64,000 nt of DNA, taken from Ceratodon purpureus. Its lineage: Eukaryota; Streptophyta; Bryopsida; Pseudoditrichales; Ditrichaceae. Below are positions 1-64,000 of this stretch, piece after piece (position 1 is the first letter of the stretch; the number at the start of each line of letters is the position of its first letter). The notes beneath the pieces are model-generated. The model ran no database searches. It was not told where the DNA came from and saw only the letters and a list, made by a program, of their open reading frames with translations. The DNA lies in contig CM026432.1 in assembly GCA_014871385.1 (NCBI GenBank), positions 7,432,825-7,496,824 on the forward strand, read 5' to 3'. The position numbers and the translations under genes were made by a program.

Positions 1-213
1 CGAAGCGTCGGGAGAGGCGCAGGGGCCTACAGGTATGAACTCCTCCAGGATGAACCAAAGGCATGGAACTACTCCCATCTTGTCGTGCAGGCCAGGGTGG
101 ATTTGCAGCAGTATAAGAGTAACAAGAAGAACCCCAGGTTCAGGATGAGCGAGGACACGAGGGAGACGATTCTTTCAAACGTTGAGGAGCGGCAAACCTA
201 TAATGCTCATTGA
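1..213 (+). CDS. Transposase-like protein, C-terminal end only (cut by window edge)
   Basis: The reading frame is open from base 1 to the TGA at 211-213 and encodes 70 residues. These align almost residue for residue with the last 70 residues of the gene ending at 10408: shared blocks include RYELLQD, PKAWNYSHLVVQ, QYKSNKKNPRF and ILSNVEERQ.YNAH. It is therefore the 3' end of a second copy of that transposase-like gene, in the same orientation, with the rest to the left of the window. I infer that it belongs to the outer giant element into which the 1656-31792 element was inserted. The 70 visible residues contain no frameshift or stop, so this copy may be less decayed than its neighbour. The biochemical role of this tail is unknown. 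Confidence 0.85.
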   Translation, partial: RSVGRGAGAYRYELLQDEPKAWNYSHLVVQARVDLQQYKSNKKNPRFRMSEDTRETILSNVEERQTYNAH

Positions 214-1651
214 AGGCACGAAGATGGAACCCGAGGTATGTTTCCGCCTTCACACACGTGCTAGTGGCTCACGACGGTAGAATGAGCGTGGTAGTAATTT
301 TAAATGAGAGTACCAGAATGCAGCAAATCCGAATTATTTTTATTTATGAAAATTGTAGTCCCGGGCATGAAATACGTCGTGGACAGAAGAAATCCGAACA
401 CCACAGGACGAATGCTGTATGTGTGCCTGAATAGCTTATGTCAGACTCCTATTTCAATTCTCTGATGACGTGGTAAGGGCCAGGCATATTCTGAATTTGG
501 GTGTGGTTTCAAGTCTAACGTCAGTACACGTTTGTGCTGGTTGCTGTCTCAGATTGGAACTCAGAGCAGTGTCTCGGTGAAGGGAGCCTGAGGCTTCACC
601 GACTTCAATGCAATCAGTGTGCACTGGTGCTTGTAAACTCGCGTACCGTGAACTATGTCTACTGTAATGTCACATGATTAAGATGTATGTGTTAATTTCC
701 TTTTTTCTTGCATGGCAGTGATAGGGCTCATCTAGTTGAAATATGGAAAAATACATGATTTTGCGGAGCAATGAGTTCGTCGTTTTGCCCTGTACAAACC
801 CCCTCGATGTCCCAATAAATTCAGAGCAGCGTAGGCCTCGTGCTACTGATGACAAGTGCCCCCCCGACTCAGTGTGTCGCCTCGTTGTGCAATGATCCAT
901 TCTCTAGTGTGATGGCATATACCACAATTTCTACCATGCTGAGTACCCGCATGACTAGGAAGATCTACGTTTTTAGACGATGTAGGTGCTGTTTCAAAGT
1001 ACAGTCTGGCATGTGCTGTGGCTTTATGCTAACCACGGCTCTGTGCATCCACACCTGCGATGTTTTTTTTGGGATGCATTTGTTTCGTATCAAGTGCCGT
1101 GTGCAGGCCAAATAAGAGCATAGCTATCCTAGCTGCCGAGGTATATTTCAATACCTTCATGTTTGTGTTGAGGTTACCATCTTCTCCATTCTTTCCATCT
1201 GATTGATTCCGAAGTTTTTCAGCATAGACCTTGTCCACTGACCGCACGGCAGTTGTTTGATTCAAAATTATGCTCGACAGCCTTTGTTGCATGGAAGTTA
1301 GGCAGGATGTTACTTGGAGATCTGATTTTACGAGTGATTGACGAGTGTTCAGGGAAGAGCTGCATCACGGAGCTTTTCATGTCATGGAGCCCTGGCGATA
1401 CCATGAAGTGCATGGAGAGTGGGTCAGAACGGGCACGAGACTATTCCTGCTATCAAGAAGCTAATGGCAGCCAATGGGGAGCATAAGGCTGTTGTGATGA
1501 TGGAGCTCTTCAAGCCCGACAGTTGAAGCGGGCGATTACAAGCCTGGGTGCCATCATGAACTTACTCCTCAATTGAAGTGACTGTCTACTTTGTGCGCAT
1601 GTATGCGTACTTTCATCCGTTCCATGTATGTGCTGTTGATTGAGTTGGTGT
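214..1651. other. Non-coding stretch between transposase 3' end and inner element
   Basis: I see no convincing gene here; the open frames are short and have no family signature. By the nested-element interpretation this is internal DNA of the outer giant element. It ends at 1652-1655, where the 4-bp target duplication ATAT abuts the left terminus of the inner element. Confidence 0.5.
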
Positions 1652-1655
1652 ATAT

Positions 1656-1690
1656 GGGGGGAAGCACAATAAAGTGAACCACAAAAGTGC
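1656..1690 (+). repeat. Left terminal inverted repeat of the inner giant element
   Basis: The repeat starts with six G residues followed by AAGCACAATAAAGTGAACC and pairs with 31758-31792. The following sequence to about 2080 is recognisably related to 60260-60640 inside the short element: blocks GGAAAAGTGA, GGCAAAAAGTA, CACTGTTTTC and GAAACTTTTTG occur in the same order. That marks it as subterminal DNA of one transposon family. Confidence 0.8.
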
Positions 1691-2080
1691 TTATCTCTTC
1701 CCCATTTTCACCCCCTTGTACAAACACTAGAGAAAGTGTAATGTATGTTATGTCAATGTAGAAATATGTTTTGGAAATGGAAAATAGACATCATCTTCCA
1801 CAAGTTCTCAAACTCTTGGGAAAAAACATTGAGTTTATAATGGAGAACGGAGACGTCAAAGTCGGACAAAGTGAATGGTCGTCATTTGGAAAAGTGAACA
1901 TAACGCTTTACGGTTTTCTCCGAAATCACTTTTAATTTCGCGGGCGTCTCCGTTTATGAATTACGGTTCTAGAAATGCGCCGGTTTCGGGTTTTTTGCAT
2001 ACTCGGATGGGCAAAAAGTACCGTTGAGGCGTTCTCGGGACACTGTTTTCAACGAAACTTTTTGGGGCATTAACTTCAAA

Positions 2081-4353
2081 ATTTTGCAGAGTGGAATATT
2101 CATTGATGTTGTTATTTCTGTGACTGATACGCCGGGAAAAGAAAAAGTGAAAAAATAATGAAATAATTTCGGGCTTTTCACTTGAAATTCAGCGGGATGG
2201 AAGTGCAAGTGGAATGCAAGTTCTGTAGAATTGTGCCACATCCCTGCTGTTAGCTCAACGGTTTCATGGGAACCTCATTACTGCTTGGACGTCACATGCC
2301 AGCGATCTTTCCTGCGAGACACCAGTTCAGACTGTCAGGCGATGGTACAGTGGACACTCAATAATCTCATGAGCTGAGTGGTTCTTCAGAGAATGTTCTG
2401 TGCTACTGAATGTGCTGTGCCTAGACGATGAAGAGCCTCGGCGGAGTGGACATGCACGTGCGAAATAATTGGAATGTGGAGGCGCCGAAATTATCCTGCC
2501 CGCCAGCGGAGTCAGCGGAATGCTCGGCGTTCGAACACTGCCGCGATTGATAGGAGCTCATGTATGGAATTCTTCTGAACAGAGTTTATCTTCAGAAATT
2601 AGGGTTTCAAGGTGCTATGCACTGTCGATGTATTCGTGGGGTGTTCGGGACAGGACTCAATTCCACAATGATGGAGGGAGATGCGGAGAGTGCATACAGA
2701 TTCTAGAGCGAGACCACCTACAGTGGGGCATTCGGTTTATGAAGGTCTGAGAACAATATGTGAAGCTCACATGGAGGGTTGCACTTGATTTGAGGCGTAC
2801 AACGGGCCGAAGTCAAGTTCTGTCCATGTTGGTGGAGCGAGTGGATTCAAGCACTCTGAAGTGATTCGGCCGGTGGGGCATTTGAAGAATGGGGTGACGT
2901 GCATCTTTTCAGGTTAGTATGAACCAGCCCCACGATTGAAAGTGCAATGTAAATGAATGAAGTCGCAAGACAGTGAGATCCTTCTGCTTAATTTTGTGAA
3001 GGCAGCAATGTAAAGACGATGGAGAATGCTTTTCCTGCACATCGCGATGTAGGTTTACGGTGCTTCCGGTTTAGGGTTCAAGTCTCGCATTGACATCTTC
3101 CTCTATCAGAGAATGCTCCCTTGTTACCTTGTTAAACCTAGGACCCCTGTTCCATGATTGAAGGTGTTTTCTTTTCAGTTCTATTCTTCGAACCATCAGT
3201 GAAGATTTCCACTAAGGCCTGGTAGTAAAAATGTCAAACGCTTCACTTATTAGAGGTTCGACTAATGCGAATAATGTGGGATTACACATGTTCTTGGATG
3301 CCGAGGTTAACAAACATTAATTCCGAGACGATTGTCGTAGGCACAATCCGTTGCCTCAAGGGCGGTATATCCAGACTAACCTCCGGCGTTGTGCAAAAAA
3401 TATATATGCAGGAATTCAAATGCGAGATTAGTGGGAATTACAGCTACTGGGGTCGACTGCGTTCTGAGAGACACGCTAAAGAGTGGAGACATCAGCATGG
3501 CATGCGCTGTTTGGCATTCGAAATACCAGAAATTTCCATGAGATCACACCTATCAGGGTAAGTTTACATGTGTTTGGGCTTGCTCGGGTACGGGGATTTC
3601 GTATCTTCTAAGCATTGCACGTGCTGGCCACTTAGGGGATTTTGTTCCGGTTAGACTGATTTCCACGCTCTAACCTCTATTTGCGTCGTGGTCTGAATTT
3701 AATATCGTTAAACTTTTCGCCCAGTGATGCTTAGTACTGTAACGTATTCAGTTTAAAGAGTCGTTGACTTGACAATTGCTTACTAATGATCCTCATGCTA
3801 ATGAAATGCGTACTCCGAATCCTTCTATAAGTGGAACTGATCTGTTCTGGGACTTCTTTACTCAGGATGCAAAAGCTCTGTGGGAGGGGATACAAGAGAA
3901 GCAAGGAGTCCAAAAATGAAGCAACGCTCTAGAGGAAGAGTATGAAGATCTTGGTGGGGATGTCTACAACAACAGGACTTGCTCAGGTTTGCAGCGACAA
4001 GGACTCACATGCCAGTCATAATGTAAAGTTTTAATGGACCTTTGATATTTGTATGTCACAAGAGAATATTGTGGAGCTGGAAGAGGAGTCTGACTTGTTG
4101 AATCTGTGACCATAGCTCACGGTTTCTTATCGGAAGGTTTTCTTTCTCTCATGTTTTCTAAGGAAATCAGTGAGTTCTGCAGACCTGTAGTCGGAACAGT
4201 AGTAAAGTAGCATACCGAGCAATGTGTTCGGGATGCGGGGATGAGACACACGTATGGTCATATGCTGTTACAGCAGAGTCGTTGCTGCAGCAAGGATTCC
4301 TGTGGGAATATACGACGCCTCCATGTCTGAAATCAGAGTTTGCTCATGGTCTG

Positions 4354-4385
<32 letters not shown>

Positions 4386-5182
4386 AATTTTTAGAGTTTA
4401 AAGGAGCAACTTCATTTTGAAAATAGTCCATGCTGTCGTAGTGTTACGGAAACATTGACATTGTGAGGATCTGAAGTATCATGTTCATTCGTTTAGGACA
4501 CCTGACTAGATTCACGCTCTGTGTGCACTGGCAGGGTCTGGGGGGAGCGTATGATCAGAAGCCCTGGAAGGCAGCTTCTCCAGAGTCTATGCAGAAATTA
4601 ACCGTCAGTGGGCACTGGCTGCCTAAGGTAGATCAACTAGTCGTCCGCGTTGTTGAACCGTATGGAATCCTGTTTTGGGCACTTCTTTTTCTCGATTGAA
4701 GAAGTAAGTGCATCAGAACGTGTTGACATTGAAAACAGGCAACCATCAAGGTGTGCTACTCGTGATCCATTGCGTCGTGCCTGCACTCTGGAAGTTAGTG
4801 GAAGCTAATCAGTTGTTGCCTCAGGAGTCTGCTGAGGGGGCATGATTTTCAACATGGGCCCTGTACTTTACATGAGTTCTGTTTGCTTTTGGTTGTCAGG
4901 AACAAAGCTGCTGCTAAGAGAGTTATCAGGTATCGTAGATGGATCAGCCGAGCTCGAAGCCACTCCCCATGAAGTTAATTCTCTTGCTCTGGACTTCGAG
5001 GTCTGTTGCTTGGGCATATTCTACAACTGATGCAGACTTACTGGCACACTTCAACAGAACTCGCGGTGCATTATGTGCAGGTTACGGTAGAAGATTCATG
5101 GATTGGGAGGTATTGCACTGAAATGGTGTTGCACCCGGCGGGTAAGACGTCTTCGGTGTGGTAGAGTTTACATTCTGAAAGC
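2081..5182. other. Left subterminal region without recognisable gene; G27 tract
   Basis: No gene is supportable here. A run of 27 G residues occupies 4359-4385. The transposase-like gene begins at 5183, so this stretch may hold its promoter, but I identify no core element with confidence. Confidence 0.5.
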
Positions 5183-8100
5183 ATGGGAAATGCAAGGAAT
5201 AAGTACAATCGGCATTCTTCTCAAGTTCGGAGGGAATTGAGGATTGAGGGGAGCCAGCGGCGGGAGAATGAAATTCAGGAGGCACGGGAGCAAGAACGTC
5301 TACGGTTCCAGAGGTGCCCACTCATACCGATAATGGTAGTGCAAGTAATTGATGTGGATCTCGATGTACGTGTGTGGGAATCCTCTGTACTCCATAACTT
5401 GGAGTTTTTATTGGATTCAACCGGGCGCACACACGGGTTCCTTGGCGCGACACTGTCTGAGGAAGTATTCTGTTCATGAGTGCATACTTGTTGCAGGGAG
5501 GAGCAGAAACGAGAGCACCGGAGGAATTGGAGAAGTCGGGTTCGAGAGGGTGACCTTCTGAGGACCGGGGCCAGTGCAGAAGGTGAAGGATGCTCAGATC
5601 GCCAATCAAGAGAAGAGCCTCCCGTTGATTTAAATGAGGGCGAGGGGGAGTGGGACCGAGGTGAAGAGGCAGAGCATGTCGTCGGTGAAGGAAGCGGGGC
5701 AGAATCGCAGGAGGAAGTCCCAGAATGTGAGAATGAGAGTATTGGCGAAGGGGATGATGGCTGCGAGGACGGTGATGACTGTCCACGACTGACCCCTCGC
5801 AATCGGAAGTGCTTCTACGCAGCCTCAAAAGTCGTCACAAACATCATGCAGTGCCTCGATGCGGGCTTCTCTGACGAAGAGAAGAAGATGGTACTAGATC
5901 GAGTTTGCGTAGATGACCGAATCCGTGCCGTCCACCCAGAGTGGTGCATGGCAGTTCAGAAGCTGCGCACTGTGCCTGCCACCACGGTCCAGAGTCTCAG
6001 AGGGGCGCTGCAAACATTACGAAATACAACTATCCAAGGAAAAGCAAAGGTGAGGAACATAGTATTGACGGCAGCCGTCTCCAACGGCGAGAGTCAGCGT
6101 ATGATATGCAAGGCGTTGGGTGCGTCAAGGTACCTCGTTCGGAAGGCTTATCAGCGACGAGCAGAAGTTGACGAGACGGGGGAAAATTTATGGGCCGGGA
6201 GGGACAGAAAGCGCCGGAGCGATGCACTTAGTGCAGAGGAGCATGGTGCCGTTTCAACTTGGTGGGAGACGGAGACCACTGTCTCCCCAAACAAAAAGGA
6301 TGTCAAGAGGAGACGAATTGCAGCCAAGGAACATGAGGAACATGCCACCCATTACTTACAGGTGTCGCAGGTACAGTCGCTCCTGCCCTCTCCTTACTGC
6401 GGTTTTGTATGCGACGATGTTGGAAGTTCCAGATCCCTCCTCGTTGGGCTTGAGCATGTAGGCGTACATTAGTGTATCCGCACATACTAACCGATTGTTT
6501 TCCACTGTTCGCTGGATCTCATCAAAACCCGTATAAGGACTCGCTGTTAGGAAGATCTCGGGGACACGAATGTCCTTCTGTACAAGACCTCCAAGTAATC
6601 GGTGTGATGGCTTTCCTCGTCCAAAGGGAAGACGACACAGCCACTTCCGGAAGAAGACGTGTGCTTAAGTGGCCACCAGAACTCGGGAGGCATGGTCCAG
6701 AATTTGTACATTCCAGAGTGGCATCCATGGTGGTGTTCTTTCCTAGGATGCCGGTAGTGGAGAATTTTGTGTCCTCCTTCTAGGTGAAGCTCAGAATTCT
6801 GTACTAATTCTCTAGAAGCACCCAGGCTATCCTTGTCTAGAAGGAGAGGATGGAGTCTATAATAAAAATGCGCAGTTCTGAAAGTCAGCTTCTGCGTGAA
6901 GATAGCACAAATCTGACCTGCCAGGTAAGACTATCGCTAAGTTCTTTGGTCAATGCCATCATAATAATAGTAGGCTCTTAAGGCATGGATAGCTAGGAGT
7001 GAGCCATGTCCCCTCAAGCCGAAATGAAGAAAGAGACCAGAAGACGAGCGAATCGGGGAAGTTGCTCAATTCATACAACTGAAGTGAGATTGTGGTTAGC
7101 ACAGTGTCGACACCAAACCGAGACAGTTAATGATGAAATGTGAAGAGACAGTGACGGTACGTGGGACACAGTTTAGGGTAGCTGTCTAACACCTCGCAAG
7201 GAGTGCAGGGGATGGAGCAGAAACAAGGGTTCGTATCCATCTCACGACCACCTAGAACTCTTTGCACGAGTATTCGTGAAGTGACTCTGCTGGAGCTCTT
7301 ACAGATGTTGACTACATGTGAACTCTGAATTTATTTGGTGAAAACAGTTGAAAGAACATGTGACTTCCAGCTTGTGCTCACGGGATTACTTCCTCATTTT
7401 ATTGAGGAATATTTATTATGGGGCAGCGAAGGCAGCATGATGTGCTTAGACTTCGTACTGCAGGCTTTCTTGCACTACTAGTGTATTCGCCACGAAGGGC
7501 ATGTGGCCGTGCATTGTGTGCAGGTGCGGCATTTAAATCAGGTGACCATAGCTGGGACTGTTTATGGTACTACTCACATCGTGTTTTGGTGCGCCGCAGC
7601 TGGAGTTCCATGCCCGGTTCAGGGAATCAAACGAGAAGCATCAAGTGGGGTTGCGGGCTTTTGAGCTCTTGAAGCCTTTTTACGTGAGGAGGCTCAAGGA
7701 GAGAAACACTTGTGCGTGTCGCTATCACTGCGAACTTGCAGAGTTAGTAATGGGTTGGAACAACATGAGATCAACCACAAAGGGAATCCATGGGAGACAC
7801 TGCAACTGCGGCTGCGAGGTCTGCGTGAGCCCAAGAAATGGTGAATCCGCCACAGTGGATCAGGTGAACACATGCCACGCACATCTCTCTCATTTTACTG
7901 GATTGACTGACCTTTGGCATAGCGTGCTCTGCCCAGTCGAGGGTGATGGATGGCATGCCCCGAAATGCATCAAGGGTACATGTGAGCACTGCGGCTTGGA
8001 TATGTTACAGATATGTCCAAGGGAGATGGATGCTGAGGAGCCGCTGTTGGTGCAATGGCATAACTTTGAAATGGTGGTGCACGGCACGACTAGGGCAGGA

Positions 8101-10408
8101 AAGGAAAACAAGGTGCCGCGGATGACGTACCAAAACACTCCCGCTCCGATGTACTTGGATTACTTGACCAAGAAACTGCGACCATTCATCGTGCACAACT
8201 ACGTAGCCAAGTGGCAGGCAGAGCGATACAAAGAGTCCGTGGACACCTTTCCTCCTGAGTCTATACTGTCGGCTGTGGACTTCGCCGAGAACTACACATT
8301 TCAGCCTTACCACGAGCTGCAGTCCATGCATTGGCTGCAGCATCAAATTACCATTCTCGTCCACATTTGTTACCGGTGGAATCCGGATTTTCTCGCAGAT
8401 CAGAGTTGTGGAGCCCCTAAGCTCCTCACGGAGTATCATTATTATATTAGCGATTCTCCCGAGCACGATACTCTTTTTGTGCAACATTGTTTTGCCTTGC
8501 ATTGGAAACACATAACAGATAGGGGAATCAGACCGAACGAGCATATTGTTTGGTCAGACGGGTGCGCGGCTCAATTCAAGTCTCGCAGATGCTGGTACCA
8601 CGTTTCAAGGTATTTATGTGAATTCCATTTCTGGCTCCATGTAGGTGTGTTTTTTGCATTTGCCTTCAGAAACAGCGACTAGGAAATCTTTAATTTCAGT
8701 TTGGTCTATGGATTTTTATCCAGGTATCCCTCCACAACCGTGAGCCCTGAGTTACCGAATGGGTGTCGCATGGTGTGGAGTTATTTTGGCAGTGGACATG
8801 GGAAGGGGCTCCATGATGGAGCAGGGGCGATGTTGAAGTGTGCAATTCGGGCAGAGGAGATGAATTTCGAGTCCCGTACAAAGCTCCAGACTGCGAAAGA
8901 TGTTGTTGCATTCTGTATTCGCAAGGAGCGTGAAGAGCACCGGGCGTATGGAAAAGCCAGGAGAAATTTGATAAGGTATTTCCATCTGATAGACGCAAAT
9001 GCTGTGGACAGAACACGGGACCTCGACTGTCGACCCATACCAGGCACCAGATCAGTGCACTCTGTTTCTTCAGTTTCTGCGACTAATGTGACTTACTTAC
9101 ACATCCGACAGTTATCATGCTTCTGTCCCGAGTGCATGGACGACAACCCGATGTTTTGTGGAAGGCAAAATCATGTGAAGCATTGGGCCTTGGTAGTCTT
9201 GCAGCCGCTGACGCCAATTCAGGTGAGTTTGTGCACGGTGCTCTTTTTCAAGTCAATTAGTGCAGAATCAGTTTGAAATGTGGGTGGTGTGAATAGGGGT
9301 GGGCTAGGTCATGAGCAGTTCTGGTGCAATTCCTTCCATGCGTTATGACCGAAGTCCATGAAACACTCTTTGCAAGGCAGGCTTGTATCAGGATCGACCT
9401 CCTGTCATGGCGTTGTACTGTGTCCCCGGATATATGTTTGCATTCGGTCAACCAAGCAGCCCCGGCTGCGTGCATAGATACGCTCCAGGCTTCATACGTT
9501 CATCGGAACGGGGATGTCCCCATCGCATAGTTGCTGTTTTAGAATTCTCGAACTCCCGATTTGCAAGTGCTGTGTGCCTCCTCTGCCTTGGGGGGTTGAA
9601 AGCGTCCGGAAGGAAACAGGGAAGAATTCGAATTTGTGCTCAGTGGGGCTTGCTGTGCAGAAGGTTTTTTTTTTAGGGGGGGGGGGTTTCAGGGAGGAAC
9701 GGGGTCACCATCTCTAATTTCCTGTCAGATGTAGTGTGAATTTTACCAACTTCCAACCGCGTCGTCTCACAGTGCGTTTCTTTATGCGCGATGTGCTAGA
9801 GCACGGGACAGTGGACGCGGCTCCAACGGGCAGGTCAACAATGCGGCGAAAGCTCTCAACAGCGCGTTCTTCCACCTGTTGAAGTCCACCAGCGAGGCAG
9901 GGGGGGAGATCTATCGGCAGGAGTCGACGCAGTCACTGAGCAGAGGACCGTGGACTTCGACGATGACCTCCTTGACGAAGACGAGGGTGACGCTGATTTG
10001 GACGCCGAAGCGGAGCGCGTCGAAACAGGGGACACGTACGTAGTGTACACGGACCGACCTGAGCATGGGGACAGATTCTTCCTAGTGCTGTGTGACATGC
10101 CCGTCCATAATAATGAAGCCACCTTCACCGACGGATGGGGCTGCACGTGGCCGAAGGATACTATGCTCATCAGTGGAACCTACTACAGGAGAATTCCTAG
10201 TGTTGGGCGAGACGCATCGTCATTCAGATACGAGCTCCTACAGGATGATCCCAAAGCATGGAACTACTCGCATCTAGTTGTGCAATCGAGGGTAGAGTTG
10301 ATCCAATACAAAAGTAACAAGAAGAACCCAAGATTCAAGATGACTGCGGAGACAAGAGAAGCAATTCTTTCCAACGTCGAGGAAAGGCAATCGTATAATG
10401 CGCACTGA
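5183..10408 (+). CDS. Transposase-like protein (DFAENY / SDGC..QFK / HGKG..DG family)
   Basis: Exons that join in phase: 5183-5313, 5497-6370, 7600-8609, 8700-9222, then a terminal part ending at 10408. The N-terminus is charged. Residues encoded near 6060-6170 form a helix-turn-helix-like stretch (ICKALGASRYLVRKA). A Cys/His-rich segment follows (CACRYHCEL, HCNCGCEVC, CEHCGLDMLQIC). Acidic-site motifs VDFAENY, WSDGCAAQFK and SGHGKGLHDGAGA come next. This combination is known from uncharacterised proteins scattered across eukaryotes that I take to be cut-and-paste transposases; I cannot name the superfamily. The tail (9950-10408) is acidic, then has CDMPVHN, FTDGWGCTW and the conserved C-terminus also seen at 1-213. 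The frame breaks at a G7 run (9900-9906), and I could not find a clean phase match between the donor after 9222 and the tail. The gene is either slightly decayed or mis-assembled there. It is the best candidate for the mobilising enzyme of the giant element. Confidence 0.75.
6371..7599. other. Large intron of the transposase-like gene
   Basis: The donor is GTACAG after codon CAG (6368-6370), with an alternative GTGTCG after 6361. The acceptor is GCCGCAG at 7593-7599. Both donors are phase 0 and match the phase of the next exon. Nothing else is recognisable inside. Confidence 0.55.
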
Positions 10409-11403
10409 CGTGGAAAGAAATCTGGCCAAGGTTTTTCTCTTTCTGTGCCTCTCCCTCATACTTGTCGGAAGAGCGAGTATAGTTACGGGTACGTCAGTAC
10501 TTGATGAGCTGATTCGACATGTGATTTCGTTTCAGGAACCAGGAGGGGGCGAGAGAGTTATATGGTCTCAGACGAGTTAATTTATTACTGCAGAATCACT
10601 GATATTTTTGCAACCTTGTTGCTCCAGGACCTCGATGAGTACAGGGACTTGTTGAAGCCAGGCCTCAAAATCGAAAGTGCAAGCTGCGGATCATGAGTGG
10701 TTTCTTGTGTTCCAATCCGAAGATAACACAGACAGTGCTGTGAAGATTAGCAAGAGAGTGTACAGCAGGGTTGAAGGTTACTTCATCCCCAAGAAAGTAT
10801 CGGAGGTATTTTAGGCCCACTCTGCTGCATTCGAAATTTCTTAGTGTGACTCTGATCTTCTCCGGTTCAGTGGTTCAGCTTTGAAGGATGTTCTCATCGT
10901 GCTTACCTTCTACATATACTAGTCACTTCTTATAAATTTCAATTCTCGTGTTCCTTGATCCTCAGTTTCTTATTTTTGCATTCTTGTGGATCAGCTGTTG
11001 TAAGGTCGACCTACATGGGCCTGATACATCTGTATGGGAAGAGATTGAACTCCATTCTGTGGAGTACTTGGAGCCATGAGCATGGTGTTTGTACAATGAT
11101 TGCAAATACATTCTGATTGGTTAATGTTTTGATGGGGCTTTTGTTGGGTTATTTCAGAAGCGAAATCAGAATCAGGTACCGAGGCCATTTCCTCAGGAAG
11201 GTTAGTTGCCGTGTTAATGATTTCCATTAACTGATGGTCCTTGGGGCAGTGAGTCGTTGCCAGCAGCGTGCTATTGACAGAGGGGACTTTCCTAAGTAAT
11301 TTTGCATCTTACCGAACATTCTCATTTCAGTAGTGGCGACTCTAGTGAGGGCTCGAGAAGTTTTGGTATCGGAGATGTGATGTTTCTTTGTATGGTGGTG
11401 CAG
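10409..11403 (+). other. Exon-like remnant of unknown origin and spacer
   Basis: A stretch at about 10628-10806 reads like coding sequence in two frames: DLDEYRDLLKPGLKIE, then HEWFLVFQSEDNTDSAVKIS and VYSRVEGYFIPKKVSE. It follows an acceptor-like CTCCAG and ends before GGTATT. I do not recognise the parent protein. It may be another captured exon. The remainder to 11403 has no gene signal. I did not find the N-terminal exon expected for TWD40-2 here. Confidence 0.3.
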
Positions 11404-14372
11404 TGTGAAGCATGTCACCTTTTATGACGGTGATGTTCGATTCTGGCAAGCATGGATGAGCCGGTCAGCCGCAGGGGAACTCTCCATAACTGCCGGCAAC
11501 CGGCAACTACCGATTGGGGGAGGCCACATGACGATTAAAGGCCGACATTTCTTGGTTGTGTGTTGCGATAATAAAGTCACTTTTCTGGATTTAGTGAGCG
11601 TGCGTCTCGTGATGTCCCGAGGACCGTATTCGACAGCAAGTCTCCCCTTTGGTAACGTCCTGGATACAAAATGCATTTTCATACGTATTTGTTTAGCGTG
11701 ATGAGGTACCTCAATTCTTTAATCCCAATGGGACATGCTGAGACTTGATCTGACACCTTTGCACTGCGGAATTCCAGTGTGGCATTTCTACCGCGATCAG
11801 GTGTTGTTGAAGGCCCTATTGCTGCATTTGGCTGTTCAGATGGGGATATCAGGGTTCTTTCTATGACACTGTGGCAAGTTCTCACTTCTCCATTGTGTTG
11901 TGTATCGTAACCTATTCACTCGTGTTTTTTTCTCTTAAATTTCTTTATTTCCATACTGTTTTCCTAAAACAATACCAATTTAAGGGATGTTTGTTTCTAA
12001 GTTGGGGAGACTGCTGCTTGTCAACTTTTGTGACAGCTTCTGCGGCGATATGTTAGTGGCCATACAGGCCCCGTTTCATGCTTACTGACATTCTAGGCCT
12101 CTGAACTCTGGCGAGGTACTTATCTTATTTTAGATTTCTCACGATTATATCATGCTTCAGAAGTTCAGAATACATGTTTTTCTGGGTCGTTCCTTAGGGA
12201 ATATCCATAACGAAGTTTTCTTGGTGGCTGTGTAGAGACGTTTGAAGTTTGTTTTGCTGTGTTATGCAGATTATGTTAGTTTCTGGAGGCAACGATGGGA
12301 CATTGAGTTTGTGCAATGTAGATGGTCCCCAGGCCAGAAGGGGGCTCACGCCCAAGCTCTCAGTCAAGGTTGTTTGTTTTTGTACTCAGTCTCTGCAATC
12401 TGATTTGGTGTGAGATCAGGGACATTTAGTTCTGCTATTATCTTTCTCACTTAATTACCCAGGTCAAGATGACTAGAATGTTCTAAGGGGGGATCATCGT
12501 ATCGAGGGTGCAGGCTCATAAAGAAGGGGTTTATGCACTAGAGCTTGCCGGGGTTCAGGAAGGTCCTCCTCAACTTATTAGCATTGGGGCTGACAAGACG
12601 TTAGCAATCTGGGATACACAATCCTTCAAAGTAAGTCTCCTGACTGGGTTGCTGCGTGCAGTATGCCCCTGATTGTATGTAAATGGAAGAATTTGGGTTG
12701 CATTATGGTTTATTTTGGAACAGATTTGTGGTTGTTCATCATTGTAAAGTTTCTACAAGACCTATTTCTATGTGGAGTTCCATGTTGTACTCAGGCTTGT
12801 CGTGGAGCAGTGCGGGAGTGATTTTGGGTGGACGATTGGGTGTTGGGTAGCTCTTACATAATCTACTTTGAATTGTGCACGAATTGCGTCGCATCAAGCC
12901 AGTTTCGAAGTTGGCCTCCCATACTGTTGCATCCTGCGGTCATCCCCGCGTTCCCAACTTAGATCTTCTTGTTTGTGTCGAATATCCTCATCTCTGGTAA
13001 GAACAGTGTTTTTATTTGATGCTATACATGGTTGACAAATTAGTTTACATGACATTTTCCTAAGGAATCCGAAACCTGCGAATACTGGAATTATTGTCGG
13101 AGGAATGAATCTGCACAGGACTTAATGGCGATGTATTTCAATTTCTTGGTTTGTTTGTCAGGGCCATAGAGCATTCAGCATATGGAGCTTTGCGATTTAA
13201 CATCACAAGTACCCGCAGCATTGCTCCAGTCTGGCAAAAAACTGAAGGTTCTGTTCTTTTTTATGCTACGCACTTCACCTTTCTATGGTGTCGTTTGAGG
13301 TCTGCTTTTCTACACCACAGGAAATATGCAAGCGATCAATCATCTTCTTACATTTCCTTTCTTTTTTCTTCAATTTTTTCAGTTTGTTTTTCTACCTTTG
13401 TTCGGGGATACACTGTGTACTAGAAGTGGTGCTACTAATCACTCCGTTTTTCCTTTTAACAGCTATATGAACTGACGGAGGTTGATTTGTTTTGCAATTC
13501 AGGCTTACTCTATGGCTGTGCATCCCTTGCTACCTCATTTAGTTGCAAGTGGAACGAATTTTGGGGTCATACTCAGTGAATTTGATGCAAGGGATCTCCC
13601 AGGTGCTGTACCTCTTGTTACCCCACCTGGTGGTAAAGACCATTCCGTTGCATTCGCCAGTGAGAAAGAGATACAACTACTTTCATTTCAGCTCGCCGCA
13701 CCAACAAACCCCACTGTCTCGAATACTGCTGTTTTAATTGAGCTCAACGGTCGTCCACGAAACAAAACGGCGGAGACGCCACAAATGCAGGTACGATTTA
13801 CTACTGAAGACTTTAGTGTCCATTTCGTCTTTCCAGATGTTAATTGGAAGGAGGCAGTTCCCTGAAAGTAGCACATATCGAATTGGCTGTGGTCAGAGAA
13901 TATGAAAGACTTGGAAAACGTTTTCATATTCTTCATGCGTTTGGCATTGCAATCAATGCTCGTAAGCACGTCCATCTGGGTACAAACTAAGCAACCGTGA
14001 TGGACTGTGCAGGTAAAGCAGATCTGTAAGAAAGTCACGGCCGCTAGTCACGACTCATATTCTGTTCTCTCCACTGGTCATTCTGGAAAGTGAGTGCACT
14101 TTCCAGTATGTGTATTGACAATTAGCATGCCTTGAATTTCATGTAAATGGCCTTCCTAGATTCTAGAAGGAATCTTGTGTTTATGGTGTTCGAAGTCCTG
14201 CTGTCCTTTAAATTCAAAACTTCGTCAAGTTTAGGATCAGCAAATGTAAACACTTGTTCACGGAACATAATGAATGCATGGGAGATCTCAGAGTGACCAC
14301 TTAAGTCTTTGTCCCTGAACGGCAGATACGTATCAGTCGTATGGCAAGATGCTTCATCATACGCTGTCTCCA
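11404..14372 (+). pseudogene. TWD40-2 (TPLATE complex) gene fragment, WD40 part only
   Basis: A series of exon-like blocks matches, in order, the N-terminal WD40 region of the plant endocytic TPLATE-complex subunit TWD40-2 (Arabidopsis At5g24710, recalled from memory): VKHVTFYDGDVRFWQAW and KGRHFLVVCCDNKVTFLDLV (11404-11620), AAFGCSDGDIRVLSMTLWQ (about 11760-11877), IMLVSGGNDGTLSL (12270-12368), LISIGADKTLAIWDTQSFK (12506-12628), ELRRIKPVSKLASHTVAS (12880-12999), AIEHSAYGALRF (13160-13249), MAVHPLLPHLVASGTN (13498-13788), HDSYSVLSTGHSGK (about 14050-14092) and SLNGRYVSVVWQDASS (14309-14372). Intron boundaries are mostly plausible. The first exon and the long C-terminal two thirds of the protein are absent, so it cannot encode the normal subunit. 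It looks like a host gene segment captured by the giant element, possibly expressed as a truncated WD40 protein. Confidence 0.8.
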
Positions 14373-15870
14373 TGCTGTTGTCTGTCGTAACGTATTCACT
14401 CCTTGGATGCTTTTCTCATAATTTTCTTTCTTTCCATACTGCTTCCCGAAAACAATACCACTTTAAAAGATGTGTGTTACTAAGATGGAGAGACTGACGC
14501 TTGTTAACTTTTGTGACAGCTTCTGCGGCGATATGTTTCATAGAGTGGCCATAGAGGCCCCGTTTCATGCTAACCGACATTCCAGGCCTCTTCTGGCGAG
14601 GTGCTTCTCTTAGTTTATAATTTTCACGATTATATCATGCTTCAGAATACATGTTTTTGTGGGTCGTTCCTTAGGGAATACTCATGGTATAGTTCTCTAG
14701 GTGGCTGTGTAATCGCTTCTGACGTTGGTCTTGCTGTGTTATGCAGATTATGTTAGTCTCTGGAGGCAACGGCGGGACATTTGTAAACATGGAACGTAGT
14801 TGGTTCCCAGGCCACCAAGGGGGCTCCCACCCGACCTCTCAGTCAAGGTTGTTTGTTTTTGTACTCAGTCTCCGCAATCTGATTTGGTGTGAGGTCAGGG
14901 ACATTTAGTTCTGCTAATAGCTTTGGAAGGTAATTACCGTGCTGAAGATGGCTAGAATGTTTTCCGCAGGAGTCATCGTAACGGCGGTGCACGCTCATAA
15001 ATAAGGGGTTCACGCAGTAGCGCTTGCCATGGTTCAGGAAGGTCCACCTGAACTTATAAGCATTGGGGCTGAGAAGACGTTAGCAACGTGGGATACACAA
15101 TCCTTCGAAGTAAGTCTCCTGACTAGGTTGCTGCGTGCAGTAATGCCCCTGATTTAGTTGCAAATGGAAGAATTTCCACTTCACAGTGGTTTATTTTGGA
15201 ATAGAAACCTAGGTTTTACATAATTGCAAAGTTCCAGTAAAACTATTTGCACTTCGCGTTTCACGTTGTGCTCAGGCTTGTCTTCGAGCAATGCGCGAGT
15301 GATTTTGGGTGGCGTCGTGGGTGCTGGGTAGCTATTACAGAATGTACTTTGAAATGTGCAGAGATTGTGCCGCATCAAGCCAGTTTCAAAGTTTGCTGGC
15401 GACGGAGTTCCTTGCTGGTGTCATCCCCCGGCTTCCCAGTTTGGATTTTCTTGCTTGTGTCAAAGAGCCTCGTATCTGGTAAGAACAGTGTTCGTGTTCG
15501 ATGCCAACGCATGGTTGACTAATTAGTTTATATGATACTTTTCGTAGGAACCCTAAACATGCGATTACTTGAGATATTGTCGGAGGAATGACTCTGCACG
15601 TGCCTTAATTGGGATATATTTCTGGGTTTGTTTGCAGTGCCACACAGCATTCAGCATCTGGAGCTAGAACGAGACCAGAGTGCATCTTAGCATCAGCGGT
15701 ACCCGCAGCATGCATGGTCCACTGTGGCAAGAAATTGAAGGTTCTGTTCCTTTCTCTGCTACGCACTTCACTTTCTATGGTATCCTTTCAGAAATGCTTT
15801 TCTACTCCGCAAAAAGTATAGTCGGCATCATTCATCTTCTTAGATTTCCGTGACGTTTTTGTTTTTTTTT
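14340..15870 (+). repeat. Tandem partial duplication of the TWD40-2 fragment (decayed)
   Basis: This stretch repeats about 11870-13330 at an offset near 2.48 kb, introns included. Shared blocks include GCTTCTGCGGCGATATGTT, GATTATATCATGCTTCAGAA and GCATTGGGGCTGA. The second copy of the GADKTLAIWD exon (15045-15108) has a TAA stop in the upstream codons (CATAAATAAGGG) and reads GAEKTLATWD. The exon starting IMLVSGG is frameshifted. The duplication starts at the TGGCAAG (Trp-Gln) codons present at both breakpoints, so microhomology may have mediated it. Confidence 0.8.
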
Positions 15871-15887
15871 TTTTTCTATTTCCCAGG

Positions 15888-16590
15888 TTTATGAGCAGCT
15901 GCTGTCACTTTCTCATTGGGAGGACCTATTCGGATTTTTTCAGCGTGTCACTTCCCTGACTGGCACTTGCTGTATAATTGAGGTACAGGGATGGCCCAGG
16001 AAGAGACAAGCTACCCTGGAGAATCCTGCCTCCGGGGTGGCTATCGATAGCATGCTATGTGCTCTGCACGCTAGGGATCTAGCTAATGAGTGCGTCACTG
16101 GAGTCCCGTCGCCCTGTGGGAGGTGTTAGAGAAGCCAAGCGGTACTGTGCCTTCCAGGACTCCCGCGGCTACACAATAGCACCGTCCCACACTCCATGGC
16201 GGCCTTGCCTCGGACAGATGGAGCGTAGTGTCAGAGCCTGAATCATCGATGGGGAAGGTGCGGACTCCGGGATCGAGGAGGACGAGGGCAACTCTGGTTT
16301 TGAGCGCGAAGGCACCCCGCAGTTTAGAGCAATTGCGGCCCTGGCTGGTGGAAGTGGAGAGGGCCAGGGCACGGGGCAGAGACATTCGCCCCCTCCTGCA
16401 TATTGCGCGTCTAGTGGAGCCGGGAGCAGAGTGGAAGTGGACAATTGCCTGTACAAATGAACTCCTCAAGGTTATGGCCGATTCACTGGTTCGGTTTCCC
16501 GTGACTTCCAGCGCCCACCGATCCGATGCTGAGGCTTCTAACTCCACCGAGACTTCCAACGCGGAGACCAATGGGAGTGTACACGTGAGT
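15888..16590 (+). other. Possible exons of an unrecognised gene downstream of the TWD40-2 duplication
   Basis: After a pyrimidine tract and CCCAG (to about 15887), an open stretch begins VYEQLLSLSHWEDLFGFF and runs to a stop near 16128. A second open stretch (16228-16587) ends at a GTGAGT donor. It contains a Trp-rich block (EWKWTIACTNELLKVM). Another frame over the same bases (GIEEDEGNSGF) also looks plausible, so the frame is undecided. No family recognised. Confidence 0.25.
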
Positions 16591-19054
16591 TGGTTGGGTG
16601 GGGCCGTGCGAACCTCTCCGTAGTTGTTGTGTAGAGATTCCCACTTTAGAGTATGCAATCCTCGGTCACTGCGTTGAGAAGCTTGAAGTTGGAATCGCTG
16701 GATTTCCACTTCACTTTGGCTTCCAGTTCTCTTCTGCTTCGTGGTCCTGGAGGTTTTACTGAAGGAAATGAATCCGCATCAATCCACTGCTGTTGCACGG
16801 TCCCAGTTCCCACTGCAGTTTGAGATTTTGAATCAGTGGAAATACGATGCGAGGATCCTCTCCTGACATGGAACTCTCCAGAGACGCCACTTGATACCTG
16901 TTCAAGTTGTTTACAAGTAGAGGGAATCGCTGTGAATACCGGCAACTACTGAGCGGGGCACTTCCTTTCACCTCACGACTGCAATTTTGGTGTGCGAAGG
17001 CTGCAATCCCGGTGCACTGTCCGCCTCTGCTTGCCTTCAACTGTCACCATCAGTGAAGATTCCTCTGCCGTGTACTTCTTCAGTTTTTGTATAACTTGGT
17101 ACCTGACCTGCCACTTTTATACTAACAGGCGCCCCTGCGGAGGTCCCTCAGTACTATGTGGGCGCTTGCTCTGCACTTCTGACACTGGATTGGCACTTCG
17201 CTTTCGGTGCAGAGGTTCTCCTCCACTTCGCTTTCAGTGCACAGGTTCACTTCCACTTCTTCGGCACTTTCGTTGTGTCACTTCACTTGTTGTACCCGTG
17301 TACTTCCATTCCCGTTGTTGTTCCTGCTTTTCCGCTGTTTAATGTGCACATCTCGCGTACGCTCTATGGTGTTTGAGTGTGCTCTATTTTCGAAGGTAAT
17401 CCGGAAAGAGTGCGTGACTTAAGGGGAGTCTCTCTTCACAGCGGATCAAACTAGGTAGGTAATACATGGCCCTCTCAAAATACTGTCTTTATTTTCTTAG
17501 ATCAGCACTTGAGTTGTTCGCAATAGGCTGAAAGAATGACGCCTCCCATGACCTAGATGCATCTGCCCATATAATTTTGCGTTGCCATAGTGCTGATGAT
17601 TCGTCCTTGATACCGTGGATTCCTCTGGGATCAGTACGTTGAGAGAGTTTGATGCTCGTGAAAAGGACAGGTACCTGTCAGCACGTCAGGAATGCTTCCG
17701 AGGAGGAGAAGACGGGGCTAGATTCCCAATGTGAGGAGGTTTGTTCGCGAGAAGGGCGTGCAGATTTTCCTTCATGAACTCAACATCCGCATAGGTGAAT
17801 TCGGGTTTGACCTCCTGCCCTTACGCCCGCGTTAGACGCATTATCTCTGTTCCATGTCTTAGCGTTCCTACAGTCCTGCACTTATTTATGAAAGTGTCCC
17901 CCTCCTTCTTCTTGCCTTCATCACAGCTATTTTTGTCTTGTTTCTTATGGTTTTGTCGGGCATGCCGAGAATGTAAGGTGTTTCCGGGCAATTCATTTAT
18001 CTACTGAATGCTAATGTGAGGTCTGAGTTTTCGTCTTTCGAACTGTCATCATGCTCACTCTGAACAGGGTTTTCTGTTCCTGGCTTATAGATTGACAGAC
18101 TTCAAATGTGCAAAATCAGGCAGTGGGCAAGGTACCAACCTGTTGGATGTGTTATGTAGGATGGGCATCCCAGGAGTGACCATGGCACCCTCTTGAGTAG
18201 TTTTATAGTATGTATGTAAACATTGAATACACCGTTCTAGGTGATACTTTGAGGCTCATAGGATATTTCATTCAGCAGCACCCAAATAAGAAGGTTGTTT
18301 GTTGTAAATTCTACTTTTATTTGGTTTAAACATGCTAACATTAGATAAGCTAACATTGCTTTCTTTGATAACATAAGGTAACATTAGTTTATTTGATAAG
18401 CTAACATTAGTTTTTGTGGCTCTATGAACTGGGGCTCAAGTCGGGCGCTTTTTGTAGCAGTACACATCCTCAGCACACTGCAATACAGAAGATCCTGCAC
18501 AGGGGAGAAGAACTTCATATGCAGGTGAAGTTCCCCTTCTTTTCATGACTTCCAGTACTTCTAGTGAATTCTTCTATTACAGGTCCTGCTTTAGCAAGTC
18601 CCGCCTCGTAGTTGCTCGTTCCTCTCCAACTGCGTTACCTTGAAATAAATTTTGGCTGTTCCATCTTTTCAGCGGTGGTAGTGACTGTTCTTCATGATTT
18701 ATACGGCTTCTCTTCCATGGTCCCCAGTCCCCACTCCCCAGTCCACAATCCTCAGTCCCCTGTCCCGAGTCCACAGTCCCCAGTACTTGGTCCCCTTCAT
18801 GGTCATTATGGAGCAGCCGAAATTAATTACTCGGAGGTGATGCATTGGCTATGACTGCATCCGCAGATTGGATTTTATCATTATGCCAATGCCCTAGCTC
18901 ACCTCCCACAGGCCTTCTGCCGCATAAATAGCGTGGGGCAGCGAGCAGAAGTACTACATTTCTCTTCCTACATTTGCGCGTGAGCATCATCTCTCCCTGC
19001 ACTCCTTTCGTCCCTTTCTCACTGAATTACTCCTGTGCAGAGCTCTTGAACATC
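16591..19054. other. Spacer with C/T-rich repeats and a CCCCAGTCC minisatellite
   Basis: There is no supported gene. At 17180-17340 the sequence is full of CTTCCACTTC-type direct repeats. At about 18720-18790 there is a short minisatellite of CCCCAGTCC/CCCCAGTCCACA units. A CATAAATAG TATA-like sequence near 18923 lies about 130 bp upstream of the B3 start codon. Confidence 0.45.
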
Positions 19055-20241
19055 ATGTCTTCCGACTTGGAGAAGCTGCTCCTCGAGGACCTCGAAGAGG
19101 CCGAAACAGCATACTTCACCATTCGAATCACAGCAAAGAATAGACCCACACGCCTGGTATACCATCCGCGCCCATGTCTGTTACTTCTTGTGATGTCTCC
19201 GAATTCAGCTATCTCTCAAAATTGACTAACTTCCGCACCTCTCCCGCACTGTGGCAGGAGGTACCCGCCGATTTCACGAAAGCGACAGGCTGGCCCAAGT
19301 GTCGCAGATGCTTTCTCCTCACGTCCCTCCGCGATCCGACGGAGTGGCCTGTAGAGATGACGCACCTCTCGTCGTCTACGTGTGTTGGCCCCACGATCAG
19401 TGACAGCGCCGGCTGGCAGAATTTCCTCGCAAACATGCCGGTCTCAGTGGGCGACATCCTCGCGTTTGAAGTGGTGGACACCCGACACCTTGTGGCAAGC
19501 ATCGCCTACCATCGAGGTCGTGCTCCAGGGGTCACTGCAACAGTGCCGGACGTGGTGAATGTACATGCGCCCCACTTCCGTGCTCCAGAGGTCGCTGTGG
19601 CAGTGCCCCTGATGGTGAATGTCGACGCGCCCCACTTCCGTGCTCCAGTGACAGTGCCGCAGGTGGTGAACCCAGATGCGCGACACTTCCCTGCTCCAGA
19701 GGTCGCTGTGACACTGCCGCAGGTGCTGAATGTGGATGCGCCGCACTTCCTCGCTAGAGAGGTAGCTGTAACCGTGCCGCAGGTGGTGAATGTAAATGCG
19801 CCCCACTTCCGGAAGAAGCTCCGCTTCTCACACACGCGTCCTCACAAATCCGCCCGCCTGGTGACTCCCCCCTTCCTCACAGTGCTTAATACGATGCTTG
19901 GTAGCATTGCCACGTTAGTTTGAAATGTTTCTATTTCTGGGTTGTGTCTTCAGAAGCAGATTGGTCCAACGCCTTTCCTCTGTGGTCCGATGTGGCAGGA
20001 CATTCCCACCTCGTTCTGGCGTCCCGTCGGAGCAGAGAAGTTTGATGGTAGCTTGATGACGCTGTCTGGACCTGTCCGTGAGCACGTCGTGAAGAGCGGG
20101 CTCTGCGTTACTCCAAAACAAACATTCTGTTTCTTCGGCATGGGATGGTCGGATTTCGTCGCTATGAACGACCTCAAGATCGGAGATACAGTACTCTTCA
20201 CGAAGGTCACCGAGTGCCGGTACGACGTGAAGAAGGAATGA
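19055..20241 (+). CDS. Two-domain B3 DNA-binding protein, repeat linker
   Basis: Exons 19055-19156, 19258-19860 and 19954-20241 join in phase 0 and give about 330 residues, with no stop or frameshift. The first B3 domain runs from YFTIRITAKN through VPADFTKATGWPKCR, DPTEWPVEM, SDSAGWQNFL and VGDILAFEV. The second runs from PMWQDIPTSFWRPV to MGWSDFVAMNDLKIGDTVLF. Both have the usual order of N-terminal strand, P..F, W..F and GD.l.F. The domains are joined by about five repeats of a 17-20-residue unit ending VNVDAPHFR. B3 domains are plant DNA-binding modules of the ARF/ABI3/REM superfamily; this arrangement is REM-like, in the nucleus. Both introns fall right after Arg-Leu at the start of a B3 domain. 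It lies within the giant element, which suggests cargo. Target genes are unknown. Confidence 0.85.
19530..19815 (+). repeat. 51-60-bp coding minisatellite in the B3 linker
   Basis: Five in-frame copies of a unit encoding roughly APEVAVTVPQVVNVDAPHFR; one copy is shortened by three codons. The copies differ at several positions, so the array is not freshly expanded. Confidence 0.85.
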
Positions 20242-22285
20242 GCGTCCTCCCTATACTCTGAGCTCAGAGGAAGTGCTTATCAACAGGAGCAATTGTTTAT
20301 AGGTTCCCAAGTGCTCTTCGTCGCGCTTCTTCGACCCCTAGGCGCTTTGTTAGTACGTCCAGTCTCTAGCTTTTGTTTTTTCACACTTAATCGCAGCTGG
20401 AGGCTACAACAACCACAGTATACGGTTAGAGGGTGCTTGCTTTGATATTTAGAGCCCTTGCATTCGTTCAACACTGAACTGCGGACTCCCTGCCTCATGT
20501 TACTCTGATGTACACAGGCCCCGTCGAAAATACTCTGATTAGAATGTTTTTCGGCGGCAGATATCAGTGGAGCACATTTGAATGTCCACTGTCACGTGAA
20601 CACCGTAGGAGATGGAGTTCATTGACTTCTCTTGCACATCACTCACCTTGAAGTGCATGTCTGTAGGAACCTCGTTAGAACACTCCATGAACGCTTTCTT
20701 CCTTCTTACGCTGGTCTGAAACTGCTGTGGACCTCCCGTTCATTTACAGAAGACTTCCCTTTCGCTAGGTTACGACAATCTCCTTGCTCAGAATCTTCTG
20801 CAATCGTGTTCTGTGCAAAAAGCGAAGTGCAAGTTCCAGTACAGTGACAGGACAGTTGACAGTGCTACAGTGCATGTGCTGACTCGCTTTCTCGAACAAG
20901 ATGTAGTTTTTGGTGGATCTCCTCCTCCCAAGTCGTTACTGTAGCAATTTTTTTTTCAAGTACAATGCATCCACATGTGTATAGGAACTGTGTCGTTGCA
21001 AATTGGGGATTTTGGTTGCTACACTATGGAGGGTACCTTTTGCTATGTTAACAAAATTCAATGGAGTTGTAAATGGCGGAGTTATTCAGGTAATGTGCAG
21101 TTCCGGAACGCAGACTGTGTACAATTCGTATGCGACATCTATTGAAAAAGGCAGAAAGCACTACGTAAACCTCAATTCAAACACTCTAACGCCTCCAAAC
21201 TGAACTACATCACCACCTGTTTTACACCAGGCCTATTTGCCGCTACGAAGGCATCAATCTATGTTGAGACCGTGATCAATCCAACAACATAAAAGGTCGG
21301 ACCAGATTACCGTCTTTGAAATGCTTCATAGGCACCATAAAAATTAAGGAATTCCCAAACAGAAATAACGAAAGAACTTCCTTCCGTATGAAAATAAGCC
21401 AACATTAGAGGAACAAGTGCCCAAGATAAAAGTTGGATCCCCGTCGCTGTCAATCACCGACCTCTCAGGCGAACTACAGGAGGATTTGTTTCACGGCGTC
21501 GGTGTGTCAACAGCCTTCCGAGGATTCCATTCTTCTTGAGGGCCGTAATTGCTGTTTATCCACGAGAATATTCGTAGGGCACATGTATGTTGCACTGGAG
21601 ATCCACTCTCTTCATCTTCACCCTGTTGCCTTCCAGCATTCGAGGGGCAAGTCACTGCTGTTCGGGGTCCCCCTCTGTACCTTGACCCTGCTGCCTTCTG
21701 GCATTTGAAGGGCAAGGCTGATGCTCTGCAGGTCCTCTCTCGTCATCTTATCAAAGGTCCCCATTCTAGAGAGGCATGTCGTGTTTGAATTTCTCACGCC
21801 CTATACTCCTGTATGCTCTGTTAACAAAGCTTAGTCAGATTCTTCCTTTAGATTTGGAATGTCACGATCTTAGCCAGAAGAAATGTGAGGCATTTCTTGG
21901 TTTCATCCCTGAAGCATTCAAACAATTCAGGTGTGTACGAAACTGACTTAAGGCGAAACTAAAAATACCTGTCAAGCAAAGCAATCAGTTTCATGTCCTT
22001 TGGTACTTTCCTCGAAAAACGTCGGACCAGATTACGAAGGATATAATCACGCCAGGCACTTGTAGACTGATGACGCTGTCCAGAAGCTCACAAAAATCAC
22101 CGAGGAAGCAGTTCATTTGCATGGTGATCGACACGGCGTCGCCACCCGAGATCTGCAAGAGAAACAAAAAGTTCAAGCTCAAAACTTCACCGTCATTCCT
22201 CAAGCCCTTTCCCTAATGTAGCTCGTCATTTAACATTGAGTCCAACATGTATAGCATGACATGCATAGGGTAGTAAGAGTTGAGC
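20242..22285. other. Spacer between B3 and F-box genes
   Basis: I see no gene here. Around 21600-21715 there is a short imperfect direct repeat (CACCCTGTTGCCTTC... / GACCCTGCTGCCTTC...). The remainder is unstructured. Confidence 0.45.
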
Positions 22286-23951
22286 CTACGAATATGGAGA
22301 CACTGTACATCCCCCTACGACAACATCAAAACACACCATGTGGCCGTGGCAAGCAATCCAGATCTCCTTCTCCTTCGCAGTGCAGCAGAATTTTTCTTCC
22401 CTCCGGCCCTGATAGTTACAGGGGCACCTGTCCACTGTGTCTCTGACATAACTGCAAGGAATTCGTGCCACCCTCACAAACCTGTTGTATCCGTCCGGAA
22501 GCTCGAACACATGAAACTCCAACTCCCGCAGCAAATACCTGTATTCAGTAACCAGAACAGCATAAATCAAACCATTGCATCCCAACAGACGCAAATTCGA
22601 GTGTACCTCGATGATGGGCCCCCCGAAATAATCCGTAAACATGGTACCATCCTCATATATGATAGCAAAATGTTCGTTGTCATCGCCGTGTATCACCCAT
22701 TGGCCCCATTCGTTCCGTTTCAGCTGAGTCACAGCCAGGATAGAGCCCTTCTTCGTCGGCACGTAGAGACAACCCTGGTAATACAAGCTTGAAAAACCAA
22801 CCAAGCTGCTCATATCCAACCTTGAGGTAGTCCATTGTTTGGACACAGAGCTCCACTCTTTCACAAACTGTTTCGAGATCGTGAGCACTCTGTACTCGTT
22901 TGAGGTGGGATCATCTACCACAAGGTGCATGTCATCACAGTAGAAGCGGCGGATGGTGTTTGTATGATCCCGGTAATGGTCATTGCGTGGATATGGCAAG
23001 TCGCGGGATTGCTTGGTGAAGGGGTTGCACACAGTCAGCAGTACATTTTCTTCCATCTCGCTATCGTCTAATTCTTCCATCTTGGCATCGGAAACAGCTT
23101 CTTCCATGTGGCTGCGACCGCATAGACAAGGTTTAGGCAGGTATGTGAACTTGTGGAAGAGGAGGAGTCCACCTGAGGTGGCTGCGAAGATGAATCCTAG
23201 AGGCGGAATGTTCCCAGGGACGTCCCAGAGGAAGTCTAGGTAGGGAAGAGACTGCTCCTCTGTTTGAAAGGTGTTGTCATGGTGAACGCCATGCCACTTG
23301 AGAGTGGTATTTCGGCGAGTGGGCAACAGAGGATCGGCGATGAATGGTCTAATGGCCTTGTCTATGGCCTTGTCTGGGTGAAGTTTGTGGAACCAGAGTG
23401 GGAAATACCAATCCTTCACCTTGTTCGCTCCGGGTGCTCTTGTTCGTTCCTCCAGTATGGATCGCCAATCCTTCTCCACAATGCCGAAACGAACCACGTC
23501 ACGAACTGGTAAATATGATAATACCTTCCAGCGTATGTCTGGGTGTGTTGCCAAGAAAGTGGCTAATGTTGCTTCTTCTTTGATCACACGTGCACTAGTG
23601 GATTTCTTCACAGCACTCTTGTGGATGTAGTTGGCAAGGTCGAGGACGAGAAGAGCGACAATTACATCGCACAAGAGCGGAAACAGGTGCTGATTCCTTG
23701 GAAGATAATCGTCAATCATCCTGACAATTAACAACCATATGTCAGAAATTTGTCAAAATTGATTAAACAGAGTTACAAATTTAAATCTGATATTATCCTA
23801 AATTGGTCTAAAATCCACCTTCAAGTTGCGAACAAGCTGAGAAGACAGATTTGAAGTGCAGTGATTACCAGTTCACGAAGATGAATGACTGCCGCCAAAC
23901 AAGCAGCATCAGCAGTGCGATGATGATGAAAAGGATGCCGAGTAGGAACAT
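22286..23951 (-). CDS. F-box protein with N-terminal hydrophobic segments
   Basis: Exon 1 (23951-23869) and exon 2 (23720-22286) join with matching phase (TG plus G gives Trp), giving about 505 residues. The N-terminus has one strongly hydrophobic helix (MFLLGILFIIIALLMLLVW) and a second in exon 2 (LFPLLCDVIVALLVLDLANY). The F-box follows (DIRWKVLSYLPVRDVVRFGIVEKDW). After it comes a long plant-type beta-propeller-like region with FAATSGGLLLF, TVCNPFTKQSRDLPYP and VSSLYYQG-like blocks, typical of plant F-box/kelch-like substrate adaptors of SCF ubiquitin ligases. No stop or frameshift is present. The two hydrophobic helices are unusual for an F-box protein and suggest membrane attachment; the open frame extends upstream of the chosen Met without another ATG, so a further 5' exon is possible. 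It is probably cargo of the giant element. Confidence 0.82.
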
Positions 23952-25149
23952 AAGAATGAGACCTTCGACAAAATTTATACGCACTCGCCTCCCTCGTCGA
24001 CGGTGGTACAAAGTACCCCTGGCAATCAGAAAAACAACGTCAAAGTATTTTAGATCTAAGTACTCTTGAGAGTCAATTTCTGATTTCCAATAAGTAGCAG
24101 ACCCGAATTATCAATATCACATCTCCCTTGAGTTGAGCTTAAGATTCAACAACTCAACACAATTGTGCACATGGTAACAACAACATCTGAACCACCCTCC
24201 GCAACAAAAGTACAAAACACAACAGAAATCGGAATGATGCTAATCGGAATTCAGCAACAAAGTTTGGCTATCAAGAGATGGCTCCAACAACTCCAATGTC
24301 AAGGTCTCCGCACCGGCCAAAAAGCTAGAGGCTCGTAAATGAGCGAATATGACATGCGCAGCACCCTCCTCCTGTACTGTCTACACTCAAAACGCTGACC
24401 GCAAAACACATGTGAGAAGTGGCAGACATGTCCAGAATGCTTGATAACAGAAACCCCGCCACAACAGAAATCGGAACTGTTAACGCGTACTAAGAGAGCC
24501 CTCCAAAGTTTCTAAATTACGCACTACATGGCACGATAAATCAGAATACAGCAGTAATACATGCCATGAGTTTTCGGGTGAACTTCTACTCCTCCCGATA
24601 ATCCCTCACTAAAACCATGCTGAACTACTGATTGACCAATAGCTATGTCTCCATCACCGGAACCCCTGCACGGGGCTTGCCAACAAAGGTTTTTTAGAAT
24701 AATCTCTAATGACCTCAGAAGTCATCTGTCACGTGTACAGAAGTAGGTCATCCACAATTGAAGTGAATTAACCATTGTCGCGCCAAAGTTGCAATCACAG
24801 TCCTCACGTGTCGTCATGCAAACTCACACAATGTCAGCTCTGTGAAGGAACACTCAACATTCACATCGTTGAACCCTATGATCATATTCATATGGCTCAA
24901 AAAGGAAACAAAAAAGTGCTAAATACACATGTTCAGTCTACGGAATGGCCAAAACCCATATAGTCCATACTGCGGGACTGCGGAAATTTTGACCAAACCT
25001 GGCATGAAATATCCTATATCCGGACCGCGCATTCTGATATGCGAGGTCTACATATCACATACAACGGTGGAAACGCTGCAGTTGGAAAATGTTTCGTTTA
25101 TAGCACCCATGGTTTGGAATCTTCAAGAGGGGCACCCCTTCCAATTCTT
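23952..25149. other. Spacer without recognisable gene
   Basis: AC-rich, with many short open frames but nothing coding-like. It separates the divergent F-box promoter side from the 3' end of the coiled-coil gene. Confidence 0.45.
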
Positions 25150-28100
25150 CTACGGCATACTTCCGTCGCGCTTGCGCTTAGCTGGCTTGACTCCACGCCC
25201 CCGTCCCTTCCCTGCATCAGTGACCGTAGCTGGTGCCCGAAATTTCTCCTGAACGCCGATTTGCGCGAGTGCCTTCATATTGCTTACCTTCTCAGTCCTC
25301 GCGACGCCCTGGGTGACTCTCCCTCGCCCAACATTTCCCTTCTTTGGCCCTAGCACACTCCCTGCGTCGGTTTGCGTACCCGGACTTGCTCCCGGCGATG
25401 GACATAGCGTGTTCCTCAAGAACGCCTGCCGCCGCGTGCTCAGAGCCCCCCCAACTGGATTGGAAGACTTCTTAACTCTCGGAGACCCCTGCCCAGCAGC
25501 CACTCTTCCCGACTGCACCGTGTCCACGTCTGGCTCCTGGGAATGCGTTTCTGCAACGTTGTTCTCCGGATCCCCGTCGCTGGAAGGGGACATTGCCCTA
25601 TGAGTTCCCTCACTTATTGTAGTGTCCGTGTGCACGTTCTCAGTTGATGGTGGCGGAATCTCCACACCTTCTACCCCGTCCCCCGTACTGTCCGGCAATG
25701 TCTCAGGTATCACAGAGATCGGTGCCTTACCCCCTCCATCTTCCACAACCAGGCGGGAAGGGTGCCCCAGTTGGCTGAAGCAGACATCCTCAGTCTCCGG
25801 GAATAGAATGCTCTCGTCGGATGACCGAGTGGATAGAGACACCGGCTTCGACGCTGTACCGGATTTACTCCCCGTTGGAGGGGTAACAGTAGGCAGCTCA
25901 TCCACGTGCTCTGTTCGGTCTTCAGGAGCTGCCTTTCCCAGACTCGACGTCGGCGTCTTCCAACTCGCAGAAACAGGGGTTCTCGCATGCTCCGACGAAG
26001 GGGTCAACACGCTCTTCTGCTTCATCGAAGTTGGAGTCCCCGACGGTGACTCCACATGAACTACACATGCACTCACAAATGTCCACATCGTATGTCAGAG
26101 AAGGACTCATTGAGCATACGTACAACTGAAAAAAACCTCAAGCCGAAATTAAGATTAAAAAAAAAAAACATTAAAAAAAAAAAAAAACAATTTTATTCAT
26201 GATGCCTATGACTTGAAAGTGAGTCAGTGAGAGGTCACGGTTCCTCAAGTGGACCACCGAAAGTTCAAGGCCGAAGGTTATTTCCAGTGATTTTGCTGGC
26301 ACATTCAATTCAAAAGTGAAACTCCAGTACAGTTCAATCGCAGTACCGCAAAGTTAGGCAAAGTACATTTCAACCGTTGGAACCCACGAAGCTCAGCAGC
26401 AGTAACAGTGAGGGGCAACAGCACAGCGTATATCCAGTTAACTTGCAGCAGTTCCTGTAAAGCATAGTAGCCCGAAACTTGAACACCGTGAAATGCTCCA
26501 CGACCCATAAGTATACCAAGTACCCAAGTGACCTTACACTGTCCGAAACCTTACATAGTTGAATTTTCAACCGAACACCCATGCTTACACTGATGAAAGC
26601 ACTTTTCTGCAAGTATAGTGCCGAGGAAGGGATGTGCCAGCGCAGAATCCCTCACCAATGCAAGTCCGACGCAATAACGAAAGCGTCACACGGTCGGACA
26701 AGCACTCATCACACTTCGAGTCATGCTGGAAGTCCATGTAAGTGCTCAAAGAAGTACACCAAAAAACCAAAGTGACGCGAAGTTCCTAAAGTGAAGTGTG
26801 CCACGGTCGGACTGATCTAAGGAAGGCGCTGCAGTTCTCTTAGGCATCCCTTGAACACATGCCAAGGAATGGTTCAACTACACCGCAACCAAATTGAACC
26901 GTAATAGAGAAGGATGTGTAAAGCAAAACTAAGAAAGTGAAGTAGAACACTGATGTGGCAATGCTGAAAACACTATGCAGCGCTATGGGAGTGCCGCGAC
27001 AAGGAGAGACTCCTCTACACCGGCCCGTTCAGTGAAACACGGGACGTCTCCAAGTCCAAAAATGCTTCAACCTCGGAAGACTTAGCCATGCCAGTACAGA
27101 AATTGGAACTTCCTGAACGCGTGTCCCTCCAGTCTTTCCTGACACCGTCACTAACCCCTCCCTTCATAACCTAGTCCGAAACCGACAATTCTGTTCATGA
27201 GTGCAGGACGTATCCTACAATGCACGGACATGACATAAAATTATTCAAACCCTAGATCACCAAAGAACCCTCCTTAGGCACAATTCTTAGTCACTCACTC
27301 CTTGAATCCGTGCCCCCGGCACTGTCTCTGTGTCCCTCGATGTACAGCCAATTCATTCCTGTAACTTAGCTCAAACTTAGCACGAGCAAGCAAGTGCTGG
27401 CAGAACCACAAAATTCACAGAATGTCCAGAGTTCATTTAAAACTCCGCAACCCCTTCGCTCTCTCCAGCTGACCATGACAGGAAGAACACCTACGGACCC
27501 TAGCAAGTGCTTCTAGAATGTTGTGGCCCTGTGTACTATGACGGTCGGGCAAGGTGTTTTGGTAAATTGAGCCCGAGATCACCTCACAAAGAAGGTCAAT
27601 GAGCGTACTGATTGCTAAGACTGACGTGAATGTACACTCCGCATCTATGAAACTCAGTCTGTACCCGCACTTCCTACTTTACAGACTTGCTCCACAGGAG
27701 CAGACCCGAATCCATGACTGACTCCACGATTAGCAGAAAGTTGTTACTCATCCAAGGACCGACGCAATGCATTGGAACTTACAGTTAGTAGACGCGGCAT
27801 GAGAGACATGCCCTCCGTCATTCCTAGTGAGCCGGCTTCTATGGCTCTCCAGCTTGGGCTGTCGAAGTGGAGGTAACCGCACTTGATTTGCTCCGAAGCT
27901 ATCCAGCCAGTCTGATTGGAACTCCACCCCAGCGCATATATCACTTGCGCAATCCCTTCTCCCATCACTCAACCAGGCAGCAAGACAAAAATGATGGTAG
28001 CAACACCCACAGTCTGCAATGGAGATGTTATGGCATTTAAAGTGCAACCCGCAAACCGGACAATTCGACACGTATATAACCTGACTTCGCCCCTGCGCCG

Positions 28101-31078
28101 GGACTTTTGGATTTACAATGGGGAGCGGAGTGGTCCCCATGCCCGATCCCACAGCCATCATCTGGACTTGTTCTGTCAATTTGCCCACCCACGTCTCGAG
28201 TCGTGTTGACGCCACACCTCGTAGCCGGATTTCATGCTCAACTTTCCTCAGCTCCGTTTGAAGCCCCTCCTGTTCCAATCTCAGCTGCTCTGTACGTGCG
28301 GACTCCCTATTCAGTATGTGTAGCCCGAATTCCAAATCCTTGTCAATTTGCCTGAGCTCCTTCTCCTCCTCCGCACAGGTCTCTGCAACCATTGCTCCAT
28401 CACATCTCCCTGAATCCCCGTCCATTCTGTTCTCTTTGAAATGCGCCACGAGACTGTCACGGCGACTTCTAATGTTCGCACAGCTCAGCTCCTCCTCTCT
28501 CAGCGACTTCTGACGCTCAGCCAGTGCGCCATCAATTCCCTTGCACTGTTGTTGGAGCTCTTTGCTCTGGTGTTCAAGTACGCATCTGAAAGACAATTGT
28601 TCCCCACCACAGATTAGGTACGTTCCATCGTATAATATATGTGCAATTCGATATAGAAACCGGCAGCTACCTTCACTACAATATTTGGACATGGTTTACG
28701 ACGGACCAGTGCAGGGCATGGTCCAGAATTTCCTTGCCACACCGGAGTACACGCTGTACCGGAATTACCCTAAACATTTTCATACATCAAGTGTTCCGCA
28801 GCGATCCTATCGAATCGTACAAGGGGCCCATACATGATACATCCAGAAGCAACCACATGCTCATTGAGCCGTCCAGATTTACTGGGCGTATCCTTCTTTC
28901 TTATCCCTTGTAATTCACTTCTCACACGGAAATGCACGAAACATTACCACGGACCGGGGACTCCTCGTAAAAACAGAAGACGATACCCTTCGCAAACATT
29001 TCCCACTAAGAGGTCAGTCATGCAGTCAAAGTTTACATGTACTTCTCTATCAGCATGCAGTCCGAATGGTAGGTTTTTTTTTTTTCCTGCTGACTTCGTC
29101 TGCATCTAGGATTTAATTGTCGTCAGTCTAAACCTGGTTTCGCACCTGTGAGTTCGTAAAGAACTGTCCGGACACACGTGAAGGTGGTCAAATGGAGCCG
29201 ACGTCCATTTCTGTGATCGCATCAATCATTCTTCCACACGCACAGTCAGTTCCACTAACCTCTCCTAAATTACTCTACCGTCCCATCCACATTTTTATCA
29301 TTAAAGAGTAATGTTATATTCCAAATCTCATAAGACACAGATGTGATTCGTAGCCATCCGTGGTGGACATGAATTCACATCGCCCTGTGGTATAGCACCG
29401 CAGCATTACCTTCGCAGCCATACTCCATGGTGAACCACAGCGCAAGCCCAGCGTGCAAAAATCATAGTTCTCTATGAGTCATCCACTGAACGTCTACATG
29501 ACTGTCTCTATGAGCATCAACTGCAAAATCTACAAGTTCGATGTTTTGTAACGCATTCTTCCATGTCTGCAACTGGGATTTAATTTTCGACAGTCTAAAC
29601 ATATTTTGCGGCTGCGAGATCCTAAAAAACTGTCAAGCCACATGTAAAGGATATCAAATGGAGCCCGCATCCGTTTTTGTCCACAGCGGACCTGTACATG
29701 TTTGTCGACGGAATACACATAGAAAGACTTCTATCCTGGTGACACAAATGAACTGATAGACATGGAAGCCGACCCGTTTCTGTTTACAACGAAACTTCTT
29801 TCTATGTCGGACCATAACTGATCGTGGCATATACAAAAACGAAATGAACTTATTGGAAGCACACGTATTAGTAATGTAAATTCACTACATTCGAGATAAA
29901 GCAAGGACCACGAATTCCTCTACAGGCTTCAAGACTGACTCAACGACGCCGTAGCATGTCTCTAAGCCATCCGTCCATATTACGATGCTAGTCATAATGC
30001 ATGTCTTTTTACGTTCAATGCCCTAAACCTTCACTGTACATACACATGTGTGCACTGCCGTGAGCACACTACGACCCTATAATGAAATGAAGTCTAACAC
30101 TTCGAAAGCAAGACATTCCACTCCATATCCAAATAGAGAGCATGTCCCTAAACATGCAGACATATAAATAGACAGCAAACCTGCGACCGTTGGCGTCACC
30201 ATCCCCAATGCCGAGTTCAGCATATCAGAAGAGCATAATTCGGGAACCCCTAAACCACCGTCGACATTGGTAGTCGAACTAAGCAATAAGAGCATGCAGA
30301 ATAGAGGACAAACAACCAAACTGTGGAATACATACTTCAATGCATTTTGTTTCTGAAGTTCAGGCTTCCTGACTAGAGTACGAGTTGTATTGCACGGCAC
30401 TCACAGCTTGGGACCAATCCCCTCGAAGTCGGCCTCTGCTTTCTCCAGCATTTCGCTGACGCCCACGCTCTGATCCTCCGTCCACGGCAGCGGCTGGCAC
30501 GTCGCTCCTATTCCCCGTCGGTCCCCACCATGATACGCAGCGTGCATGCCACCACCCGAACAGGGGATTCCAGGAAACTCGTCGAACTTCGAGCTCAGCG
30601 CCTCCTCAACTCTGCCGTCCTTCTGCCAAGCAGTGTACTGCTTCCGACAAATGTCGTGAGCAAATTTAGCCCAGTTGATCTTCGCCCTCCCCTCCCTCTC
30701 CGCCAACCAACTCCTCAAGAAGTAACGCGCATATTCCTTGTTCGGTGGTGCATGGTTGTACATAGCCAGGTACTGCTGCCAAATTTCCGCACACTCATCC
30801 TCTGTGATGAACTCGTTCGCTTCCAATCGAATCCCGCTGCCGCCTTTGTTAGGAAATACTCGTTTGAAGTGGGCTTCGCTGACATGTGACGTCCCACATT
30901 CTGTCTTCCCGCAAATGCCGGCGTCCTCTAACTTCAAGTTTTCCGCGAATTCCTGCACAGACCACCTACAGCGTTGATGGAGCGCTTTTGCAAACTTTAC
31001 CCTTTCTACGTTTTTCCTGTTTAGGTCAGGATCAGACTTTGGGACGATGCCCACCACTTCGCGCTTTGCCGAGGCCAT
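25150..31078 (-). CDS. Three-exon coiled-coil / Cys-His zinc-ligand protein of the giant element
   Basis: Exons 31078-30405, 28585-27783 and 26060-25150 join in phase (2+1, then 1+2), giving about 795 residues. Exon 1 starts MASAKREVV and holds an unknown helical domain (NKEYARYFLRSWLAEREG, INWAKFAHDICRKQY). Exon 2 begins with a coiled coil (VLEHQSKELQQQCKG to LEQEGLQTELRKVEHEI). A RING-like cluster follows (NCPVCGLHFKCHNI, CGCCYHHFCLAAWL, CASDIC). Exon 3 is a Ser/Thr/Pro-rich tail ending in GKGRGRGVKPAKRKRDG, like an AT-hook or nuclear signal. The apparent stop after exon 1 lies in a GTGAGT donor that is conserved in the second copy at 43621, which supports splicing. The gene has no host counterpart that I recognise and sits at the same place, just inside the right terminus, in both giant copies. 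It may be an accessory transposition factor or an E3-like regulator; that is inference. Confidence 0.78.
29040..29720. repeat. Degenerate ~160-bp direct repeat pair in intron 1
   Basis: The stretch at about 29085-29215 recurs at about 29565-29690: GATTTAATT.TCG.CAGTCTAAAC, then AACTGTC..., then CAAATGGAGCC. It lies in the first intron of the minus-strand three-exon gene. No coding role is seen. Confidence 0.6.
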
Positions 31079-31479
31079 CGAAACAATACTCTCTGTTCAG
31101 ATTACCCGTCGACAGCAACAACTCCTGTGCAGTCGCAAAGCCCCAAACCCTATGGACCCTGAACTCCGATGACAATGCTACTAAAACCCTACAGCAACAA
31201 CCCTTACACAGGTGCGGGGCTCCTGGAGAATTCGCTACGAAAGGAAATCACCAGCCATGCAACCCGGTAATTTCCACCATAGCTCAGAGTTCCGAGGCTA
31301 AGAATCGCAAATCTCCCCCAACCTCTCCAACGCACCCTACTCTCTCGAGATAACAATTGCGGAGGAACTCGCTTACACTTCCGCAAAGTATCCAGACAGT
31401 GAAGTGTGCAAAAGTGGTCATCGTGGACTCTACTTCTTGCGACCTATCCCCCATAATCCAGCCTAGACCCTCATGAACA

Positions 31480-31792
31480 TAAATGAAGCCGAATACAAAC
31501 CTGCATGCATCAATTCACCTGCCTTGGAGAAGGTGCTGATCCGGTTGAATGCACAATCTGGCTGCGGAGCAACCTTCGCGGGCGCCTCCACAATGAAGAC
31601 ATTCAACTCGACTCCTGTGTCCACACTTAAACCCCAACAACAAGTGTCCCTTAACCCGGCCCTCTCATTTGGCAGTTGAACAGCCCCCCCACGTTCCCAA
31701 ACGTTCCCACAGGGCAAAAACACGCCACTTGTTTTTCACTGAAAACTGGTCACATTTTGCACTTTGTGGTTCACTTTATTGTGCTTCCCCCC
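31480..31792 (-). repeat. Conserved right end and terminal inverted repeat of the inner giant element
   Basis: The last ~300 bp before 31792 resembles 44740-45039: TCAATTCACCTGCCT, TCCACAATGAAGAC, GCAGTTGAACAGCC and CGTTCCCACAG occur in order in both. The terminal 35 bp (31758-31792) is the inverted copy of 1656-1690. This conserved block lies upstream of the minus-strand gene and may contain its promoter. Confidence 0.78.
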
Positions 31793-31796
31793 ATAT

Positions 31797-33226
31797 TGAT
31801 GTGATGCAATGCTGTGTGAGTGTTCTCAAATATCACTAGATTTGCGACAGAGCATTACAGAGTCACTAAGCATAAGAGAGTCACTAAGTATGATAACCCT
31901 GTATCGAATCGGTACGTGGGCGCTCAGAGTTCCTGCGTTTGAGACTCTGATTTGATAGTTCGCAGCATGAAGAGATACGAGAGTTCTCCAGTGGTCCCAA
32001 TCGTGAGAGCTCAGTGCTGATTCGTACGTCAACTTGGCTAATCCTCAAGTATTTGTGACACAGCAATTTCTAGTGAAGTCAATGGGCAAGCCTGGCAGGA
32101 TTGCGTGTCCCGTTTTACTGGAGTCTACGGAATTTTTCGTCGAGGTTACTCATCGTTGGCAAATCTTTGGACTGCTGCAGATAAACAACTGTACTTGAAG
32201 CTACATATTTTGCGGGGTGAAACGAGAAGGTGTCGCGGTTGCAGACAAGGTATTGCCTCTCTACCTGCATGGTTGATGATTGGGTAATGCAATGCATGCC
32301 TCGCCCCTGTGAATCTGCTCATGATTTTAAATAGAAGCAATTCCACTGAAGGTAACTAATTCTTCTTACACGATGGAAATTGTTTTCAGCTAATGGTTGA
32401 CCGCCATAGCTGTCCTGAGATTTCATCAAGGTCGCTAGAGAAGTTCTCACTGGTACAGCCTGAGGACAATCAATTAAGATTGAAGGAGCAGATCGTTCAA
32501 TATCCACAAAAAGTACAGGTACTGCCATTTTCATCCTCCTCATATTGGACCACTGCAACGGGGGAATTGGGGTCTTCACTGTAGGAAGAGTGTTTTAGTA
32601 AATGCCACTTCACTTTGCCACTCAAGAGTAATCTTTGAAGGAAGTAGGAGTTTCATATCAAACACTTGCACTCACCGATCATCTTCCCAGAGTGGCCTCT
32701 CTGCACTGGGCAGAGTATACATCTGAGTTTGCTTTACAGCTGTTGTCCCTTCTGTTTGTGACATTATCATGAATGTCTCTTCATACCCAGGATATCCTTG
32801 CGATCTTGTTCGTGAATGCTACATTGCTATTACAGTGACCACAGGGTTTTGCACTTACTAAAATGAAATGTAGTTACTGATTGGACGGCTTTGATGTCAC
32901 TAATTGGTAAGTGATCAATCAGAAATGATGGAGTGGATCTCACTTTCCGGCGCAGAGATCCTTGAAGATCTTAGTTGTGGGATCTCGCTTGGGAGCGTCA
33001 GATTGTCTCCAGTAACAACATCAGCATCCCTTCACTACGCAATTCGGCTGAAGCAAAACGCATTAGGTATTTGGTCTTCTCTTCGCAGCCTTCCTTGCAG
33101 TCGCTACATTGTGCATTTACGCTTTCCCATTGCCCTCATCTCTTCTCTGTGCGCCACCGAATCCCTCTGACTGTTGTCGTCATATCTGGCTTGTTTCCGT
33201 AGGTCCGAATCGCAGAACTTACCAGG
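31797..33226. other. Spacer without recognisable gene
   Basis: Nothing coding-like that I can support. Short direct repeats (TCACTAAGCATAAGAGAGTCACTAAG) occur near 31862-31890. By the nested model this is internal DNA of the outer element. Confidence 0.4.
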
Positions 33227-34629
33227 ATGGCTCCTCCGGAAGCATCTTCCGTTGCATGGTTCGTCCAATTCATGCGCCTCTCCAACCGCGGGCTCGTTCC
33301 TACGGTGACGCCCACCGAACTAATGCCCTCCAAAGACGCATGCGCGGAGTTCTTCGGACCGGGAGCCGGCCATGGCTTCCATTTTCAGGACCAGGGAGTT
33401 CCGGAGTACGCACTGTACGTGGAGGAGCTTTTTACACGAGTACTTCAGCAGCCATGGCCAAAATCCGGAGTGAGGCCATTTCACTTCACGCGCGGGTTAC
33501 TGGCGGAGGCGATGGGCGTCGAGGTTAATTGGGCCGACTTCGCTTATCGTGCCACCCATCCCCACCAATCGCCGACTTGTGGGCCGCGCCTCCTACCACA
33601 GTTCGCTAGCCTCACCTCTCCCCTGCCTCCTCTGAATGTCATTATGCCATTAACTCATTCACAGGTAAGCCGCTCACACTTGTCGCATTTCTGTACACAG
33701 CAGTTCACGGTAGGTTCTGTGCAATGTGTGCACGGGGGTATCTCTCGTACAAGCTTCACTCCGTAGACCCCCCCTATTTTCGGGGTGGGGGAAGCATAAT
33801 TCGAGTCCTTTCCAGCACTTACGTGGTCGTCCTTGCATGTGGGTCGGTTTAACGTTTGCGTTTTCTAAACTGGGGAGAAGCGGTCCTAACAAATTTGCGT
33901 GGCAGGGCGATGCAGGGGCGCGTCGTGCAGAATCAGATGTGGCAGCGGATGGTCATGTGATCGTTACAGGTCCCAACCAGGTCACATTGCCCACCGAGAA
34001 AGTGCCTGTCAAAGCGGAGCAAGCTGCTGATGGTATCGTACAAATGGCCATACCTGGAGGAGGGGCTTCACGGGCGGAGCACCCCATGAACGGAAGAGGC
34101 GGAACCCCCCCCCGGGGATGTTGTCAGTGCGTTGATCTTCTTGCGAGCGAATGTCACGATATTGCTAGAGGCAGAGCGTACCCGGCTGTACATGTCAAGT
34201 TGCGAGATTGGAAAGACGGTCAAGAGCATTCGAGGTCGCCTTTTTGCAGAACGAGACCGCTTGAAATTCATAGAACGTAAGGTCGGGGAAAAATCCGACA
34301 GCCATAACAGAGCTGCAAAGGAGTTCGTGCGCGCCCGCGAGGTATTGGAGGCGGCGAAATTCGACGAGGAGCCACCTGCTACGCACGCCGAGAAGAAGGC
34401 AATTAAGACGTTTATTCGGGTCTGTGAAAAGCTGGTGCAATCGTGGCATAACAATTGCGGCGCAGCAAGTTCACGTCTTCAGGCCTGGGAGTTCAAGCTA
34501 CAGAGGCGGGTAACCGAAGTCGCGGAGGAGCTCGCTGCCGCAAAAGCAGCCTCAAAGGAGAAAAACAGACACATCGACATGAATCTGAAGCATCTAAAAG
34601 CTCTCCACACTTACCTTGCGACACTCTGA
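33227..34629 (+). CDS. Coiled-coil protein, possible divergent relative of the three-exon gene
   Basis: Exon 1 (33227-33664, start MAPPEASS) ends in a GTAAGC donor. Exon 2 starts at 33906; both are phase 0. Exon 1 contains EYALYVEELFTRVL and VEVNWADFAYRATH, which echo EYARYFLRSWLAERE and INWAKFAHDICRK of the element gene at 30405-31078. Exon 2 ends in a long Lys/Glu/Ala-rich coiled coil with SRLQAWEFKLQRRV, comparable to TRLETWVGKLTEQV of that gene. The frame shifts by one base at a C9 run (34105-34113), so the gene is broken or the run is mis-sequenced. No zinc cluster or Ser/Pro tail is visible. It lies on the opposite strand within the presumed outer element. Function unknown. Confidence 0.5.
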
Positions 34630-35849
34630 GGTCCCCGTTCTTCCATGGAAGCAGAAGCGAACGGGCACGAGGGACTTGTATGGGGTGACGGGTTCTAGTG
34701 GTCCTAGATAGTCCTAGTACTGTGGCAGACCAGAACATTGCACCTCTTGTAGGACTTAGACCCCCCTTCAAGATTTCCGTTCCAGACAATTTCGGCGTTA
34801 TATGGTGTCTACTAACACTTGGACAATTCTCAGTCTCTGTACATAGGTCAGAACGGTGTGTCAGTCGGGGATAATATTTTTGATGAATTTTGTGTGAAGC
34901 CGCCTCTTTTGGTTTGATGTCGTTCGTGTTGCCCAACATGAATATAGTGGTCCAGCCTTACAATTATCCGCAGTTTTTTGTTATTGCCTTTGTTTCTAGC
35001 ATCGATGAAAGTGGCAGAGCACTTTCCTCTAACGTTTTCTGATTTGGAACACTGCTGTGCTCGGCCACGGTTATTGGGCGAAGTCGAGGTTCCACGCATA
35101 CATGTACTGGCCTTCGCAGCGCTATACTGTACCTTGGTGTGGGATTGTGTTCGCGGAGTAACAATGTTGTGGCAGCGCGATGCAGAGGGAGATCGCAGGT
35201 CAAGAACTCCGAGGTCTGCCTGCAAGGATACCGGCTACAGAATCATTCGCTCGCGGCTGTGGGGACCGATCGGTAAGCTACAATGTGCCTTATTTTCTCG
35301 GACTTCATTGTTCATTTCATTCAGTCATTTCAAGCACTTTGGAACTTTTATTCAGATTACAGACAACCCACCGTGTAAAATCTATAATTGTGTTTAATGC
35401 CTCCGTGCTATCAGGAATGGAGGTATCGAAGGCCCGGGTCCAACAGCCTGCACCATCCTACTCTGCACCGGGTACTCGTTGCTCGGACACATTGGGAGGA
35501 TGTCTACAGTGACCGCGACGTGTGCTGAATCTCACATAGAGGGGACGTATTCCACCGGTATTCCACTTCTGCAACACTTATTCCGCTGTGTTTCCGCGTG
35601 CCATGTCCTGTGTCGAAGTTTTTTTCCGCTGTGTGTTTATGTTGTTGTTAAGATTCTAAGGAATTCATTTTCAACGCTTGGGACGCGTACCATGTGGAAT
35701 CACGTTGCTGACCCCTCGCAAACTATTCAAATGATACTAACTGGAACTTGCTTTGTACTGTCCAGCCGCGAGGCGCTGCTGTCTGCCTGTGCAAAGTGAT
35801 GTTCTAATTCCCTTCCCCTGGCTGACCAGTGCGTGTACCTGCCCTTCCC

Positions 35850-37110
35850 AGGTTCGCCCTCTTTGGTGGTCACGTCCACTTCCCGATCAATTGTTGTCGC
35901 GTGCCAGGCAAGGTAATAGTCTCTACAGTTATCTGGTCATGTGGAACGTGTCACTTCATTCCCCTTCCACTGGGTTACAAAACAGTTCCGCTTGTTTTCC
36001 ACTTGTTCTTCCTTGGAGTTAGATGGGTGAGCACTTCCACTAACAGAGGACGGCCTTGTTACTGAAGCCGCAATGAACACTGTCCTCACTCGCGCTCACT
36101 TGTCCACCACTTCCGCTTTACTTTGTCTGCCTTGAACCTACAGTACTAATGACGTCATTGTCGTTACACTTTCCTGAACTGTTGAAGTCCTTTGCTGTCA
36201 CTAACACTTGATCTCCCTTTCTTTTCAGTTTGGACGAATTCAGTATGGTGGCCCCAGTGTTCACCCGTGGGATTCCGCTTACATCAATGGATGAGCACTT
36301 CCACTAACAGAGGACGGCCTTGTTACTGAAGCCGCAATGAACACTGTCCTCACTCGCGCTCACTTATGCACCACTTCCGCTTTACTTTGTCTGCCTTGAA
36401 CCTACAGTACTAATGACGTCACTGTCGTTACACTTTCCTGAACTGTTGAAGTCCTTTGCTGTCACTAACACTTGATCTCCCTTTCTTTTCAGTTTTCACG
36501 AATTCAGTATGGTGGCCCCAGTGTTCACCCGTGGGATTCCGCTTACATCAATGGGTGAGTGCTTTCACGTACAGGGGATGGCCTTGTAAGCATCTTCCGC
36601 AATGAACATTGTCCTCATCCGCGCTCAATTATGCACCACTTCCGCTTTACTTTGTCTTCGTGGAACCTACAGTACTTACTACTAATGATGTCATTGCCAT
36701 GACACTTTCCTGTACTGTTGTAGTCCTTTGCTTTCGATGACACTTGATCTCCCTTTCATTTCAGTTTTCTGCAGGTCACTTCATTGCAGATTTCGACGGC
36801 AGGTTAACAGGGCTCCTGGTTCTTGCTGGGATGGGCGTAAGAAAACGTCAGCTAAACATGGTGAGTGCTAGGCATTCATTTCCAGTCCGAACTTGTAACC
36901 GTAAGGATAGCTTCTTTGCTGATTGACATGATGGATTCCGGTTTTGTCTTGCCTCATCCGCAATAACACTTGATTTGAATCATAGTGAGAAGATTGACGT
37001 TGTGCATCATAACATTTCAGGTAACTTATCCTCCTCGATCAAAGGCAACACCACCAGCTGTGACAGTGCTTGTCGGGCCAAAGTGGCTGCCATGGCCATT
37101 TTCTGAAACC
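35850..37110 (+). other. Exon chain of an unrecognised gene, with a duplicated exon
   Basis: Putative exons with splice signals: FALFGGHVHFPINCCRVPGK (about 35853-35913, donor GTAATA), RIQYGGPSVHPWDSAYIN (36229-36290 and 36493-36553), GHFIADFDGRLTGLLVLAGM followed by GVRKRQLNM (about 36767-36858, donor GTGAGT), and VTYPPRSKATPPAVTVLVG (from 37021). The blocks read like pieces of one protein but I do not recognise the family, and no start or stop is fixed. It may be another captured gene segment. Confidence 0.35.
36028..36780 (+). repeat. Tandem 264-bp exon-plus-intron repeat, two full units and a partial third
   Basis: Units start at TGAGCAC (36028), TGAGCAC (36292) and TGAGTGC (36556). The first two are nearly identical, including the exon encoding RIQYGGPSVHPWDSAYIN. 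The third has diverged and has lost that exon. In unit 1 the donor after the exon is GGATGAGC instead of GGGTGAGC, so the GT is lost; unit 2 keeps GGGTGAGT. Confidence 0.8.
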
Positions 37111-39475
37111 GATTCCACTCCTGTTTTGGCGGTCTGTGTCTCTTCATCCTCTACCACCATGAGGCATTATGTTGTACTCTGTATTGCAATGCGCGCCTCA
37201 ACCTCTGTCAATGTCTTGCTTCGTGATAGATGCCCTCAATGACATTCCGCAGAGGTACGTCCAATGCACTGACCGCTCTCCTCCATTCGGCTATTGCCAT
37301 CAACTAGCTAGGATCCCTTCCAGTGATGATCATAATAAGCACGGGCTTCTGTTTCAGAATGCTGTTTAGATGCCCCCTATTGATGCAGTCACGGCTCAAG
37401 GTTTTTTTTTTTTTTTTTCGCAGAGCTTGTAAATGCTAGGGTAGTAGTCTGGATATGGATAGCACTCACAGTCCCCGTTTTCTCGTAAAACTCCCTTGCT
37501 TCGCTGAAATTCTCGCAGACTCTTACCGTTGCCTTGGTATCTCCCCCCCCCCTCCCCCCCCCACCGTCACAGTTGTCCCCCCCCCCCCCCCCCCCCACAA
37601 CCTCCAAATTTATTTTCTATTTTGAATAGTGCACACCCTCTCCAGTTCTACATCGTCCTTGCTTTTTCGACTCTGCGTTTTTTTCTTTTCCAAGTCCACG
37701 CGACTTGTACACCCCCTTGATGCCTCGACTGCATTGTTAGGTATGTGCAAGTCTCGTGATCTGAGGAAGATGGCCTCACTGAGATTGTGTCCTGACATCC
37801 CCATAGCCTATCTCATTAAACCCTAGTCCGGGTCTGATTTGCTATCGCGTGCTACAGGGAGATACGATATCGCTAGTGGTAGCCACGTGGATCGTTGCAT
37901 TATCAGTAAGGGAAGTTCCTCTCAACAAGCGTGTGCTTCACGTTTGTTTACATCAGGGTGAGAAATATTAGTTTCAGACGTTGCTAAGTCGAAGTACTCT
38001 ATCTAATATCACTCACCGAACTTTGCAGGCCGGGATGAAGTCTTTGCGGTACTCATTGATTCAGGAGTATTGGTTTGCAAAACCGGCGCAGTGGTAAGTT
38101 TGTCGACTTTTGCATGTACGTCGTTATTTCCGCATTTATGTCCCTGATTTGATACTGTTCTTATATTCCCGTGTCTGGCAGCTGGTTTGTCGACCAACAT
38201 CACACAACTAGGAGAAGATGCACAAGTTCTTCCATGGAGAATACGGGCTCCGAGTACTTGTCTCAGATGGTTAACATCCCTGTCATATGTTCCTGGTTTT
38301 CTAGAATCCTCATTGCACGGCATGTCACAGTTGTTTAGTTCCGTGATTTGCACCGGGTGTGCCCTGTACATCCCTATATGGGAACCATCGGTAGGCATCT
38401 CCTGCGATTAGGCTGCCAGAAGCAATCCACACATACTCTGTAAACCAGCCCAGAACATATGACAAGGTTCCTCACACCCAAGGCTTGAGCCGAGTGGTTA
38501 TTCGTCGCAGATCAATTATAGTGCTAGTGGACACCTCAGTCTCGAATCTTTGCCCCACGAGTCTCCGTGCATGCCGCAAGATGGTCAATATTCCGAATGA
38601 GATAGGCAATGTAGAGTGAGCATTTCTGACGAACGGCAGGGCTGGTTCATTGATGACACTGTTTATTGAATGTCTTTCCACATGAGAGAATGCAGCACTT
38701 CATTTCTGGTCATGAGTCGATGCATGAAACACTGTCCGTCATTTTGATACAACCAAGTATTAGCGCAGTCTCAGTGAAAGACGATTCCAATCTATTTGAC
38801 GAATTACAGGCAACGCTGCGTGATTTCAGTAGACCTATGACGGAATGCTCATTGTTTTTGTGATACGGGCACGTTGCTTGACGGCTGTAATGCAGTAATC
38901 TCACTATTTTTGAGATAATACCATAGACTCATACTCTTGTATACAGAAATCCTTGAATGCAGAATTCTTGTACACCCGCCACAAATATTCCCAATCCACA
39001 AGCAGAGTGCAGTAGTGGTGGACTTCAAGAACTATTGTCATACTTTTAATCTTTATTCACAATTCTTACATGCTTCTGTACATATGCCTTGTTCCTGATT
39101 CCTCTCGCAAGTTACCCATTGGAATGAGAAACCATAAAGCCGAACGTCGTTTTGCTCAGGTCCTGAAATCAAAGGCATCACCTCACGCGAGCAACGACCC
39201 TAAATCCAAAATAGCACACCTTTTACTTCATATTACAAAAACGTGATTACTCCCTAGACATACACATGCACAGTTCTAATGACACTGTTCGTAACCTACT
39301 GGCCCGACCCCTCGCAAACTTAACTGCCGAAATATTTCTATGCAACTACGAACCTTGAACCCACCTCCCGCCTCGAGGCATTCATATGCTGTCCCTTGTC
39401 CAGTGACCGCAGGACGTGGTACTGGATCAAAAATCTCCGCAGAGGGATACCATGGTCGTCTTCCACCTGCAGACC
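37111..39475. other. Spacer with homopolymer tracts
   Basis: No gene is supportable. T-rich (37399-37418) and C-rich tracts (37543-37598, two blocks of C) are present. One short open piece (DEVFAVLIDSG, about 38036-38070) recalls an aspartic-protease motif but has no context. Confidence 0.4.
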
Positions 39476-42400
39476 CTACTCCGCAGCTCCGTCGCGTTTA
39501 CGCTTTGCTAGCTTGCCTCCTCGACCTCGACCCTTCGGCGGTTCAGTGACCACCGCTGGTGCCCTGAATTTCTCATGTAGGCCAAATGCAGCAAGGGGTT
39601 TCATGTTGCAACTCTTCTCTCCCCGCGACACTCCCTGCCCGGTCCGCCCTCGTCCCAAAGGAAGCTTCTTTGCCCCTGTGAGCATCGCACTGTCGCTTGG
39701 AGTGCCCAGACCTACACCGGGCGACGGACACAGCTTGTTCTGCAATGCGGCTTGTCGTCGCGTGCTAGGAGTTCTTGACCCCGTGACGTTGTTGTCCTTC
39801 TTAGCCGGTGACGAACATTCGTCCGCTACCACGGTATCCGATAGGTTTGTATGTTTGCCACCTTCCTCGGGCTCCGTTGCCGGGAGATCTGTCTCCGGAA
39901 CTACGTCGCTGCTCGGGGATGTTGCCCTCTCACCTTCCTCGTCCACAATGGAATCCGCGAGTGCTTCCTCGATTGGACAGTCCTCAGTTCCCACATTCTC
40001 TCCCATCCCACCCTGACTGTCCTGCAAGGTCTCCGGGATCAGCGTATTCGCCTCCTTGCCACCTCCTGCCCCAAGCCTCGCCTGAGTAGACACACATGCT
40101 TGGCTGAGACAGACCTCCTCTACTTCGGGGAGCATAAGGCTGTCGCTGGATGTCTTCCTAGATAGAGAAGGTGGCTCAGAGGCAGTCCCGGATGCAATCT
40201 TCACCGGCGGGGACTGCAACTCCAAACTATCCGGACGTCCCACTATGCCCTCAATTGCTACTCTACCTTTAGCAGACGTCGGCGTTTTCCCACTCGCAGA
40301 TGCAGGCGTCCGTTCCTGCCCCGACGAATGCGTGAGGGCACCCTCCTGCTTCACAAAAACTGGAGTACCCGAAGCTGACCCCACATGAACTGCAAAATTG
40401 ACACAAGCAAGACTTCCAATACTCAGCCTTGTATCTCTTGATTGCATTCCAAGTAGAAGCAGCAAAGGTGAATTTCAAATGAGCGGGATATTCCTAACAA
40501 ACTTCCACTTGGACTGAAAGTGATTGAGTTTAGAAAGTAAGTCATAAAGTCACACAGGGAAAATGCAGTGAGAACAGCGACGTCACAGTGTTTTTGCAGC
40601 AACGTGCTTCCCTGTGCTTTCACTGCACACCGGCTTGTACTGACTCTCCTTGACGTCAGTACATATCCACCAAAGTGTTCAGTAACGGAACTTCCCAACA
40701 ACTGTCCCAGAGGAAGGAAGCACTAAGTACCACAAGTGCTGAAGAAAACCTTAAACAGAAGTGGTGACGGACATTTCAAGTAACCCGTCACTTAATTTTA
40801 AAACCACTGTAGTCAGCATAGTGACAACCCACAGCAGTTATTAGAAACTGAAATGTCTTGACATTGACAACGAAGGAAGAGGTCACTGGCCACACCCTGC
40901 CAGTGAAGTGGCACGATGCGTACAGAAGTGGCCTTCATCAGTAACGCCCCCGGCAACGATCCACATAGTGCCAAACGGAGACACTCCGGCACAGTGAAAA
41001 AACAGCAAAGAACTTGAGAACAGCGCATAAAGCTCCCATCACAGTGTGGATATTTTCCCAATTGCTGTCCAAGGAACAACAGCACAGCCAAATAGCAAAC
41101 GATCCCGGTACAGTACCTCAAAAGGTCAGAGAACGCGAGCCGTGGAGGACGCACAGTGACTCACTGCGAACGCAGTGTCTCAAAGCGAGCTGAGCGTGGC
41201 CTCACGATCTCTAACCTGGATCCACAGGGGGGTACAGCATACGTGACGCAGACTTACGAACATCGAAGTGACATCACAGCATTACTCCCTTCCTGCACTT
41301 ACTTGAAACTGACCCATGACGGTCCAGGTACCGCTTTCGCAACGAAACAGTCAGTGACGACGAAGACACTGGGTAGCCGAGTGATGTGAAAAGACGGAGG
41401 ATCAGAATCAAACCAACCACGACAGTTGAAGAATCAAATAGCACACCTCCGAAGAGATCCCACAATCTGCCGTCGTCACTTTCTTCCTCGCCTGCACCTT
41501 CCTACTCTTCACCCAAATGTTGAGGTGCCCATCCTCGGAAGCAGAGGCACAGAAGGTTCTGATAGATGTGACAACACCGGAACCCTAATCGACGGAAGAT
41601 GAAGCTCACTGTGAACGACCCGCTACTTCCGCTGAGTTTACAGTAACTCGAACTCCTAGCCCGCATCGAACCTCCACTGACATCAAGCTAAGGTAAATAT
41701 TCTCCACGTCCTATTTAAGCGCCCCAAATTTCACTACAGCAGTCCTTGCAGTAGTGATCACAAACGAAGCCGCCATAGAGCTCAGCAGCTAAACCCAAAC
41801 CACGGCCATGGTTGGTTTCAGCCCCCGACCCCTAAACGCTGCTCCAACCTTATGGAACCCTTTCGTCTCGCAGCGAGTTCAGGTGAGGCACAGACAATGC
41901 CGGAAGCTGACGCACTCCGAACAAGAGAACCGACACACCGGAAACATGCACGTGAGTTCAGATGAAGTCTTACAGTTGGTTGATGCGGCAGCTGCAGCAT
42001 CTCCGCCACCAAGACTACCACAACTTATGCGGCCCTCCAACTTCGGCTGGCGAAGTGCCGGTTGCCGCACCTGGATCGCTCCAAAACTATCAAGCCAATC
42101 CGCTGACAATTCACCTTCACAATTTTGACTAGCACACCGTCGTCTGCCGTCACTCAACCAAGCCGCAAGGCAGAAGTGATGGTACGTACAGTCGCATTCT
42201 GTCACAGAGATGTTGTGGCAGCTGAAGCTCATGCCACACACCGGGCAATTTGATATGTAAATGAAATTCTTAGCTTCTCTGGGTGCAACTCTTGGGTTCT
42301 TTAGTGGTAGCGGAGTAGTCCTCATGCCGGAACCTACGGCCATCATCTGGACCTGCTCAGTGAGCCTGCTCACCCAAATCTCTAATCTTGACAAGGCCGC

Positions 42401-44299
42401 ACCTCGTGCACGGATTTCGTTCTCAACCCTTCTCACGTCCGCCAGAATCCCTTCTTGTTCCTGGGCGAGTTGCTCTGTACGTGCGCGCTCCCGGTTCAGG
42501 ATGTGAAGCCGGAACTCCAAGTCCTTGTCAATGATGCGCAACTCCTTTTCCTCATCCCCAACATCTTCTCCACTCAGCAATTCGTCGTGCCCCTCTGAAC
42601 TCACGCCTCCTCTGATAGATTTAAAATGTGCCACCAGACTTTCGCGACGGCTCTTCATGTTGGCGCAACTCAGCTCTTCCTCCCGTAGAGACTTCTGGCG
42701 CTCCTCTAGCGCACCGTCTATCCCCTTGCACCGCTGCTGTAGCTCCTTATGTCGATGCTCCAGTACGTGCCTGCAACGCAATTGCCCCCCAAGCATCCAA
42801 TTAGCACTGCGACAGTAAGTGATCTCATGCTTCGTCATCTGCTACCTGGCAGATCCTACAGAACACTTCACCTAGCTCGACTCCTAACGTCAGTTCTGCG
42901 TTTCTATGTTATGGCTCGGCACAACAATTTACATCCCCCTTTTCATGTCCCGTTCCATGCTTGTCGATGCTAAATGCGCTATTCCCAAGCTCAGTGAGGA
43001 GGTGGGCATCCACTTGCAAAATAAAATAATCCTACACCTGCTATTCCGCACAGGTATAGAAAACAGTAAGGGGACCGAACCAAGAAAGCAACACGACAAT
43101 GACTCATAGGTATTAACATCTCCAGCCCTGTGCACATTTCGAAACATACGGTCACGCATGTGCACATATGCACGCACAAACCTCTGAGTTTAGGGTGAAC
43201 TTACGACAGCATCCTTACCGTGTAATTTCAGGAATCCCTTGCGCTACCTAAGGGGAACACCGCCGGCACCCTAATGTCCACAACTGATAGCTTAAACTGT
43301 AGACCAATTATTTATTTTTATTTACTCAAAACAATGGTGACCATATCTTGCAAACATTTTGTCTAACACCCAAAACCCTCAACATCCGTACCTGTTCCGA
43401 ACATCAAATCCAAGTTCACAACGTGTCCCCCTTCAAGCAGAATTCATCAAGGTCGGTTTAGGCATCTAAGTTCTCCAAAGCCGTAGCATTCACCTCTATG
43501 TCCTGCAAACCCTGATACAGGTGAAGACATCTCGCAAACAACGCATGGACCGTGCTTCCATGCAGACCTGACGTTCCGAACACCAACGAAACAGAGAATA
43601 ATGCGGATGGAAATCACTCACAGCTTGGAACCAATGCCGCCACAGTCGGCCTCGGCAACCCCCAACATCTCAAGCACCGTTGCGGTCTGCTCTTCCGTCC
43701 ACGAGGTCGACTCAGATATCGCTCCACCCTGACGTCGCGCCCCCTGATTTGCATACTGTCCTACGGTGTCACTCGGTGCCGGAACTTGGAGTTCATCCCA
43801 TTTTGTATGCAGAGCCTCCTCCACCCTCCCATCCTTCTGCCATGAAGCATATTGCTTGCGACAGATGTCGTGGGCAAACTTTGCCCAATTGATTTTCGCC
43901 TTCCCCTCCCTCTCCGCCAACCAGCTCCTCAAGAAGAACCTGGCATACTCTTTGTTTGGCGGTGGATGGTTATACACCGTCAAATACAGATTCTGTATGG
44001 CACCGCACTCCTCCTCCGTCAGGACTCGTTTGCCACCAAACGCAGACCACTCCCTCCGATTTTTGGGAAGACTCTTTTCAGGTGGGCATCGCTGATGTGG
44101 TTTGTTGTACACTCAGTCTTGCCGCAGATGCCAGCGTCCTCCACCTGCAACCTCTCTGCGAATTTGCGAAATCCTCCACAGACCACCTACACCTTATATG
44201 CAGTGCTTTGGCGAATTTTATTCTCTCCACGTTTTTCCTGTTGAAATTAGGGTCAAGTTTCGGAAGCGTAGTAGCCAACTCGCGTCTTGCAGAGGCCAT
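39476..44299 (-). pseudogene. Second copy of the three-exon coiled-coil / zinc-ligand gene, frameshifted
   Basis: Exons 44299-43622, 42770-41974 and 40389-39476 correspond to those of the 25150-31078 gene, with the same intron phases and donors (GTGAGT, GTAAGA). Exon 2 keeps the coiled coil (VLEHRHKELQQRCKG) and the zinc cluster (NCPVCGMSFSCHNI, CDCTYHHFCLAAWL, CASQNC). Exon 3 keeps the Ser/Thr/Pro tail and the GKGRGRGGKLAKRKRDG end. Exon 1 is broken twice: the frame is lost after RCRWSVEDF (about 44165), continues as VEDAGICGKTEC in another frame, and shifts again near 44030 before LTEEECG. The net shift is not a multiple of three, so no full protein can be made unless small introns remove these points. 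It belongs to the outer giant element. Confidence 0.8.
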
Positions 44300-45005
44300 C
44301 CAATTGTCACTCTCCGATTACACTCTCGTCTGACTAGCAGACCACTACAACTATCGATTCTATTGCAAACCCTCGTAACCCTACACCCTCACCCGTAATT
44401 CCGCAAACCCTGCAGCCAGACCCTCGTATAGACACACAAAGTGAATCGAAAGTTCACACACAAGGTAATTCACAGGCCGTGTGCTTCGAGACTGCTACAA
44501 CAGACATCGACAAGCAAATCCTGCACATTCTCCCATAGCCTCGCATGCGCCCCACTCTCCAACGCGTCCCCGTGAGTGCAACTCGCTTGATCAGTAAGAA
44601 AAGTAGGTATACAGTGAAGTGTTCATGCAAGCGAAAACGTGAACGGTACCTCCAGCAACCTAGCGCCCACAATTCAACATACGCCCACAATTCAGCATAG
44701 ACCCCCGTCGACATAAATGGTGTTTACAGCTTACCTCTCCTGCGTCAATTCACCTGCCTCGGACACAGTGCGGATTGTGATGAAGCAAAGAAAGTGGCTG
44801 CGTAGCATTCACAGTCCCTCTTCGCCGGCTCCTCCACAATGAAGACCTCTAACTGGAAATCTGTGTCCACCCGTAAACCCTTGCAACAAGTGTCACCCTA
44901 AATCCTACTCACTACCCGGCAGTTGAACAGCCTCCCCACGTTCCCGACCGTTCCCACAGTCCACAAACACACCACTTTGAATCCACTGCAAGTTGGTCAC
45001 ATTTT

Positions 45006-45040
45006 GCACTTTGTGGTCCACTTTACCATGCTCTCCCCCA
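45006..45040 (-). repeat. Degenerate right terminal repeat of the outer giant element
   Basis: The sequence GCACTTTGTGGTCCACTTTA followed by CCATGCTCTCCCCCA corresponds to the 31758-31792 terminus with about four changes. The final CTCTCCCCCA is also the left target duplication of the Mutator-like insertion. Confidence 0.7.
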
Positions 45041-45175
45041 GGGGAAAGTTCGTATGTGAGCGGAGAGCGTAGAGCGGAGAGCGGAGAGCACAGAATGGAG
45101 AGCATAGAATTGACAATTAGCAAAATTTTCAAAAGCAAAGTAGACCCTATAACCGTGGAAAATTACTAAATTAAG
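45041..45175 (+). repeat. Left inverted repeat of the Mutator-like element
   Basis: It contains GTATGTGAGCGGAGAGCG, tandem GGAGAGC units, GAGCACAGAATGG, and further in CCCTATAACCGTGGAAAATT. It pairs, with indels, with 54935-55147. Confidence 0.75.
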
Positions 45176-45177
45176 GC

Positions 45178-45593
45178 TTGATTTTGACTCTTTTTTTAGG
45201 AAAAGAGTATATTACCGTGGAGATCAGGGTTATCTCTGGTAAGAATTTATTACGTTTGTTCTCTAAGATACAAATTAGGGCTGATGTCATGATGACGTCA
45301 TCCATACAATCCTTTAGATTTGGTCCCTTATTGGATCTAGATACGAGTATTCCAGCATCATGTTCTTAGATCACAACATTAAATATTGCATAGAAAAGTA
45401 TAGGAAAAAAAAAATCACAAAAGCTAAAGTTTATGGTTTGAAACCTTCGTGGAATATATCAAAGTTCATGTACAATAATCGAGCTGCGAAAACCAAGATG
45501 TATACCATGTCAGAGTGCTTGTTTTGGTTGAAGAATTCTCGGTCTTTAGATAGGACTATTCGTACCTTTAATGTCAAGGAACGATCTACATAA
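45178..45593 (+). other. Possible small gene or exons, unrecognised
   Basis: Two overlapping open stretches in different frames: TVEIRVISGKNLLRLFSK (about 45215-45268), and 45360-45593 with YGLKPSWNISKFMYNNRAA and SRSLDRTIRTFNVKERST at its end. They could be two exons of a basic protein just inside the left terminus. No family recognised. Confidence 0.3.
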
Positions 45594-45627
45594 ACCATTG
45601 GGACGTCCTTGAAGTTGTATTAGCTCA

Positions 45628-46074
45628 ATGGTTTTTGTAGAACTTAAGCTTGTACTTACTAGGGAGTTGTTTGAAGGTATGGGCGATTCATTTGAGGTCG
45701 TTGCCTGTGAAACAATTTTACAGGATTTGCTTAAGCGGATGGCGGATGGGCCTAACCCCTGGGATCATATAGGTAGTAGTGCAACGCAAGGTTGGACTCC
45801 TCCGACAGTAATCACGTTTGAAGACGTCGAGAACGCTCGTGCTTTGTCAAAGAGGTGGAAGCGTGAGATTGACAGCAGTCCTGAATACGCATGCCTTCGG
45901 CTAGCGAGGTGGGATTACTTTTTGTACTTTTCAGAGAACGGAGAGATTTTAGTCGCCTTCCTCTTCCTCTCTTCAGTGGAGGAGCAGAAGATTGATCCTC
46001 CTATCCTTCGTCTTCGTCTGCACCATCCACGGAGGCTTCGACCACCACCTCACCTCCATCGTGTAGCATCTTGA
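45628..46074 (+). CDS. Hypothetical 148-residue protein
   Basis: An ATG-initiated frame encodes GMGDSFEVVACETILQDLLKR, WTPPTVITFEDVENARALS and RWKREIDSSPEYACLRLARW, which read like ordinary globular protein. The last ~25 residues are Arg/Pro/His-rich because they lie antisense to the last exon of the gene ending at 46001, so the true 3' end may differ (splicing before 46001). No recognised family. Its place next to the left terminus of the Mutator-like element may mean it serves the element. Confidence 0.4.
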   Translation: MVFVELKLVLTRELFEGMGDSFEVVACETILQDLLKRMADGPNPWDHIGSSATQGWTPPTVITFEDVENARALSKRWKREIDSSPEYACLRLARWDYFLYFSENGEILVAFLFLSSVEEQKIDPPILRLRLHHPRRLRPPPHLHRVAS

Positions 46075-49000
46075 TGTCCGCCTCCGAGTCAATAGTGAAA
46101 CCACCAATACAATCAAGATACCAGCATCCAGCATCCAGGTGAGCAGTTTTGTACCTTTTTATCTGCTGGGGAGAGTACATACACTGGTCCGAGGTTGTCT
46201 GCGTCCAAAGCTTGAAGTACTTGGGGAGGTGCTGAACGCCGATGGCCCCCTTCAGAAGAAGCTCTCGCTTGAAGTACCTATGGGAAGACATATAGAAGGT
46301 AAGTATAAGAAACAATTAGAATGAAAATTATGAAATGGAAATGCGATTAAGTAAGGTAACGTACCGGTAAGTAACCCGCTTGACAACTTGAGCGGTTCCA
46401 GGGAATTTAGCGAAGTTGGACTTCTTGTCGAAGTGCTTCTCAGCCTTTTTTCCAATGAACGTAGGGAAGGCCTTGTCCCACAACAGAATACGTGAACTCT
46501 CGACAAAATTGCCCGGCTGTTGGACATCAGGAAATGCCATCCAATTTAAATTGAGGTTCTCCGCCTTGAATATGTCCTCGACTTCGTGGATGACGGCTTC
46601 CTCCAACTGTAATAAAAAATTCATATAAGTAGCAACGAAGAAGGAATACGGTAAAATAATAAAGGAACAAGGAATTGGAAAGGATTTTTTATGAAAATTA
46701 CCCCAGCCCAGAATGAAGCTTTGTTCAACCATGGGTCGAATTTGGTGTCTTTGAATTCAGATGGCAGAAATCTGTAAGACATTCGAGCACTCGGGGATGA
46801 GTTCCACCGCTTCAACCAACGAGCCTTGTATTTGGCCTCAACGGCTGCTGGAACAATCTTCTGAAGCTTATCGATTGACATCTCAGGCTTATTGTTGAAA
46901 CTGAAATGGCGATTGATCTGCAAGAAGCACCGAAGTTTTAAAAAGGATTAATACAGAAATTATTGAAGTCATACGAAACAGTGAATTGAACAATGATCAG
47001 TGAGTCACCTCATTGAGGAAGTCGTCACCATTCTTGGGATTTGCGACAGCCAAGTACTTGGTAAAGTCCTTCTTCTTGATGGCTTCGACCATTCTATCTG
47101 ATGCCTCATTCATGACATCCCAAACTGCACTTGCAGACTGCTCATCCTCGGGTGTCTTGTTGCGGTAGGCCCTGGCTGCTTCATCGGAGGCCACAGCGAT
47201 TTCCCGCTGTAGAAAGATAATTAAGCCTTAGAGAATTCCATGAGTATTAAATAATAAGAAGCAAATAGAGAGAGGAGGTAGGACTTACTCGGTACAAAAA
47301 TGCGATGAAAACTTTAGTTGTCAAGGGAAACCAGGAGGGATTAGGTGGCTTGTTCTTCAAACATGCGTCAAATTCTTCACGACTGAGGAGGTCTTTAAAT
47401 TCCTCCAGCTTCATCATTCCGAATGAGCGGATTCGAAATAGTTTTGCGGGGAGATTACTCTTGACGTGGTCATTCTCAGTCGACCTAAAAATAAACCAAA
47501 ATACGTATTATGAATAATAGAGATGAGATAGGGTAACAAATGAAAAAACGGGAAAAATGAAAGAAGTACATACCAGTTGATGTCATGCATTGCGTGAAGA
47601 AGATTGCCAACATGGCCACGGGGGTCGAGTACTATGCAGTGCACAGATATGTGCCATGACGGGTCGTCTGCATGGTGCTTGTTGATATGACGAAGCCATG
47701 CTGAGAGGCGATGGTTACCTTCCCAGACAAAAAACATCTTCTTCGAGAACTGCGACCACTCCTCGTCACTTTGAATCTCAAATTCAAAAGCATCATTCGC
47801 GTCCCTCCATAATGGGCTCCATCTGGCCATGACCTCATCCGTAACATCTCTTGTCTGCTCTTCGTTGTTGTACATAGAGATGTACATGACGCGGTCGCCA
47901 TCTCTATATCCCTTAACGAACTCTCGCTCCAAATGCTGTACCCCCACTTCGCCCACTGGTCTAACCTTGGCCATTGGGATCATCCTGCACAGGGGCACCA
48001 ACATTTGGGACTTCTGCGATGGCTTGATCCTGAGCTTGTTGATGACGGCTATAGAGTCCACCTTGTATTGGGTTCGATGTTGCAATTCCCCTTCCCTAGC
48101 AGTCTTCAAGTTTATTGGACAAGATGGTTTCACCAACACATCTTGTGTTTGCGTAACCTGCGAGAAGGTGCGCAAATTAGGAGAACAAGCACAAACGAAG
48201 AAAGTCATGCAAAGAAGACAAGTATGTATAAGAAAGTAACAATATATCTTCATACTGTCATCTCTCTTGTAACAACTCAATCATCAATTGTGATTGATAA
48301 AACTATCTACGTGAGGATCGACTATAGTACTCCTTAGACTGTCTACAGTTCCAGTGACGGCGCCTCCTCCAAAATCGCCTGGTCTGTTGGACAGTGCACG
48401 GCAGAATTGCCGGAAGAGCAACGACCACATGGGCTGGCCTCCTGACTCTAATCGGCGAGGAAGGAGAGGGTGGAGACATCGGCGGGGAGCCCTGTGGAGG
48501 AGACGTGGGCATATAGCCCGGGGAGGTTGGCTCATACACTGGGGATGTAGGCATGTACACTGGAGAGGTAGGCATGTACACTGGAGAGGTAGGCATGTAC
48601 TGTGGAGCGTGGACCTCGAGAGGTCCACTTTCCACACCTATAGGGTTGGCTACATCACAGGTACAGTAGTACTGATCAAATGAATCCGAAAGATCGGAAT
48701 CATTGATCACAGAAATGGGGGAAGTAGCGGACATTTCAGGAGCATCGGATGATACCTAGAGTAGAAGAAATGAAGTGAGGATTAACTTCCATTTTTAAAA
48801 GAGTAGGAAACAAAGAAGGATGGCATATTAAGGTAATTCTGGACTTTTTAAAGTCCAGAATTAGTAGTCAGCTCATCCGCCGACAAAATGTTTGTAGTAA
48901 ATAACTTAAAATCATTGAAAATTTCAAAAAAAAAAAAGAATAAATACTATAAAACAATGCATATTTCACAAAATTCACAAAAAATTAGACATAATGATGT

Positions 49001-49333
49001 CCAAATGTAGAATTTATGGCTGAAATAGAGTCAAAACATTGATTTTTAAGCCAAAAACTGGTTTTTACAGCTTATTTTGAGCGAAAATTGGAAAAAAAAA
49101 AGTTTTTTTCAAACCTGCTATTTTGGTCGGCGGCCCGCCGACGGAATGACAAAAAGTCCATAATTAGGCGTTTTGTCCAGAATTACTTAAATATCCCTTA
49201 AGGGTACAGGGCGAATAGAACTCAAATTCATAAACACAAGAAAACAATATAAATTGTAAATTGAATGAAATACCTCAGTTTCTGCTGGCGTCGGGTCTTG
49301 ACGTTTGCTCCCCAGATGGTCTCCATCAGAGTC
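46001..49333 (-). CDS. Multi-exon protein with Pol II CTD-like heptads and a ParB-like motif
   Basis: Exons joined in phase: 49333-49274, 48755 to about 48303 (3' limit uncertain), 48157-47574, 47484-47289, 47207-47009, 46917-46702, 46606-46365 and 46277-46001; all splice sites are GT-AG. The 5' end is not fixed. Exon 2 encodes five heptads of the type YMPTSPV, close to the RNA polymerase II CTD consensus YSPTSPS, then a Ser/Pro-rich stretch. Exon 3 carries VWEGNHRLSAWLRHINKHH preceded by GDRVMYISMYNNEEQ, which resembles the ParB/sulfiredoxin-type fold where DG.HR..A is the signature; this is inference. The C-terminus (to 46001) is acidic. The region from 46277 to 47484 is a conserved-looking helical protein of unknown family. 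It lies inside the Mutator-like element and is the only large gene there. No stop or frameshift was found in exons 3-8. Confidence 0.6.
48501..48605 (-). repeat. 21-bp tandem repeat encoding CTD-like heptads
   Basis: Five in-frame 21-bp units (minus strand) encode YMPTSPV, YMPTSPV, YMPTSPV, YEPTSPG and YMPTSPP. Two neighbouring units are nearly identical at the DNA level; the others have diverged. Confidence 0.9.
48832..49186. mobile_element. TTAA-flanked MITE (355 bp) in an intron
   Basis: The ends are GGTAATTCTGGAC on the left and GTAATTCTGGAC inverted on the right. TTAA flanks it at 48828-48831 and 49187-49190. The left end holds a near-perfect palindrome (AATTCTGGACTTT / AAAGTCCAGAATT). 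There is no coding capacity. A TTAA duplication is typical of piggyBac, Kolobok and Sola3 relatives. It lies between the first two visible exons of the CTD-like gene (intron 48756-49273). Confidence 0.72.
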
Positions 49334-49429
49334 CTTAATCATAAACAATGTTATAATTATTAGAAAAAACAGCAACTATGAAGAAACAAACCACAACCTC
49401 AACAAGGCTCCCAAAAAAACCTTAAAAAC

Positions 49430-50465
49430 TCATTAAAACTTAGAAGATTTTCATCAAGATTTTGTGAGCAAAACTCCATTCAATTAACACAAAAATTCAA
49501 AGAAAAGAAAAAAAAAACATTTTTCAAAAATCAACAAATGGACCCCCACCCTCCCGGCCTACTGTCGTTGACGACAGTAGGCTTGCGGGTTTTTTATTTT
49601 TTAAAAAATCCAAAAAAAAACATTAAAATCCGTTAACCAATCCAAACGAATTCAAATTTTCATCATATCTTTGTGAGCAAAATCCATTTTAATTAACACA
49701 AAAATTCAAAGAAAACAAAAAAAAAAAAAACATTTTTCAAAAATCCCCAAATGGACCCCCACCCTCCCGGCCTACTGTCGTCAACGACAGTAGGCTTGCG
49801 GGTTTTTTATTTTTTAAAATATTCCAAAAAAAACATTAAAATCCGTAAACCAATCCAAACGAATTCAAATTTTCATTATATCTTTGTGAGCAAAATTCCT
49901 TTTAATTAACACAAAAATTCAAAGAAACAAAAAAAAAAAAAAAAACATTTTTCAAAAATCCCCAAATGGACCCCCACCCTCTCGGCCTACTGTCGTTGAC
50001 GACACTAGGTTTGCGGGTTTTTTTATTTTTTAAAATATACAAAAAAAACATTAAAATCCGTAAACCAATCCAAACGAATTAAAATTTTCATCATATCTTT
50101 GCGAGCAAAATTCCTTTTAATTAACACAAAAATTCAAAGAAAACAAAAGAAAAAAACGTTTTTCAAAAATCCCCAAATGGACCCCCACCCTCTCAGCCTA
50201 CTATCGTTGACGACAGTAGGTTTGCGGATTTTTGAATTTTCAAAAAAAAAAAAAAAACCAATAAAATACGTGAAAATCTACAAACCAAACAAATTTTAAT
50301 TGATAATTTCTAAGCATCCATACATTCATATCACAATATATGTCACCAAAAAAAATAAAAAATAAACCAATTCAAAAATCCCCAAAATCATCACCCTCCA
50401 CCCGGCCTACTGTCGTTGACGACAGTAGGTTTGTGGATTTTTGAATTCTCAAATTAAAAAAATAA
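49430..50465. repeat. Five-unit ~212-bp tandem array, each unit with an 11-bp-arm palindrome
   Basis: Palindromes CCTACTGTCGT-NN-ACGACAGTAGG lie at 49558-49581, 49771-49794, 49986-50009, 50197-50220 and 50406-50429, spaced 213, 215, 211 and 209 bp. Units three and four carry one arm mismatch each. The second has the spacer inverted (CA for TG), as if the hairpin had flipped. Each is flanked by GGACCCCCACCCTC on one side, A-rich tracts and TTAATTAACACAAAAATTC. It lies upstream of the CTD-like gene. Confidence 0.9.
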
Positions 50466-50479
50466 AAAACCTCTTAGGC

Positions 50480-51060
50480 CGAAGATACAGTACACTCCGA
50501 CAAACGGATTGAACAAACTGGGTGGGCAGTCTGTTGACCTTCCCGAGTTTTCTCTTCCCCGGATGGTTCCCATCCTTTTCTGGTCATGGACTCCTTTTCC
50601 AACCTGTTGGTTGCCTGTGGCTTGGTTCGGGCCTGCTGGCCTGTTCCTGCCCCGACCCTTGTGGTCTTGTTACTTTTTATTTTTCTTAACCCCGGTGGGG
50701 ATTTTCAAGTCTCCCGAATCTCGTAGAGTGAGTGGGTGTCGACTCCAGAAACCCGTCCAAGGATAAGGCAGCGTAGTGCGTTGTATTGTGGATTGAGAGG
50801 TCGGAAGTTCGAATTCTCCTGGTGTTATTTGAAGACCTAGGGAATTTATGGGTGTGGATCTGGAGGTTGGGAGTTCGAATCCCTGTGGTTTGTTTTGAAG
50901 ACTGATGGAATTTTTGGGTGGTTTAGTTGAGAGCATGGACCATTTTTGGGTGGTTTAGTTGAGAGCATGGACCATTTGTTATTTTGCAAAGTAGAACGTT
51001 TGCAAAAGATTTTTCTTTTTGCAAAGTATAAAGTTTGCAAAAGATTTTTCTTTGCGAGGA
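50480..51060. other. Short repeats with Pol III B-box-like motifs
   Basis: Two B-box-like motifs (GAAGTTCGAATTC near 50804 and GGAGTTCGAATCC near 50869) and an A-box-like AAGGCAGCGTAGTGCG (about 50763) suggest tRNA-derived SINE debris. A 33-bp direct repeat (TGGGTGGTTTAGTTGAGAGC...) follows at about 50912-50975, then two copies of a TTTGCAAA-rich unit (50985-51050). No tRNA fold is convincing. Confidence 0.35.
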
Positions 51061-53744
51061 AGAGGATGAAGATATGGCTAATGGCGAGTTTTAACGTCGG
51101 TTCAGTTGCGCGAGTTCAATGACATTCTCTTGTTCCAAATCCTGGGGGACCGTTCACCGCTATAGAACATGGAAGAGAAACACAGACACAGTGGTTCAAA
51201 GACTCATTCTGAAACAATCATAAGATCATTTCAATATTTTCTACACATGCGATGTCTTCCTTAGTTTGTATTCAATAAGCAATCCTGATTTTTAACGTTT
51301 TACCTTCAATCTATAATGATGAGAGCGCCACCTCCATGAGCTCAAAGATATAGCATTGAATTTGACTTAAAATTCTCCAATCTCCCCCATACTCTACAAA
51401 CCATCAAATAAGATCGACAAGCCGTATACGATATCCAAAAGCAAGCATGCACTTCCATGCAGATTTTGCAAGTATATCACCTGTTGTTGCATCTGAAGGA
51501 ACTGACGTTCCAAAGTCCGTCCTTTGGAATACATGACAAGCATATAATGTGATGAATATCTTTAGGCTAGTATCCAATTAATTCAGACACAACGGTACTT
51601 GGATCTCCATAGCCGTGACCAACACAAATACCGAGCATCTCATATGGATGCTTGCTTCCCGATAGATACTTTGAGTCTGTACATCAGATCAGTTCAAAGC
51701 TTAAAACGTAGATAACTTCCTTCTAAGATGTATCCTCTTCGTAGCTTCCGTCTGTTTGCTGTAGATTCTGCAATTGTCTTTGAGGCCAACTGAGAAGAAG
51801 AAACTGTACCTGAATTAAATCTTTGTGATCTGCACGTCAAGCGTATATGCATATACAATCTCACCATATCATTTACTAACACCTTACATGTCAAGTCTAA
51901 AATACTACTGCTGGTAGATATTCCTGTGAATGCCTCCGCATTTGTACATAATGTGAACTCTTGTGAATGGTAATCTTGAATGACAGTACACGAATCACAT
52001 GTGCAATTGCTAAAGGTGCTTTTTGTAGAACTCTACTCCTTCAATATGCTTTGACAGACTTGGCTCTGTAGCATATGAATGATTTCTGAAAAATCACTTC
52101 CTAAATTTTTGTTGCAATACTTTGAATTTGTAGCTCCCAGTTATTACGAAGTTCCATCATATGAGCATTCAATCGTCTTCATACGCCCACCTATAGAGCC
52201 CCAGCAAACTAAGGTATGCTCGCTTTTTCCAAAAGAATTGACTATTAAATGAATTTGTGTTGTCTTTATTTACTAAAATTTTGATCTAAGTTGTGTGACC
52301 CGCTGATAATCAGACCATTCAACAGCTGACAACATATAACATTTGAAAAGTACAAAAAAATAATTGAAGAGAATACTGCCTTCCATCTACGGATCTCTGC
52401 CTGAAAATCACTGTGGAGTATCATATTTGAGGGACTCAACATCCAGAATTAAACAATGGGGTACATAGTAATATTATTTTTTAATAGTAGCATTCACTCT
52501 TAATGACAGAAGGTTGGCTGTGGCCCCAACATACGAGATGATTGGCGGCAAATTCTGACATAAGAAGGAATAAGGCCTTGTTAAAGAAATCTTGTGCTGC
52601 ACAGTCGAAGATTTTACACATGACAAAGGTTTTTTTTTTGGGGGGAGCAAATTAAGAAAATTCATTACAAAAATAGATTATGACAAAGGTTTAACAATGT
52701 TACTTTAAATAAGAAAATTCCTCCTTCAAGCTCCTTAGGAGCTGCCCATTCAAAGAAAGGCTCTATCATTGATGTGAACTAAAATATGGTAGTTCAAGCC
52801 TTTAAGCCTCAAGAATATCAGAGCATGACGAGCTTCAAGGTGGTTGGAGTATCACCAGCTTTTAAGGTAGCAGCACCAGAAACCATCGCAGCTTTCTGAG
52901 CCTTTTTGCTGGTTGAATGGCACAGTTGGTGTGGAAAAATACACAAAGGTTGGGTAATCATAGAGAATATGGTTTTTAGAAATTTAATTTTTTGTGAATT
53001 TTACCAATCTAAAATCAAAAGTTCTAATAAATGGTGATAGGAGGGTGCTAGAGTTATTTCTAAGTGAACCAGAAACCAAGAAAGAGTCTTGTTGATTAAA
53101 GCTACTTACATACATCCACTTGTTGCTTTAGGTTGCTTCCATTTATTAGTGCACCTACGTTGACCAGTTAGTCCTTTTGGGGTATAACTTATTGGTACTC
53201 TTATCTAATGCACCATAACCACATCATTAGATAAGTCGTTATACTAGCTACCCTCCAAGAAAAATTTGTCTTTTCTTTTTGGGAAATAAAAGGTTCACTC
53301 TTCAAAAACAAACTTGATTTTGAAACGATTGAATATTTTCAAAATAAGTAGATCACTAAATTGAATGTCATCAATATGGGTTCCACTCACCTAAGCAATG
53401 GCCCTCATTGACACACCAAACTGAAAATGATATGAAAGAAATGAAGAAAATATAGTGAAAGTAATATGAAAGTTAAAATTAAATGAAAGAACTGTTTCAA
53501 CTCCATTAACAATTTAGATAGAATAAAGGAAGTTACTAAAAAATACAAGATAATTATATAATATTCCATGTACTAAGTCAGCAATACAGAAGCTGTATTG
53601 ACTTTTTCATTATAAAGGCTTTGTCGTTCACATTAATTGCATTCTATTTCAATACAATCTATCTTGAACAAGTGCACTATAAACCTCGTATCTCCTGACA
53701 TGTACCTTTTTATTACAGCCAAGATATACTTGTTATTAGACGTC
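51061..53744. other. AT-rich interior of the Mutator-like element
   Basis: I see no gene. Long AT-rich stretches with no open frame of note; one poly-T/G tract near 52629-52645. Confidence 0.5.
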
Positions 53745-54197
53745 CTAATCTTTGAATTTAACACGTTTAGGGTTGCCCACTACATTATCAGCAGGACTGC
53801 CAGCCTCTGACTGTACTACATGACAAACTACATTCGCGTTCACTTTCGGTCCCACACTTGGCAAGTGTCCTTGGTATGAACGTTTCACCAATGGCCTACC
53901 TCCCCGCCTCTGATTCACTGATTCCCTCGAATAGGTTCCCCTTGGGATCTTTCCTACCTTGGAGTATGCATGAGTTTGCAAAGGCACATCTGCGTTCTCC
54001 TCCAGCACTCTGATATCATCCGAATTTTCTGAACGTGGAGGGTCAGCTCTTACATTCGGTTGTACGTCAACATCCGTTGTCAAAGGACGCCCTTGGCTGT
54101 TGGCCATCACCTCTTCTTCGTCCTCGACCTCAACATATGGTTGAAATGGACAAACATCGTCAGCAAGTGATACAACAATATCTCTAACGTCTTCCAT
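53745..54197 (-). CDS. Hypothetical acidic protein with basic C-terminus
   Basis: A single 150-residue frame starts MEDVRDIVVSLADDVCPF, is acidic early (VEVEDEEEV), then Arg/Gly-rich (NQRRGGRPLVKRSYQG), and ends PKRVKFKD, a nuclear-localisation-like tail. The base composition (about 48% GC) stands out from its very AT-rich surroundings, which supports a real exon. No family recognised. It is near the right end of the Mutator-like element. An intron upstream is possible, since a further short open piece lies near 54340. Confidence 0.45.
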   Translation of the reverse strand: MEDVRDIVVSLADDVCPFQPYVEVEDEEEVMANSQGRPLTTDVDVQPNVRADPPRSENSDDIRVLEENADVPLQTHAYSKVGKIPRGTYSRESVNQRRGGRPLVKRSYQGHLPSVGPKVNANVVCHVVQSEAGSPADNVVGNPKRVKFKD

Positions 54198-54395
54198 AAC
54201 TGCTGTCCCGCACTACGGAAAAGAGCTTCACAAAACACCAACAGAAAAGAGGAAGAGACATACAATAACCCCACCTTAAATATCCGTGAAGATGATGCTT
54301 GGCGCCCTTGAAAATCGGCTTTTCATTGATTCGAAAGTTGTCGTCCTAAAATGAATGAAAAAGGATGAGGGTTGAGCAGAAGTCATTTAGCATTT

Positions 54396-54402
<7 letters not shown>

Positions 54403-54445
<43 letters not shown>
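54403..54445. repeat. A43 homopolymer
   Basis: 43 consecutive A residues, followed by further A-rich sequence to 54500. This could be the tail of a retroposed sequence, but no body is recognisable. Confidence 0.85.
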
Positions 54446-54447
<2 letters not shown>

Positions 54448-54934
54448 AAATTATAAAAGAAAAAAAAAAACATTTATAAAAAATGAAATTAGAAAAAGAA
54501 AAGTAAACAAAAGGAAAAATAAATATTAAGGTTGAAAAAAATATGAAGGCGATTGAGAAAATAAAAGAGAAAATAAAATGAAAGAGAATTAAAGGAAAGG
54601 ACTCTTTTGACCCCTTTAACAAGATAGATAGAATAATGGAAGTTAATATAAAAAATAAAAGAAATAAAAAAGTTGTAAGGCATGTAGACTATGGCGGATG
54701 AATTCTAGCAATGTTAAGAAAATGTTAGGAAATTAAATGTTACTTGATTCCTTTTAAGAGGTTCAATACCAATACATTTTAAGTAGTAATTTGCATATAA
54801 ATTTGAGGAGATAAGGGAAATTAATGTATGCCTGAACTAGTTAGAAGGAACTGGAGCATAGTAATTGGTGCACGCTAAAAAATTAATCACCAAGAAAAGA
54901 GAAAACGAACTACAAATTCAATGAAAATACTGTA

Positions 54935-55147
54935 ATTAATCCACGGTTATAGGGTCAATAAAATTACTAAAATTAGTAACTTTCCAAAAATATACTAAGA
55001 ATATTCGAATCTTCTAATTTTATAGTTTATTTTTAGTTAAAAAATTGCTATTTTAAGGTTCTGTCCCCCATTCTGTGCTCTCCGCTCTCCAAATCTGCGC
55101 TCACCGCTCTCCGCTCTGCGCTCTCCGCTCACGTACAAGCTACGTCC
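54935..55147 (-). repeat. Right inverted repeat of the Mutator-like element
   Basis: The inverted partner of 45041-45175: CCACGGTTATAGGGT near 54945 and GCTCTCCGCTCTCC-type units at 55075-55130. It contains extra GCTCTCCGC units relative to the left side. Confidence 0.75.
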
Positions 55148-55320
55148 CTCTCCCCCATAAGTTGTTTCATTGGTAGTTGAGGACCACATGAGTTTAGCCT
55201 ATCAACGGAAATAACACAAACAAAGAGGCCAATCTGCACTACAACTCAAATTCTAACTCCTCAACTACAGCCAGTGAGCAACTTTGACACTCACGCACAA
55301 TGAAACTATCACTGAATCCA

Positions 55321-58300
55321 CTAGGCATGGGCCAAAAACCGTCCCCTATCACCTGTGACAAACCAATCATCGAAGACTTTCTGATACGGGAAAGAGTCAA
55401 GGGTGAAAATCCTCTGTGCATACATCCCCACTGCCACTTGAAGGTGATCATCCAAGCTTGCTCTGAGCTTTGACTTCAGAAATTTCACTGCAGAAAACAG
55501 TCGCTCGTCTTCAACCGAGCCTATCACGTGTGTGACTGCAAGCTCAGCCAGCTTAATGAACTCGGAGAAACTCTGTGTGAGGGTGTTGTTTCCATCAAGC
55601 ACCCGCCAGACCCGAGTGAGGGGATTCATGTCAAAAGGAGGCATCAAGGCCATGCGAGCATTGCTCTTCATGCACGTCTTAAAAAGACCCCGCTGAGACA
55701 TAAGTTGCTCCCTGTCAAACAGAGGCTGGATCAAGTGTTTAGCTTCTTCGGTATCAAGAGTTTTGCCGTGGCCATATGCATCCATAAGAGTGCGAAGGTG
55801 CTTGTCAAAATTCTCCTGCGCCATTCCCTGAACCCAATACTGTGGATACAGTATGCCCATGGCGTTCATGACGTTATGGGCCGGGAAGCAGTTGTCTAGC
55901 TCAGATATGAGCTTAGAAGCAGCACCTGCAAAGCATCCAAGCCGCCACCATCAGCAAGAAACCAAATAGATCAAGCAAAGAAAGCAGCAAAAAAAAACAA
56001 AGGGAAACTGAATTTCAGAGGTGAAAAAGCACTATCACTCACATGTGCACTCCACCTTCACTCGAGCAAGAAGGGTGGCCCAGACATCGTGGTCCACAGG
56101 GGCACCGCTGTGCTCTGCATGGATCTGCTCACCGAAGCATACAAAAGAGAGCACAGCAGATCCATCGTTCAAGTCAGTAATCCATTTGATATGGATTTGT
56201 TCATGGCTGCAGTCAAGCAGGTTATTAAAGGACCAGAATTCATCCGTGGAGTAGGCTGTGGATCGGTCCTCATAGAGGGTGTGCAAAGAAGCTTGACAGA
56301 TCTTTACAGCTGCGACAAAGTCGCAGATGAAGACATCTGGCTTCTGAGCGAAGGTGATAAGCTGGTCGATGGCCTCCATGAGAGGCAACAACGCACACAT
56401 CCCAAGCAGAGTGTATGGATCCAGCAAAAGAACAAGGCAAGCCTACGACCGTCCACAAAACCGGTAAGTAAAAAGCTCCCATTATCAGCATCAAGGCAAA
56501 CACACAAAGCACATAACATATAACACCAGCGAGATAATATAAAACATGAACTCAACTGAGAAGGCCCCGAATCTGATTAAATCAATAACAAAAATAATAA
56601 AAGCAAAACAAATAACATGACACCAGCAAAGCTCGCACTTCCTGGTATGATCAACTCAAATAAAATAACCACATCACATAACCAACAAATCAGCAACGGT
56701 CGAGCTGGTTACTGGTTAATTCCAAAACAAAAATTAAATAAAAAACATCACATAACCATCTAACCTCATAACACATTCGGATACTCATTAACTGAAGAAC
56801 AAAAAATAAAGCTTCCAAAACCACATAAGCAACGAACCAGCAAAAGTCGACCCTGACTAACTTAGAAACCAGCAATAAATAAAAACAAATGACATAACAC
56901 AACTTAAACCACATAACACATCTCAAACACATAACATAACTCAAGTCACATAACATAACACAAAACACATAACCAGCAAGAGCAGAAAAGGGATCAAGGC
57001 CCCGAACCAAAAGCCAGAAAGCAATGAAATCAACTGAACTCACATGAACTTCACAGAACTGAAACGAAACAAACCAGCAGCATAGAAGTCGAGGCAAATA
57101 AGCTAAGAAGCGAAAAAAAAAATGGACACACCTCGGCCTTGTCATTGTCGCTCAAATCTGCCGTCATCTTGTAGATGAGCGTCCGATACTATGACAGGAG
57201 CCTCCGCAAGGGCTCAATCAGAGACACCCACCGAGTTTCCACGATTCTCAGCATCTTGAGACCTCTTGTTTCTGTTAATTCCGCCAATTGTTTAAACTCG
57301 GCAAAACGTTTCGGGCTTTTACAAAAATAAGCATACGTGACAGAGAGCACTCGCTCGGTTGGAGCAAAAACACCCATGGGCTGCAATGCCTTGAAGGCGA
57401 GATTGCATCTGTGACCAACACAGTGCACCCCGTGGGAGAAGGGGGCGTATCTCTCCGTCACTCGGCTGGTAACTCCGGCCCTGCACCCTTGCATGGTGCT
57501 ACAGCCATCTGCTCCAAAGCTCACGAGCTTGCGGGCAATGGTCTCGGCATCCAAGCCGCCACCATCAGCAAAAGACTCCATGATTAGCTTCGTTAAATTA
57601 TCACGATTAGGAGCACATTCCACTTTCTGTAACAACACTAGAAGGGGGACTCTGACCCAGTCCTGGACAACGTAGCAATGCAGTGACAAATAGCTCCCAT
57701 TATCAGCAGTAGTAACTTCATCGACAGACAAGGCAAGAAAACGAGCAGACTGGACAAGCTTGCAAATCTCGGAAGTGACCACCTTATACATGTAGGATGC
57801 CATTACCCACCCAGAATTGTCGCACCAATGTGCGTTTGGCAGATCTGGCACATTCAACAATTTGTACAAAGGATATCGGGACTGAAAATCAAGCATAGGA
57901 CGACCATCACGAAGAATTTGGAAGAGAGATGCAAACTCGACTCGTTTCTTGCGGGCCTCAATGGTCGTGCAATGATTGACCTGTTCCAGCACAGTTGCAG
58001 GCGGGCGGGCGGCATAGAGCTTCACATTTTTTTTGTGACAGCATTGGGTAGCAATGTATTGCTCCCCTTTCTTCACACGGTACTGCGGCATATCCTTTTT
58101 GGCGATCCTCTTGCCATCATGCTTAAAGAGTGTGTCACTCTTTGGTGCCATAATACAAGGCTTGTGGTCGAAGGCTGTGCAGGCCTTACACTTCACCATT
58201 TGGAGAATGCCGTCACTGGCCATGATTCCCTCGGCCCATGGGAGCTTGGCCGCCCAGATGGTTTGAAATTTTCTATGCCTATCGTATCTCTGCTGCGCCA

Positions 58301-58531
58301 CACTCTTAGCAGTCCGCTTCACCTTTGCTTTCTTGGGCGGGGATTCGACTTCCTCTTCATCTTCTTCTCCCTCCTCTTCGATCGGGATCTCCTTCAGACC
58401 TGCATTGTCGTCCTCCTCCGACGAGGTCTGCAGCTGAATCATAGGGGATTTGGAGCTGATCACCACCGTGTCCCCACCCGATCCACTCGACAACCCTGGA
58501 GTCCGCGCCGGCGCCGTGTCTACAGACACCG

Positions 58532-58619
<88 letters not shown>

Positions 58620-58631
58620 CCGGGCCCTCAT
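55321..58631 (-). pseudogene. hAT transposase (ZNF862-like), interrupted by an in-frame stop
   Basis: Exons 58631-57132, 56442-56043 and 55925-55321 join in phase. Order: a poly-Gly stretch from the C86 tract, an acidic linker (EEEGEEDEEEVESPPKKAKVK), a BED-like zinc segment (VKCKACTAF...TLFKHDGKR), the catalytic core with LSVDEVTTADNGSYLSLHCY and SFGADGCSTMQG, the CVGHRCNLA motif, VETRWVSL, and the C-terminal dimerisation region (LAELAVTHVIGSVEDERLFS). This is the hAT pattern of cut-and-paste transposases of the ZNF862-like branch. A TAG stop at 57189-57191 interrupts exon 1, 19 codons before its donor. A second TAG (58632-58634) lies just upstream of the chosen ATG. Otherwise the frame is intact, so inactivation looks recent. 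I did not find the element's termini or an 8-bp duplication. Confidence 0.8.
58533..58618. repeat. C86 homopolymer inside the hAT gene
   Basis: 86 consecutive C residues on the plus strand, read as poly-Gly on the minus strand. Such a run is hypermutable and hard to sequence, so its true length and the reading frame across it are uncertain. Confidence 0.9.
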
Positions 58632-58634
58632 CTA

Positions 58635-59400
58635 CAGCATTGTTGCAATGGCGCAATCCTCCTCTGAGCTCTCGGTCTCCAGCTCCGCGCCCGGAACATC
58701 TGGATCCTTGGAGTCAAGAACCAACATAAGTGGCGCCCCCGATCCCGCATGCCGCGATGAGGTGAAGTAGGTCTGCAATGTGCTCTTCCCGCGAGCTCTC
58801 AGCCTCGCTTTCTCCGTCATCAGAGATCTTCTCTTCATCTCCTCCCGGGCTGCTGTGAGGAGCTCTCGGGCCCTCTTCTTCTCCTTCCGTTTCTCTTGTA
58901 GCAAGAGAGCTGCTGCCCGCACCGCCTGGCCTGCATCCCCCCCCCGATCCCTCGACGCTCTCCATGACAGTAGATTAGTACCCCAATCCCCAACAAACCC
59001 CAAACCCCAACAAACCCAAAACCCGCAACACCAACTTGCAAAATCGGCAATTGAGAAATCAAAGCAGTACCCAGCAAACCAGCAACCAAAGTCACCTAAC
59101 CAAAGCGAGCAATTGAGAAAACCCAAAGAACAGCAAGTAAGAAATAGCAATTGAGAGAACCCGCAAACCCAGCAAATCAGCAACCAAAGCCAGCAATTGA
59201 GAAATCGAAAACCCAGCAAAGCAGCAAACCAGCGGAACAGCAACAACAACAGCAACCGAGATATAGTGCGATCCACGTACCTGCGAGAAGCGCCCCCAGA
59301 ACCCATGACTCCCAGATTCGGAGCGCCCCCAAAACCCATTGTCCCAAGCAGATTCGGAACTCAACTACCACTAGCTCAAATTGAATGATCGAAGTGGGAG
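58635..59400 (-). other. Upstream part of the hAT gene and short AC-rich repeats
   Basis: The frame upstream of the TAG stays open and contains EKRKEKKRARELLTAAREE and KSTLQTYFTSSR, which look like a genuine N-terminal part. GCTGTAG just before the hAT ATG could be a splice acceptor. Beyond 58970 the DNA is made of AACAAACCC and AGCAATTGAGAAA repeats (near 59045, 59107, 59149 and 59196). Confidence 0.4.
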
Positions 59401-60224
59401 GAAAATTGAAATGCAAAAAATTCAAACAACCCTCAGCCAAGATGGCAAATAGGCCACTCAACAAACGCAATTACTGGCAATCTCAAGGAAGTACCGCACA
59501 TAAATGCACACAGAATCTGGCGAAGCACTGAATAAATGAAGATGAGTGAGTGGCGAAGTACACAATGTACTCGGCGCAGCACCCATTAAAACCTAACCCT
59601 AAGGCGAACCCCAACTAATCCAGGCCGCTCAACTAATCCAGATCTGGCGACCTTCTTGCTATCCCACCGTCCATCTGTCGCAATCTGGCGCTCCGACCTT
59701 GCCCGCGAACGCACAGCTGGCGATCTATGTGCAATTTACTGTGAAATTCTATTAGTATGGGTTCGCCAGGCTTTACGTATGAGTGCAATCTGGCTTCTCT
59801 TCGCCAAAAATAAAAGCCCTGGTTACCGTGCTCAAAAATTATGTTTTAATTCAAAAGTATGATGAAAAAACCTAAAACCGTGGAAAATCAAGTAGTAGCC
59901 ACGGTTATACCCCTTCATCTTATACCAGCTATAAATCACTCAATAAAGGTAAACTAATGAAATGTAGTTTGACAAATATATTTTCCAGTTCAATTTAAAA
60001 ATTTGAAAAATAAGATCATCCTGATAGTCAAAATTGTGTTTCAGCTGTCTGTATTAAGAAATATTTGAATACGCACACGGTATTGATCTTTTTTACTGTA
60101 AGGAGGCACCAAAATTCATGAAATTATTATTTTGAGAATTCATTAATGAGATTAGATACATTTCTCACAACTTTACAACATGAAAAAAAAAAATGGATGA
60201 AAAATTGTCATTTAGATGACAGTT
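59401..60224. other. Spacer without recognisable gene
   Basis: No gene. An inverted pair AACCGTGG / CCACGGTT at about 59875-59908 recalls the ACCGTGGA block of the Mutator-like TIRs and might be a solo remnant. Confidence 0.4.
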
Positions 60225-60961
60225 GGGGGGAAGCACAATAAAGTGGACCACAAAAGTGCTTAGCTCATTGCCAATTTCAGCCTGTTGTGTAAACACACTA
60301 GAAAGTGGCATCTAAAACTTCTTGATGGGAAATTAAGTTTGGGATATGGAAAGTAGACTTGATGTACTACAACTTCCGAAATTTGCGTTCGTAGTTGTTG
60401 AGTTGAGACACCTCTATGAACACCACAAAGTTGAACAAAGTGAATGCAGTCATTTGGAAAAGTGACCGTATTACATTGTAGTTTTGACAGAATTCACTTT
60501 TGACTTTGTGGGGCCCTTCATTTGTACATTGCGCTTGTAGAAATGATCCACGTGGCCGTGTTTGCAATCCTAGATTGGCAAAAAGTATCCCCGGGATGTT
60601 TTTAAAACACTGTTTTCGGTGAAACTTTTTGTGAGGTTTTTTTCACCGAACATTGTTTTTTAAATTGGAAAAAACATCCTCTAAAGACAATAGAGGGCCC
60701 CAAATGAAGAAATCAAGACTTTGGATAAGTTCATTTTCATGATTTAGAACTAGGGGTCAAATTAAGTTTCAATTGAAGATGTTTTTTTCATGAAGATGTG
60801 TGTAAGATACCTTATGACACCTTAAAAAGTGACTTAAATGCTCAAAAACTACACCAAAATGCTCAAAATCAGCTTTGAGCTATTAAAAACAGCACACTTC
60901 ATATTCACTTCCTAGTGATCACATATTGCACTTGGTGGTCCACTTTATTGTGCTTCCCCCC
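60225..60961. mobile_element. 737-bp non-autonomous element of the giant-transposon family
   Basis: The ends are GGGGGGAAGCACAATAAAG and its inverse, about 35 bp long, flanked by AGTT (60221-60224 and 60962-60965). The first ~400 bp is related to the left subterminal part of the 30-kb element (1690-2080), and the right ~45 bp to its right end (GTGCAA.ATGTGA.CA). There is no coding capacity. It lies about 820 bp upstream of the LRR start codon. Confidence 0.88.
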
Positions 60962-61784
60962 AGTTACGGAACTTGGAAAAATGAGATCGACGAGTTTTTG
61001 GTCGTTCAGGCGTTTAGGGGTTAAGCGTCTCCCAATCTTGTTCTAAGGTTAGGCTCAGCTGATTGAATTGTAGTACACAAGACATTAGATTCGATTGTCA
61101 TTGCAAGTGTTTTTCACAACTCTTGTTACTTGATTGAAGGTGCAAGTTAAACAGTAGCATGTTCACTTTGGAATATATGTAGATGTTGCCTTTGGTGCCT
61201 TGTGATGCTTGGCTGTGCAATTTTCAAGGAACATTACTATTATAATATGATACATTTTACAGTAAAAGTTCCTTCTCCAAGTCACGGAATCAAGACAGTT
61301 TAGACGCAGTTAAGTGTGCAAATCAATTTTTGACTTTGATTATTGATGACATACTCAAATTTTATAATATCATGACATTGTCAATACATTCTAGATTAAT
61401 ATCTAATTGCCTTTTCCTTCCTATAATTACTTTTCATACTACTCATTTAGAAGTATGCTAATTAGCTTAAAGTAACGGGAATGGGTGTCCCTACCTTTAA
61501 GCCATGAGAGCAACCCATCTAGAACCACAAAAGTCAAGCCAATGTGGATAAAAAGCCATCGGACACGAATGTCAACTATATGTTAGCGGCTATGAAGTTT
61601 CGACAGCTGCTACACAACATATCTGGCACCAGTCAACGTTGACTGAAGCAAGCTCGTCACGATCGATCACATCACATAAACAGTATATAATAATCCCAAG
61701 TACACACAACGGTATCACATCACCATCATCAGTATCTTGTACAATTCGTACTCTCTGTCAAAACTCGTAGTCGTATCGATCGAA
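60962..61784 (+). promoter_or_regulatory. Upstream region of the LRR gene with TATA box
   Basis: TATATAA at 61684-61690 lies 95 bp before the ATG, a usual plant distance given a ~60-bp leader. The rest is AT-rich with no gene. Confidence 0.55.
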
Positions 61785-63071
61785 ATGGGCAAGTTGATGC
61801 TGCTACCGCTGCTGCTGGCCTTAACGCTCTGTGTCGCGAGTGCATGCACTCCTGCAGATCAGAAGGCTCTCTTAGCTTTCAAGGCCCAATTCAATGACCC
61901 CTCCGGTGTCTTCGCTTCGTGGAGCCCCCAAGATCCTATCTACCCGGACTGCTGCGGCTGGAAGGTATGCACACATCACTCCAGTTCTGCAGCGATCGAA
62001 TCGTATGCCATTTGCGGTGATCGATCTATCGAATGGTGATAAAACACTGGTAGCAAATCCGATGCTTTTGACTGTGATAGGAGTGTTGTAGTGATAGAAT
62101 TGGGTTGGGTTGGGAAGGGAGTGGGAGTGATCATGCATTTTGTTGTGGCTGTGGGTGCCAGGGCGTGAGATGTGAGTTCGTGGCGCCGGGTAGGGTGACG
62201 AGCGTCTCTCTTCAAGGCGGCGAGGGAGTGGCGACAGTGAAGAAGGGCGTAACAGGCGCGGGGAATTCACTGGGCGACTTGACGGGGCTGAAGTTCCTTG
62301 TTCTGACCCAGATACGATTCAGCTTCAAGCATCCCGTGCCGCCCACGCTGGCTAAGCTGAAAAGCCTGGAGACTCTGGGCTTGAGTGGCACTCAGTTCAC
62401 CGGAACCACCTTGCCTTCGTTCCTTAGCACTCTCACCAAGCTCAACGACGTCACCATTGAGGGCAATTATTTCCCTGACGGCATCCCCGTAAGCCTAAAT
62501 CTGTCTCCCTCGCTAAAATTGCATCGGAACCAACAATAAGCTGGTCTTCAAACGTGATTATGAACTGTGGAAAGATCTGTTTCCTCCCAGTCACTCTCTA
62601 CCCATAGATATGAAGTGCCTTATCTCGACAAAGAGTGAACTGGACATTGTCTAAATATGGTTCAGTAGATAAGTATTTGGTGTCGATTACACATGCAAGT
62701 CTCTCTCTATGCAAGTCTCTCTCTATACTTACGGAATGTGTTGGGCTGTGCTGCAGGCGTCGTTTGGGAACATGAAAGCACTGGGATTGTTGTCGCTGCC
62801 ATCGAATGGGATGAAGACGATAGGGAAATCGGCGTCCAGTCTGACGAAGCTGAAGAATCTGAACTACTTTTCAGTGGCAAGCAATGCGATAACGGGGCGT
62901 ATTCCGGCGTGGGTGGGGTTGCTGACGCCCGTGAAGACGACCAAGGACGTCTACTTGCAGGAGAATAAATTGACGGGGCCTATCCCCAAGAGCTTGAGCG
63001 GGTTGGCCGTGAATAGCTTCCGGCCCGGCAACCCTGGCCTTTGTGGGGCACCGCTAGCAGCTTGCTCCTAG
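61785..63071 (+). CDS. Secreted leucine-rich-repeat protein (PGIP/DRT100-like)
   Basis: Exons 61785-61964, 62162-62488 and 62757-63071 join in phase 0 and give 273 residues. The signal peptide is MGKLMLLPLLLALTLCVASA. The LRR N-terminal cap follows (ADQKALLAFKAQF, CCGWK joined to GVRC). About six plant-type repeats follow (LTGLKFLVL, LKSLETLGLSGTQFTG, LTKLNDVTIEGNYF, MKALGLLSLPSNG, LKNLNYFSVASNAITGRIP, DVYLQENKLTGPIP), then the C-terminal cap GNPGLCGAPLAACS. There is no transmembrane or kinase part, so the product is an apoplastic or cell-wall LRR protein like polygalacturonase inhibitors and DRT100; ligand unknown. All splice sites are canonical and no defect is present. It looks like an ordinary host gene outside the transposon nest. 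Confidence 0.92.
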
Positions 63072-64000
63072 AACTCTTACCATAGACTTATTTCAGAAGG
63101 GTAGCCATAACTCAAAGCGCCACGCGCTCTAACCTCTCTTTTTGTTGTTTTTTTTTTTTTTTTTATTACTTATTTTAATGATGAACGTCAATTTCATTAA
63201 ATGGCAAGATATCATGTGCCATTTTCCCACAAGGTCATCTAACGTACGTTTATTTACACTTTTTTGTGCCAATTCTTATCCATTTCATTTTTCATTTTTA
63301 TGCCCAATATTGGATGTGACAAATGTATGTTCAATTTTTTTGAAATTATCTACTATTGGAGATTCAATATATAATATATTGATGTGAAAAAGTAAAATTC
63401 GGCGTAAATTCATTCAACAATAAAAAATTTCCACCAATTTTTTTGAAATTTCATGCAGTTGTTATCTGAATACTTTTTACATGCCTAAGTACATGTCATT
63501 TTTTATTTGCATGTCTTATTAAAATAGTTGTGACTTGTGTGCAAACCCCTAATAGTTGTAACTCAATTCTTTTATTAATTTTGATAATATTTTAATTATA
63601 ATTTTACACTTAGATTTGTACAGTGAAGACTTCAAATAGTAGACCATAAAGGTGGTCTTTCAAGCCTTGAAATGCAAGTGCATGTTAGAAAGTGGCATGT
63701 TAAAGGTTATAGTAGACGCACCTAAAATCACCACAGCCCCCAAATTACCACCCTAGTATGATTCTACCAACCTCCAGAATCTCCAAAAGCGAATTGTCAG
63801 TCCTTATTTGGAGGACTAATTTGCTTATTGGCCACCATGCTAGTGGGTGAACTCTCACAGTCATAGAATACGGTTAAATTGGGTTTAATAATGAGCAAAA
63901 TCAAGGACCACTATTATTGCTCATCGGAAATTCTAAGTTAGAAATGGGTCACATAGTACTTTACACTTTGAGGTTTTCTATAAAATTGAGAATTACAAAT
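63072..64000. other. AT-rich 3' flank
   Basis: A T-rich tract at 63139-63164, then AT-rich sequence with no recognisable gene to the window end. Confidence 0.5.

Follow-up and report, generated by a model that had tools for sequence, protein, structure and literature searches.

A 64,000-nucleotide stretch of DNA from the moss Ceratodon purpureus (the window) contains one giant cut-and-paste DNA transposon lodged inside another of the same family. We consider it very probable that the data as a whole are best explained by nesting within one giant family, which encodes a DDD transposase and a RING-like partner, captures host DNA and resembles Sola elements.

Nested organization of the window

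An earlier note on this DNA had claimed matching termini at 1656 and 31792 with ATAT duplications. Indeed, the inverted termini of the inner element are perfect (30/30 positions the same) and ATAT is found on both sides.

1656..31792, + strand: inner giant element (30,137 bp)
1656..1685, + strand: left terminal inverted repeat (30 bp)
31763..31792, - strand: right terminal inverted repeat (30 bp, identical to left)
1652..1655, unstranded: target-site duplication ATAT, left
31793..31796, unstranded: target-site duplication ATAT, right

The note further proposed that this 30.1-kb element had inserted into an older relative. This nesting is evident because the outer termini and outer transposase exons fall outside the inner element, and because three related loci run uninterrupted across its insertion point, thus representing related empty sites.

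1..213, + strand: outer transposase 3' end (remaining exons upstream of the window)
31797..45039, + strand: outer element, portion right of the insertion
33203..34629, + strand: frames of another gene in the outer element, coiled-coil-like by eye
39476..44317, - strand: decayed outer accessory gene
45010..45039, - strand: degenerate right terminus of the outer element, with AGGG after it

The degenerate right terminus, placed at 45006-45039 in the note, was located at 45010-45039 and differs from the inner one by 6 mismatches. Likewise, the transposase 3' end at 1-213, described as paralogous to 9950-10408, shows 80% protein identity between 1-210 and 10199-10405, and the three-exon gene said to lie inside both right ends is present there, on the minus strand in both cases, with 48-71% amino acid identity by exon. 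The outer copy of this gene is damaged, with a stop in exon 2 and exon 1 split into three pieces. The outer left terminus, which the note had expected further leftwards behind an ATAA, was found at C12:7427329, 5.5 kb upstream of the window start, so that the outer element totals 20.4 kb when the insert is subtracted; the ATAA is absent, and GCTAGAG precedes the terminus instead, within a run of seven G. This fits the AGGG at the right end only given shortening of the G run, and the outer target-site duplication is thus unproven. Another, unpaired left terminus, distinct from the one at C12:7427329 and preceded by ATAA, is present at about -28,094.

The family has many copies, some of them near-identical, and the assembly contains at least one duplicated locus at another place, which could suggest that the nesting is an artefact of joined repeats. 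We regard this as hardly credible: inner and outer transposase DNA are only about 72-75% identical, which makes confusion unlikely, ATAT flanks the inner element on both sides, and related empty sites exist at three loci.

The transposase

Both genes of the inner element can be modelled as open, with splice sites assigned by eye, yielding a transposase of about 1,040 amino acids and an accessory protein of about 795 amino acids. The transposase gene comprises five exons.

5183..5313, + strand: exon 1 (model, splice sites by eye)
5497..6361, + strand: exon 2 (model, alternative end 6370)
7600..8609, + strand: exon 3, with the first and second Asp of the DDD triad
8724..9222, + strand: exon 4, GHGKGxxDGAGA motif and third Asp
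9800..10408, + strand: exon 5, C-terminal domain

The triad columns hold Asp in 66/67, 67/67 and 58/59 aligned family members, and the predicted structure is RNase H-like with an integrase-like fold. Judged from sequence and structure model, the protein is a transposase of the DDD type on an integrase-like fold, with the triad as its putative catalytic center. Foldseek against the PDB alone gave no match with E<=0.001 for this model and a profile search against solved chains no useful match; a second look at the PDB by VIA-align returned integrase cores. A viral origin was also considered and rejected, as a transposase exon and profile A1 had no confirmed relative in viral_contigs and BFVD returned nothing at E<=0.001.

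The family across the genome

At least 106 transposase copies were counted in the genome (6 of them on small contigs), after two split pieces had been merged and a second group of 13 matches at 41-44% identity set apart, none of which has a RING match within 60 kb. For the RING-like gene, 103 copies were left once split pieces had been joined, 4 fragments discarded and 10 matches at 27-37% put in a separate group. The genome searches scored the best candidates only, so that these copy numbers are lower bounds and an absent match is weak evidence of absence. Two near-identical copies, L014 on the small contig C60 and L015 on C3, also match outside the element and thus represent one duplicate locus rather than two insertions.

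The earlier note had suggested searching the genome for paired termini with 4-bp duplications, and had named two findings that would speak against a giant family: termini bounding only short units, and the lack of any other full-length unit. Neither applies. Short units exist, yet six of seven further long end-pairs, spanning 20-53 kb, have matching duplications; one such giant unit lies at C1:11275497-11313396. The duplications at long units are ATAT, CCGT, GTGG, GTAG, AAGG and AGTT. At four of the six matching end-pairs (GTGG, AAGG, GTAG, CCGT) the duplication adjoins a terminal run of G or C, so that on one side a letter or two of it is partly ambiguous. For the unit at C3:15.86M, a first guess of the left end failed; left end L021 fits, with AGTT on both sides. 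The seventh pair, C1:20055479-20088864, has ATAA versus TGGT at its ends and is not one simple unit. Eight right ends, including that of this pair at C1:20.09M, were read without a left partner. A candidate unit at C7:3.8M, whose guessed left end was absent at the expected offset, was not counted.

Among 20 fetched left ends, nine belong to units of about 737 bp that share the same termini, and six come with a transposase, the right terminus being absent from the adjoining 9.5 kb or so. Eight of the nine short units show 4-bp duplications (by eye), two of the eight being one duplicated locus. The window itself contains such a unit.

60225..60961, + strand: non-autonomous unit with the same termini (737 bp, AGTT duplication)

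The accessory gene

Just inside the right end of the inner element lies a gene convergent to the transposase.

30405..31078, - strand: exon 1, bearing the start codon
27783..28585, - strand: exon 2, long coiled coil and RING-like Cys/His cluster
25150..26060, - strand: exon 3, tail with basic C-terminus

The structure model of its product is poor (mean pLDDT 59) except for two long helices. A convergent coiled-coil/RING-like gene is found downstream within 60 kb of 73 of the 106 transposase copies, as compared to about 1 in shuffles, for which approximate sizes of contigs C2 and C10 were used; of the remaining 33, five are on contigs without a RING match. Since it recurs with the transposase in this way, the coiled-coil gene looks like a part of the element, and the label of cargo, which the earlier note had used in naming the transposon, does not suit it. 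The label does fit the F-box segment described below.

Giant units might alternatively be shorter transposons enlarged only via repeated nested insertion and segmental duplication, with the RING gene as a hitch-hiker. Nesting is present in the window, a 20.0-kb unit on C9 has a CCGT duplication with a transposase and accessory exon 1 while no exon 2 match is among the matches listed, and in a 53.0-kb unit on C3 a distance of 21.7 kb separates the left end from the transposase, suggesting an intervening insertion. Such a passive origin is nevertheless unlikely in view of the convergent arrangement kept in those 73 copies, of splice sites maintained at corresponding places in both window copies (by eye), and of purifying selection. 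The latter acts on both inner genes, with a dN/dS of 0.11-0.12 for RING exons 1-2, in a test where dS is saturated in 8/26 comparisons and >1 in several more and the copies compared are non-independent. Because both genes are under purifying selection, the second protein of the element may well act as a cofactor.

Captured DNA and a recurrent B3-like gene

The middle of the inner element contains a 1.96-kb segment recently copied from a locus on a different chromosome, and different copies of the family bear different host DNA.

22308..24264, - strand: captured segment, 98.4% identical to C3:16052608-16054561
22286-23752: F-box/KIB1-4-like frame in this segment (best Pfam match slightly under cut-off)
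19144..19923, + strand: frame with a weak, sub-threshold match to a B3 domain; part of its DNA is conserved in the C8 copy
19924..20238, + strand: frame encoding a B3 DNA-binding domain (Pfam E 3.2e-7, slightly over the gathering score)
3229..3558, + strand: frame with a 39-aa fragment resembling the C-terminal region of SF3a60/Prp9 (Pfam E 2.9e-11)

Some of the related elements likewise contain the B3-like gene, and the DNA at 1656-4627, around the SF3a60/Prp9-like frame, is common to other copies.

Classification

Based on the DDD triad and the 4-bp duplications, the family is most likely Sola-like, a membership suggested by comparison with descriptions of Sola. Most likely it represents a giant cut-and-paste family of this kind in which a core of two genes is conserved and host DNA is captured in the manner of Pack-MULEs. 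Sola elements are described as having a DDD transposase, 4-bp duplications and terminal inverted repeats, as occurring in the moss Physcomitrella, and as measuring mostly 2-9 kb and in some cases >15 kb (PMC10741241). The moss family shares these marks with Sola1-3, including the moss host, and differs in its six end-paired units of 20-53 kb, its convergent RING-like gene and the B3-like gene in a subset.

A different assignment, to an as yet unnamed superfamily of DDD transposases that makes 4-bp duplications by an otherwise similar mechanism, is possible, though we find it rather improbable. In its favor, no Pfam model fits the transposase, 68 aligned family members giving weak, scattered matches only (in at most 3 members, best E 2.4e-4), and CCGT, GTGG, GTAG, AAGG and AGTT, found besides ATAT, depart from the AWWT target pattern reported for Sola2 (PMC3627910). 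The combination of DDD enzyme, 4-bp duplications and moss occurrence argues against it, matching the description of Sola in the review cited above (PMC10741241).

Returning to the Sola-like assignment, a comparable description is that of Sola1-1_Ec32 from Ectocarpus, a 21.5-kb element whose accessory and transposase genes lie on opposite strands and whose host spends a long stage as a haploid (PMC12477816). By description, the moss family is alike in all these respects; the Ec32 accessory protein is ParB-like/DNA-methyltransferase, whereas that of the moss is coiled coil plus RING-like. Sola2-Fanzor1 chimeras of amoebozoa, with TIRs of 12-21 bp and AT-rich duplications, resemble it in their 4-bp duplications, second captured protein, common 5' part and variable 3' part (PMC3627910); no Fanzor was seen among the scanned frames of the moss element. 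Algal KDZ (Kyakuja-Dileera-Zisupton) giants are comparable in their size of about 30 kb and their accessory genes (PMC12477816); no KDZ profile of Pfam matched at E<=0.01 among the 68 members.

Two further systems share individual traits with the moss family. Starships of fungi are giant cargo-carrying units with a tyrosine recombinase captain, in contrast to the DDD-type conserved enzyme and 30-bp inverted termini found here. Pack-MULEs and MuDR capture pieces of host genes and carry two convergent genes, as the moss family does. Mutator and Pack-MULE elements often have long TIRs and 7-12 bp duplications (PMC10741241), as opposed to the 30-bp termini and 4-bp duplications of the moss element.

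Proposed mechanism and implications

In the mechanism we propose, the DDD transposase, which is encoded in five exons and read from the left end, would recognize the G-run termini of about 30 bp, excise the 20-50 kb unit and reinsert it with a 4-bp staggered cut. The convergent three-exon gene at the right end would encode a cofactor of transposition or anti-silencing, while the middle would enlarge through host DNA capture and insertions, a subset gaining the B3-like DNA-binding gene. As units with no identified transposase, or no identified RING exon 2, had nonetheless been inserted whole, the proteins can probably act in trans.

In algae and fungi, DNA transposons that carry accessory genes and measure 20-30 kb or more have been described (PMC12477816); in titles and abstract openings of the open-access literature, no such element was found for a moss or other land plant. 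With a giant Sola already known from brown algae, the novelty is most likely that of a variant on a known theme. With its numerous, near-identical copies, the family offers a system to test whether haploid life permits giant elements, as proposed in PMC12477816, and can reveal which role the second conserved protein of a transposon plays and in what way segments of host genes get copied. More tentatively, land plants may carry a giant lineage whose autonomous form of 20-50 kb has an obligate core of DDD transposase and coiled-coil/RING protein, often with a B3-like protein; its RING protein might counter host silencing, and the lineage would be a Starship counterpart that, in a plant dominated by its haploid stage, continually copies genes of the host from one chromosome to another. 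NCBI proteins annotated as Ceratodon genes (P0051, P0054) match the accessory transposon gene.

Nested elements in the window

The window sits in contig C12 of the 151-contig, 362-Mb assembly. As described in the earlier note, the inner element has matching termini and ATAT duplications: its ends are 30-bp inverted repeats with no base differing between left and right (30/30 bp), and ATAT borders it on either side. The second, degenerate right terminus was likewise recovered, as was the transposase 3' end at the window start, reaching position 210-213, which continues exon matches of the outer element lying upstream. The family features in this region are as follows (negative coordinates lie upstream of the window start).

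1656-31792: inner element, paired termini, 30,137 bp
45010-45039: right terminus of the outer element, degenerate
-5495 (C12:7427329): left terminus of the outer element
-7102..-6364: reversed unit of ~739 bp
about -20200 and about -26000: transposase N-terminal fragments
-28094: left end preceded by ATAA
-29413: right end

The outer left terminus was found in 30 kb fetched upstream, in line with the leftward extension suggested earlier, although the ATAA expected to precede it is absent. Downstream of this terminus, matches to the main transposase exons follow up to window position 210-213, and the outer element thus extends from -5495 to 45039. Counting the insert, this makes 50.5 kb; once the insert is subtracted, 20.4 kb remain. 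The outer transposase exons share 60, 81, 82 and 69% amino-acid identity with those of the inner element. AGGG forms the right flank of the outer element; on the left, the flanking bases run together with a stretch of seven Gs (7-G run), so that an AGGG duplication is compatible with the sequence and not proven. The further termini and transposase fragments in the upstream stretch (-29442..-5466) represent additional nesting layers.

Furthermore, 250 bp from each flank of the inner element were joined and the genome was searched with this query. Besides the window, three loci match across the join.

Loci matching across the flank join
C8:1489468, 80% identity, query 34-327
C1:7723304, 78% identity, query 34-327
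C6:105023897, 86% identity, query 178-265

The sequence is uninterrupted at all three, with ATCT in place of the inner element's ATAT target; they are related, not allelic, empty sites. C6 (110.5 Mb) would be the large sex chromosome of Ceratodon purpureus. Within the inner element, 11887-13379 and 14367-15872 form a direct repeat of 1.5 kb (79% identical).

Genome-wide family and gene pairing

With transposase exon 7600-8616 as query, at least 120 genome matches were obtained, which reduce to 106 copies once 13 matches of 41-44% identity are set apart and one split match is merged. Small contigs hold six of these copies. At least one of the six, on C60, duplicates a C3 locus with its flank: the two stretches (L014, C60; L015, C3) match throughout the element and for about 500 bp to its left, which marks this locus as duplicated or redundant within the assembly. 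The exon of the accessory RING gene gave at least 127 matches, 103 after clean-up.

For 73 of the 106 transposase copies, a RING gene follows downstream in convergent orientation at no more than 60 kb. None has a same-strand downstream RING gene within that distance, and upstream ones occur in 2 and 2 of 106. Random placement yields a mean of 0.9 convergent pairs and a maximum of 4 (300 runs), compared to 72 observed among 100 chromosomal transposases. The spacing has a median of 22.4 kb (interquartile range 18.9-28.9 kb; 71 distinct RING genes). In each of two subgroups, one of four copies and one of two, the left parts share 99.0-99.8% identity along roughly 9.3-9.8 kb, a similarity that indicates recent movement. 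Aligned pieces of the inner element show about 76-83% identity to these copies.

The 13 matches set apart (e.g. C2:7695295, C8:1214274, C12:7143317) form a second related transposase group with open frames in most, and no RING match was found within 60 kb of any of the 13. At C8 11286365-11395063, a right end accompanied by a RING gene faces one way, and some 90 kb from it a left end accompanied by a transposase and a B3 frame faces the opposite way; this may represent two elements or an inversion.

Long and short units sharing termini

The earlier note had considered that terminus copies might bound short units only. Outside the window, 40 left-end matches were listed; among the 20 that score best, however, six carry transposase exons, with the right end absent within about 9.5 kb. 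Nine belong to ~737-bp units and one to a 1.94-kb unit; in the remaining four, transposase and convincing partner are both absent from the fetched 10 kb, one of these being the left end of a 53.2-kb C13 unit. Since the same left ends bound ~737-bp units and transposase-bearing long units, the termini are common to giant and miniature forms.

Of 40 right-end matches listed, seven beyond the window have a partner left end in the correct orientation at 20-54 kb. The long terminus pairs with 4-bp duplications sought on the earlier note's advice thus exist: six of the seven have matching duplications.

Long units with matching duplications
C9, 20.0 kb, CCGT
C8, 36.1 kb, GTGG
C1, 37.9 kb, AAGG
C3, 41.8 kb, ATAT
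C3, 53.0 kb, AGTT
C13, 53.2 kb, GTAG

The seventh pair, C1:20055479-20088864, was rejected as a duplication-flanked unit, its flanks being ATAA and TGGT.

B3 frames and copied host DNA

A B3-domain frame lies in the middle of the inner element (19924-20238; Pfam E 3.2e-7). Among the 24 listed genome matches of at least 66% identity, 13 fall within transposase-RING intervals on the transposase strand, accounting for 13 of 71 intervals, a minority; another six have a same-strand transposase within 30 kb, and one of the five remaining (C13:11641571) lies inside the 53.2-kb unit. Of 11 more distant matches, picked by eye, eight are likewise found within such intervals, here on the other strand. 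Because the genome is rich in B3 domains, we count B3 as a recurrent, not a core, gene of the giant elements.

An F-box/KIB1-4-like frame (Pfam 26.2 bits, cut-off 27.4) sits in a 1,957-bp segment of the inner element that is 98.4% identical to C3:16052608-16054561. The open frame is longer at C3 (510 versus 488 aa), and the surrounding 5.5 kb of sequence showed no element terminus, which makes the C3 locus the likely donor. C6 also has fragments of this gene. The C8 copy instead carries an RNA polymerase I large subunit fragment (E 8.6e-5) between accessory exons 1 and 2, and the cargo of the two copies therefore differs.

Proposed mechanism and comparison with Sola elements

Units insert at full length with 4-bp duplications. 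The DDD enzyme is conserved in the family, transposase and RING gene are under purifying selection, and both copies examined (inner element, C8 copy) have gained host DNA. The DDD enzyme would act on the G-run termini by cut-and-paste, and the RING protein may have a helper or anti-silencing role. The transposon proteins may act in trans, because the C9 unit, which keeps RING exon 1 and lacks exon 2 among the matches listed, and the C13 unit, which lacks a listed transposase, both have matching duplications.

Sola elements, according to a review (PMC10741241), have a DDD transposase and 4-bp duplications, measure mostly 2-9 kb with some above 15 kb, and count Physcomitrella among their hosts. 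PMC12477816 describes an Ectocarpus Sola1 element of 21.5 kb whose accessory gene and transposase lie on opposite strands, and PMC3627910 reports Sola2-Fanzor chimeras, hence uptake of second proteins. By these described features the Ceratodon family would work alike: it has both superfamily features examined, DDD transposase and 4-bp duplications, although its duplications do not follow the Sola2 target pattern. We file it as Sola-like on its features; new here would be the combination of giant size, two-gene core and gene capture in a land plant.

Database proteins and other frames

Six public-database Ceratodon proteins (P0051, P0053-P0057), annotated as hypothetical or RING-type, correspond to the accessory gene of the transposon, and exon 1 as modelled for that gene is missing from their sequences. 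Elsewhere the window holds the following.

49447-50471: repeat array, perfect 26-bp inverted pieces at 49557-49582 and 49770-49795
55321-58631 (-): candidate frames, hAT-type transposase-like by eye, poly-glycine start
48303-48755 (-): candidate frame of repeated MPTSPVY units, RNA polymerase II CTD-like
62081-62539 (+): candidate frame, leucine-rich-repeat-like by eye
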